From Crossaster papposus (Eukaryota > Echinodermata > Asteroidea > Velatida > Solasteridae), in assembly GCA_037893245.1 (NCBI GenBank), contig JBAIAA010001504.1, positions 78,931 to 142,930 of the forward strand: a stretch of 64,000 bases of DNA, given 5' to 3'. The first letter of the stretch is position 1. The number at the start of each line of letters is the position of its first letter. Shown one piece after another: positions 1-64,000 of this stretch. A model generated the notes under the pieces. That model did no database searches, had not been told where the DNA came from, and saw only the letters and a program-made list of their open reading frames with translations. A program made the position numbers and the translations under genes.

Positions 1-2807
1 GAAGTGTGCATAAGAAATATGTAAAGGGAAAGAAGTGTGCATAAGAAATATGTAAAGGGAAAGAAGTGTGCATAAGAAATATGTAAAGGGAAAGAAGTGT
101 GCATAAGAAATATGTAAAGGGAAAGAAGTGTGCATAAGAAATATGTAAAGGGAAAGAAGTGTGCATAAGAAATATGTAAAGGGAAAGAAGTGTGCATAAG
201 AAATATGTAAAGGGAAAGAAGTGTGCATAAGAAATATGTAAAGGGAAAGAAGTGTGCATAAGAAATATGTAAAGGGAAAGAAGTGTGCATAAGAAATATG
301 TAAAGGGAAAGAAGTGTGCATAAGAAATATGTAAAGGGAAAGAAGTGTGCATAAGAAATATGTAAAGGGAAAGAAGTGTGCATAAGAAATATGTAAAGGG
401 AAAGAAGTGTGCATAAGAAATATGTAAAGGGAAAGAAGTGTGCATAAGAAATATGTAAAGGGAAAGAAGTGTGCATAAGAAATATGTAAAGGGAAAGAAG
501 TGTGCATAAGAAATATGTAAAGGGAAAGAAGTGTGCATAAGAAATATGTAAAGGGAAAGAAGTGTGCATAAGAAATATGTAAAGGGAAAGAAGTGTGCAT
601 AAGAAATATGTAAAGGGAAAGAAGTGTGCATAAGAAATATGTAAAGGAAAGAAGTGTGCATAAGAAATATGTAAAGGGAAAGAAGTGTGCATAAGAAATA
701 TGTAAAGGGAAAGAAGTGTGCATAAGAAATATGTAAAGGGAAAGAAGTGTGCATAAGAAATATGTAAAGGGAAAGAAGTGTGCATAAGAAATATGTAAAG
801 GGAAAGAAGTGTGCATAAGAAATATGTAAAGGGAAAGAAGTGTGCATAAGAAATAATAAAGGGAAAGAAGTGTGCATAAGAAATATGTAAAGGGAAAGAA
901 GTGTGCATAAGAAATATGTAAAGGGAAAGAAGTGTGCATAAGAAATATGTAAAGGGAAAGAAGTGTGCATAAGAAATATGTAAAGGGAAAGAAGTGTGCA
1001 TAAGAAATATGTAAAGGGAAAGAAGTGTGCATAAGAAATATGTAAAGGGAAAAAAGTGTGCATAAGAAATATGTAAAGGGAAAGAAGTGTGCATAAGAAA
1101 TATGTAAAGGGAAAGAAGTGTGCATAAGAAATATGTAAAGGGAAAGAAGTGTGCATAAGAAATATGTAAAGGGAAAGAAGTGTGCATAAGAAATATGTAA
1201 AGGGAAAGAAGTGTGCATAAGAAATATGTAATGGGAAAGAAGTGTGCATAAGAAATATGTAAAGGGAAAGAAGTGTGCATAAGAAATATGTAAAGGGAAA
1301 GAAGTGTGCATAAGAAATATGTAAAGGGAAAGAAGTGTGCATAAGAAATATGTAAAGGAAAAGAAGTGTGCATAAGAAATATGTAAAGGGAAAGAAGTGT
1401 GCATAAGAAATATGTAAAGGGGAAGAAGTGTGCATAAGAAATATGTAAAGGGAAAGAAGTGTGCATAATAAATATGTAAAGGGAAAGAAGTGTGCATAAG
1501 AAATATGTAAAGGGAAAGAAGTGTGCATAAGAAATATGTAAAGGGAAAGAAGTGTGCATAAGAAATATGTAAAGGGAAAGAAGTGTGCATAAGAAATATG
1601 TAAAGGGAAAGAAGTGTGCATAAGAAATATGTAAAGGGAAAGAAGTGTGCATAAGAAATATGTAAAGGGAAAGAAGTGTGCATAAGAAATATGTAAAGGG
1701 AAAGAAGTGTGCATAAGAAATATGTAAAGGGAAAGAAGTGTGCATAAGAAATATGTAAAGGGAAAGAAGTGTGCATAAGAAATATGTAAAGGGAAAGAAG
1801 TGTGCATAAGAAATATGTAAAGGGAAAGAAGTGTGCATAAGAAATATGTAAAGGGAAAGAAGTGTGCATAAGAAATATGTAAAGGGAAAGAAGTGTGCAT
1901 AAGAAATATGTAAAGGGAAAGAAGTGTGCATAAGAAATATGTAAAGGGAAAGAAGTGTGCATACGAAATATGTAAAGGGAAAGAAGTGTGCATAAGAAAT
2001 ATGTAAAGGGAAAGAAGTGTGCATAAGAAATATGTAAAGGGAAAGAAGTGTGCATAAGAAATATGTAAAGGGAAAGAAGTGTGCATAAGAAATATGTAAA
2101 GGGAAAGAAGTGTGCATAAGAAATATGTAAAGGGAAAGAAGTGTGCATAAGAAATATGTAAAGGGGAAAGAAGTGTGCATAAGAAATATGTAAAGGGAAA
2201 GAAGTGTGCATAAGAAATATGTAAAGGGAAAGAAGTGTGCATAAGAAATATGTAAAGGGAAAGAAGTGTGCATAAGAAATATGTAAAGGGAAAGAAGTGT
2301 GCATAAGAAATATGTAAAGGGAAAGAAGTGTGCATAAGAAATATGTAAAGGGAAAGAAGTGTGCATAAGAAATATGTAAAGGGAAAGAAGTGTGCATAAG
2401 AAATATGTAAAGGGAAAGAAGTGTGCATAAGAAATATGTAAAGGGAAAGAAGTGTGCATAAGAAATATGTAAAGGGAAAGAAGTGTGCATAAGAAATATG
2501 TAAAGGGAAAGAAGTGTGCATAAGAAATATGTAAAGGGAAAGAAGTGTGCATAAGAAATATGTAAAGGGAAAGAAGTGTGCATAAGAAATATGTAAAGGG
2601 AAAGAAGTGTGCATAAGAAATATGTAAAGGGAAAGAAGTGTGCATACGAAATATGTAAAGGGAAAGAAGTGTGCATAAGAAATATGTAAAGGGAAAGAAG
2701 TGTGCATAAGAAATATGTAAAGGGAAAGAAGTGTGCATAAGAAATATGTAAAGGGAAAGAAGTGTGCATAAGAAATATGTAAAGGGAAAGAAGTGTGCAT
2801 AAGAAAT
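1..2807. repeat. Module-free left block of the 31-bp satellite
   Basis: This block holds about 90 consecutive 31-bp units and no 36-bp module. The first 20 or so units are identical. Length variants are rare: a 30-bp unit near 640-650 (one G missing), a 30-bp unit near 854, and a 32-bp unit near 2161-2166 (one extra G). Substitution markers include 1053, 1232, the series near 1359, 1420 and 1469, and CpG-creating A/G-to-C type changes near 1963 and 2646. Several of these recur about 2,336-2,366 bp downstream (1351 matches 3687, 1961 matches 4297, 2644 matches 5010), so the right half is an older copy of the 2,366-bp duplication. There are no genes or other elements in it. Confidence 0.95.
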
Positions 2808-2910
2808 AAACACATGATGTGGGAACAAGCCCTCGAGTTAAATATGTAAAGGGAAAGAAGTGTGCATAAGAAATAAACACATGATGTGGGAACAAGCCCT
2901 CGAGTTAAAT
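2808..2910. repeat. Doublet of 36-bp modules (two adjacent long units)
   Basis: Two 36-bp modules start at 2808 and 2875, exactly 67 bp apart, so two long units are directly adjacent. Each module lies between unit base 18 and base 19 and contains ACATGATGT, the A-allele core GTGGGAAC and the palindrome CTCGAG. The same doublet recurs at 5174 and 5241. These are the first modules in the window. Confidence 0.95.
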
Positions 2911-5173
2911 ATGTAAAGGGAAAGAAGTGTGCATAAGAAATATGTAAAGGGAAAGAAGTGTGCATAAGAAATATGTAAAGGGAAAGAAGTGTGCATAAGA
3001 AATATGTAAAGGGAAAGAAGTGTGCATAAGAAATATGTAAAGGGAAAGAAGTGTGCATAAGAAATATGTAAAGGGAAAGAAGTGTGCATAAGAAATATGT
3101 AAAGGGAAAGAAGTGTGCATAAGAAATATGTAAAGAGAAGGAAGTGTGCATAAGAAATATGTAAAGGGAAAGAAGTGTGCATAAGAAATATGTAAAGGGA
3201 AAGAAGTGTGCATAAGAAATATGTAAAGGGAAAGAAGTGTGCATAAGAAATATGTAAAGGGAAAGAAGTGTGCATAAGAAATATCTAAAGGGAAAGAAGT
3301 GTGCATAAGAAATATGTAAAGGGAAAGAAGTGTGCATAAGAAATATCTAAAGGGAAAGAAGTGTGCATAAGAAATATGTAAAGGGAAAGAAGTGTGCATA
3401 AGAAATATGTAAAGGGAAAGAAGTGTGCATAAGAAATATGTAAAGGGAAAGAAGTGTGCATAAGAAATATGTAAAGGGAAAGAAGTGTGCATAAGAAATA
3501 TGTAAAGGGAAAGAAGTGTGCATAAGAAATATGTAAAGGGAAAGAAGTGTGCATAAGAAATATGTAAAGGGAAAGAAGTGTGCATAAGAAATATGTAAAG
3601 GGAAAGAAGTGTGCATAAGAAATATGTAAAGGGAAAGAAGTGTGCATAAGAAATATGTAAAGGGAAAGAAGTGTGCATAAGAAATATGTAAAGGAAAAGA
3701 AGTGTGCATAAGAAATATGTAAAGGGAAAGAAGTGTGCATAAGAAATATGTAAAGGGGAAGAAGTGTGCATAAGAAATATGTAAAGGGAAAGAAGTGTGC
3801 ATAATAAATATGTAAAGGGAAAGAAGTGTGCATAAGAAATATGTAAAGGGAAAGAAGTGTGCATAAGAAATATGTAAAGGGAAAGAAGTGTGCATAAGAA
3901 ATATGTAAAGGGAAAGAAGTGTGCATAAGAAATATGTAAAGGGAAAGAAGTGTGCATAAGAAATATGTAAAGGGAAAGAAGTGTGCATAAGAAATATGTA
4001 AAGGGAAAGAAGTGTGCATAAGAAATATGTAAAGGGAAAGAAGTGTGCATAAGAAATATGTAAAGGGAAAGAAGTGTGCATAAGAAATATGTAAAGGGAA
4101 AGAAGTGTGCATAAGAAATATGTAAAGGGAAAGAAGTGTGCATAAGAAATATGTAAAGGGAAAGAAGTGTGCATAAGAAATATGTAAAGGGAAAGAAGTG
4201 TGCATAAGAAATATGTAAAGGGAAAGAAGTGTGCATAAGAAATATGTAAAGGGAAAGAAGTGTGCATAAGAAATATGTAAAGGGAAAGAAGTGTGCATAC
4301 GAAATATGTAAAGGGAAAGAAGTGTGCATAAGAAATATGTAAAGGGAAAGAAGTGTGCATAAGAAATATGTAAAGGGAAAGAAGTGTGCATAAGAAATAT
4401 GTAAAGGGAAAGAAGTGTGCATAAGAAATATGTAAAGGGAAAGAAGTGTGCATAAGAAATATGTAAAGGGAAAGAAGTGTGCATAAGAAATATGTAAAGG
4501 GAAAGAAGTGTGCATAAGAAATATGTAAAGGGAAAGAAGTGTGCATAAGAAATATGTAAAGGGAAAGAAGTGTGCATAAGAAATATGTAAAGGGAAAGAA
4601 GTGTGCATAAGAAATATGTAAAGGGAAAGAAGTGTGCATAAGAAATATGTAAAGGGAAAGAAGTGTGCATAAGAAATATGTAAAGGGAAAGAAGTGTGCA
4701 TAAGAAATATGTAAAGGGAAAGAAGTGTGCATAAGAAATATGTAAAGGGAAAGAAGTGTGCATAAGAAATATGTAAAGGGAAAGAAGTGTGCATAAGAAA
4801 TATGTAAAGGGAAAGAAGTGTGCATAAGAAATATGTAAAGGGAAAAAAGTGTGCATAAGAAATATGTAAAGGGAAAGAAGTGTGCATAAGAAATATGTAA
4901 AGGGAAAGAAGTGTGCATAAGAAATATGTAAAGGGAAAGAAGTGTGCATAAGAAATATGTAAAGGGAAAGAAGTGTGCATAAGAAATATGTAAAGGGAAA
5001 GAAGTGTGCATACGAAATATGTAAAGGGAAAGAAGTGTGCATAAGAAATATGTAAAGGGAAAGAAGTGTGCATAAGAAATATGTAAAGGGAAAGAAGTGT
5101 GCATAAGAAATATGTAAAGGGAAAGAAGTGTGCATAAGAAATATGTAAAGGGAAAGAAGTGTGCATAAGAAAT
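2808..5173. repeat. 2,366-bp higher-order repeat, copy 1
   Basis: The segment starts with the module doublet 2808/2875 and runs to the next doublet at 5174/5241. Its length is 76 units, two of them long (76 x 31 + 2 x 36 = 2,366). Markers shared with copy 2 at the same offset are the AGAAGG change at 3131 (matches 5497) and two CTAAAG changes at 3285 and 3347 (match 5651 and 5713). Each CTAAAG creates a minus-strand TAG, which is one reason long minus-strand frames break here. Confidence 0.85.
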
Positions 5174-5760
5174 AAACACATGATGTGGGAACAAGCCCTC
5201 GAGTTAAATATGTAAAGGGAAAGAAGTGTGCATAAGAAATAAACACATGATGTGGGAACAAGCCCTCGAGTTAAATATGTAAAGGGAAAGAAGTGTGCAT
5301 AAGAAATATGTAAAGGGAAAGAAGTGTGCATAAGAAATATGTAAAGGGAAAGAAGTGTGCATAAGAAATATGTAAAGGGAAAGAAGTGTGCATAAGAAAT
5401 ATGTAAAGGGAAAGAAGTGTGCATAAGAAATATGTAAAGGGAAAGAAGTGTGCATAAGAAATATGTAAAGGGAAAGAAGTGTGCATAAGAAATATGTAAA
5501 GAGAAGGAAGTGTGCATAAGAAATATGTAAAGGGAAAGAAGTGTGCATAAGAAATATGTAAAGGGAAAGAAGTGTGCATAAGAAATATGTAAAGGGAAAG
5601 AAGTGTGCATAAGAAATATGTAAAGGGAAAGAAGTGTGCATAAGAAATATCTAAAGGGAAAGAGGTGTGCATAAGAAATATGTAAAGGGAAAGAAGTGTG
5701 CATAAGAAATATCTAAAGGGAAAGAAGTGTGCATAAGAAATATGTAAAGGGAAAGAAGTG
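5174..5760. repeat. 2,366-bp higher-order repeat, copy 2 (partial)
   Basis: The copy begins with modules at 5174 and 5241. Markers at 5497, 5651 and 5713 lie exactly 2,366 bp after their partners in copy 1. Beyond about 5.76 kb the agreement fails: the variants expected near 6057 and 6117 are absent, and a private one appears near 6095. The right end is therefore set by the last shared marker and is approximate. Confidence 0.75.
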
Positions 5761-7787
5761 TGCATAAGAAATATGTAAAGGGAAAGAAGTGTGCATAAGA
5801 AATATGTAAAGGGAAAGAAGTGTGCATAAGAAATATGTAAAGGGAAAGAAGTGTGCATAAGAAATATGTAAAGGGAAAGAAGTGTGCATAAGAAATATGT
5901 AAAGGGAAAGAAGTGTGCATAAGAAATATGTAAAGGGAAAGAAGTGTGCATAAGAAATATGTAAAGGGAAAGAAGTGTGCATAAGAAATATGTAAAGGGA
6001 AAGAAGTGTGCATAAGAAATATGTAAAGGGAAAGAAGTGTGCATAAGAAATATGTAAAGGGAAAGAAGTGTGCATAAGAAATATGTAAAGGGAAGGAAGT
6101 GTGCATAAGAAATATGTAAAGGGAAAGAAGTGTGCATAAGAAATATGTAAAGGGAAAGAAGTGTGCATAAGAAATATGTAAAGGGAAAGAAGTGTGCATA
6201 AGAAATATGTAAAGGGAAAGAAGTGTGCATAAGAAATATGTAAAGGGAAAGAAGTGTGCATAAGAAATATGTAAAGGGAAAGAAGTGTGCATAAGAAATA
6301 TGTAAAGGGAAAGAAGTGTGCATAAGAAATATGTAAAGGGAAAGAAGTGTGCATAAGAAATATGTAAAGGGAAAGAAGTGTGCATAAGAAATATGTAAAG
6401 TGAAAGAAGTGTGCATAAGAAATATGTAAAGGGAAAGAAGTGTGCATAAGAAATATGTAAAGGGAAAGAAGTGTGCATAAGAAATATGTAAAGGGAAAGA
6501 AGTGTGCATAAGAAATATGTAAAGGGAAAGAAGTGTGCATAAGAAATATGTAAAGGGAAAGAAGTGTGCATAAGAAATATGTAAAGGGAAAGAAGTGTGC
6601 ATAAGAATTATGTAAAGGGAAAGAAGTGTGCATAAGAAATATGTAAAGGGAAAGAAGTGTACATAAGAAATATGTAAAGGGAAAGAAGTGTGCATAAGAA
6701 ATATGTAAAGGGAAAGAAGTGTGCATAAGAAATATGTAAAGGGAAAGAAGTGTGCATAAGAAATATGTAAAGGGAAAGAAGTGTGCATAAGAAATATGTA
6801 AAGGGAAAGAAGTGTGCATAAGAAATATGTAAAGGGAAAGAAGTGTGCATAAGAAATGTGTAAAGGGAAAGAAGTGTGCATAAGAAATATGTAAAGGGAA
6901 AGAAGTGTGCATAAGAAATATGTAAAGGGAAAGAAGTGTGCATAAGAAATATGTAAAGGGAAAGAAGTGTGCATAAGAAATATGTAAAGGGAAAGAAGTG
7001 TGCATAAGAAATATGTAAAGGGAAAGAAGTGTGCATAAGAAATATGTAAAGGGAAAGAAGTGTGCATAAGAAATATGTAAAGGGAAAGAAGTGTGCATAA
7101 GAAATATGTAAAGGGAAAGAAGTGTGCATAAGAAATATGTAAAGGGAAAGAAGTGTGCATAAGAAATATGTAAAGGGAAAGAAGTGTGCATAAGAAATAT
7201 GTAAAGGGAAAGAAGTGTGCATAAGAAATATGTAAAGGGAAAGAAGTGTGCATAAGAAATATGTAAAGGGAAAGAAGTGTGCATAAGAAATATGTAAATG
7301 GAAAGAAGTGTGCATAAGAAATATGTAAAGGGAAAGAAGTGTGCATAAGAAATATGTAAAGGGAAAGAAGTGTGCATAATAAATATGTAAAGGGAAAGAA
7401 GTGTGCATAAGAAATATGTAAAGGGAAAGAAGTGTGCATAATAAATATGTAAAGGGAAAGAAGTGTGCATAAGAAATATGTAAAGGGAAAGAAGTGTGCA
7501 TAAGAAATATGTAAAGGGAAAGAAGTGTGCATAAGAAATATGTAAAGGGAAAGAAGTGTGCATAAGAAATATGTAAAGGGAAAGAAGTGTGCATAAGAAA
7601 TATGTAAAGGGAAAGAAGTGTGCATAAGAAATATGTAAAGGGAAAGAAGTGTGCATAAGAAATATGTAAAGGGAAAGAAGTGTGCATAAGAAATATGTAA
7701 AGGGAAAGAAGTGTGCATAAGAAATATGTAAAGGGAAAGAAGTGTGCATAAGAAATATGTAAAGGGAAAGAAGTGTGCATAAGAAAT
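5761..7787. repeat. Module-free block with an older copy of the 1,338-bp repeat
   Basis: This block contains only 31-bp units and no module. From about 6661 it carries the marker series of the 1,338-bp repeat that follows. GTGTAC at 6661 lies 1,338 bp before 7999. The changes at 6858, 7299, 7380 and 7442 lie 1,369 bp before 8227, 8668, 8749 and 8811. The 31-bp shift means one unit was gained or lost between 6661 and 6858. The module that heads later copies is missing at the expected place (about 6450), so this copy is either ancestral or eroded. No genes are seen. Confidence 0.8.
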
Positions 7788-9125
7788 AAACACATGATGT
7801 GGGAACAAGCCCTCGAGTTAAATATGTAAAGGGAAAGAAGTGTGCATAAGAAATATGTATAGGGAAAGAAGTGTGCATAAGAAATATGTAAAGGGAAAGA
7901 AGTGTGCATAAGAAATATGTAAAGGGAAAGAAGTGTGCATAAGAAATATGTAAAGGGAAAGAAGTGTGCATAAGAAATATGTAAAGGGAAAGAAGTGTAC
8001 ATAAGAAATATGTAAAGGGAAAGAAGTGTGCATAAGAAATATGTAAAGGGAAAGAAGTGTGCATAAGAAATATGTAAAGGGAAAGAAGTGTGCATAAGAA
8101 ATATGTAAAGAGAAAGAAGTGTGCATAAGAAATATGTAAAGGGAAAGAAGTGTGCATAAGAAATATGTAAAGGGAAAGAAGTGTGCATAAGAAATATGTA
8201 AAGGGAAAGAAGTGTGCATAAGAAATGTGTAAAGGGAAAGAAGTGTGCATAAGAAATATGTAAAGGGAAAGAAGTGTGCATAAGAAATATGTAAAGGGAA
8301 AGAAGTGTGCATAAGAAATATGTAAAGGGAAAGAAGTGTGCATAAGAAATATGTAAAGGGAAAGAAGTGTGCATAAGAAATATGTAAAGGGAAAGAAGTG
8401 TGCATAAGAAATATGTAAAGGGAAAGAAGTGTGCATAAGAAATATGTAAAGGGAAAGAAGTGTGCATAAGAAATATGTAAAGGGAAAGAAGTGTGCATAA
8501 GAAATATGTAAAGGGAAAGAAGTGTGCATAAGAAATATGTAAAGGGAAAGAAGTGTGCATAAGAAATATGTAAAGGGAAAGAAGTGTGCATAAGAAATAT
8601 GTAAAGGGAAAGAAGTGTGCATAAGAAATATGTAAAGGGAAAGAAGTGTGCATAAGAAATATGTAAATGGAAAGAAGTGTGCATAAGAAATATGTAAAGG
8701 GAAAGAAGTGTGCATAAGAAATATGTAAAGGGAAAGAAGTGTGCATAATAAATATGTAAAGGGAAAGAAGTGTGCATAAGAAATATGTAAAGGGAAAGAA
8801 GTGTGCATAATAAATATGTAAAGGGAAAGAAGTGTGCATAAGAAATATGTAAAGGGAAAGAAGTGTGCATAAGAAATATGTAAAGGGAAAGAAGTGTGCA
8901 TAAGAAATATGTAAAGGGAAAGAAGTGTGCATAAGAAATATGTAAAGGGAAAGAAGTGTGCATAAGAAATATGTAAAGGGAAAGAAGTGTGCATAAGAAA
9001 TATGTAAAGGGAAAGAAGTGTGCATAAGAAATATGTAAAGGGAAAGAAGTGTGCATAAGAAATATGTAAAGGGAAAGAAGTGTGCATAAGAAATATGTAA
9101 AGGGAAAGAAGTGTGCATAAGAAAT
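7788..9125. repeat. 1,338-bp higher-order repeat, copy 1
   Basis: The copy is headed by a 36-bp module at 7788 and contains 42 units, one of them long (42 x 31 + 36 = 1,338). Internal markers are T at 7860, A at 7999, A at 8111, G at 8227, T at 8668, T at 8749 and T at 8811. All seven recur exactly 1,338 bp later in copy 2, so the two copies are identical at every variant position I checked. This is a classic recent tandem duplication of a multi-unit block. Confidence 0.93.
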
Positions 9126-10463
9126 AAACACATGATGTGGGAACAAGCCCTCGAGTTAAATATGTAAAGGGAAAGAAGTGTGCATAAGAAATATGTATAG
9201 GGAAAGAAGTGTGCATAAGAAATATGTAAAGGGAAAGAAGTGTGCATAAGAAATATGTAAAGGGAAAGAAGTGTGCATAAGAAATATGTAAAGGGAAAGA
9301 AGTGTGCATAAGAAATATGTAAAGGGAAAGAAGTGTACATAAGAAATATGTAAAGGGAAAGAAGTGTGCATAAGAAATATGTAAAGGGAAAGAAGTGTGC
9401 ATAAGAAATATGTAAAGGGAAAGAAGTGTGCATAAGAAATATGTAAAGAGAAAGAAGTGTGCATAAGAAATATGTAAAGGGAAAGAAGTGTGCATAAGAA
9501 ATATGTAAAGGGAAAGAAGTGTGCATAAGAAATATGTAAAGGGAAAGAAGTGTGCATAAGAAATGTGTAAAGGGAAAGAAGTGTGCATAAGAAATATGTA
9601 AAGGGAAAGAAGTGTGCATAAGAAATATGTAAAGGGAAAGAAGTGTGCATAAGAAATATGTAAAGGGAAAGAAGTGTGCATAAGAAATATGTAAAGGGAA
9701 AGAAGTGTGCATAAGAAATATGTAAAGGGAAAGAAGTGTGCATAAGAAATATGTAAAGGGAAAGAAGTGTGCATAAGAAATATGTAAAGGGAAAGAAGTG
9801 TGCATAAGAAATATGTAAAGGGAAAGAAGTGTGCATAAGAAATATGTAAAGGGAAAGAAGTGTGCATAAGAAATATGTAAAGGGAAAGAAGTGTGCATAA
9901 GAAATATGTAAAGGGAAAGAAGTGTGCATAAGAAATATGTAAAGGGAAAGAAGTGTGCATAAGAAATATGTAAAGGGAAAGAAGTGTGCATAAGAAATAT
10001 GTAAATGGAAAGAAGTGTGCATAAGAAATATGTAAAGGGAAAGAAGTGTGCATAAGAAATATGTAAAGGGAAAGAAGTGTGCATAATAAATATGTAAAGG
10101 GAAAGAAGTGTGCATAAGAAATATGTAAAGGGAAAGAAGTGTGCATAATAAATATGTAAAGGGAAAGAAGTGTGCATAAGAAATATGTAAAGGGAAAGAA
10201 GTGTGCATAAGAAATATGTAAAGGGAAAGAAGTGTGCATAAGAAATATGTAAAGGGAAAGAAGTGTGCATAAGAAATATGTAAAGGGAAAGAAGTGTGCA
10301 TAAGAAATATGTAAAGGGAAAGAAGTGTGCATAAGAAATATGTAAAGGGAAAGAAGTGTGCATAAGAAATATGTAAAGGGAAAGAAGTGTGCATAAGAAA
10401 TATGTAAAGGGAAAGAAGTGTGCATAAGAAATATGTAAAGGGAAAGAAGTGTGCATAAGAAAT
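9126..10463. repeat. 1,338-bp higher-order repeat, copy 2
   Basis: The copy is headed by a module at 9126. Markers at 9198, 9337, 9449, 9565, 10006, 10087 and 10149 all match copy 1 at an offset of 1,338. The next module lies at 10464, exactly one period on. I see no difference from copy 1, which implies a very recent amplification or an active homogenisation process. Confidence 0.93.
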
Positions 10464-11428
10464 AAACACATGATGTGGGAACAAGCCCTCGAGTTAAATA
10501 TGTAAAGGGAAAGAAGTGTGCATAAGAAATATGTATAGGGAAAGAAGTGTGCATAAGAAATATGTAAAGGGAAAGAAGTGTGCATAAGAAATATGTAAAG
10601 GGAAAGAAGTGTGCATAAGAAATATGTAAAGGGAAAGAAGTGTGCATAAGAAATATGTAAAGGGAAAGAAGTGTGCATAAGAAATATGTAAAGGGAAAGA
10701 AGTGTGCATAAGAAATATGTAAAGGGAAAGAAGTGTGCATAAGAAATATGTAAAAGGAAAGAAGTGTGCATAAGAAATATGTAAAGGGAAAGAAGTGTGC
10801 ATAAGAAATATGTAAAGGGAAAGAAGTGTGCATAAGAAATATGTAAAGGGAAAGAAGTGTGCATAAGAAATATGTAAAGGGAAAGAAGTGTGCATACGAA
10901 ATATGTAAAGGGAAAGAAGTGTGCATAAGAAATATGTAAAGGGAAAAAAGTGTGCATAATAAATATGTAAAGGGAAAGAAGTGTGCATAAGAAATATGTA
11001 AAGGGAAAGAAGTGTGCATAAGAAATATGTAAAGGGAAAGAAGTGTGCATAAGAAATATGTAAAGGGAAAGAAGTGTGCATAAGAAATATGTAAAGGGAA
11101 AGAAGTGTGCATAAGAAATATGTAAAGGGAAAGAAGTGTGCATAAGAAATATGTAAAGGGAAAGAAGTGTGCATAAGAAATATGTAAAGGGAAAGAAGTG
11201 TGCATAAGAAATATGTAAAGGGAAAGAAGTGTGCATAAGAAATATGTAAAGGGAAAGAAGTGTGCATAAGAAATATGTAAATGGAAAGAAGTGTGCATAA
11301 GAAATAATAAAGGGAAAGAAGTGTGCATAAGAAATATGTAAAGGGAAAGAAGTGTGCATAAGAAATATGTAAAGGGAAATAAGTGTGCATAAGAAATATG
11401 TAAAGGGAAAGAAGTGTGCATAAGAAAT
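10464..11428. repeat. 1,338-bp higher-order repeat, truncated and diverged copy 3
   Basis: The block is headed by a module at 10464 and shares the first marker (T at 10536, one period after 9198). It lacks the next marker expected at 10675, and the following module comes after only 965 bp, at 11429. It includes one 30-bp unit near 11304 (AATAATAAAGGG form). The array therefore changes organisation within about 100-200 bp of 10536, most likely at a recombination breakpoint. Confidence 0.7.
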
Positions 11429-11660
11429 AAACACATGATGTGGGAACAAGCCCTCGAGTTAAATATGTAAAGGGAAAGAAGTGTGCATAAGAAATATGTA
11501 AAGGGAAAGAAGTGTGCATAAGAAATATGTAAAGGGAAAGAAGTGTGCATAAGAAATAAACACATGATGTGGGAACAAGCCCTCGAGTTAAATATGTAAA
11601 GGGAAAGAAGTGTGCATAAGAAATAAACACATGATGTGGGAACAAGCCCTCGAGTTAAAT
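11429..11660. repeat. Module triad (129 + 67 bp spacing)
   Basis: Modules start at 11429, 11558 and 11625. The spacing is 129 bp (one long unit plus two short units from start to start), then 67 bp (adjacent long units). The same 129 + 67 triad recurs at 14091/14220/14287, 14663/14792/14859, 17357/17486/17553, 20019/20148/20215, 22959/23088/23155, 25313/25442/25509 and 28253/28382/28449. It is the landmark of the complex higher-order repeat in 11.4-30.4 kb. Confidence 0.95.
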
Positions 11661-14286
11661 ATGTAAAGGGAAAGAAGTGTGCATAAGAAATATGTAAAGG
11701 GAAAGAAGTGTGCATCAGAAATATATAAAGGGAAAGAAGTGTGCATAAGAAATATGTAAAGGGAAAGAAGTGTGCATAAGAAATATGTAAAGGGAAAGAA
11801 GTGTGCATAAGAATTATGTAAAGGTAAAGAAGTGTGCATAAGAAATATGTAAAGGGAAAGAAGTGTGCATAAGAAATAATAAAGGGAAAGAAGTGTGCAT
11901 AAGAAATATGTAAAGGGAAAGAAGTGTGCATAAGAAATATGTAAAGGGAAAGAAGTGTGCATAAGAAATATGTAAATGGAAAGAAGTGTGCATAAGAAAT
12001 ATGTAAAGGGAAAGAAGTGTGCATAAGAAATAATAAAGGGAAAGAAGTGTGCATAAGAAATATGTAAAGGGAAAGAAGTGTGCATAAGAAATATGTAAAG
12101 GGAAAGAAGTGTGCATAATGAATATGTAAAGGGAAAGAAGTGTGCATAAGAAATATGTAAAGGGAAAGAAGTGTGCATAAGAAATATGTAAAGGGAAAGA
12201 AGTGTGCATAAGAAATATGTAAAGGGAAAGAAGTGTGCATAATAAATATGTAAAGGGAAAGAAGTGTGCATAAGAAATATGTAAAGGGAAAGAAGTGTGC
12301 ATAAGAAATATGTAAAGGGAAAGAAGTGTGCATAAGAAATATGTAAAGGGAAAGAAGTGTGCATAAGAAATATGTAAAGGGAAAGAAGTGTGCATAAGAA
12401 ATATGTAAAGGGAAAGAAGTGTGCATAAGAAATATGTAAAGGGAAAGAAGTGTGTATAAGAAATATGTAAAGGGAAAGATGTGTGCATAAGAAATAAACA
12501 CATGATGTGGGAACAAGCCCTCGAGTTAAATATGTAAAGGCAAAGAAGTGTGCATAAGAAATATGTAAAGGGAAAGAAGTGTGCATAAGAAATATGTAAA
12601 GGGAAAGAAGTGTGCATAAGAAATAAACACATGATGTGGGAACAAGCCCTCGAGTTAAACATGTAAAGGGAAAGAAGTGTGCATAAGAAATATGTAAAGG
12701 GAAAGAAGTGTGCATAAGAAATATGTAAAGGGAAAGAAGTGTGCATAAGAAATATGTAAAGGGAAAGAAGTGTGCATAAGAAATATGTAAAGGGAAAGAA
12801 GTGTGCATAAGAAATATGTAAAGGGAAAGAAGTGTGCATAAGAAATATGTAAAGGGAAAGAAGTGTGCATAAGAAATATGTAAAGGGAAAGAAGTGTGCA
12901 TAAGAAATATGTAAAGGGAAAGAAGTGTGCATAAGAAATATGTAAAGGGAAAGAAGTGTGCATAAGAAATATGTAAAGGGAAAGAAGTGTGCATAAGAAA
13001 TATGTAAAGGGAAAGAAGTGTGCATAAGAAATATGTAAAGGGAAAGAAGTGTGCATAAGAAATATGTAAAGGGAAAGAAGTGTGCATAAGAAATATGTAA
13101 AGGGAAAGAAGTGTGCATAAGAAATATGTAAAGGGAAAGAAGTGTGCATAAGAAATATGTAAAGGGAAAGAAGTGTGCATAAGAAATATGTAAAGGGAAA
13201 GAAGTGTGCATAAGAAATATGTAAAGGGAAAGAAGTGTGCATAAGAAATAAACACATGATGTCGGGACAAGCCCTCGAGTTAAATATGTAAAGGGAAAGA
13301 AGTGTGCATAAGAAATAATAAAGGGAAAGAAGTGTGCATAAGAAATATGTAAAGGGAAAGAAGTGTGCATAAGAAATATGTAAAGGGAAAGAAGTGTGCA
13401 TAAGAAATATGTAAAGGGAAAGAAGTGTGCCTAAGAAATATGTAAAGGGAAAGAAGTGTGCATAAGAAATATGTAAAGGGAAAGAAGTGTGCATAAGAAA
13501 TATGTAAAGGGAAAGAAGTGTGCATAAGAAATATGTAAAGGGAAAGTAGTGTGCATAAGAAATATGTAAAGGGAAAGAAGTGTGCATAAGAAATATGTAA
13601 AGGGAAAGAAGTGTGCATAAGAAATATGTAAAGGGAAAGAAGTGTGCATAAGAAATATGTAAAGGGAAAGAAGTGTGCATAAGAAATATGTAAAGGGAAA
13701 GAAGTGTGCATAAGAAATATGTAAAGGGAAAGAAGTGTGCATAAGAAATATGTAAAGGGAAAGAAGTGTGCATAAGAAATATGTAAAGGGAAAGAAGTGT
13801 GCATAAGAAATATGTAAAGGGAAAGAAGTGTGCATAAGAAATATGTAAAGGGAAAGAAGTGTGCATAAGAAATATGTAAAGGGAAAGAAGTGTGCATAAG
13901 AAATATGTAAAGGGAAAGAAGTGTGCATAAGAAATATGTAAAGGGAAAGAAGTGTGCATAAGAAATATGTAAAGGGAAAGAAGTGTGCATAAAAAATATG
14001 TAAAGGGAAAGAAGTGTGCATAAGAAATATGTAAAGGGAAAGAAGTGTGCATAAGAAATATGTAAAGGGAAAGAAGTGTGCATAAGAAATAAAGACATGA
14101 TGTGGGAACAAGCCCTCGAGTTAAATATGTAAAGGGAAAGAAGTGTGCATAAAAAATATGTAAAGGGAAAGAAGTGTGCATAAGAAATATGTAAAGGGAA
14201 AGAAGTGTGCATAAGAAATAAACACATGATGTGGGAACAAGCCCTCGAGTTAAATATGTAAAGGGAAAGAAGTGTGCATAAGAAAT
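11625..14286. repeat. Complex higher-order repeat, copy a (2,662 bp)
   Basis: The copy runs from the last module of one triad to the last module of the next. Module intervals are 871, 129, 625, 841, 129 and 67 bp. The B-allele module is at 13250, followed at +181 by the GCCTAAG marker (13431). The interval 12625-13250 is 62 bp (two units) shorter than in copies b-e. The module at 14091 has AAAGAC instead of AAACAC, and the one at 14287 has TTCGAG instead of CTCGAG. Confidence 0.85.
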
Positions 14287-14858
14287 AAACACATGATGTG
14301 GGAACAAGCCTTCGAGTTAAATATGTAAAGGGAAAGAAGTGTGCATAAGAAATATGTAAAGGGAAAGAAGTGTGCATAAGAAATATATAAAGGGAAAGAA
14401 GTGTGCATAAGAAATATGTAAAGGGAAAGAAGTGTGCATAAGAAATATGTAAAGGGAAAGAAGTGTGCATAAGAAATATGTAAAGGGAAAGAAGTGTGCA
14501 TAAGAAATATGTAAAGGGAAAGAAGTGTGCATAAGAAATAATAAAGGGAAAGAGGTGTGCATAAGAAATATGTAAAGGGAAAGAAGTGTGCATAAGAAAT
14601 ATGTAAAGGGAAAGAAGTGTGCATAAGAAATATGTAAAGGGAAAGAAGTGTGCATAAGAAATAAACACATGATGTGGGAACAAGCCCTCGAGTTAAATAT
14701 GTAAAGGGAAAGAAGTGTGCATAAGAAATATGTAAAGGGAAAGAAGTGTGCATAAGAAATATGTAAAGGGAAAGAAGTGTGCATAAGAAATAAACACATG
14801 ATGTGGGAACAAGCCCTCGAGTTAAATATGTAAAGGGAAAGAAGTGTGCATAAGAAAT
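14287..14858. repeat. Extra module triad between copies a and b
   Basis: A second triad (14663, 14792, 14859) follows the first (14091, 14220, 14287) after only 376 bp. It breaks the regular order of the higher-order repeat. This is best read as a local duplication, or as a junction left by unequal exchange between two copies. Otherwise it is made of 31-bp units, including a 30-bp one near 14540 and the private GAGGTG change just after it. Confidence 0.8.
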
Positions 14859-17552
14859 AAACACATGATGTGGGAACAAGCCCTCGAGTTAAATATGTAA
14901 AGGGAAAGAAGTGTGCATAAGAAATATGTAAAGGGAAAGAAGTGTGCATAAGAAATATATAAAGGGAAAGAAGTGTGCATAAGAAATATGTAAAGGGAAA
15001 GAAGTGTGCATAAGAAATATGTAAAGGGAAAGAAGTGTGCATAAGAATTATGTAAAGGTAAAGAAGTGTGCATAAGAAATATGTAAAGGGAAAGAAGTGT
15101 GCATAAGAAATAATAAAGGGAAAGAAGTGTGCATAAGAAATATGTAAAGGGAAAGAAGTGTGCATAAGAAATATGTAAAGGGAAAGAAGTGTGCATAAGA
15201 AATATGTAAATGGAAAGAAGTGTGCATAAGAAATATGTAAAGGGAAAGAAGTGTGCATAAGAAATAATAAAGGGAAAGAAGTGTGCATAAGAAATATGTA
15301 AAGGGAAAGAAGTGTGCATAAGAAATATGTAAAGGGAAAGAAGTGTGCATAATGAATATGTAAAGGGAAAGAAGTGTGCATAAGAAATATCTAAAGGGAA
15401 AGAAGTGTGCATAAGAAATATGTAAAGGGAAAGAAGTGTGCATAAGAAATATGTAAAGGGAAAGAAGTGTGCATAAGAAATATGTAAAGGGAAAGAAGTG
15501 TGCATAAGAAATATGTAAAGGGAAAGAAGTGTGCATAAGAAATATGTAAAGGGAAAGAAGTGTGCATAAGAAATATGTAAAGGGAAAGAAGTGTGCATAA
15601 GAAATATGTAAAGGGAAAGAAGTGTGCATAAGAAATATGTAAAGGGAAAGAAGTGTGCATAAGAAATATGTAAAGGGAAAGAAGTGTGCATAAGAAATAT
15701 GTAAAGGGAAAGAAGTGTGCATAAGAAATAAACACATGATGTGGGAACAAGCCCTCGAGTTAAATATGTAAAGGGAAAGAAGTGTGCATAAGAAATATGT
15801 AAAGGGAAAGAAGTGTGCATAAGAAATATGTAAAGGGAAAGAAGTGTGCATAAGAAATAAACACATGATGTGGGAACAAGCCCTCGAGTTAAACATGTAA
15901 AGGGAAAGAAGTGTGCATAAGAAATATGTAAAGGGAAAGAAGTGTGCATAAGAAATATGTAAAGGGAAAGAAGTGTGCATAAGAAATATGTAAAGGGAAA
16001 GAAGTGTGCATAAGAAATATGTAAAGGGAAAGAAGTGTGCATAAGAAATATGTAAAGGGAAAGAAGTGTGCATAAGAAATATGTAAAGGGAAAGAAGTGT
16101 GCATAAGAAATATGTAAAGGGAAAGAAGTGTGCATAAGAAATATGTAAAGGGAAAGAAGTGTGCATAAGAAATATGTTAAGGGAAAGAAGTGTGCATAAG
16201 AAATATGTAAAGGGAAAGAAGTGTGCATAAGAAATATGTAAAGGGAAAGAAGTGTGCATAAGAAATATGTAAAGGGAAAGAAGTGTGCATAAGAAATATG
16301 TAAAGGGAAAGAAGTGTGCATAAGAAATATGTAAAGGGAAAGAAGTGTGCATAAGAAATATGTAAAGGGAAAGAAGTGTGCATAAGAAATATGTAAAGGG
16401 AAAGAAGTGTGCATAAGAAATATGTAAAGGGAAAGAAGTGTGCATAAGAAATATGTAAAGGGAAAGAAGTGTGCATAAGAAATATGTAAAGGGAAAGAAG
16501 TGTGCATAAGAAATATGTAAAGGGAAAGAAGTGTGCATAAGAAATAAACACATGATGTCGGGACAAGCCCTCGAGTTAAATATGTAAAGGGAAAGAAGTG
16601 TGCATAAGAAATATGTAAAGGGAAAGAAGTGTGCATAAGAAATATGTAAAGGGAAAGAAGTGTGCATAAGAAATATGTAAAGGGAAAGAAGTGTGCCTAA
16701 GAAATATGTAAAGGGAAAGAAGTGTGCAAAAGAAATATGTAAAGGGAAAGAAGTGTGCATAAGAAATATGTAAAGGGAAAGAAGTGTGCATAAGAAATAT
16801 GTAAAGGGAAAGAAGTGTGCATAAGAAATATGTAAAGGGAAAGAAGTGTGCATAAGAAATATGTAAAGGGAAAGAAGTGTGCATAAGAAATATGTAAAGG
16901 GAAAGAAGTGTGCATAAGAAATATGTAAAGGGAAAGAAGTGTGCATAAGAAATATGTAAAGGGAAAGAAGTGTGCATAAGAAATATGTAAAGGGAAAGAA
17001 GTGTGCATAAGAAATATGTAAAGGGAAAGAAGTGTGCATAAGAAATATGTAAAGGGAAAGAAGTGTGCATAAGAAATATGTAAAGGGAAAGAAGTGTGCA
17101 TAAGAAATATGTAAAGGGAAAGAAGTGTGCATAAGAAATATGTAAAGGGAAAGAAGTGTGCATAAGACATATGTAAAGGGAAAGAAGTGTGCATAAGAAA
17201 TATGTAAAGGGAAAGAAGTGTGCATAAAAAATATGTAAAGGGAAAGAAGTGTGCATAAGAAATATGTAAAGGGAAAGAAGTGTGCATAAGAAATATGTAA
17301 AGGGAAAGAAGTGTGCATAAGAAATATGTAAAGGGAAAGAAGTGTGCATAAGAAATAAACACATGATGTGGGAACAAGCCCTCGAGTTAAATATGTAAAG
17401 GGAAAGAAGTGTGCATAACAAATATGTAAAGGGAAAGAAGTGTGCATAAGAAATATGTAAAGGGAAAGAAGTGTGCATAAGAAATAAACACATGATGTGG
17501 GAACAAGCCCTCGAGTTAAATATGTAAAGGGAAAGAAGTGTGCATAAGAAAT
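14859..17552. repeat. Complex higher-order repeat, copy b (2,694 bp)
   Basis: Module intervals are 871, 129, 687, 811, 129 and 67 bp. The B-allele module is at 16546 and the GCCTAAG marker at 16697 (+151). The +151 spacing, against +181 in copies a, d and e, shows loss of one 30-bp unit, a state shared only with copy c. Copies b and c also share a GTGCAAAAG variant (16728 and 19390), so they form a closest pair. Confidence 0.88.
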
Positions 17553-20214
17553 AAACACATGATGTGGGAACAAGCCGTCGAGTTAAATATGTAAAGGGAA
17601 AGAAGTGTGCATAAGAAATATGTAAAGGGAAAGAAGTGTGCATAAGAAATATGTAAAGGGAAAGAAGTGTGCATAAGAAATATGTAAAGGGAAAGAAGTG
17701 TGCATAAGAAATATGTAAAGGGAAAGAAGTGTGCATAAGGAATATGTAAAGGGAAAGAAGTGTGCATAAGAAATAATCAAGGGAAAGAAGTGTGCATAAG
17801 AAATATGTAAAGGGAAAGAAGTGTGCATAAGAAATATGTAAAGGGAAAGAAGTGTGCATAAGAAATATATAAAGGAAAAGAAGTGTGCATAAGAAATATG
17901 TAAAGGGAAAGAAGTGTGCATAAGAAATATGTAAAGGGAAAGAAGTGTGCATAAGAATTATGTAAAGGTAAAGAAGTGTGCATAAGAAATATGTAAAGGG
18001 AAAGAAGTGTGCATAAGAAATAATAAAGGGAAAGAAGTGTGCATAAGAAATATGTAAAGGGAAAGAAGTGTGCATAAGAAATATGTAAAGGGAAAGAAGT
18101 GTGCATAAGAAATATGTAAATGGAAAGAAGTGTGCATAAGAAATATGTAAAGGGAAAGAAGTGTGCATAAGAAATAATAAAGGGAAAGAAGTGTGCATAA
18201 GAAATATGTAAAGGGAAAGAAGTGTGCATAAGAAATATGTAAAGGGAAAGAAGTGTGCATAATGAATATGTAAAGGGAAAGAAGTGTGCATAAGAAATAT
18301 GTAAAGGGAAAGAAGTGTGCATAAGAAATATGTAAAGGGAAAGAAGTGTGCATAAGAAATATGTAAAGGGAAAGAAGTGTGCATAAGAAATAAACACATG
18401 ATGTGGGAACAAGCCCTCGAGTTAAATATGTAAAGGGAAAGAAGTGTGCATAAGAAATATGTAAAGGGAAAGAAGTGTGCATAAGAAATATGTAAAGGGA
18501 AAGAAGTGTGCATAAGAAATAAACACATGATGTGGGAACAAGCCCTCGAGTTAAACATGTAAAGGGAAAGAAGTGTGCATAAGAAATATGTAAAGGGAAA
18601 GAAGTGTGCATAAGAAATATGTAAAGGGAAAGAAGTGTGCATAAGAAATATGTAAAGGGAAAGAAGTGTGCATAAGAAATATGTAAAGGGAAAGAAGTGT
18701 GCATAAGAAATATGTAAAGGGAAAGAAGTGTGCATAAGAAATATGTAAAGGGAAAGAAGTGTGCATAAGAAATATGTAAAGGGAAAGAAGTGTGCATAAG
18801 AAATATGTAAAGGGAAAGAAGTGTGCATAAGAAATATGTTAAGGGAAAGAAGTGTGCATAAGAAATATGTAAAGGGAAAGAAGTGTGCATAAGAAATATG
18901 TAAAGGGAAAGAAGTGTGCATAAGAAATATGTAAAGGGAAAGAAGTGTGCATAAGAAATATGTAAAGGGAAAGAAGTGTGCATAAGAAATATGTAAAGGG
19001 AAAGAAGTGTGCATAAGAAATATGTAAAGGGAAAGAAGTGTGCATAAGAAATATGTAAAGGGAAAGAAGTGTGCATAAGAAATATGTAAAGGGAAAGAAG
19101 TGTGCATAAGAAATATGTAAAGGGAAAGAAGTGTGCATAAGAAATATGTAAAGGGAAAGAAGTGTGCATAAGAAATATGTAAAGGGAAAGAAGTGTGCAT
19201 AAGAAATAAACACATGATGTCGGGACAAGCCCTCGAGTTAAATATGTAAAGGGAAAGAAGTGTGCATAAGAAATATGTAAAGGGAAAGAAGTGTGCATAA
19301 GAAATATGTAAAGGGAAAGAAGTGTGCATAAGAAATATGTAAAGGGAAAGAAGTGTGCCTAAGAAATATGTAAAGGGAAAGAAGTGTGCAAAAGAAATAT
19401 GTAAAGGGAAAGAAGTGTGCATAAGAAATATGTAAAGGGAAAGAAGTGTGCATAAGAAATATGTAAAGGGAAAGAAGTGTGCATAAGAAATATGTAAAGG
19501 GAAAGAAGTGTGCATAAGAAATATGTAAAGGGAAAGAAGTGTGCATAAGAAATATGTAAAGGGAAAGAAGTGTGCATAAGAAATATGTAAAGGGAAAGAA
19601 GTGTGCATAAGAAATATGTAAAGGGAAAGAAGTGTGCATAAGAAATATGTAAAGGGAAAGAAGTGTGCATAAGAAATATGTAAAGGGAAAGAAGTGTGCA
19701 TAAGAAATATGTAAAGGGAAAGAAGTGTGCATAAGAAATATGTAAAGGGAAAGAAGTGTGCATAAGAAATATGTAAAGGGAAAGAAGTGTGCATAAGAAA
19801 TATGTAAAGGGAAAGAAGTGTGCATAAGACATATGTAAAGGGAAAGAAGTGTGCATAAGAAATATGTAAAGGGAAAGAAGTGTGCATAAAAAATATGTAA
19901 AGGGAAAGAAGTGTGCATAAGAAATATGTAAAGGGAAAGAAGTGTGCATAAGAAATATGTAAAGGGAAAGAAGTGTGCATAAGAAATATGTAAAGGGAAA
20001 GAAGTGTGCATAAGAAATAAACACATGATGTGGGAACAAGCCCTCGAGTTAAATATGTAAAGGGAAAGAAGTGTGCATAACAAATATGTAAAGGGAAAGA
20101 AGTGTGCATAAGAAATATGTAAAGGGAAAGAAGTGTGCATAAGAAATAAACACATGATGTGGGAACAAGCCCTCGAGTTAAATATGTAAAGGGAAAGAAG
20201 TGTGCATAAGAAAT
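17553..20214. repeat. Complex higher-order repeat, copy c (2,662 bp)
   Basis: Module intervals are 839, 129, 687, 811, 129 and 67 bp. Modules at 18392, 18521, 19208, 20019, 20148 and 20215 lie exactly 2,662 bp after 15730, 15859, 16546, 17357, 17486 and 17553 in copy b, as do the point markers 16697/19359 and 16728/19390. The heading module carries GTCGAG in place of CTCGAG. Confidence 0.9.
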
Positions 20215-23154
20215 AAACACATGATGTGGGAACAAGCCGTCGAGTTAAATATGTAAAGGGAAAGAAGTGTGCATAAGAAATATGTAAAGGGAAAGAAGTG
20301 TGCATAAGAAATATGTAAAGGGAAAGAAGTGTGCATAAGAAATATGTAAAGGGAAAGAAGTGTGCATAAGAAATATGTAAAGGGAAAGAAGTGTGCATAA
20401 GGAATATGTAAAGGGAAAGAAGTGTGCATAAGAAATAATCAAGGGAAAGAAGTGTGCATAAGAAATATGTAAAGGGAAAGAAGTGTGCATAAGAAATATG
20501 TAAAGGGAAAGAAGTGTGCATAAGAAATATATAAAGGAAAAGAAGTGTGCATAAGAAATATGTAAAGGGAAAGAAGTGTGCATAAGAAATATGTAAAGGG
20601 AAAGAAGTGTGCATAAGAATTATGTAAAGGTAAAGAAGTGTGCATAAGAAATATGTAAAGGGAAAGAAGTGTGCATAAGAAATAATAAAGGGAAAGAAGT
20701 GTGCATAAGAAATATGTAAAGGGAAAGAAGTGTGCATAAGAAATATGTAAAGGGAAAGAAGTGTGCATAAGAAATATGTAAATGGAAAGAAGTGTGCATA
20801 AGAAATATGTAAAGGGAAAGAAGTGTGCATAAGAAATAATAAAGGGAAAGAAGTGTGCATAAGAAATATGTAAAGGGAAAGAAGTGTGCATAAGAAATAT
20901 GTAAAGGGAAAGAAGTGTGCATAATGAATATGTAAAGGGAAAGAAGTGTGCATAAGAAATATCTAAAGGGAAAGAAGTGTGCATAAGAAATATGTAAAGG
21001 GAAAGAAGTGTGCATAAGAAATATGTAAAGGGAAAGAAGTGTGCATAAGAAATATGTAAAGGGAAAGAAGTGTGCATAAGAAATATGTAAAGGGAAAGAA
21101 GTGTGCATAAGAAATATGTAAAGGGAAAGAAGTGTGCATAAGAAATATGTAAAGGGAAAGAAGTGTGCATAAGAAATATGTAAAGGGAAAGAAGTGTGCA
21201 TAAGAAATATGTAAAGGGAAAGAAGTGTGCATAAGAAATATGTAAAGGGAAAGAAGTGTGCATAAGAAATATGTAAAGGGAAAGAAGTGTGCATAAGAAA
21301 TAAACACATGATGTGGGAACAAGCCCTCGAGTTAAATATGTAAAGTGAAAGAAGTGTGCATAAGAAATATGTAAAGGGAAAGAAGTGTGCATAAGAAATA
21401 TGTAAAGGGAAAGAAGTGTGCATAAGAAATAAACACATGATGTGGGAACAAGCCCTCGAGTTAAACATGTAAAGGGAAAGAAGTGTGCATAAGAAATATG
21501 TAAAGGGAAAGAAGTGTGCATAAGAAATATGTAAAGGGAAAGAAGTGTGCATAAGAAATATGTAAAGGGAAAGAAGTGTGCATAAGAAATATGTAAAGGG
21601 AAAGAAGTGTGCATAAGAAATATGTAAAGGGAAAGAAGTGTGCATAAGAAATATGTAAAGGGAAAGAAGTGTGCATAAGAAATATGTAAAGGGAAAGAAG
21701 TGTGCATAAGAAATATGTAAAGGGAAAGAAGTGTGCATAAGAAATATGTTAAAGGAAAGAAGTGTGCATAAGAAATATGTAAAGGGAAAGAAGTGTGCAT
21801 AAGAAATATGTAAAGGGAAAGAAGTGTGCATAAGAAATATGTAAAGGGAAAGAAGTGTGCATAAGAAATATGTAAAGGGAAAGAAGTGTGCATAAGAAAT
21901 ATGTAAAGGGAAAGAAGTGTGCATAAGAAATATGTAAAGGGAAAGAAGTGTGCATAAGAAATATGTAAAGGGAAAGAAGTGTGCATAAGAAATATGTAAA
22001 GGGAAAGAAGTGTGCATAAGAAATATGTAAAGGGAAAGAAGTGTGCATAAGAAATATGTAAAGGGAAAGAAGTGTGCATAAGAAATATGTAAAGGGAAAG
22101 AAGTGTGCATAAGAAATAAACACATGATGTCGGGACAAGCCCTCGAGTTAAATATGTAAAGGGAAAGAAGTGTGCATAAGAAATAATAAAGGGAAAGAAG
22201 TGTGCATAAGAAATATGTAAAGGGAAAGAAGTGTGCATAAGAAATATGTAAAGGGAAAGAAGTGTGCATAAGAAATATGTAAAGGGAAAGAAGTGTGCCT
22301 AAGAAATATGTAAAGGGAAAGAAGTGTGCATAAGAAATATGTAAAGGGAAAGAAGTGTGCATAAGAAATATGTAAAGGGAAAGAAGTGTGCATAAGAAAT
22401 ATGTAAAGGGAAAGAAGTGTGCATAAGAAATATGTAAAGGGAAAGAAGTGTGCATAAGAAATATGTAAAGGGAAAGAAGTGTGCATAAGAAATATGTAAA
22501 GGGAAAGAAGTGTGCATAAGAAATATGTAAAGGAAAAGAATTGTGCATAAGAAATATGTAAAGGGAAAGAAGTGTGCATAAGAAATATGTAAAGGGAAAG
22601 AAGTGTGCATAAGAAATATGTAAAGGGAAAGAAGTGTGCATAAGAAATATGTAAAGGGAAAGAAGTGTGCATAAGAAATATGTAAAGGGAAAGAAGTGTG
22701 CATAAGAAATATGTAAAGGGAAAGAAGTGTGCATAAGAAATATGTAAAGGGAAAGAAGTGTGCATAAGACATATGTAAAGGGAAAGAAGTGTGCATAAGA
22801 AATATGTAAAGGGAAAGAAGTGTGCATAAAAAATATGTAAAGGGAAAGAAGTGTGCATAAGAAATATGTAAAGGGAAAGAAGTGTGCATAAGAAATATGT
22901 AAAGGGAAAGAAGTGTGCATAAGAAATATGTAAAGGGAAAGAAGTGTGCATAAGAAATAAACACATGATGTGGGAACAAGCCCTTGAGTTAAATATGTAA
23001 AGGGAAAGAAGTGTGCATAAAAAATATGTAAAGGGAAAGAAGTGTGCATAAGAAATATGTAAAGGGAAAGAAGTGTGCATAAGAAATAAACACATGATGT
23101 GGGAACAAGCCCTCGAGTTAAATATGTAAAGGGAAAGAAGTGTGCATAAGAAAT
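20215..23154. repeat. Complex higher-order repeat, copy d (2,940 bp)
   Basis: Module intervals are 1087, 129, 687, 841, 129 and 67 bp. Compared with copy c, it has eight extra 31-bp units before the pair at 21302/21431, and one 30-bp unit after the B-allele module at 22118. The marker GCCTAAG is at 22299 (+181). The module at 22959 has CTTGAG in place of CTCGAG, a likely CpG-to-TpG decay. Confidence 0.9.
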
Positions 23155-25508
23155 AAACACATGATGTGGGAACAAGCCGTCGAGTTAAATATGTAAAGGG
23201 AAAGAAGTGTGCATAAGAAATATGTAAAGGGAAAGAAGTGTGCATAAGAAATATGTAAAGGGAAAGAAGTGTGCATAAGAAATATGTAAAGGGAAAGAAG
23301 TGTGCATAAGAAATATGTAAAGGGAAAGAAGTGTGCATAAGGAATATGTAAAGGGAAAGAAGTGTGCATAAGAAATAATCAAGGGAAAGAAGTGTGCATA
23401 AGAAATATGTAAAGGGAAAGAAGTGTGCATAAGAAATATGTAAAGGGAAAGAAGTGTGCATAAGAAATATGTAAAGGGAAAGAAGTGTGCATAAGAAATA
23501 TGTAAAGGGAAAGAAGTGTGCATAAGAAATATGTAAAGGGAAAGAAGTGTGCATAAGAAATATGTAAAGGGAAATAAGTGTGCATAAGAAATATGTAAAG
23601 GGAAAGAAGTGTGCATAAGAAATATGTAAAGGGAAATAAGTGTGCATAAGAAATATGTAAAGGGAAAGAAGTGTGCATAAGAAATATGTAAAGGGAAAGA
23701 AGTGTGCATAAGAAATATGTAAAGGGAAAGAAGTGTGCATAAGAAATATGTAAAGGGAAAGAAGTGTGCATAAGAAATATTTAAAGGGAAAGAAGTGTGC
23801 ATAAGAAATATGTAAAGGGAAAGAAGTGTGCATAAGAAATATGTAAAGGGAAAGAAGTGTGCATAAGAAATATGTAAAGGGAAAGAAGTGTGCATAAGAA
23901 ATAAACACATGATGTGGGAACAAGCCCTCGAGTTAAATATGTAAAGGGAAAGAAGTGTGCATAAGAAATATGTAAAGGGAAAGAAGTGTGCATAAGAAAT
24001 ATGTAAAGGGAAAGAAGTGTGCATAAGAAATATGTAAAGGGAAAGAAGTGTGCATAAGAAATATGTAAAGGGAAAGAAGTGTGCATAAGAAATATGTAAA
24101 GGGAAAGAAGTGTGCATAAGAAATATGTAAAGGGAAAGAAGTGTGCATAAGAAATATGTAAAGGGAAAGAAGTGTGCATAAGAAATATGTAAAGGGAAAG
24201 AAGTGTGCATAAGAAATATGTAAAGGGAAAGAAGTGTGCATAAGAAATATGTAAATGGAAAGAAGTGTGCATAAGAAATATGTAAAGGGAAAGAAGTGTG
24301 CATAAGAAATATGTAAAGGGAAAGAAGTGTGCATAAGAAATATGTAAAGGGAAAGAAGTGTGCATAAGAAATATGTAAAGGGAAAGAAGTGTGCATAAGA
24401 AATATGTAAAGGGAAAGAAGTGTGCATAAGAAATATGTAAAGGGAAAGAAGTGTGCATACGAAATATGTAAAGGGAAAGAAGTGTGCATAAGAAATATGT
24501 AAAGGGAAAGAAGTGTGCATAAGAAATATGTAAAGGGAAAGAAGTGTGCATAAGAAATATGTAAAGGGAAAGAAGTGTGCATAAGAAATATGTAAAGGGA
24601 AAGAAGTGTGCATAAGAAATATGTAAAGGGAAAGAAGTGTGCATAAGAAATATGTAAAGGGAAAGAAGTGTGCATAAGAAATATGTAAAGGGAAAGAAGT
24701 GTGCATAAGAAATATGTAAAGGGAAAGAAGTGTGCATAAGAAATAAACACATGATGTGGGAACAAGCCCTCGAGTTAAATATGTCAAGGGAAAGAAGTGT
24801 GCATAAGAAATATGTAAAGGGAAATAAGTGTGCATAAGAAATATGTAAAGGGAAAGAAGTGTGCATAAGAAATAAACACATGATGTGGGAACAAGCCCTC
24901 GAGTTAAATATGTAAAGGGAAAGAAGTGTGCATAAGAAATATGTAAAGGGAAAGAAGTGTGCATAAGAAATATGTAAAGGGAAAGAAGTGTGCATAAGAA
25001 ATATGTAAAGGGAAAGAAGTGTGCATAAGAAATATGTAAAGGGAAAGAAGTGTGCATAAGAAATATGTAAAGGGAAAGAAGTGTGCATAAGAAATATGTA
25101 AAGGGAAAGAAGTGTGCATAAGAAATATGTAAAGGGAAAGAAGTGTGCATAAGAAATATGTAAAGGGAAAGAAGTGTGCATAAGAAATATGTAAAGGGAA
25201 AGAAGTGTGCATAAGAAATATGTAAATGGAAAGAAGTGTGCATAAGAAATATGTAAAGGGAAAGAAGTGTGCATAAGAAATATGTAAAGGGAAAGAAGTG
25301 TGCATAAGAAATAAACACATGATGTGGGAACAAGCCCTCGAGTTAAATATGTAAAGGGAAAGAAGTGTGCATAACAAATATGTAAAGGGAAAGAAGTGTG
25401 CATAAGAAATATGTAAAGGGAAAGAAGTGTGCATAAGAAATAAACACATGATGTGGGAACAAGCCCTCGGGTTAAATATGTAAAGGGAAAGAAGTGTGCA
25501 TAAGAAAT
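23155..25508. repeat. Rearranged spacer between copies d and e
   Basis: Modules lie at 23155, 23903, 24745, 24874, 25313 and 25442, and the following triad member is at 25509. The order does not fit the standard copy. Module 24745 is followed by ATGTCAAGG and then a GGAAATAAG unit, and the same combination follows module 29321, 4,576 bp later. The spacer therefore looks like a second, shorter higher-order variant inserted between standard copies. Module 25442 carries CTCGGG in place of CTCGAG. Confidence 0.75.
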
Positions 25509-28448
25509 AAACACATGATGTGGGAACAAGCCGTCGAGTTAAATATGTAAAGGGAAAGAAGTGTGCATAAGAAATATGTAAAGGGAAAGAAGTGTGCATA
25601 AGAAATATGTAAAGGGAAAGAAGTGTGCATAAGAAATATGTAAAGGGAAAGAAGTGTGCATAAGAAATATGTAAAGGGAAAGAAGTGTGCATAAGGAATA
25701 TGTAAAGGAAAAGAAGTGTGCATAAGAAATAATCAAGGGAAAGAAGTGTGCATAAGAAATATGTAAAGGGAAAGAAGTGTGCATAAGAAATATGTAAAGG
25801 GAAAGAAGTGTGCATAAGAAATATATAAAGGGAAAGAAGTGTGCATAAGAAATATGTAAAGGGAAAGAAGTGTGCATAAGAAATATGTAAAGGGAAAGAA
25901 GTGTGCATAAGAATTATGTAAAGGTAAAGAAGTGTGCATAAGAAATATGTAAAGGGAAAGAAGTGTGCATAAGAAATAATAAAGGGAAAGAAGTGTGCAT
26001 AAGAAATATGTAAAGGGAAAGAAGTGTGCATAAGAAATATGTAAAGGGAAAGAAGTGTGCATAAGAAATATGTAAATGGAAAGAAGTGTGCATAAGAAAT
26101 ATGTAAAGGGAAAGAAGTGTGCATAAGAAATAATAAAGGGAAAGAAGTGTGCATAAGAAATATGTAAAGGGAAAGAAGTGTGCATAAGAAATATGTAAAG
26201 GGAAAGAAGTGTGCATAATGAATATGTAAAGGGAAAGAAGTGTGCATAAGAAATATCTAAAGGGAAAGAAGTGTGCATAAGAAATATGTAAAGGGAAAGA
26301 AGTGTGCATAAGAAATATGTAAAGGGAAAGAAGTGTGCATAAGAAATATGTAAAGGGAAAGAAGTGTGCATAAGAAATATGTAAAGGGAAAGAAGTGTGC
26401 ATAAGAAATATGTAAAGGGAAAGAAGTGTGCATAAGAAATATGTAAAGGGAAAGAAGTGTGCATAAGAAATATGTAAAGGGAAAGAAGTGTGCATAAGAA
26501 ATATGTAAAGGGAAAGAAGTGTGCATAAGAAATATGTAAAGGGAAAGAAGTGTGCATAAGAAATATGTAAAGGGAAAGAAGTGTGCATAAGAAATAAACA
26601 CATGATGTGGGAACAAGCCCTCGAGTTAAATATGTAAAGGGAAAGAAGTGTGCATAAGAAATATGTAAAGGGAAAGAAGTGTGCATAAGAAATATGTAAA
26701 GGGAAAGAAGTGTGCATAAGAAATAAACACATGATGTGGGAACAAGCCCTCGAGTTAAACATGTAAAGGGAAAGAAGTGTGCATAAGAAATATGTAAAGG
26801 AAAAGAAGTGTGCATAAGAAATATGTAAAGGGAAAGAAGTGTGCATAAGAAATATGTAAAGGGAAAGAAGTGTGCATAAGAAATATGTAAAGGGAAAGAA
26901 GTGTGCATAAGAAATATGTAAAGGGAAAGAAGTGTGCATAAGAAATATGTAAAGGGAAAGAAGTGTGCATAAGAAATATGTAAAGGGAAAGAAGTGTGCA
27001 TAAGAAATATGTAAAGGGAAAGAAGTGTGCATAAGAAATATGTTAAGGGAAAGAAGTGTGCATACGAAATATGTAAAGGGAAAGAAGTGTGCATAAGAAA
27101 TATGTAAAGGGAAAGAAGTGTGCATAAGAAATATTTAAAGGGAAAGAAGTGTGCATAAGAAATATGTAAAGGGAAAGAAGTGTGCATAAGAAATATGTAA
27201 AGGGAAAGAAGTGTGCATAAGAAATATGTAAAGGGAAAGAAGTGTGCATAAGAAATATGTAAAGGGAAAGAAGTGTGCATAAGAAATATGTAAAGGGAAA
27301 GAAGTGTGCATAAGAAATATGTAAAGGGAAAGAAGTGTGCATAAGAAATATGTAAAGGGAAAGAAGTGTGCATAAGAAATATGTAAAGGGAAAGAAGTGT
27401 GCATAAGAAATAAACACATGATGTCGGGACAAGCCCTCGAGTTAAATATGTAAAGGGAAAGAAGTGTGCATAAGAAATAATAAAGGGAAAGAAGTGTGCA
27501 TAAGAAATATGTAAAGGGAAAGAAGTGTGCATAAGAAATATGTAAAGGGAAAGAAGTGTGCATAAGAAATATGTAAAGGGAAAGAAGTGTGCCTAAGAAA
27601 TATGTAAAGGGAAAGAAGTGTGCATAAGAAATATGTAAAGGGAAAGAAGTGTGCATAAGAAATATGTAAAGGGAAAGAAGTGTGCATAAGAAATATGTAA
27701 AGGGAAAGAAGTGTGCATAAGAAATATGTAAAGGGAAAGAAGTGTGCATAAGAAATATGTAAAGGGAAAGAAGTGTGCATAAGAAATATGTAAAGGGAAA
27801 GAAGTGTGCATAAGAAATATGTAAAGGGAAAGAAGTGTGCATAAGAAATATGTAAAGGGAAAGAAGTGTGCATAAGAAATATGTAAAGGGAAAGAAGTGT
27901 GCATAAGAAATATGTAAAGGGAAAGAAGTGTGCATAAGAAATATGTAAAGGGAAAGAAGTGTGCATAAGAAATATGTAAAGGGAAAGAAGTGTGCATAAG
28001 AAATATGTAAAGGGAAAGAAGTGTGCATAAGAAATATGTAAAGGGAAAGAAGTGTGCATAAGACATATGTAAAGGGAAAGAAGTGTGCATAAGAAATATG
28101 TAAAGGGAAAGAAGTGTGCATAAAAAATATGTAAAGGGAAAGAAGTGTGCATAAGAAATATGTAAAGGGAAAGAAGTGTGCATAAGAAATATGTAAAGGG
28201 AAAGAAGTGTGCATAAGAAATATGTAAAGGGAAAGAAGTGTGCATAAGAAATAAACACATGATGTGGGAACAAGCCCTCGAGTTAAATATGTAAAGGGAA
28301 AGAAGTGTGCATAAAAAATATGTAAAGGGAAAGAAGTGTGCATAAGAAATATGTAAAGGGAAAGAAGTGTGCATAAGAAATAAACACATGATGTGGGAAC
28401 AAGCCCTCGAGTTAAATATGTAAAGGGAAAGAAGTGTGCATAAGAAAT
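25509..28448. repeat. Complex higher-order repeat, copy e (2,940 bp)
   Basis: Module intervals are 1087, 129, 687, 841, 129 and 67 bp, identical to copy d. The B-allele module is at 27412 and the GCCTAAG marker at 27593 (+181). Identity of all six intervals with copy d, despite 2.35 kb of different array between them, shows that d and e share a recent common source. Confidence 0.9.
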
Positions 28449-30358
28449 AAACACATGATGTGGGAACAAGCCGTCGAGTTAAATATGTAAAGGGAAAGAA
28501 GTGTGCATAAGAAATATGTGAAGGGAAAGAAGTGTGCATAAGAAATATGTAAAGGGAAAGAAGTGTGCATAAGAAATATGTAAAGGGAAAGAAGTGTGCA
28601 TAAGAAATATGTAAAGGGAAAGAAGTGTGCATAAGGAATATGTAAAGGGAAAGAAGTGTGCATAAGAAATAATCAAGGGAAAGAAGTGTGCATAAGAAAT
28701 ATGTAAAGGGAAAGAAGTGTGCATAAGAAATATGTAAAGGGAAAGAAGTGTGCATAAGAAATATGTAAAGGGAAAGAAGTGTGCATAAGAAATATGTAAA
28801 GGGAAAGAAGTGTGCATAAGAAATATGTAAAGGGAAAGAAGTGTGCATAAGAAATATGTAAAGGGAAATAAGTGTGCATAAGAAATATGTAAAGGGAAAG
28901 AAGTGTGCATAAGAAATATGTAAAGGGAAAGAAGTGTGCATAAGAAATATGTAAAGGGAAAGAAGTGTGCATAAGAAATATGTAAAGGGAAAGAAGTGTG
29001 CATAAGAAATATGTAAAGGGAAAGAAGTGTGCATAAGAAATATGTAAAGGGAAATAAGTGTGCATAAGAAATATGTAAAGGGAAAGAAGTGTGCATAAGA
29101 AATATGTAAAGGGAAAGAAGTGTGCATAAGAAATATGTAAAGGGAAAGAAGTGTGCATAAGAAATATGTAAAGGGAAAGAAGTGTGCATAAGAAATATTT
29201 AAAGGGAAAGAAGTGTGCATAAGAAATATGTAAAGGGAAAGAAGTGTGCATAAGAAATATGTAAAGGGAAAGAAGTGTGCATAAGAAATATGTAAAGGGA
29301 AAGAAGTGTGCATAAGAAATAAACACATGATGTGGGAACAAGCCCTCGAGTTAAATATGTCAAGGGAAAGAAGTGTGCATAAGAAATATGTAAAGGGAAA
29401 TAAGTGTGCATAAGAAATATGTAAAGGGAAAGAAGTGTGCATAAGAAATAAACACATGATGTGGGAACAAGCCCTCGAGTTAAATATGTAAAGGGAAAGA
29501 AGTGTGCATAAGAAATATGTAAAGGGAAAGAAGTGTGCATAAGAAATATGTAAAGGGAAAGAAGTGTGCATAAGAAATATGTAAAGGGAAAGAAGTGTGC
29601 ATAAGAAATATGTAAAGGGAAAGAAGTGTGCATAAGAAATATGTAAAGGGAAAGAAGTGTGCATAAGAAATATGTAAAGGGAAAGAAGTGTGCATAAGAA
29701 ATATGTAAAGGGAAAGAAGTGTGCATAAGAAATATGTAAAGGGAAAGAAGTGTGCATAAGAAATATGTAAAGGGAAAGAAGTGTGCATAAGAAATATGTA
29801 AATGGAAAGAAGTGTGCATAAGAAATATGTAGAGGGAAAGAAGTGTGCATAAGAAATATGTAAAGGGAAAGAAGTGTGCATAAGAAATATGTAAAGGGAA
29901 AGAAGTGTGCATAAGAAATATGTAAAGGGAAAGAAGTGTGCATAAGAAATATGTAAAGGGAAAGAAGTGTGCATAAGAAATATGTAAAGGGAAAGAAGTG
30001 TGCATACGAAATATGTAAAGGGAAAGAAGTGTGCATAAGAAATATGTAAAGGGAAAGAAGTGTGCATAAGAAATATGTAAAGGGAAAGAAGTGTGCATAA
30101 GAAATATGTAAAGGGAAAGAAGTGTGCATAAGAAATATGTAAAGGGAAAGAAGTGTGCATAAGAAATATGTAAAGGGAAAGAAGTGTGCATAAGAAATAT
30201 GTAAAGGGAAAGAAGTGTGCATAAGAAATATGTAAAGGGAAAGAAGTGTGCATAAGAAATATGTAAAGGGAAAGAAGTGTGCATAAGAAATATGTAAAGG
30301 GAAAGAAGTGTGCATAAGAAATAAACACATGATGTGGGAACAAGCCCTCGAGTTAAAT
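28449..30358. repeat. Right margin of the complex higher-order domain
   Basis: Modules lie at 28449, 29321, 29450 and 30323. The pair 29321/29450 repeats the 24745/24874 pair, including the ATGTCAAGG that follows the first member. Module 30323 is also followed by ATGTCAAGG. After 30358 no module occurs for 6 kb. GGAAATAAG variant units recur here (near 28869, 29055 and 29400). Confidence 0.8.
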
Positions 30359-33300
30359 ATGTCAAGGGAAAGAAGTGTGCATAAGAAATATGTAAAGGGA
30401 AAGAAGTGTGCATAAGAAATATGTAAAGGGAAAGAAGTGTGCATAAGAAATATGTAAAGGGAAAGAAGTATGCATAAGAAATATGTAAAGGGAAAGAAGT
30501 GTGCATAAGAAATATGTAAAGGGAAAGAAGTGTGCATAAGAAATATGTAAAGGGAAAGAAGTGTGCATAAGAAATATGTAAAGGGAAAGAAGTGTGCATA
30601 AGAAATATGTAAAGGGAAAGAAGTGTGCATAAGAAATATGTAAAGGGAAAGAAGTGTGCATAAGAAATATGTAAAGGGAAAGAAGTGTGCATAAGAAATA
30701 TGTAAAGGGAAAGAAGTGTGCATAAGAAATATGTAAAGGGAAAGAAGTGTGCATAAGAAATATGTAAAGGGAAAGAAGTGTGCATAAGAAATATGTAAAG
30801 GGAAAGAAGTGTGCATAAGAAATATGTAAAGGGAAAGAAGTGTGCATAAGAAATATGTAAAGGGAAAGAAGTGTGCATAAGAAATATGTAAAGGGAAAGA
30901 AGTGTGCATAAGAAATATGTAAAGGGAAAGAAGTGTGCATAAGAAATATGTAAAGGGAAAGAAGTGTGCATAAGAAATATGTAAAGGGAAAGAAGTGTGC
31001 ATAAGAAATATGTAAAGGGAAAGAAGTGTGCATAAGAAATATGTAAAGGGAAAGAAGTGTGCATAAGAAATATGTAAAGGGAAAGAAGTGTGCATAAGAA
31101 ATATGTAAAGGGAAAGAAGTGTGCATAAGAAATATGTAAAGGGAAAGAAGTGTGCATAAGAAATATGTAAAGGGAAAGAAGTGTGCATAAGAAATATGTA
31201 AAGGGAAAGAAGTGTGCATAAGAAATATGTAAAGGGAAAGAAGTGTGCATAAGAAATATGTAAAGGGAAAGAAGTGTGCATAAGAAATATGTAAAGGGAA
31301 AGAAGTGTGCATAAGAAATATGTAAAGGGAAAGAAGTGTGCATAAGAAATATGTAAAGGGAAAGAAGTGTGCATAAGAAATATGTAAAGGGAAAGAAGTG
31401 TGCATAAGAAATATGTAAAGGGAAAGAAGTGTGCATAAGAAATATGTAAAGGGAAAGAAGTGTGCATAAGAAATATGTAAAGGGAAAGAAGTGTGCATAA
31501 GAAATATGTAAAGGGAAAGAAGTGTGCATAAGAAATATGTAAAGGGAAAGAAGTGTGCATAAGAAATATGTAAAGGGAAAGAAGTGTGCATAAGAAATAT
31601 GTAAAGGGAAAGAAGTGTGCATAAGAAATATGTAAAGGGAAAGAAGTGTGCATAAGAAATATGTAAAGGGAAAGAAGTGTGCATAAGAAATATGTAAAGG
31701 GAAAGAAGTGTGCATAAGAAATATGTAAAGGGAAAGAAGTGTGCATAAGAAATATGTAAAGGGAAAGAAGTGTGCATAAGAAATATGTAAAGGGAAAGAA
31801 GTGTGCATAAGAAATATGTAAAGGGAAAGAAGTGTGCATAAGAAATATGTAAAGGGAAAGAAGTGTGCATAAGAAATATGTAAAGGGAAAGAAGTGTGCA
31901 TAAGAAATATGTAAAGGGAAAGAAGTGTGCATAAGAAATATGTAAAGGGAAAGAAGTGTGCATAAGAAATATGTAAAGGGAAAGAAGTGTGCATAAGAAA
32001 TATGTAAAGGGAAAGAAGTGTGCATAAGAAATATGTAAAGGGAAAGAAGTGTGCATAAGAAATATGTAAAGGGAAAGAAGTGTGCATAAGAAATATGTAA
32101 AGGGAAAGAAGTGTGCATAAGAAATATGTAAAGGGAAAGAAGTGTGCATAAGAAATATGTAAAGGGAAAGAAGTGTGCATAAGAAATATGTAAAGGGAAA
32201 GAAGTGTGCATAAGAAATATGTAAAGGGAAAGAAGTGTGCATAAGAAATATGTAAAGGGAAAGAAGTGTGCATAAGAAATATGTAAAGGGAAAGAAGTGT
32301 GCATAAGAAATATGTAAAGGGAAAGAAGTGTGCATAAGAAATATGTAAAGGGAAAGAAGTGTGCATAAGAAATATGTAAAGGGAAAGAAGTGTGCATAAG
32401 AAATATGTAAAGGGAAAGAAGTGTGCATAAGAAATATGTAAAGGGAAAGAAGTGTGCATAAGAAATATGTAAAGGGAAAGAAGTGTGCATAAGAAATATG
32501 TAAAGGGAAAGAAGTGTGCATAAGAAATATGTAAAGGGAAAGAAGTGTGCATAAGAAATATGTAAAGGGAAAGAAGTGTGCATAAGAAATATGTAAAGGG
32601 AAAGAAGTGTGCATAAGAAATATGTAAAGGGAAAGAAGTGTGCATAAGAAATATGTAAAGGGAAAGAAGTGTGCATAAGAAATATGTAAAGGGAAAGAAG
32701 TGTGCATAAGAAATATGTAAAGGGAAAGAAGTGTGCATAAGAAATATGTAAAGGGAAAGAAGTGTGCATAAGAAATATGTAAAGGGAAAGAAGTGTGCAT
32801 AAGAAATATGTAAAGGGAAAGAAGTGTGCATAAGAAATATGTAAAGGGAAAGAAGTGTGCATAAGAAATATGTAAAGGGAAAGAAGTGTGCATAAGAAAT
32901 ATGTAAAGGGAAAGAAGTGTGCATAAGAAATATGTAAAGGGAAAGAAGTGTGCATAAGAAATATGTAAAGGGAAAGAAGTGTGCATAAGAAATATGTAAA
33001 GGGAAAGAAGTGTGCATAAGAAATATGTAAAGGGAAAGAAGTGTGCATAAGAAATATGTAAAGGGAAAGAAGTGTGCATAAGAAATATGTAAAGGGAAAG
33101 AAGTGTGCATAAGAAATATGTAAAGGGAAAGAAGTGTGCATAAGAAATATGTAAAGGGAAAGAAGTGTGCATAAGAAATATGTAAAGGGAAAGAAGTGTG
33201 CATAAGAAATATGTAAAGGGAAAGAAGTGTGCATAAGAAATATGTAAAGGGAAAGAAGTGTGCATAAGAAATATGTAAAGGGAAAGAAGTGTGCATAAGA

Positions 33301-36300
33301 AATATGTAAAGGGAAAGAAGTGTGCATAAGAAATATGTAAAGGGAAAGAAGTGTGCATAAGAAATATGTAAAGGGAAAGAAGTGTGCATAAGAAATATGT
33401 AAAGGGAAAGAAGTGTGCATAAGAAATATGTAAAGGGAAAGAAGTGTGCATAAGAAATATGTAAAGGGAAAGAAGTGTGCATAAGAAATATGTAAAGGGA
33501 AAGAAGTGTGCATAAGAAATATGTAAAGGGAAAGAAGTGTGCATAAGAAATATGTAAAGGGAAAGAAGTGTGCATAAGAAATATGTAAAGGGAAAGAAGT
33601 GTGCATAAGAAATATGTAAAGGGAAAGAAGTGTGCATAAGAAATATGTAAAGGGAAAGAAGTGTGCATAAGAAATATGTAAAGGGAAAGAAGTGTGCATA
33701 AGAAATATGTAAAGGGAAAGAAGTGTGCATAAGAAATATGTAAAGGGAAAGAAGTGTGCATAAGAAATATGTAAAGGGAAAGAAGTGTGCATAAGAAATA
33801 TGTAAAGGGAAAGAAGTGTGCATAAGAAATATGTAAAGGGAAAGAAGTGTGCATAAGAAATATGTAAAGGGAAAGAAGTGTGCATAAGAAATATGTAAAG
33901 GGAAAGAAGTGTGCATAAGAAATATGTAAAGGGAAAGAAGTGTGCATAAGAAATATGTAAAGGGAAAGAAGTGTGCATAAGAAATATGTAAAGGGAAAGA
34001 AGTGTGCATAAGAAATATGTAAAGGGAAAGAAGTGTGCATAAGAAATATGTAAAGGGAAAGAAGTGTGCATAAGAAATATGTAAAGGGAAAGAAGTGTGC
34101 ATAAGAAATATGTAAAGGGAAAGAAGTGTGCATAAGAAATATGTAAAGGGAAAGAAGTGTGCATAAGAAATATGTAAAGGGAAAGAAGTGTGCATAAGAA
34201 ATATGTAAAGGGAAAGAAGTGTGCATAAGAAATATGTAAAGGGAAAGAAGTGTGCATAAGAAATATGTAAAGGGAAAGAAGTGTGCATAAGAAATATGTA
34301 AAGGGAAAGAAGTGTGCATAAGAAATATGTAAAGGGAAAGAAGTGATGCATAAGAAATATGTAAAGGGAAAGAAGTGTGCATAAGAAATATGTAAAGGGA
34401 AAGAAGTGTGCATAAGAAATATGTAAAGGGAAAGAAGTGTGCATAAGAAATATGTAAAGGGAAAGAAGTGTGCATAAGAAATATGTAAAGGGAAAGAAGT
34501 GTGCATAAGAAATATGTAAAGGGAAAGAAGTGTGCATAAGAAATATGTAAAGGGAAAGAAGTGTGCATAAGAAATATGTAAAGGGAAAGAAGTGTGCATA
34601 AGAAATATGTAAAGGGAAAGAAGTGTGCATAAGAAATATGTAAAGGGAAAGAAGTGTGCATAAGAAATATGTAAAGGGAAAGAAGTGTGCATAAGAAATA
34701 TGTAAAGGGAAAGAAGTGTGCATAAGAAATATGTAAAGGGAAAGAAGTGTGCATAAGAAATATGTAAAGGGAAAGAAGTGTGCATAAGAAATATGTAAAG
34801 GGAAAGAAGTGTGCATAAGAAATATGTAAAGGGAAAGAAGTGTGCATAAGAAATATGTAAAGGGAAAGAAGTGTGCATAAGAAATATGTAAAGGGAAAGA
34901 AGTGTGCATAAGAAATATGTAAAGGGAAAGAAGTGTGCATAAGAAATATGTAAAGGGAAAGAAGTGTGCATAAGAAATATGTAAAGGGAAAGAAGTGTGC
35001 ATAAGAAATATGTAAAGGGAAAGAAGTGTGCATAAGAAATATGTAAAGGGAAAGAAGTGTGCATAAGAAATATGTAAAGGGAAAGAAGTGTGCATAAGAA
35101 ATATGTAAAGGGAAAGAAGTGTGCATAAGAAATATGTAAAGGGAAAGAAGTGTGCATAAGAAATATGTAAAGGGAAAGAAGTGTGCATAAGAAATATGTA
35201 AAGGGAAAGAAGTGTGCATAAGAAATATGTAAAGGGAAAGAAGTGTGCATAAGAAATATGTAAAGGGAAAGAAGTGTGCATAAGAAATATGTAAAGGGAA
35301 AGAAGTGTGCATAAGAAATATGTAAAGGGAAAGAAGTGTGCATAAGAAATATGTAAAGGGAAAGAAGTGTGCATAAGAAATATGTAAAGGGAAAGAAGTG
35401 TGCATAAGAAATATGTAAAGGGACAGAAGTGTGCATAAGAAATATGTAAAAGGAAAGAAGTGTGCATAAGAAATATGTAAAGGGAAAGAAGTGTGCATAA
35501 GAAATATGTAAAGGGAAAGAAGTGTGCATAAGAAATATGTAAAGGGAAAGAAGTGTGCATAAGAAATATGTAAAGGGAAAGAAGTGTGCATAAGAAATAT
35601 GTAAAGGGAAAGAAGTGTGCATAAGAAATATGTAAAGGGAAAGAAGTGTGCATAAGAAATATGTAAAGGGAAAGAAGTGTGCATAAGAAATATGTAAAGG
35701 GAAAGAAGTGTGCATAAGAAATATGTAAAGGGAAAGAAGTGTGCATAGGAAATATGTAAAGGGAAAGAAGTGTGCATAAGAAATATGTAAAGGGAAAGAA
35801 GTGTGCATAAGAAATATGTAAAGGGAAAGAAGTGTGCATAAGAAATATGTAAAGGGAAAGAAGTGTGCATAAGAAATATGTAAAGGGAAAGAAGTGTGCA
35901 TAATAAATATGTAAAGGGAAAGAAGTGTGCATAAGAAATATGTAAAGGGAAAGAAGTGTGCATAAGAAATATGTAAAGGGAAAGAAGTGTGCATAAGAAA
36001 TATGTAAAGGGAAAGAAGTGTGCATAAGAAATATGTAAAGGGAAAGAAGTGTGCATAAGAAATATGTAAAGGGAAAGAAGTGTGCATAAGAAATATGTAA
36101 AGGGAAAGAAGTGTGCATAAGAAATATGTAAAGGGAAAGAAGTGTGCATAAGAAATATGTAAAGGGAAAGAAGTGTGCATAAGAAATATGTAAAGGGAAA
36201 GAAGTGTGCATAAGAAATATGTAAAGGGAAAGAAGTGTGCATAAGAAATATGTAAAGGGAAAGAAGTGTGCATAAGAAATATGTAAAGGGAAAGAAGTGT

Positions 36301-36373
36301 GCATAAGAAATATGTAAAGGGAAAGAAGTGTGCATAAGAAATATGTGAAGGGAAAGAAGTGTGTATAAGAAAT
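30359..36373. repeat. Module-free 6-kb block
   Basis: This is the longest interval between modules in the window (30323 to 36374). After two markers near 30363 and 30470 it becomes the homogeneous core, and from 35424 it carries scattered variants again: GGACAG at 35424, AAAAGG near 35451, CATAGG near 35748, CATAATAAAT near 35904, GTGAAGG near 36347 and GTGTATAAG near 36364. No gene or other element is present. Confidence 0.93.
30471..35423. repeat. Homogenised core: about 160 near-identical 31-bp units
   Basis: I see no base change from 30471 to 34345 (3,875 bp, exactly 125 units). One extra A at 34346 makes a 32-bp unit. The sequence is then again unchanged to 35423, where GGACAG starts the next variable zone. 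Nowhere else in the window is a run this long free of variants. In models of unequal exchange, the youngest part of an array is the most homogeneous, so this may be the latest expansion. Copy number in such a run is also the quantity most easily mis-assembled. Confidence 0.88.
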
Positions 36374-38734
36374 AAACACATGATGTGGGAACAAGCCCTC
36401 GAGTTAAATATGTAAAGGGAAAGAAGTGTGCATAAGAAATATGTAAAGGGAAAGAAGTGTGCATAAGAAATATGTAAAGGGAAAGAAGTGTGCATAAGAA
36501 ATATGTAAAGGGAAAGAAGTGTGCATAAGAAATATGTAAAGGGAAAGAAGTGTGCATAAGAAATATGTAAAAGATAAGAAGTGTGCATAAGAAATATGTA
36601 AAGGGAAAGAAGTGTGCATAAGAAATATGTAAAGGGAAAGAAGTGTGCATAAGAAATATGTAAAGGGAAAGAAGTGTGCATAAGAAATATGTAAAGGGAA
36701 AGAAGTGTGCATAAGAAATATGTAAAGGGACAGAAGTGTGCATAAGAAATATGTAAAAGGAAAGAAGTGTGCATAAGAAATATGTAAAGGGAAAGAAGTG
36801 TGCATAAGAAATATGTAAAGGGAAAGAAGTGTGCATAAGAAATATGTAAAGGGAAAGAAGTGTGCATAAGAAATATGTAAAGGGAAAGAAGTGTGCATAA
36901 GAAATATGTAAAGGGAAAGAAGTGTGCATAAGAAATATGTAAAGGGAAAGAAGTGTGCATAAGAAATATGTAAAGGGAAAGAAGTGTGTATAAGAAATAT
37001 GTAAAGGGAAAGAAGTGTGCATAAGAAATATGTAAAGGGAAAGAAGTGTGCATAAGAAATATGTAAAGGGAAAGAAGTGTGCATAAGAAATATGTAAAGG
37101 GAAAGAAGTGTGCATAAGAAATATGTAAAGGGAAAGAAGTGTGCATAAGAAATATGTAAAGGGAAAGAAGTGTGCATAAGAAATATGTAAAGGGAAAGAA
37201 GTGTGCATAAGAAATATGTAAAGGGAAAGAAGTGTGCATAAGAAATATGTAAAGGGAAAGAAGTGTGCATAAGAAATATGTAAAGGGAAAGAAGTGTGCA
37301 TAGGAAATATGTAAAGGGAAAGAAGTGTGCATAAGAAATATGTAAAGGGAAAGAAGTGTGCATAAGAAATATGTAAAGGGAAAGAAGTGTGCATAAGAAA
37401 TATGTAAAGGGAAAGAAGTGTGCATAAGAAATATGTAAAGGGAAAGAAGTGTGCATAATAAATATGTAAAGGGAAAGAAGTGTGCATAAGAAATATGTAA
37501 AGGGAAAGAAGTGTGCATAAGAAATATGTAAAGGGAAAGAAGTGTGCATAAGAAATATGTAAAGGGAAAGAAGTGTGCATAAGAAATATGTAAAGGGAAA
37601 GAAGTGTGCATAAGAAATATGTAAAGGGAAAGAAGAGTGCATAAGAAATATGTAAACGGAAAGAAGTGTGCATAAGAAATATGTAAAGGGAAAGAAGTGT
37701 GCATAAGAAATATGTAAAGGGAAAGAAGTGTGCATAAGAAATATGTAAAGGGAAAGAAGTGTGCATAAGAAATATGTAAAGGGAAAGTAGTGTGCATAAG
37801 AAATATGTAAAGGGAAAGAAGTGTGCATAAGAAATATGTAAAGGGAAAAAAGTGTGCATAAGAAATATGTAAAGGGAAAGAAGTGTGCATAAGAAATATG
37901 TAAAGGGAAAGAAGTGTGCATAAGAAATGTGTAAAGGGAAAGAAGTGTGCATAAGAAATATGTAAAGGGAAAGAAGTGTGCATAAGAAATATGTAAAGGG
38001 AAAGAAGTGTGCATAAGAAATATGTAAAGGGAAAGAAGTGTGCATAAGAAATATGTAAAGGGAAAGAAGTGTGCATAAGAAATATGTAAAGGGAAAGAAG
38101 TGTGCATAAGAAATATGTAAAGGGAAAGAAGTGTGCATAAGAAATATGTAAAGGGAAAGAAGTGTGCATAAGAAATATGTAAAGGGAAAGAAGTGTGCAT
38201 AAGAAATATGTAAAGGGAAAGAAGTGTGCATAAGAAATATGTAAAGAGAAAGAAGTGTGCATAAGAAATATGTAAAGGGAAAGAAGTGTGCATAAGAAAT
38301 ATGTAAAGGGAAAGAAGTGTGCATAAGAAATATGTAAAGGGAAAGAAGTGTGCATAAGAAATATGTAAAGGGAAAGAAGTGTGCATAAGAAATATGTAAA
38401 GGGAAAGAAGTGTGCATAAGAAATATGTAAAGGGAAAGAAGTGTGCATAAGAAATATGTAAAGGGAAAGAAGTGTGCATAAGAAATATGTAAAGGGAAAG
38501 AAGTGTGCATAAGAAATATGTAAAGGGAAAGAAGTGTGCATAAGAAATATGTAAAGGGAAAGAAGTGTGCATAAGAAATATGTAAAGGGAAAGAAGTGTG
38601 CATAAGAAATATGTAAAGGGAAATAAGTGTGCATAAGAAATATGTAAAGGGAAAGAAGTGTGCATAAGAAATATGTAAAGGGAAAGAAGTGTGCATAAGA
38701 AATATGTAAAGGGAAAGAAGTGTGCATAAGAAAT
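35424..38734. repeat. Sparse-module zone with a degenerate 1.3-1.55 kb duplication
   Basis: There is a single module at 36374. Markers C at 35424 and A at 35451 recur at 36731 and 36758 (offset 1,307). Markers at 35748 and 35904 recur at 37303 and 37459 (offset 1,555, that is eight more units). A duplicated segment with one internal block of eight units gained or lost explains both. Many private single-base variants lie in 37.6-38.3 kb. From module 36374 to the next one (38735) is 2,361 bp. Confidence 0.7.
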
Positions 38735-39669
38735 AAACACATGATGTGGGAACAAGCCCTCGAGTTAAATATGTAAAGGGAAAGAAGTGTGCATAAGAAA
38801 TATGTAAAGGGAAAGAAGTGTGCATAAGAAATATGTAAAGGGAAAGAAGTGTGCATAAGAAATATGTAAAGGGAAAGAAGTGTGCATAAGAAATATGTAA
38901 AGGGAAAGAAGTGTGCATAAGAAATATGTAAAGGGAAAGAAGTGTGCATAAGAAATATGTAAAGGGAAAGAAGTGTGCATAAGAAATATGTAAAGGGAAA
39001 GAAGTGTGCATAAGAAATATGTAAAGGGAAAGAAGTGTGCATAAGAAATATGTAAAGGGAAAGAAGTGTGCATAAGAAATATGTAAAGGGAAAGAAGTGT
39101 GCATAAGAAATATGTAAAGGGAAAGAAGTGTGCATAAGAAATATGTAAAGGGAAAGAAGTGTGCATAAGAAATATGTAAAGGGAAAGAAGTGTGCATAAG
39201 AAATATGTAAAGGGAAAGAAGTAAGCATAAGAAATATGTAAAGGGAAAGAAGTGTGCATAAGAAATATGTAAAGGCAAAGAAGTGTGCATAAGAAATATG
39301 TAAAGGCAAAGAAGTGTGCATAAGAAATATGTAAAGGGAAAGAAGTGTGCATAAGAAATATGTAAAGGGAAAGAAGTGTGCATAAGAAATATGTAAAGGG
39401 AAAGAAGTGTGCATAAGAAATATGTAAAGGAAAAGAAGTGTGCATAAGAAATATGTAAAGGGAAAGAAGTGTGCATAAGAAATATGTAAAGGGAAAGAAG
39501 TGTGCATAAGAAATATGTAAAGGGAAAGAAGTGTGCATAAGAAATATGTAAAGGGAAAGAAGTGTGCATAAGAAATATGTAAAGGGAAAGAAGTGTGCAT
39601 AAGAAATATGTAAAGGGAAAGAAGTGTGCATAAGAAATATGTAAAGGGAAATAAGTGTGCATAAGAAAT

Positions 39670-40800
39670 AAACACATGATGTGGGAACAAGCCCTTGAGT
39701 TAAATATGTAAAGGGAAAGAAGTGTGCATAAGAAATATGTAAAGGGAAATAAGTGTGCATAAGAAATATGTAAAGGGAAAGAAGTGTGCATAAGAAATAT
39801 GTAAAGGGAAAGAAGTGTGCATAAGAAATAAACACATGATGTGGGAACAAGCCCTCGAGTTAAATATGTAAAGGGAAAGAAGTGTGCATAAGAAATATGT
39901 AAAGGGAAATAAGTGTGCATAAGAAATATGTAAAGGGAAAGAAGTGTGCATAAGAAATATGTAAAGGGAAAGAAGTGTGCATAAGAAATATGTAAAGGGA
40001 AAGAAGTGTGCATAAGAAATATGTAAAGGGAAAGAAGTGTGCATAAGAAATATGTAAAGGGAAAGAAGTGTGCATAAGAAATAAACACATGATGTGGGAA
40101 CAAGCCCTCGAGTTAAATATGTAAAGGGAAAGAAGTGTGCATAAGAAATATGTAAAGGGAAAGAAGTGTGCATAAGAAATATGTAAAGGGAAAGAAGTGT
40201 GCATAAGAAATATGTAAAGGGAAAGAAGTGTGCATAAGAAATATGTAAAGGGAAAGAAGTGTGCATAAGAAATATGTAAAGGGAAAGAAGTGTGCATAAG
40301 AAATATGTAAAGGGAAAGAAGTGTGCATAAGAAATATGTAAAGGGAAAGAAGTGTGCATAAGAAATATGTAAAGGGAAAGAAGTGTGCATAAGAAATATG
40401 TAAAGGGAAAGAAGTGTGCATACAAAATATGTAAAGGGAAAGAAGTGTGCATAAGAAATATGTAAAGGGAAAGAAGTGTGCATAAGAAATATGTAAAGGG
40501 AAAGAAGTGTGCATAAGAAATATGTAAAGGCAAAGAAGTGTGCATAAGAAATATGTAAAGGGAAAGAAGTGTGCATAAGAAATATGTAAAGGGAAAGAAG
40601 TGTGCATAAGAAATATGTAAAGGGAAAGAAGTGTGCATAAGAAATATGTAAAGGGAAAGAAGTGTGCATAAGAAATATGTAAAGGGAAAGAAGTGTGCAT
40701 AAGAAATATGTAAAGGGAAAGAAGTGTGCATAAGAAATATGTAAAGGGAAAGAAGTGTGCATAAGAAATATGTAAAGGGAAATAAGTGTGCATAAGAAAT
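39670..40800. repeat. Triplet higher-order repeat, copy 1 (1,131 bp)
   Basis: The modules are 39670, 39830 and 40083. The length is 36 units plus three inserted module lengths less those in units counted once (3 x 36 + 33 x 31 = 1,131). The first module has CTTGAG in place of CTCGAG. The CATACAAAAT marker is at 40423. Confidence 0.88.
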
Positions 40801-42890
40801 AAACACATGATGTGGGAACAAGCCCTCGAGTTAAATATGTAAAGGGAAAGAAGTGTGCATAAGAAATATGTAAAGGGAAATAAGTGTGCATAAGAAATAT
40901 GTAAAGGGAAAGAAGTGTGCATAAGAAATATGTAAAGGGAAAGAAGTGTGCATAAGAAATAAACACATGATGTGGGAACAAGCCCTCGAGTTAAATATGT
41001 AAAGGGAAAGAAGTGTGCATAAGAAATATGTAAAGGGAAATAAGTGTGCATAAGAAATATGTAAAGGGAAAGAAGTGTGCATAAGAAATATGTAAAGGGA
41101 AAGAAGTGTGCATAAGAAATATGTAAAGGGAAAGAAGTGTGCATAAGAAATATGTAAAGGGAAAGAAGTGTGCATAAGAAATATGTAAAGGGAAAGAAGT
41201 GTGCATAAGAAATAAACACATGATGTGGGAACAAGCCCTCGAGTTAAATATGTAAAGGGAAAGAAGTGTGCATAAGAAATATGTAAAGGGAAAGAAGTGT
41301 GCATAAGAAATATGTAAAGGGAAAGAAGTGTGCATAAGAAATATGTAAAGGGAAAGAAGTGTGCATAAGAAATATGTAAAGGGAAAGAAGTGTGCATAAG
41401 AAATATGTAAAGGGAAAGAAGTGTGCATAAGAAATATGTAAAGGAAAAGAAGTGTGCATAAGAAATATGTAAAGGGAAAGAAGTGTGCATAAGAAATATG
41501 TAAAGGGAAAGAAGTGTGCATAAGAAATATGTAAAGGGAAAGAAGTGTGCATACAAAATATGTAAAGGGAAAGAAGTGTGCATAAGAAATATGTAAAGGG
41601 AAAGAAGTGTGCATAAGAAATATGTAAAGGGAAAGAAGTGTGCATAAGAAATATGTAAAGGGAAAGAAGTGTGCATAAGAAATATGTAAAGGGAAAGAAG
41701 TGTGCATAAGAAATATGTAAAGGGAAAGAAGTGTGCATAAGAAATATGTAAAGGGAAAGAAGTGTGCATAAGAAATATGTAAAGGGAAAGAAGTGTGCAT
41801 AAGAAATATGTAAAGGGAAAGAAGTGTGCATAAGAAATATGTAAAGGGAAAGAAGTGTGCATAAGAAATATGTAAAGGGAAAGAAGTGTGCATAAGAAAT
41901 ATGTAGAGGGAAAGAAGTGTGCATAAGAAATATGTAAAGGGAAAGAAGTGTGCATAAGAAATATGTAAAGGGAAAGAAGTGTGCATAAGAAATATGTAAA
42001 GGGAAAGAAGTGTGCATAAGAAATATGTAAAGGGAAAGAAGTGTGCATAAGAAATATGTAAAGGGAAAGAAGTGTGCATAAGAAATATGTAAAGGGAAAG
42101 AAGTGTGCATAAGAAATATGCAAAGGGAAAGAAGTGTGCATAAGAAATATGTAAAGGGAAAGAAGTGTGCATAAGAAATATGTAAAGGGAAAGAAGTTTG
42201 CATAAGAAATATGTAAAGGGAAAGAAGTGTGCATAAGAAATATGTAAAGGGAAAGAAGTGTGCATACGAAATATGTAAAGGGAAAGAAGTGTGCATAAGA
42301 AATATGTAAAGGGAAAGAAGTGTGCATACGAAATATGTAAAGGGAAAGAAGTGTGCATACGAAATATGTAAAGGGAAAGAAGTGTGCATAAGAAATATGT
42401 AAAGGGAAAGAAGTGTGCATAAGAAATATGTAAAGGGAAAGAAGTGTGCATAAGAAATATGTAAAGGGAAAGAAGTGTGCATAAGAAATATGTAAAGGGA
42501 AAGAATTGTGCATAAGAAATATGTAAAGGGAAAGAAGTGTGCATAAGAAATATGTAAAGGGAAAGAAGTGTGCATAAGAAATATGTAAAGGGAAAGAAGT
42601 GTGCATAAGAAATATGTAAAGGGAGAAGTGTGCATAAGAAATATGTAAAGGGAAAGAAGTGTGCATAAGAAATATGTAAAGGGAAAGAAGTGTGCATAAG
42701 AAATATGTAAAGGGAAAGAAGTGTGCATAAGAAATATGTAAAGGGAAAGAAGTGTGCATAAGAAATATGTAAAGGGAAAGAAGTGTGCATAAGAAATATG
42801 TAAAGGGAAAGAAGTGTGCATAAGAAATATGTAAAGGGAAAGAAGTGTGCATAAGAAATATGTAAAGGGAAATAAGTGTGCATAAGAAAT
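40801..42890. repeat. Triplet higher-order repeat, copy 2 (2,090 bp), source of a 3,345-bp offset duplication
   Basis: The modules are 40801, 40961 and 41214, and the marker is at 41554. The first 1.7 kb reappears 3,345 bp downstream from 44146. Point variants at 41906, 42121, 42198, 42267, 42329, 42360 and 42506 match 45251, 45466, 45543, 45612, 45674, 45705 and 45851. The copy is longer than its neighbours because it keeps about 31 additional units at its right side. Confidence 0.88.
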
Positions 42891-44145
42891 AAACACATGA
42901 TGTGGGAACAAGCCCTTGAGTTAAATATGTAAAGGGAAAGAAGTGTGCATAAGAAATATGTAAAGGGAAATAAGTGTGCATAAGAAATATGTAAAGGGAA
43001 AGAAGTGTGCATAAGAAATATGTAAAGGGAAAGAAGTGTGCATAAGAAATAAACACATGATGTGGGAACAAGCCCTCGAGTTAAATATGTAAAGGGAAAG
43101 AAGTGTGCATAAGAAATATGTAAAGGGAAATAAGTGTGCATAAGAAATATGTAAAGGGAAAGAAGTGTGCATAAGAAATATGTAAAGGGAAAGAAGTGTG
43201 CATAAGAAATATGTAAAGGGAAAGAAGTGTGCATAAGAAATATGTAAAGGGAAAGAAGTGTGCATAAGAAATATGTAAAGGGAAAGAAGTGTGCATCAGA
43301 AATAAACACATGATGTGGGAACAAGCCCTCGAGTTAAATATGTAAAGGGAAAGAAGTGTGCATAAGAAATATGTAAAGGGAAAGAAGTGTGCATAAGAAA
43401 TATGTAAAGGGAAAGAAGTGTGCATAAGAAATATGTAAAGGGAAAGAAGTGTGCATAAGAAATATGTAAAGGGAAAGAAGTGTGCATAAGAAATATGTAA
43501 AGGGAAAGAAGTGTGCATAAGAAATATGTAAAGGGAAAGAAGTGTGCATAAGAAATATGTAAAGGGAAAGAAGTGTGCATAAGAAATATGTAAAGGGAAA
43601 GAAGTGTGCATAAGAAATATGTAAAGGGAAAGAAGTGTGCATACAAAATATGTAAAGGGAAAGAAGTGTGCATAAGAAATATGTAAAGGGAAAGAAGTGT
43701 GCATAAGAAATATGTAAAGGGAAAGAAGTGTGCATAAGAAATATGTAAAGGCAAAGAAGTGTGCATAAGAAATATGTAAAGGGAAAGAAGTGTGCATAAG
43801 AAATATGTAAAGGGAAAGAAGTGTGCATAAGAAATATGTAAAGGGAAAGAAGTGTGCATAAGAAATATGTAAAGGAAAAGAAGTGTGCATAAGAAATATG
43901 TAAAGGGAAAGAAGTGTGCATAAGAAATATGTAAAGGGAAAGAAGTGTGCATAAGAAATATGTAAAGGGAAAGAAGTGTGCATAAGAAATATGTAAAGGG
44001 AAAGAAGTGTGCATAAGAAATATGTAAAGGGAAAGAAGTGTGCATAAGAAATATGTAAAGGGAAAGAAGTGTGCATAAGAAATATGTAAAGGGAAAGAAG
44101 TGTGCATAAGAAATATGTAAAGGGAAATAAGTGTGCATAAGAAAT
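42891..44145. repeat. Triplet higher-order repeat, copy 3 (1,255 bp)
   Basis: The modules are 42891, 43051 and 43304, and the marker is at 43644. It is four units longer than copy 1. The first module has CTTGAG, as in copy 1. The long unit preceding module 43304 has CATCAG in place of CATAAG. Confidence 0.88.
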
Positions 44146-45855
44146 AAACACATGATGTGGGAACAAGCCCTCGAGTTAAATATGTAAAGGGAAAGAAGTG
44201 TGCATAAGAAATATGTAAAGGGAAATAAGTGTGCATAAGAAATATGTAAAGGGAAAGAAGTGTGCATAAGAAATATGTAAAGGGAAAGAAGTGTGCATAA
44301 GAAATAAACACATGATGTGGGAACAAGCCCTCGAGTTAAATATGTAAAGGGAAAGAAGTGTGCATAAGAAATATGTAAAGGGAAATAAGTGTGCATAAGA
44401 AATATGTAAAGGGAAAGAAGTGTGCATAAGAAATATGTAAAGGGAAAGAAGTGTGCATAAGAAATATGTAAAGGGAAAGAAGTGTGCATAAGAAATATGT
44501 AAAGGGAAAGAAGTGTGCATAAGAAATATGTAAAGGGAAAGAAGTGTGCATAAGAAATAAACACATGATGTGGGAACAAGCCCTCGAGTTAAATATGTAA
44601 AGGGAAAGAAGTGTGCATAAGAAATATGTAAAGGGAAAGAAGTGTGCATAAGAAATATGTAAAGGGAAAGAAGTGTACATAAGAAATATGTAAAGGGAAA
44701 GAAGTGTGCATAAGAAATATGTAAAGGGAAAGAAGTGTGCATAAGAAATATGTAAAGGGAAAGAAGTGTGCATAAGAAATATGTAAAGGAAAAGAAGTGT
44801 GCATAAGAAATATGTAAAGGGAAAGAAGTGTGCATAAGAAATATGTAAAGGGAAAGAAGTGTGCATAAGAAATATGTAAAGGGAAAGAAGTGTGCATACA
44901 AAATATGTAAAGGGAAAGAAGTGTGCATAAGAAATATGTAAAGGGAAAGAAGTGTGCATAAGAAATATGTAAAGGGAAAGAAGTGTGCATAAGAAATATG
45001 TAAAGGGAAAGAAGTGTGCATAAGAAATATGTAAAGGGAAAGAAGTGTGCATAAGAAATATGTAAAGGGAAAGAAGTGTGCATAAGAAATATGTAAAGGG
45101 AAAGAAGTGTGCATAAGAAATATGTAAAGGGAAAGAAGTGTGCATAAGAAATATGTAAAGGGAAAGAAGTGTGCATAAGAAATATGTAAAGGGAAAGAAG
45201 TGTGCATAAGAAATATGTAAAGGGAAAGAAGTGTGCATAAGAAATATGTAGAGGGAAAGAAGTGTGCATAAGAAATATGTAAAGGGAAAGAAGTGTGCAT
45301 AAGAAATATGTAAAGGGAAAGAAGTGTGCATAAGAAATATGTAAAGGGAAAGAAGTGTGCATAAGAAATATGTAAAGGGAAAGAAGTGTGCATAAGAAAT
45401 ATGTAAAGGGAAAGAAGTGTGCATAAGAAATATGTAAAGGGAAAGAAGTGTGCATAAGAAATATGCAAAGGGAAAGAAGTGTGCATAAGAAATATGTAAA
45501 GGGAAAGAAGTGTGCATAAGAAATATGTAAAGGGAAAGAAGTTTGCATAAGAAATATGTAAAGGGAAAGAAGTGTGCATAAGAAATATGTAAAGGGAAAG
45601 AAGTGTGCATACGAAATATGTAAAGGGAAAGAAGTGTGCATAAGAAATATGTAAAGGGAAAGAAGTGTGCATACGAAATATGTAAAGGGAAAGAAGTGTG
45701 CATACGAAATATGTAAAGGGAAAGAAGTGTGCATAAGAAATATGTAAAGGGAAAGAAGTGTGCATAAGAAATATGTAAAGGGAAAGAAGTGTGCATAAGA
45801 AATATGTAAAGGGAAAGAAGTGTGCATAAGAAATATGTAAAGGGAAAGAATTGTG
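44146..45855. repeat. Triplet higher-order repeat, copy 4, a 3,345-bp-offset duplicate of copy 2
   Basis: The modules are 44146, 44306 and 44559, and the marker is at 44899. At least eight point markers match copy 2 at a constant offset of 3,345. The match stops at about 45851, exactly where a zone of single-base indels begins. No module occurs after 44594 until 50178. Confidence 0.88.
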
Positions 45856-48800
45856 GCATAATGAAATATGTAAAGGGAAAGAAGTGTGCATAAGAAATAT
45901 GTAAAGGGAAAGAAGTGTGCATAAGAAATATGTAAAGGGAAAGAAGTGTGCATAAGAAATATGTAAAGGGAAAGAAGTGTGCATAAGAAATATGTAAAGG
46001 GAAAGAAGTGTGCATAAGAAATATGTAAAGGAAAGAAGTGTGCATAAGAAATATGTAAAGGGAAAGAAGTGTGCATAAGAAATATGTAAAGGGAAAGAAG
46101 TGTGCATAAGAAAATATGTAAAGGGGAAAGAAGTGTGCATAAGAAATATGTAAAGGGAAAGAAGTGTGCATAAGAAAATATGTAAAGGGAAAGAAGTGTG
46201 CATAAGAAATATGTAAAGGGAAAGAAGTGTGCATAAGAAATATGTAAAGGGAAAGAAGTGTGCATCAAGAAATATGTAAAGGGAAAGAAGTGTGCATAAG
46301 AAATATGTAAAGGAAAGAAGTGTGCATAAGAAATATGTAAAGGGAAAGAAGTGTGCATAAGAAATATGTAAAGGGAAAGAAGTGTGCATAAGAAATATGT
46401 TAAGGGAAAGAAGTGTGGCATAAGAAATATGTAAGGGAAAGAAGTGTGCATAAGAAATATGTAAAGGGAAAGAAGTGTGCATAAGAAATATGTAAAGGGA
46501 AAGAAGTGTGCATAAGAAATATGTAAAGGGAAAGAAGTGTGCATAAGAAATATGTAAAGGGAAAGAAGTGTGCATAAGAAATATGTAAAGGGAAAGAAGT
46601 GTGCATAAGAAATATGTAAAGGGAAAGAAGTGTGCATAAGAAATATGTAAAGGGAAAGAGGTGTGCATAAGAAATATGTAAAGGGAAAGAAGTGTGCATA
46701 AGAAATATGTAAAGGGAAGAAGTGTGCATAAGAAATATGTAAAGGGAAAGAAGTGTGCATAAGAAATATGTAAAGGGAAAGAAGTGTGCATAAGAAATAT
46801 GTAAAGGGAAAGAAGTGTGCATAAGAAATATGTAAAGGGAAAGAAGTGTGCATAATAAATATGTAAAGGGAAAGAAGTTTGCATAATAAATATGTAAAGG
46901 GAAAGAAGTGTGCATAATAAATATGTAAAGGGAAAGAAGTGTGCATAAGAAATATGTAAAGGGAAAGAAGTGTGCATAAGAAATATGTAAAGGGAAAGAA
47001 GTGTGCATAAGAAATATGTAAAGGGAAAGAAGTGTGCATAAGAAATATGTAAAGGGAAGAGAAGTGTGCATAAGAAATATGTAAAGGGAAAGAAGTGTGC
47101 ATAAGAAGATATGTAAAGGGAAAGAAGTGTGCATAAGAAATATGTAAAGGGAAAGAAGTGTGCATAAGAAATATGTAAAGGGAAAGAAGTGTGCATAAGA
47201 AATATGTAAAGGAAAGAAGTGTGCATAAGAAATATGTAAAGGGAAAGAAGTGTGCATAAGAAATATGTAAAGGGAAAGAAGTGTGCACTAAGAAATATGT
47301 AAAGGGAAAGAAGTGTGCATAAGAAATATGTAAAGGGAAAGAAGTGTGCATAAGAAATATGTTAAAGGGAAAGAAGTGTGCATAAGAAATATGTAAAGGG
47401 AAAGAAGTGTGCATAAGAAATATGTAAAGGAAAGAAGTGTGCATAAGAAATATGTAAAGGGAAAGAAGTGTGCATAAGAAATATGTAAAGGGAAAGAAGT
47501 GTGCATAAGAAATATGTAAAGGGAAAGAAGTGTGCATACGAAATATGTAAAGGGAAAGAAGTGTGCATACGAAATATGTAAAGTGAAAGAGTGTGCATAA
47601 GAAATATGTAAAGGGAAAGAAGTGTGCATACGAAATATGTAAAGGGAAAGAAGTGTGCATACGAAATATGTAAAGGGAAAGAAGTGTGCATAAGAAATAT
47701 GTAAAGGGAAAGAAGTGTGCATAAGAAATATGTAAAGGGAAAGAAGTGTGCATAAGAAATATGTAAAGGGAAAGAAGTGTGCATAAGAAATATGTAAAGG
47801 GAAAGAAGTGTGCATAAGAAATATGTAAAGGGAAAGAAGTGTGCATAAGAAATATGTAAAGGAAAGAAGTGTGCATAAGAAATATGTAAAGGGAAAGAAG
47901 TGTGCATAAGAAATATGTAAAGGGAAAGAAGTGTGCATAAGAAATATGTAAAGGGAAAGAAGTGTGCATAAGAAATATGTAAAGGGAAAGAAGTGTGCAT
48001 AAGAAATATGTAAAGGGAAAGAAGTGTGCATAAGAAATATGTAAAGGGAAAGAAGTGTGCATAAGAAATATGTAAAGGGAAAGAAGTGTGCATAAGAAAT
48101 ATGTAAAGGGAAAGAAGTGTGCATAAGAAATATGTAAAGGGAAAGAAGTGTGCATAAGAAATATGTAAAGGGAAAGAAGTTTGCATAAGAAATATGTAAA
48201 GGGAAAGAAGTGTGCATAAGAAATATGTAAAGGGAAAGAAGTGTGCATACGAAATATGTAAAGGGAAAGAAGTGTGCATAAGAAATATGTAAAGGGAAAG
48301 AAGTGTGCATACGAAATATGTAAAGGGAAAGAAGTGTGCATACGAAATATGTAAAGGGAAAGAAGTGTGCATAAGAAATATGTAAAGGGAAAGAAGTGTG
48401 CATAAGAAATATGTAAAGGGAAAGAAGTGTGCATAAGAAATATGTAAAGGGAAAGAAGTGTGCATAAGAAATATGTAAAGGGAAAGAAGTGTGCATAAGA
48501 AATATGTAAAGGGAAAGAAGTGTGCATAAGAAATATGTAAAGGGAAAGAAGTGTGCATACGAAATATGTAAAGGGAAAGAAGTGTGCATAAGAAATATGT
48601 AAAGGGAAAGAAGTGTGCATAAGAAATATGTAAAGGGAAAGAAGTGTGCATAGGAAATATGTAAAGGGAAAGAAGTGTGCATAAGAAATATGTAAAGGGA
48701 AAGAAGTGTGCATAAGAAATATGTAAAGGGAAAGAAGTGTGCATAAGAAATATGTAAAGGGAAAGAAGTGTGCATAAGAAATATGTAAAGAGAAAGAAGT

Positions 48801-50177
48801 GTGCATAAGAAATATGTAAAGGGAAAGAAGTGTGCATAAGAAATATGTAAAGGGAAAGAAGTGTGCATAAGAAATATGTAAAGAGAAAGAAGTGTGCATA
48901 AGAAATATGTAAAGGGAAAGAAGTGTGCATAAGAAATATGTAAAGGGAAAGAAGTGTGCATAAGAAATATGTAAAGGGAAAGAAGTGTGCATAAGAAATA
49001 TGTAAAGGGAAAGAAGTGTGCATAAGAAATATGTAAAGGGAAAGAAGTGTGCATAAGAAATATGTAAAGGGAAAGAAGTGTGCATAAGAAATATGTAAAG
49101 GGAAAGAAGTGTGCATAAGAAATATGTAAAGGGAAAGAAGTTTGCATAAGAAATATGTAAAGCGAAAGAAGTGTGCATAAGAAATATGTAAAGGGAAAGA
49201 AGTGTGCATACGAAATATGTAAAGGGAAAGAAGTGTGCATAAGAAATATGTAAAGGGAAAGAAGTGTGCATACGAAATATGTAAAGGGAAAGAAGTGTGC
49301 ATACGAAATATGTAAAGGGAAAGAAGTGTGCATAAGAAATATGTAAAGGGAAAGAAGTGTGCATAAGAAATATGTAAAGGGAAAGAAGTGTGCATAAGAA
49401 ATATGTAAAGGGAAAGAAGTGTGCATAAGAAATATGTAAAGGGAAAGAAGTGTGCATAAGAAATATGTAAAGGGAAAGAAGTGTGCATAAGAAATATGTA
49501 AAGGGAAAGAAGTGTGCATAAGAAATATGTAAAGAGAAAGAAGTGTGCATAAGAAATATGTAAAGGGAAAGAAGTGTGCATAAGAAATATGTAAAGGGAA
49601 AGAAGTGTGCATAAGAAATATGTAAAGGGAAAGAAGTGTGCATAAGAAATATGTAAAGGGAAAGAAGTGTGCATAAGAAATATGTAAAGGGAAAGAAGTG
49701 TGCATAAGAAATATGTAAAGGGAAAGAAGTGTGCATAAGAAATATGTAAAGGGAAAGAAGTGTGCATAAGAAATATGTAAAGGGAAAGAAGTGTGCATAA
49801 GAAATATGTAAAGGGAAAGAAGTGTGCATAAGAAATATGTAAAGGGAAAGAAGTGTGCATAAGAAATATGTAAAGGGAAAGAAGTGTGCATAAGAAATAT
49901 GTAAACGGAAAGAAGTGTGCATAAGAAATATGTAAACGGAAAGAAGTGTGCATAAGAAATATGTAAAGGGAAAGAAGTGTGCATAAGAAATATGTAAAGG
50001 GAAAGAAGTGTGCATAAGAAATATGTAAAGGGAAAGAAGTGTGCATAAGAAATATGTAAAGGGAAAGAAGTGTGCATAAGAAATATGTAAAGGGAAAGAA
50101 GTGTGCATAAGAAATATGTAAAGGGAAAGAAGTGTGCATAAGAAATATGTAAAGGGAAAGAAGTGTGCATAAGAAAT
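44595..50177. repeat. Module-free 5.6-kb block
   Basis: There is no 36-bp module between 44594 and 50178. The block contains the tail of the 3,345-bp duplicate, the indel-rich stretch, and two more copies of a four-marker signature (a GTTTGC unit followed at +69, +131 and +162 by CATACG units): 48181/48250/48312/48343 and 49142/49211/49273/49304, exactly 961 bp (31 units) apart. The first two copies of that signature are at 42198 and 45543. No gene is seen. Confidence 0.9.
45851..47872. repeat. Indel-rich stretch of the 31-bp array
   Basis: This stretch holds sixteen or more length-changed units (29-33 bp). Examples are TTGTGGCATAATG at 45851, a missing G near 46030, extra bases near 46112, 46126 and 46174, CATCAAG near 46265, missing G near 46313, GTGTGGCATAAG and GTAAGGG near 46413-46435, GGGAAGAAG near 46716, GGGAAGAG near 47055, AGAAGATATG near 47106, missing G near 47212, GCACTAAG near 47286, GTTAAAGGG near 47361, missing G near 47430, GAAAGAGTG near 47587 and missing G near 47862. 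The rest of the window has only a few such changes outside the recurrent 30-bp AATAATAAAGGG type. The pattern resembles uncorrected long-read errors, though an old decayed segment is possible. Confidence 0.85.
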
Positions 50178-53100
50178 AAACACATGATGTTGGAACAAGC
50201 CCTCGAGTTAAATATGTAAAGGGAAAGAAGTGTGCATAAGAAATATGTAAAGGGAAAGAAGTGTGCATAAGAAATATGTAAAGGGAAAGAAGTGTGCATA
50301 AGAAATATGTAAAGGGAAAGAAGTGTGCATAAGAAATATGTAAAGGGAAAGAAGTGTGCATAAGAAATATGTAAAGGGAAAGACGTGTGCATAAGAAATA
50401 TGTAAAGGGAAAGAAGTGTGCATAAGAAATATGTAAAGGAAAAGAAGTGTGCATAAGAAATATGTAAAGGGAAAGAAGTGTGCATAAGAAATATGTAAAG
50501 GGACAGAAGTGTGCATAAGAAATATGTAAAAGGAAAGAAGTGTGCATAAGAAATATGTAAAGGGAAAGAAGTGTGCATAAGAAATATGTAAAGGGAAAGA
50601 AGTGTGCATAAGAAATATGTAAAGGGAAAGAAGTGTGCATAATAATCATGTAAAGGGAAAGAAGTGTGCATAAGAAATATGTAAAGGGAACGAAGTGTGT
50701 ATAAGAAATATGTAAAGGGAAAGAAGTGTGCATAAGAAATATGTAAAGGGAAAGAAGTGTGCATAAGAAATAAACACATATGTCGGGACAAGCCCTCGAG
50801 TTAAATATGTAAAGGGAAAGAAGTGTGCATAAGAAATATGTGAAGGGAAAGAAGTGTGCATAAGAAATATGTAAAGGGAAAGAAGTGTGCATAAGAAATA
50901 TGTAAAGGGAAAGAAGTGTGCATAAGAAATATGTAAAGGGAAAGAAGTGTGCATAAGAAATAAACACATGATGTCGGGACAAGCCCTCGAGTTAAATATG
51001 TAAAGGGAAAGAAGTGTGCATAAGAAATATGTAAAGGGAAAGAAGTGTGCATAAGAAATATGTAAAGGGAAAGAAGTGTGCATAAGAAATATGTAAAGGG
51101 AAAGAAGTGTGCATAAGAAATATGTAAAGGGAAAGAAGTGTGCATAAGAAATATGTAAAGGGAAAGAAGTGTGCATAGGAAATATGTAAAGGGAAAGAAG
51201 TGTGCATAAGAAATATGTAAAGGGAAAGAAGTGTGCATAAGAAATATGTAAAGGGAAAGAAGTGTGCATAAGAAATATGTAAAGGGAAAGAAGTGTGCAT
51301 AATAAATATATAAAGGGAAAGAAGTGTGCATAAGAAATATGTAAAGGGAAAGAAGTGTGCATAAGAAATATGTAAAGGGAAAGAAGTGTGCATAAGAAAT
51401 ATGTAAAGGGAAAGAAGTGTGCATAGGAAATATGTAAAGGGAAAGAAGTGTGCATAAGAAATATGTAAAGGGAAAGAAGTGTGCATAAGAAATATGTAAA
51501 GGGAAAGAAGTGTGCATAAGAAATATGTAAAGGGACAGAAGTGTGCATAAGAAATATGTAAAAGGAAAGAAGTGTGCATAAGAAATATGTAAAGGGAAAG
51601 AAGTGTGCATAAGAAATATGTAAAGGGAAAGAAGTGTGCATAAGAAATATGTAAAGGGAAAGAAGTGTGCATAATAATCATGTAAAGGGAAAGAAGTGTG
51701 CATAAGAAATATGTAAAGGGAACGAAGTGTGTATAAGAAATATGTAAAGGGAAAGAAGTGTGCATAAGAAATATGTAAAGGGAAAGAAGTGTGCATAAGA
51801 AATAAACACATGATGTCGGGACAAGCCCTCGAGTTAAATATGTAAAGGGAAAGAAGTGTGCATAAGAAATATGTGAAGGGAAAGAAGTGTGCATAAGAAA
51901 TATGTAAAGGGAAAGAAGTGTGCATAAGAAATATGTAAAGGGAAAGAAGTGTGCATAAGAAATATGTAAAGGGAAAGAAGTGTGCATAAGAAATAAACAC
52001 ATGATGTCGGGACAAGCCCTCGAGTTAAATATGTAAAGGGAAAGAAGTGTGCATAAGAAATATGTAAAGGGAAAGAAGTGTGCATAAGAAATATGTAAAG
52101 GGACAGAAGTGTGCATAAGAAATATGTAAAGGGAAAGAAGTGTGCATAGGAAATATGTAAAGGGAAAGAAGTGTGCATAAGAAATATGTAAAGGGAAAGA
52201 AGTGTGCATAAGAAATATGTAAAGGGAAAGAAGTGTGCATAAGAAATATGTAAAGGGAAAGAAGTGTGCATAAGAAATATATAAAGGGAAAGAAGTGTGC
52301 ATAAGAAATATGTAAAGGGAAAGAAGTGTGCATAAGAAATATGTAAAGGGAAAGAAGTGTGCATAAGAAATATGTAAAGGGAAAGAAGTGTGCATAGGAA
52401 ATATGTAAAGGGAAAGAAGTGTGCATAAGAAATATGTAAAGGGAAAGAAGTGTGCATAAGAAATATGTAAAGGGAAAGAAGTGTGCATAAGAAATATGTA
52501 AAGGGAAAGAAGTGTGCATAAGAAATATGTAAAGGGAAAGAAGTGTGCATAAGAAATATGTAAAGGGAAAGAAGTGTGCATAAGAAATATGTAAAGGGAA
52601 AGAAGTGTGCATAAGAAATATGTAAAGGGAAAGAAGTGTGCATAAGAAATATGTAAAGGGAAAGAAGTGTGCATAAGAAATATGTAAAGGGAAAGAAGTG
52701 TGCATAAGAAATATGTAAAGGGAAAGAAGTGTGCATAAGAAATATGTAAAGGGAAAGAAGTGTGCATAAGAAATATGTAAAGGGAAAGAAGTGTGCATAA
52801 GAAATATGTAAAGGGAAAGAAGTGTGCATAAGAAATATGTAAAGGGAAAGAAGTGTGCATAAGAAATAAACACATGATGTGGGAACAAGCCCTCGAGTTA
52901 AATATGTAAAGGGAAAGAAGTGTTCATAAGAAATATGTAAAGGGAAAGAAGTGTGCATAAGAAATATGTAAAGGGAAAGAAGTGTGCATAAGAAATATGT
53001 AAAGGGAAAGAAGTGTGCATAAGAAATATGTAAAGGGAAAGAAGTGTGCATAAGAAATATGTAAAGGGAAAGAAGTGTGCATAAGAAATATGTAAAGGGA

Positions 53101-53492
53101 AAGAAGTGTGCATAAGAAATATGTAAAGGGAAAGAAGTGTGCATAAGAAATATGTAAAGGGAAAGAAGTTTGCATAAGAAATATGTAAAGGGACAGAAGT
53201 GTGCATAAGAAATATGTAAAAGGAAAGAAGTGTGCATAAGAAATATGTAAAGGGAAAGAAGTGTGCATAAGAAATATGTAAAGGCAAAGAAGTGTGCATA
53301 AGAAATATGTAAAGGGAAAGAAGTGTGCATAATAATCATGTAAAGGGAAAGAAGTGTGCATAAGAAATATGTAAAGGGAAAGAAGTGTGTATAAGAAATA
53401 TGTAAAGGGAAAGAAGTGTGCATAAGAAATATGTAAAGGGAAAGAAGTGTGCATAAGAAATATGTAAAGGGAAAGAAGTGTGCATAAGAAAT

Positions 53493-55088
53493 AAACACAT
53501 GATGTCGGGACAAGCCCTCGAGTTAAATATGTAAAGGGAAAGAAGTGTGCATAAGAAATATGTGAAGGGAAAGAAGTGTGCATAAGAAATATGTAAAGGG
53601 AAAGAAGTGTGCATAAGAAATATGTAAAGGGAAAGAAGTGTGCATAAGAAATATGTAAAGGGAAAGAAGTGTGCATAAGAAATAAACACATGATGTCGGG
53701 ACAAGCCCTCGAGTTAAATATGTAAAGGGAAAGAAGTGTGCATAAGAAATATGTAAAGGGAAAGAAGTGTGCATAAGAAATATGTAAAGGGAAAGAAGTG
53801 TGCATAAGAAATAAACACATGATGTCGGGACAAGCCCTCGAGTTAAATATGTAAAGGGAAAGAAGTGTGCATAAGAAATATGTAAAGGGAAAGAAGTGTG
53901 CATAAGAAATATGTAAAGGGAAAGAAGTGTGCATAAGAAATATGTAAAGGGAAAGAAGTGTGCATAAGAAATATGTAAAGGGAAAGAAGTGTGCATAAGA
54001 AATATGTAAAGGGAAAGAAGTGTGCATAGGAAATATGTAAAGGGAAAGAAGTGTGCATAAGAAATATGTAAAGGGAAAGAAGTGTGCATAAGAAATATGT
54101 AAAGGGAAAGAAGTGTGCATAAGAAATATGTAAAGGGAAAGAAGTGTGCATAAGAAATATGTAAAGGGAAAGAAGTGTGCATAAGAAATATGTAAAGGGA
54201 AAGAAGTGTGCATAAGAAATATGTAAAGGGAAAGAAGTGTGCATAAGAAATATGTAAAGGGAAAGAAGTGTGAATAAGAAATATGTAAAGGGAAAGAAGT
54301 GTGCATAAGAAATATGTAGAGGGAAAGAAGTGTGCATAAGAAATATGTAAAGGGAAAGAAGTGTGCATAAGAAATATGTAAAAGGAAAGAAGTGTGCATA
54401 AGAAATATGTAAAGGGAAAGAAGTGTGCATAAGAAATATGTAAAGGGAAAGAAGTGTGCATAAGAAATATGTAAAGGGAAAGAAGTGTGCATAAGAAATA
54501 TGTAAAGGGAAAGAAGTGTGCATAAGAAATATGTAAAGGGAAAGAAGTGTGCATAAGAAATATGTAAAGGGAAAGAAGTGTGCATAAGAAATATGTAAAG
54601 GGAAAGAAGTGTGCATAAGAAATATGTAAAGGGAAAGAAGTGTGCATAAGAAATATGTAAAGGGAAAGAAGTGTGCATAAGAAATATGTAAAGGGAAAGA
54701 AGTGTGCATAAGAAATATGTAAAGGGAAAGAAGTGTGCATAAGAAATATGTAAAGGGAAAGAAGTGTGCATAAGAAATATGTAAAGGGAAAGAAGTGTGC
54801 ATAAGAAATATGTAAAGGTAAAGAAGTGTGCATAAGAAATATGTAAAGGGAAAGAAGTGTGCATAAGAAATATGTAAAGGGAAAGAAGTGTGCATAAGAA
54901 ATATGTAAAGGGAAAGATGTGTGCATAATAAATATGTAAAGGGAAAGAAGTGTGCATAAGAAATATGTAAAGTGAAAGAAGTGTGCATAAGAAATATGTA
55001 AAGGGAAAGAAGTGTGCATAAGAAATATGTAAAGGGAAAGAAGTGTGCATAAGAAATATGTAAAGGGAAAGAAGTGTGCATAAGAAAT
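53493..55088. repeat. 1,596-bp repeat of a B-allele module triad
   Basis: B modules at 53493, 53684 and 53813 (191 + 129 bp) are repeated at 55089, 55280 and 55409, all at an offset of 1,596 bp (3 x 36 + 48 x 31). Beyond the triads, internal markers drift (the CATAGG unit is at +216 in one copy and +154 in the other), so unit gain or loss has occurred within the copies. Confidence 0.8.
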
Positions 55089-56752
55089 AAACACATGATG
55101 TCGGGACAAGCCCTCGAGTTAAATATGTAAAGGGAAAGAAGTGTGCATAAGAAATATGTGAAGGGAAAGAAGTGTGCATAAGAAATATGTAAAGGGAAAG
55201 AAGTGTGCATAAGAAATATGTAAAGGGAAAGAAGTGTGCATAAGAAATATGTAAAGGGAAAGAAGTGTGCATAAGAAATAAACACATGATGTCGGGACAA
55301 GCCCTCGAGTTAAATATGTAAAGGGAAAGAAGTGTGCATAAGAAATATGTAAAGGGAAAGAAGTGTGCATAAGAAATATGTAAAGGGAAAGAAGTGTGCA
55401 TAAGAAATAAACACATGATGTCGGGACAAGCCCTCGAGTTAAATATGTAAAGGGAAAGAAGTGTGCATAAGAAATATGTAAAGGGAAAGAAGTGTGCATA
55501 AGAAATATGTAAAGGGAAAGAAGTGTGCATAAGAAATATGTAAAGGGAAAGAAGTGTGCATAGGAAATATGTAAAGGGAAAGAAGTGTGCATAATAAATA
55601 TGTAAAGGGAAAGAAGTGTGCATAAGAAATATGTAAAGGGAAAGAAGTGTGCATAAGAAATATGTAAAGGGAAAGAAGTGTGCATAAGAAATATGTAAAG
55701 GGAAAGAAGTGTGCATAAGAAATATGTAAAGGGAAAGAAGTGTGCATAAGAAATATGTAAAGGGAAAGAAGTGTGCATAAGAAATATGTAAAGGGAAAGA
55801 AGTGTGAATAAGAAATATGTAAAGGGAAAGAAGTGTGCATAAGAAATATGTAAAGGGAAAGAAGTGTGCATAAGAAATATGTAAAGGGAAAGAAGTGTGC
55901 ATAAGAAATATGTAAAAGGAAAGAAGTGTGCATAAGAAATATGTAAAGGGAAAGAAGTGTGCATAAGAAATATGTAAACGGAAAGAAGTGTGCATAAGAA
56001 ATATGTAAAGGGAAAGAAGTGTGCATAAGAAATATGTAAAGGGAAAGAAGTGTGCATAAGAAATATGTAAAGGGAAAGAAGTGTGCATAAGAAATATGTA
56101 AAGGGAAAGAAGTGTGCATAAGAAATATGTAAAGGGAAAGAAGTGTGCATAAGAAATATGTAAAGGGAAAGAAGTGTGAATAAGAAATATGTAAAGGGAA
56201 AGAAGTGTGCATAAGAAATATGTAAAGGGAAAGAAGTGTGCATAAGAAATATGTAAAGGGAAAGAGGTGTGCATAAGAAATATGTAAAGGGAAAGAAGTG
56301 TGCATAAGAAATAAACACATGATGTGGGAACAAGCCCTCGAGTTAAATATGTAAAGGGAAAGAAGTGTGCATAAGAAATATGTAAAGGGAAAGAAGTGTG
56401 CATAAGAAATATGTAAAGGGAAAGAAGTGTGCATAAGAAATATGTAAAGGGAAAGAAGTGTGCATAAGAAATATGTAAAGGGAAAGAAGTGTGCATAAGA
56501 AATATGTAAAGGGAAAGAAGAGTGCATAAGAAATATGTAAAGGGAAAGAAGTGTGCATAAGAAATATGTAAAGGGAAAGAAGTGTGCATAAGAAATATGT
56601 AAAGGGAAAGAAGTGTGAATAAGAAATATGTAAAGGGAAAGAAGTGTGCATAAGAAATATGTAAAGGGAAAGAAGTGTGCATAAGAAATATGTAAAGGGA
56701 AAGAGGTGTGCATAAGAAATATGTAAAGGGAAAGAAGTGTGCATAAGAAATA

Positions 56753-59700
56753 AACACATGATGTGGGAACAAGCCCTCGAGTTAAATATGTAAAGGGAAA
56801 GAAGTGTGCATAAGAAATATGTAAAGGGAAAGAAGTGTGCATAAGAAATATGTAAAGGGAAAGAAGTGTGCATAAGAAATATGTAAAGGGAAAGAAGTGT
56901 GCATAAGAAATATGTAAAGGGAAAGAAGTGTGCATAAGAAATATGTAAAGGGAAAGAAGTGTGCATAAGACATATGTAAAGGGAAAGAAGTGTGCATAAG
57001 AAATATGTAAAGGGAAAGAAGTGTGCATAAGAAATATGTAAAGGGACAGAAGTGTGCATAAGAAATATGTAAAAGGAAAGAAGTGTGCATAAGAAATATG
57101 TAAAGGGAAAGAAGTGTGCATAAGAAATATGTAAAAGGAAAGAAGTGTGCATAAGAAATATGTAAAGGGAAAGAAGTGTGCATAAGAAATATGTAAAGGG
57201 AAAGAAGTGTGCATAAGAAATATGTAAAGGGAAAGAAGTGTGCATAATAAATATGTAAAGGGAAAGAAGTGTGCATAAGAAATACGTAAAGGGAAAGAAG
57301 TGTGTATAAGAAATATGTAAAGGGAAAGAAGTGTGCATAAGAAATATGTAAAGGGAAAGAAGTGTGCATAAGAAATATGTAAAGGGAAAGAAGTGTGCAT
57401 AAGAAATATGTAAAGGGAAAGAAGTGTGCATAAGAAATATGTAAAGGGAAAGAAGTGTGCATAAGAAATATGTAAAGGGAAAGAAGTGTGCATAAGAAAT
57501 ATGTAAAGGGAAAGAAGTGTGCATAAGAAATATGTAAAGGGAAAGAAGTGTGCATAAGAAATATGTAAAGGGAAAGAAGTGTGCATAGGAAATATGTAAA
57601 GGGAAAGAAGTGTGCATAAGAAATATGTAAAGGGAAAGAAGTGTGCATAAGAAATATGTAAAGGGAAAGAAGTGTACATAAGAAATATGTAAAGGGAAAG
57701 GAGTGTGCATAAGAAATATGTAAAGGGAAAGAAGTGTGCATAAGAAATATGTAAAGGGAAAGAAGTGTGCATAAGAAATATGTAAAGGGAAAGAAGTGTG
57801 CATAAGAAATATGTAAATGGAAAGAAGTGTGCATAAGAAATATGTAAAGGGAAATAAGTGTGCATAAGAAATATGTAAAGGGAAAGAAGTGTGCATAAGA
57901 AATATGTAAAGGGAAAGAAGTGTGCATAAGAAATATGTAAAGGGAAAGAAGTGTGCATAAGAAATATGTAAAGGGAAAGAAGTGTGCATAAGAAATATGT
58001 AAAGGGAAAGAAGTGTGCATAAGAAATATGTAAAGGGAAAGAAGTGTGCATAAGAAATATGTAAAGGGAAAGAAGTGTGCATAAGAAATATGTAAAGGGA
58101 AAGAAGTGTGCATAAGAAATATGTAAAGGGAAAGAAGTGTGCATAAGAAATATGTAAAGGGAAAGAAGTGTGCATAAGAAATATGTAAAGGGACAGAAGT
58201 GTGCATAAGAAATATGTAAAGGGAAAGAAGTGTGCATAGGAAATATGTAAAGGAAAAGAAGTGTGCATAAGAAATATGTAAAGGGAAAGAAGTGTGCATA
58301 AGAAATATGTAAAGGGAAAGAAGTGTGCATAAGAAATATGTAAAGGGAAAGAAGTGTGCATAAGAAATATGTAAAGGGAAAGAAGTGTGCATAAGAAATA
58401 TGTAAAGGGAAAGAAGTGTGCATAAGAAATATGTAAAGGGAAAGAAGTGTGCATACGAAATATGTAAAGGGAAAGAAGTGTGCATAAGAAATATGTAAAG
58501 GGAAAGAAGTGTGCATAAGAAATATGTAAAGGGAAAGAAGTGTGCATAAGAAATATGTAAAGGGAAAGAAGTGTGCATAAGAAATATGTAAAGGGAAAGA
58601 AGTGTGCATAAGAAATATGTAAAGGGAAAGAAGTGTGCATAAGAAATATGTAAAGGGAAAGAAGTTTGCATAAGAAATATGTAAAGGGAAAGAAGTGTGC
58701 ATAAAAAAATAAACACATGATGTCGGGACAAGCCCTCGAGTTAAATATGTAAAGGGAAAGAAGTGTGCATAAGAAATATGTAAAGGGAAAGAAGTGTGCA
58801 TAAGAAATATGTAAAGGGAAAGAAGTGTGCATAAGAAATATGTAAAGGGAAAGAAGTGTGCATAAGAAATATGTAAAGGGAAAGAAGTGTGCATAAGAAA
58901 TATGTAAAGGGAAAGAAGTTTGCATAAGAAATATGTAAAGGGACAGAAGTGTGCATAAGAAATATGTAAAAGGAAAGAAGTGTGCATAAGAAATATGTAA
59001 AGGGAAAGAAGTGTGCATAAGAAATATGTAAAGGCAAAGAAGTGTGCATAAGAAATATGTAAAGGGAAAGAAGTGTGCATAATAATCATGTAAAGGGAAA
59101 GAAGTGTGCATAAGAAATATGTAAAGGGAAAGAAGTGTGTATAAGAAATATGTAAAGGGAAAGAAGTGTGCATAAGAAATATGTAAAGGGAAAGAAGTGT
59201 GCATAAGAAATAAACACATGATGTCGGGACAAGCCCTCGAGTTAAATATGTAAAGGGAAAGAAGTGTGCATAAGAAATATGTGAAGGGAAAGAAGTGTGC
59301 ATAAGAAATATGTAAAGGGAAAGAAGTGTGCATAAGAAATATGTAAAGGGAAAGAAGTGTGCATAAGAAATATGTAAAGGGAAAGAAGTGTGCATAAGAA
59401 ATAAACACATGATGTCGGGACAAGCCCTCGAGTTAAATATGTAAAGGGAAAGAAGTGTGCATAAGAAATATGTAAAGGGAAAGAAGTGTGCATAAGAAAT
59501 ATGTAAAGGGAAAGAAGTGTGCATAAGAAATATGTAAAGGGAAAGAAGTGTGCATAAGAAATATGTAAAGGGAAAGAAGTGTGCATAAGAAATATGTAAA
59601 GGGAAAGAAGTGTGCATAGGAAATATGTAAAGGGAAAGAAGTGTGCATAAGAAATATGTAAAGGGAAAGAAGTGTGCATAAGAAATATGTAAAGGGAAAG

Positions 59701-60740
59701 AAGTGTGCATAAGAAATATGTAAAGGGAAAGAAGTGTGCATAAGAAATATATAAAGGGAAAGAAGTGTGCATAAGAAATATGTAAAGGGAAAGAAGTGTG
59801 CATAAGAAATATGTAAAGGGAAAGAAGTGTGCATAAGAAATATGTAAAGGGAAAGAAGTGTGCATAGGAAATATGTAAAGGGAAAGAAGTGTGCATAAGA
59901 AATATGTAAAGGGAAAGAAGTGTGCATAAGAAATATGTAAAGGGAAAGAAGTGTGCATAAGAAATATGTAAAGGGAAAGAAGTGTGCATAAGAAATATGT
60001 AAAGGGAAAGAAGTGTGCATAAGAAATATGTAAAGGGAAAGAAGTGTGCATAAGAAATATGTAAAGGGAAAGAAGTGTGCATAAGAAATATGTAAAGGGA
60101 AAGAAGTGTGCATAAGAAATATGTAAAGGGAAAGAAGTGTGCATAAGAAATATGTAAAGGGAAAGAAGTGTGCATAAGAAATATGTAAAGGGAAAGAAGT
60201 GTGCATAAGAAATATGTAAAGGGAAAGAAGTGTGCATAAGAAATATGTAAAGGGAAAGAAGTGTGCATAAGAAATATGTAAAGGGAAAGAAGTGTGCATA
60301 AGAAATATGTAAACGGAAAGAAGTGTGCATAAGAAATATGTAAAGGGAAAGAAGTGTGCATAAGAAATATGTAAAGGGAAAGAAGTGTGCATAAGAAATA
60401 TGTAAACGGAAAGAAGTGTGCATAAGAAATATGTAAAGGGAAAGAAGTGTGCATAAGAAATATGTAAAGGGAAAGAAGTGTGCATAAGAAATATGTAAAG
60501 GGAAAGAAGTGTGCATAAGAAATATGTAAAGGGAAAGAAGTGTGCATAAGAAATATGTAAAGGGACAGAAGTGTGCATAAGAAATATGTAAAGGGAAAGA
60601 AGTGTGAATAAGAAATATGTAAAGGGAAAGAAGTGTGCATAAGAAATATGTAAAGGGAAAGAAGTGTGCATAAGAAATATGTAAAGGGAAAGAGGTGTGC
60701 ATAAGAAATATGTAAAGGGAAAGAAGTGTGCATAAGAAAT
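56753..60740. repeat. Right part of the B-allele domain
   Basis: Modules lie at 58711, 59212 and 59403 only. The long unit before module 58711 has an extra A (CATAAAAAAAT). A marker cluster (GTGTAC at 57676, then GGAGTG near 57701) recurs 4,051 bp later at 61727 and 61752. The offset equals four modules, 126 units and that one extra base, so a duplicated segment spans this zone and the right end of the window. Confidence 0.75.
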
Positions 60741-60776
60741 AAACACATGATGTGGGAACAAGCCCTCGAGTTAAAT
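60741..60776. repeat. 36-bp module, last of 84, typical A allele
   Basis: This entry serves as the type description of the module. It starts AAACACATGATGTGGGAAC, continues through CAAGCC and CTCGAG, and ends TTAAAT. It contains an inverted repeat ACAT-G-ATGT, a short GGG/CCC stem potential, and CTCGAG with one CpG (two CpGs in the B allele). The last four bases AAAT repeat the four bases just before the module, so the module is bounded by AAAT direct repeats. It has no terminal inverted repeats or coding capacity. Its minus strand carries the only TAA of the long unit. Confidence 0.93.
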
Positions 60777-63700
60777 ATGTAAAGGGAAAGAAGTGTGCAT
60801 AAGAAATATGTAAAGGGAAAGAAGTGTGCATAAGAAATATGTAAAGGGAAAGAAGTGTGCATAAGAAATATGTAAAGGGAAAGAAGTGTGCATAAGAAAT
60901 ATGTAAAGGGAAAGAAGTGTGCATAAGAAATATGTAAAGGGAAAGAAGTGTGCATAAGAAATATGTAAAGGGAAAGAAGTGTGCATAAGAAATATGTAAA
61001 GGGAAAGAAGTGTGCATAAGAAATATGTAAAGGGAAAGAAGTGTGCATAAGAAATATGTAAAGGGACAGAAGTGTGCATAAGAAATATGTAAAAGGAAAG
61101 AAGTGTGCATAAGAAATATGTAAAGGGACAGAAGTGTGCATAAGAAATATGTAAAAGGAAAGAAGTGTGCATAAGAAATATGTAAAGGGAAAGAAGTGTG
61201 CATAAGAAAAATGTAAAAGGAAAGAAGTGTGCATAAGAAATATGTAAAGGGAAAGAAGTGTGCATAAGAAATATGTAAAGGGAAAGAAGTGTGCATAATA
61301 AATATGTAAAGGGAAAGAAGTGTGCATAATAAATATGTAAAGGGAAAGAAGTGTGCATAATAAATATGTAAAGGGAAAGAAGTGTGTATAAGAAATATGT
61401 AAAGGGAAAGAAGTGTGCATAAGAAATATGTAAAGGGAAAGAAGTGTGCATAAGAAATATGTAAAGGGAAAGAAGTGTGCATAAGAAATATGTAAAGGGA
61501 AAGAAGTGTGCATAAGAAATATGTAAAGGGAAAGAAGTGTGCATAAGAAATATGTAAAGGGAAAGAAGTGTGCATAAGAAATATGTAAAGGGAAAGAAGT
61601 GTGCATAAGAAATATGTAAAGGGAAAGAAGTGTGCATAGGAAATATGTAAAGGGAAAGAAGTGTGCATAAGAAATATGTAAAGGGAAAGAAGTGTGCATA
61701 AGAAATATGTAAAGGGAAATAAGTGTACATAAGAAATATGTAAAGGGAAAGGAGTGTGCATAAGAAATATGTAAAGGGAAAGAAGTGTGCATAAGAAATA
61801 TGTAAAGGGAAAGAAGTGTGCATAAGAAATATGTAAAGGGAAAGAAGTGTGCATAAGAAATATGTAAATGGAAAGAAGTGTGCATAAGAAATATGTAAAG
61901 GGAAAGAAGTGTGCATAAGAAATATGTAAAGGGAAAGAAGTGTGCATAAGAAATATGTAAAGGGAAAGAAGTGTGCATAAGAAATATGTAAAGGGAAAGA
62001 AGTGTGCATAAGAAATATGTAAAGGGAAAGAAGTGTGCATAAGAAATATGTAAAGGGAAAGAAGTGTGCATAAGAAATATGTAAAGGGAAAGAAGTGTGC
62101 ATAAGAAATATGTAAAGGGAAAGAAGTGTGCATAAGAAATATGTAAAGGGAAATAAGTGTGCATACGAAATATGTAAAGGGAAAGAAGTGTGCATAAGAA
62201 ATATGTAAAGGGAAAGAAGTGTGCATAAGAAATATGTAAAGGGAAAGAAGTGTGCATAAGAAATATGTAAAGGGAAAGAAGTGTGCATAAGAAATATGTA
62301 AAGGGAAAGAAGTGTGCATAAGAAATATGTAAAGGGACAGAAGTGTGCATAAGAAATATGTAAAAGGAAAGAAGTGTGCATAAGAAATATGTAAAGGGAC
62401 AGAAGTGTGCATAAGAAATATGTAAAGGAAAGAAGTGTGCATAAGAAATATGTAAAGGGAAAGAAGTGTGCATAAGTAAAAGGAAAGAAGTGTGCATAAG
62501 AAATATGTAAAGGGAAAGAAGTGTGCATAAGAAATATGTAAAGGGAAAGAAGTGTGCATAATAAATATGTAAAGGGAAAGAAGTGTGCATAATAAATATG
62601 TAAAGGGAAAGAAGTGTGCATAAGAAATATGTAAAGGGAAAGAAGTGTGCATAAGAAATATGTAAAGGGAAAGAAGTGTGCATAAGAAATATGTAAAGGG
62701 AAAGAAGTGTGCATAAGAAATATGTAAAGGGAAAGAAGTGTGCATAAGAAATATGTAAAGGGAAAGAAGTGTGCATAAGAAATATGTAAAGGGAAAGAAG
62801 TGTGCATAAGAAATATGTAAAGGGAAAGAAGTGTGCATAAGAAATATGTAAAGGGAAAGAAGTGTGCATAAGAAATATGTAAAGGGAAAGAAGTGTGCAT
62901 AAGAAATATGTAAAGGGAAAGAAGTGTGCATAAGAAATATGTAAAGGGAAAGAAGTGTGCATAAGAAATATGTAAAGGGAAAGAAGTGTGCATAAGAAAT
63001 ATGTAAAGGGAAAGAAGTGTGCATAAGAAATATGTAAAGGGAAAGAAGTGTGCATAAGAAATATGTAAAGGGAAAGAAGTGTGCATAAGAAATATGTAAA
63101 GGGAAAGAAGTGTGCATAAGAAATATGTAAAGGGAAAGAAGTGTGCATAAGAAATATGTAAAGGGAAAGAAGTGTGCATAAGAAATATGTAAAGGGAAAG
63201 AAGTGTGCATAAGAAATATGTAAAGGGAAAGAAGTGTGCATAAGAAATATGTAAAGGGAAAGAAGTGTGCATAAGAAATATGTAAAGGGAAAGAAGTGTG
63301 CATAAGAAATATGTAAAGGGAAAGAAGTGTGCATAAGAAATATGTAAAGGGAAAGAAGTGTGCATAAGAAATATGTAAAGGGAAAGAAGTGTGCATAAGA
63401 AATATGTAAAGGGAAAGAAGTGTGCATAAGAAATATGTAAAGGGAAAGAAGTGTGCATAAGAAATATGTAAAGGGAAAGAAGTGTGCATAAGAAATATGT
63501 AAAGGGAAAGAAGTGTGCATAAGAAATATGTAAAGGGAAAGAAGTGTGCATAAGAAATATGTAAAGGGAAAGAAGTGTGCATAAGAAATATGTAAAGGGA
63601 AAGAAGTGTGCATAAGAAATATGTAAAGGGAAAGAAGTGTGCATAAGAAATATGTAAAGGGAAAGAAGTGTGCATAAGAAATATGTAAAGGGAAAGAAGT

Positions 63701-64000
63701 GTGCATAAGAAATATGTAAAGGGAAAGAAGTGTGCATAAGAAATATGTAAAGGGAAAGAAGTGTGCATAAGAAATATGTAAAGGGAAAGAAGTGTGCATA
63801 AGAAATATGTAAAGGGAAAGAAGTGTGCATAAGAAATATGTAAAGGGAAAGAAGTGTGCATAAGAAATATGTAAAGGGAAAGAAGTGTGCATAAGAAATA
63901 TGTAAAGGGAAAGAAGTGTGCATAAGAAATATGTAAAGGGAAAGAAGTGTGCATAAGAAATATGTAAAGGGAAAGAAGTGTGCATAAGAAGCAATATGTA
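60777..64000. repeat. Module-free right end of the window
   Basis: This block is 3.2 kb of 31-bp units. Markers GGACAG at 61067 and 61129 recur at 62338 and 62400 (offset 1,271, or 41 units). A 24-bp unit at 62463-62486 lacks seven bases relative to the consensus. Its partner at 61193-61223 is full length with CATAAGAAAAATG. From about 62630 to 63985 (over 40 units) the units are invariant. Three extra bases (GCA) occur near 63991, at the very edge. The array continues beyond the window. Confidence 0.9.

Follow-up and report, generated by a model that had tools for sequence, protein, structure and literature searches.

Nested higher-order repeats and monomer length variants are found in alpha satellite and in other satellite arrays. 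The locus described here, a 64,000-base stretch of DNA (hereafter, the window), shares with arrays of the alpha satellite type its near-identical monomers, variants that are carried in multi-unit blocks, and haplotypes that are common to the copies of a block; unlike them, it has a monomer of just 31 bp, and its main variant is one length difference, a 36-bp module in one slot of the unit. The satellite library of Meloidogyne chitwoodi and Meloidogyne fallax consists of ~170-bp monomers in simple and higher-order arrays, and a fixed short motif marks the point at which one satellite monomer has entered others (PMC3694981). The coexistence of simple and higher-order forms is shared with our locus, and insertion at a fixed short motif resembles the fixed slot seen here; the Meloidogyne junctions, however, lie within conserved boxes, one of them CENP-B-box-like, whereas our module matches that motif no better than shuffles do (PMC3694981). 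An account of sciarids describes M-31 of Trichomegalosphys pubescens as a 31-bp tandem unit and reports that M-22 arrays at the chromosome ends of Rhynchosciara americana have M-16 mixed in among their units; segmental duplications were deduced in that work (PMC7694509). By description, M-31 is like our unit in its length of 31 bp, and M-16 within M-22 arrays, with its segmental duplications, can be likened to module units within a 31-bp array (PMC7694509). For our locus, the most likely reading is ordinary, unusually readable satellite evolution, in which a monomer length variant has been carried by block duplication.

The window is one unbroken 31-bp satellite array, long, head to tail and made of near-identical units as expected of satellite DNA, and most likely comes from a eukaryote. 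Segmentation by profile-loop dynamic programming divided it into 1,969 units, of which 1,527 have the exact 31-bp consensus; Tandem Repeats Finder reported the 31-bp array at 1-63990, plus 11 smaller overlapping rows. The + strand is purine-rich, with a GC skew of 0.67-0.80 per 2-kb window. The segmentation model consisted of a 31-bp unit with an optional 36-bp module, permitted in one slot only, and it placed the module in 84 of the 1,969 units (82 units of 67 bp, one of 66 and one of 68), as the last 36 bases of the host unit (35 in the 66-bp unit). The positions of these units and of the larger features are collected in Table 1.

Table 1. Positions of the satellite array, the module-bearing units and the higher-order features in the window.
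Feature	Position	Strand	Remarks
31-bp satellite array, consensus GAAGTGTGCATAAGAAATATGTAAAGGGAAA	1..64000	+	1,969 units, fills window
36-bp module AAACACATGATGTGGGAACAAGCCCTCGAGTTAAAT, all 84 copies, first to last	2808..60776	+	segmentation
Left AAATA of first module (5-bp boundary direct repeat)	2804..2808	+	right copy 2840-2844
Host units 1-10, starts	2777, 2844, 5143, 5210, 7757, 9095, 10433, 11398, 11527, 11594	+	
Host units 11-20, starts	12465, 12594, 13219, 14060, 14189, 14256, 14632, 14761, 14828, 15699	+	
Host units 21-30, starts	15828, 16515, 17326, 17455, 17522, 18361, 18490, 19177, 19988, 20117	+	
Host units 31-40, starts	20184, 21271, 21400, 22087, 22928, 23057, 23124, 23872, 24714, 24843	+	
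Host units 41-50, starts	25282, 25411, 25478, 26565, 26694, 27381, 28222, 28351, 28418, 29290	+	
Host units 51-60, starts	29419, 30292, 36343, 38704, 39639, 39799, 40052, 40770, 40930, 41183	+	
Host units 61-70, starts	42860, 43020, 43273, 44115, 44275, 44528, 50147, 50741, 50931, 51773	+	
Host units 71-80, starts	51964, 52837, 53462, 53653, 53782, 55058, 55249, 55378, 56282, 56721	+	
Host units 81-84, starts	58679, 59181, 59372, 60710	+	
Three module units, 1,338 bp apart, one per higher-order block	7757..10499	+	
Higher-order region, period ~2.66 kb	11398..30358	+	homologous module groups of 5-6
Four three-module clusters, 160/253-bp spacing	39639..44594	+	offsets 1,131, 3,221, 3,345 bp
X..X..X module cluster	53462..53848	+	unit strings

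Because the segmentation permits the module in that slot only, the slot was re-checked with plain anchors. Anchors on the 5' and 3' ends of the module gave 84 matches each on the + strand, and the 3' anchor had no match on the - strand of the window. The 11 bases upstream of the module are GCATAAGAAAT in 81 of the 84 copies (point or length variants in 3) and the 11 bases downstream are ATGTAAAGGGA in 79 (single-base variants in 5). Consensus-module k-mers of 8, 9, 10 and 12 bp that the unit lacks are confined to the 84 module units when both strands of the window are searched. Spacing between modules is irregular, ranging from 1 to 194 units. An earlier note on this DNA had counted 84 modules in one slot (after unit base 18, in its phase), a count that segmentation and anchors both reproduce, and had correctly placed the first module start and the last module end, as the segmentation shows. 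The same note had described an AAAT direct repeat at the module borders; the repeat is present, but its length is not 4 bp, as the maximal repeat is AAATA, 5 bp. Excision between the two boundary copies does restore the 31-bp consensus exactly, as had been proposed and as a table of direct repeats confirms. The AAATA repeat probably belongs to the originating event, because the chance of a boundary repeat of at least 5 bp is only ~0.022 at the composition of the window.

When the 67-bp unit is treated as a circle, it shows 10 pairs of direct repeats of 4 bp or longer, which together permit 20 deletions of 8-59 bp. An exact product was detected in the window for the 36-bp AAATA deletion alone, with 1,593 copies (i.e., the ordinary 31-bp junction); the other 19 deletions, including four others across 5-bp repeats and the reciprocal AAATA deletion, had no exact junctions in the window, in a search that diverged products would escape but beside which odd-length units were listed separately. 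As the window has no other exact deletion products, and no module fragment of at least 8 bp elsewhere, a recurrent deletion process seems a poor fit. The earlier claim that all 84 modules descend from one event is thus supported by the single slot, by the finding of one of 20 deletion products and by haplotypes that track the blocks (see below), and we regard one origin of the length change, with spread through block duplication, as very probable.

Unit variants recur at distances of 1,338, 2,366, 2,662, 3,221 and 3,345 bp, among others, and form nested higher-order repeats; that is, multi-unit blocks contain the variants in the same order, as judged with shuffled-order controls. In the region with a period of ~2.66 kb, modules form clusters, for example M..C, X and M..MG (letters denote module haplotypes and dots denote 31-bp units), with as many as six homologous copies of one position and, in some groups, shared private variants. 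Homology among the four three-module clusters was aligned at 3,221 and 3,345 bp, and the 1,131-bp relation comes from spacing alone. Compared with its homologous copy at 59181-59438, the X..X..X cluster has an additional 3-unit block, which holds its third module. Adjacent module units form 10 pairs, compared with 3.5 expected at random, and runs of them reach a maximum of two.

The array was self-aligned at the unit level, with all module units coded as one symbol, and standard scoring was set at +1.0 for module-module pairs, -1.0 for a module against a 31-bp unit and -1.5 for other unit mismatches. Tile-wise alignment of 70 tile pairs yielded 72 module-module pairs and no module-versus-31 column, with 46 of 1,038 31-bp pairs different. 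The addition of nearer offsets (93 tile pairs, standard scoring) gave 86 module-module pairs, again with no module-versus-31 column, and 55 of 1,173 31-bp pairs different. A whole-matrix alignment produced 68 module-module pairs, no module-versus-31 pair and 24 gap columns with 16 different module units; it was replaced by the tile-wise alignments because it missed most of the families at 38-60 kb. An ungapped alignment produced 33 and none, respectively. In the controls, the matrix maximum, 132 for the real array, fell to 6.5-7.5 when unit order was shuffled (three shuffles), and one shuffle gave no tile-wise alignments at threshold 8. Statistical power is modest here: were modules to vary as fast as 31-bp units do, finding no module-versus-31 pair among 72 would have a probability of 0.038, and the 95% upper bound for such a difference is 4.1% per pair, with pairs that are not independent. 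Low-rate gene conversion of short tracts may occur.

Neutral scoring, in which both module scores were 0, gave 14 module-versus-31 columns, and module-module pairs then numbered 56 (64 at threshold 8). Unit strings were printed for eight comparisons that cover all 14 columns, several of which lie in shifted pairs. By eye, each of the 14 reads either as a shift by whole units (1 to 8 of them) or as the 3-unit block, and in no case do two copies with both flanks in register differ cleanly by the 36 bp. At 12217/18361 and 12310/18490, the same M..C pair is found 8 units farther along; columns 12403-12594/21271-21498, 18330-18490/21271-21467 and 19146-19177/22087-22154 involve the same modules, 1-2 units apart as aligned; at 51029/51964, an X module is offset by 2 units; and at 53782/59501, the third X is part of the extra 3-unit block. 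The ungapped alignment contained six rows in which a whole unit was absent, and unit strings show the case near 22087 to be a one-unit shift. Modules fell into 33 groups (70 tile pairs) or 28 groups (93 tile pairs) by tile-wise standard scoring, and into 43 (threshold 10) or 37 (threshold 8) by neutral scoring. These counts are inflated by missed homology because each tile pair yields its best alignment only; hence, we take ~30 as a rough upper figure for the separate block positions of modules.

Module haplotypes provide an independent check of homology because they were left out of the alignment. The exact haplotype was common to 62 of 72 homologous pairs, compared with 1,335 of 3,486 among all pairs, a level that was reached by none of 2,000 permutations; in the 93-tile-pair alignment, haplotypes agreed in 72 of 86 homologous pairs. 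Tracking is imperfect, as the haplotype differs in 10 of the 35 homologous pairs with a non-consensus module. A terminal T-to-C variant is exclusive to one block position, where all five copies have it, and a C-to-G variant is present in five of the six copies of another.

One further haplotype (X, GTCGGGAC) has two linked changes and is found in two separate higher-order families between 13219 and 59438, the first with five copies (13.2-27.4 kb) and the second with thirteen (50.7-59.4 kb). It links both families through descent or conversion.

The lack of module-versus-31 pairs and the haplotypes that follow blocks indicate that the module spread by block duplication and not by repeated excision or insertion, a point on which the earlier note had taken no position. 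Our proposal is that one unit of a 31-bp array would have changed length once, by 36 bp, across the 5-bp AAATA repeat, more likely by a gain (i.e., a 31-bp unit acquired the 36 bp through insertion or template switch), after which the 67-bp unit would have multiplied passively. Local duplication of few-unit blocks would have created clusters with spacings of 67, 129, 160, 191 and 253 bp, while duplication of blocks of ~1.0-3.3 kb would have created the nested higher-order repeats, with module presence and haplotype travelling along with the block. All of the clusters may have come from few-unit duplications, and we infer that the molecular cause was unequal exchange, slippage or break-induced copying. 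The module acts as a clean length marker within a nearly uniform satellite; array turnover here would proceed by whole-unit blocks in two size ranges, and an insert would be gained or lost in place rarely, if ever. The locus is a useful calibration case and leaves the accepted picture of satellite evolution unchanged.

The earlier note had considered that deletion and insertion fit equally well. This is right for the junction, as a 5-bp AAATA repeat has the form of a target-site duplication and is equally expected from microhomology deletion, but several indirect signs point more to insertion into an array of 31-bp units. Module-free units outnumber module units 22 to 1, runs of module units are limited to two, and base C accounts for 7 of 36 positions in the module versus 1 of 31 in the unit. 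These signs are not decisive, and we lean towards the view that insertion into a 31-bp array came first. It is possible, though doubtful, that the 67-bp unit is ancestral and that one microhomology deletion between the AAATA copies gave rise to a 31-bp unit that took over, leaving the 84 module units as relics. Such a deletion gives back the 31-bp consensus exactly, and the higher diversity of the module (pi of 0.028, versus 0.006 in the unit part that accompanies it) could mean that the module is old. However, the window has no array of 67-bp units, and module-unit runs are never above two. The unit part of the 67-bp units is also not more diverse than the 31-bp units (0.0061 versus 0.0120), as relics might be; with one representative per group, the values are 0.0095 and 0.0112 in neighbours (95% range, 0.004-0.020), a small difference of a kind that concerted evolution can erase. 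Variable sites number 7 of 36 in the module and 5 of 31 in the unit part, and it is a few haplotypes of intermediate frequency that raise the module diversity to 0.028. This higher diversity may have arisen because the unit part is homogenised by surrounding 31-bp units that are unable to reach the module, or it may reflect an older module.

Turning from the direction of the length change to the nature of the module, we consider it very improbable that selection maintains the module as a box for protein binding, with a CENP-B-box-like role in the array. The module contains CTCGAG, the sole 6-bp palindrome of the 67-bp consensus (74 exact copies), an 11-bp inverted repeat, CACATGATGTG (64 exact copies), and the only CpG of the 67-bp consensus, and the unit consensus is without a 6-bp palindrome, the CACATGATGTG inverted repeat or a CpG. 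The core motif of the CENP-B box is NTTCGNNNNANNCGGGN. The best match of the module, at 5 of 9 core bases, is attained by 989 and 994 of 1,000 shuffles, and the array is not placed among CENP-B-box satellites; the common X variant (GTCGGGAC, 18 copies) disrupts the outer bases of CACATGATGTG, and the irregular module spacing also argues against a binding box. A hairpin structure was rejected, as the module folds no better than shuffles. We think it very improbable that the module, with its CpG and 6-bp palindrome, is a functional landmark used by a satellite-binding protein or DNA methylation; if it were, module-carrying blocks would be favoured during array turnover.

A reading in which the 67-bp unit is an old dimer (31 + 36), with the module as its second, diverged monomer, is highly unlikely. 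By eye, ATG...GGGAA..AAG...AAAT can be placed in register with the unit, but the local alignment score between module and unit is 21, below the 22.9 that dinucleotide-shuffled modules reach on average (p 0.79), with p values of 0.41 without AAAT, 0.67 for a variant module and 0.12 to 0.71 on the reverse strand. Homology between module and unit was thus rejected. That the module is a short element, mobile or inserting repeatedly, with this slot as its target and a target duplication of 4-5 bp, is scarcely credible: AAATA flanks both sides of the module and weak AAC/GTT ends can be seen by eye, but no longer terminal inverted repeat is, the module is at no other position in the window, with no fragment outside the 84 units and no dispersed copies with their own boundaries, its copies and haplotypes follow block duplications, and, to our knowledge, 31-32 bp is far below the length of any known transposon.

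Searches of a few collections beyond the window identified no relative of either sequence. Rfam at gathering thresholds had no matches in the window; a unit 18-mer and a module 19-mer had no exact match each against viral contigs; and a 134-base piece with two modules had no match to plasmids and phages by BLAST, whose low-complexity filter may mask such sequence. A module 17-mer matched 25 stretches in genome contigs, all prokaryotic, with whole-module agreement of at best 27 of 36, and several of the 25 contexts resemble each other. The wider context was compared for two matches, L009 and L018, and the other 23 were compared over their 36 bases. The match in L009 lies in a 340-aa ORF, which we take to be RecA, and that in L018 lies in an unrelated ORF. 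As ~30 chance matches are estimated for the 17-mer in this collection, the 25 were rejected as relatives and taken as coincidence. Literature searches with a unit 21-mer, and with six k-mers drawn from unit and module on both strands, found no paper with these letters. The repeat of PMC3170258 is intronic and unrelated to the satellite, and the Meloidogyne telomere repeats of PMC10844300 and PMC12643312 are other repeats than the 31-bp satellite.

Three segments of the array stand out. At 30483-34326, there are 124 exact consensus units in succession, compared with a longest run of ~26 (maximum of 54 in 500 trials) under independent placement of variants, which suggests local recent amplification or an assembly effect. 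At 45835-47883, limits that were set after the data were seen, 18 of 66 units have a length of neither 31 nor 67, compared with 31 of 1,903 elsewhere. Many of these odd-length units are due to homopolymer changes (GGG to GG or GGGG), and the segment looks like unpolished long-read sequence or one with a locally different history. Finally, a 30-bp unit beginning AATAAAGGG (A in place of TG) and its derivative AATCAAGGG are recurrent in 11306-28700, coinciding with the region of 2.66-kb blocks, and the sole further copy is at 855.
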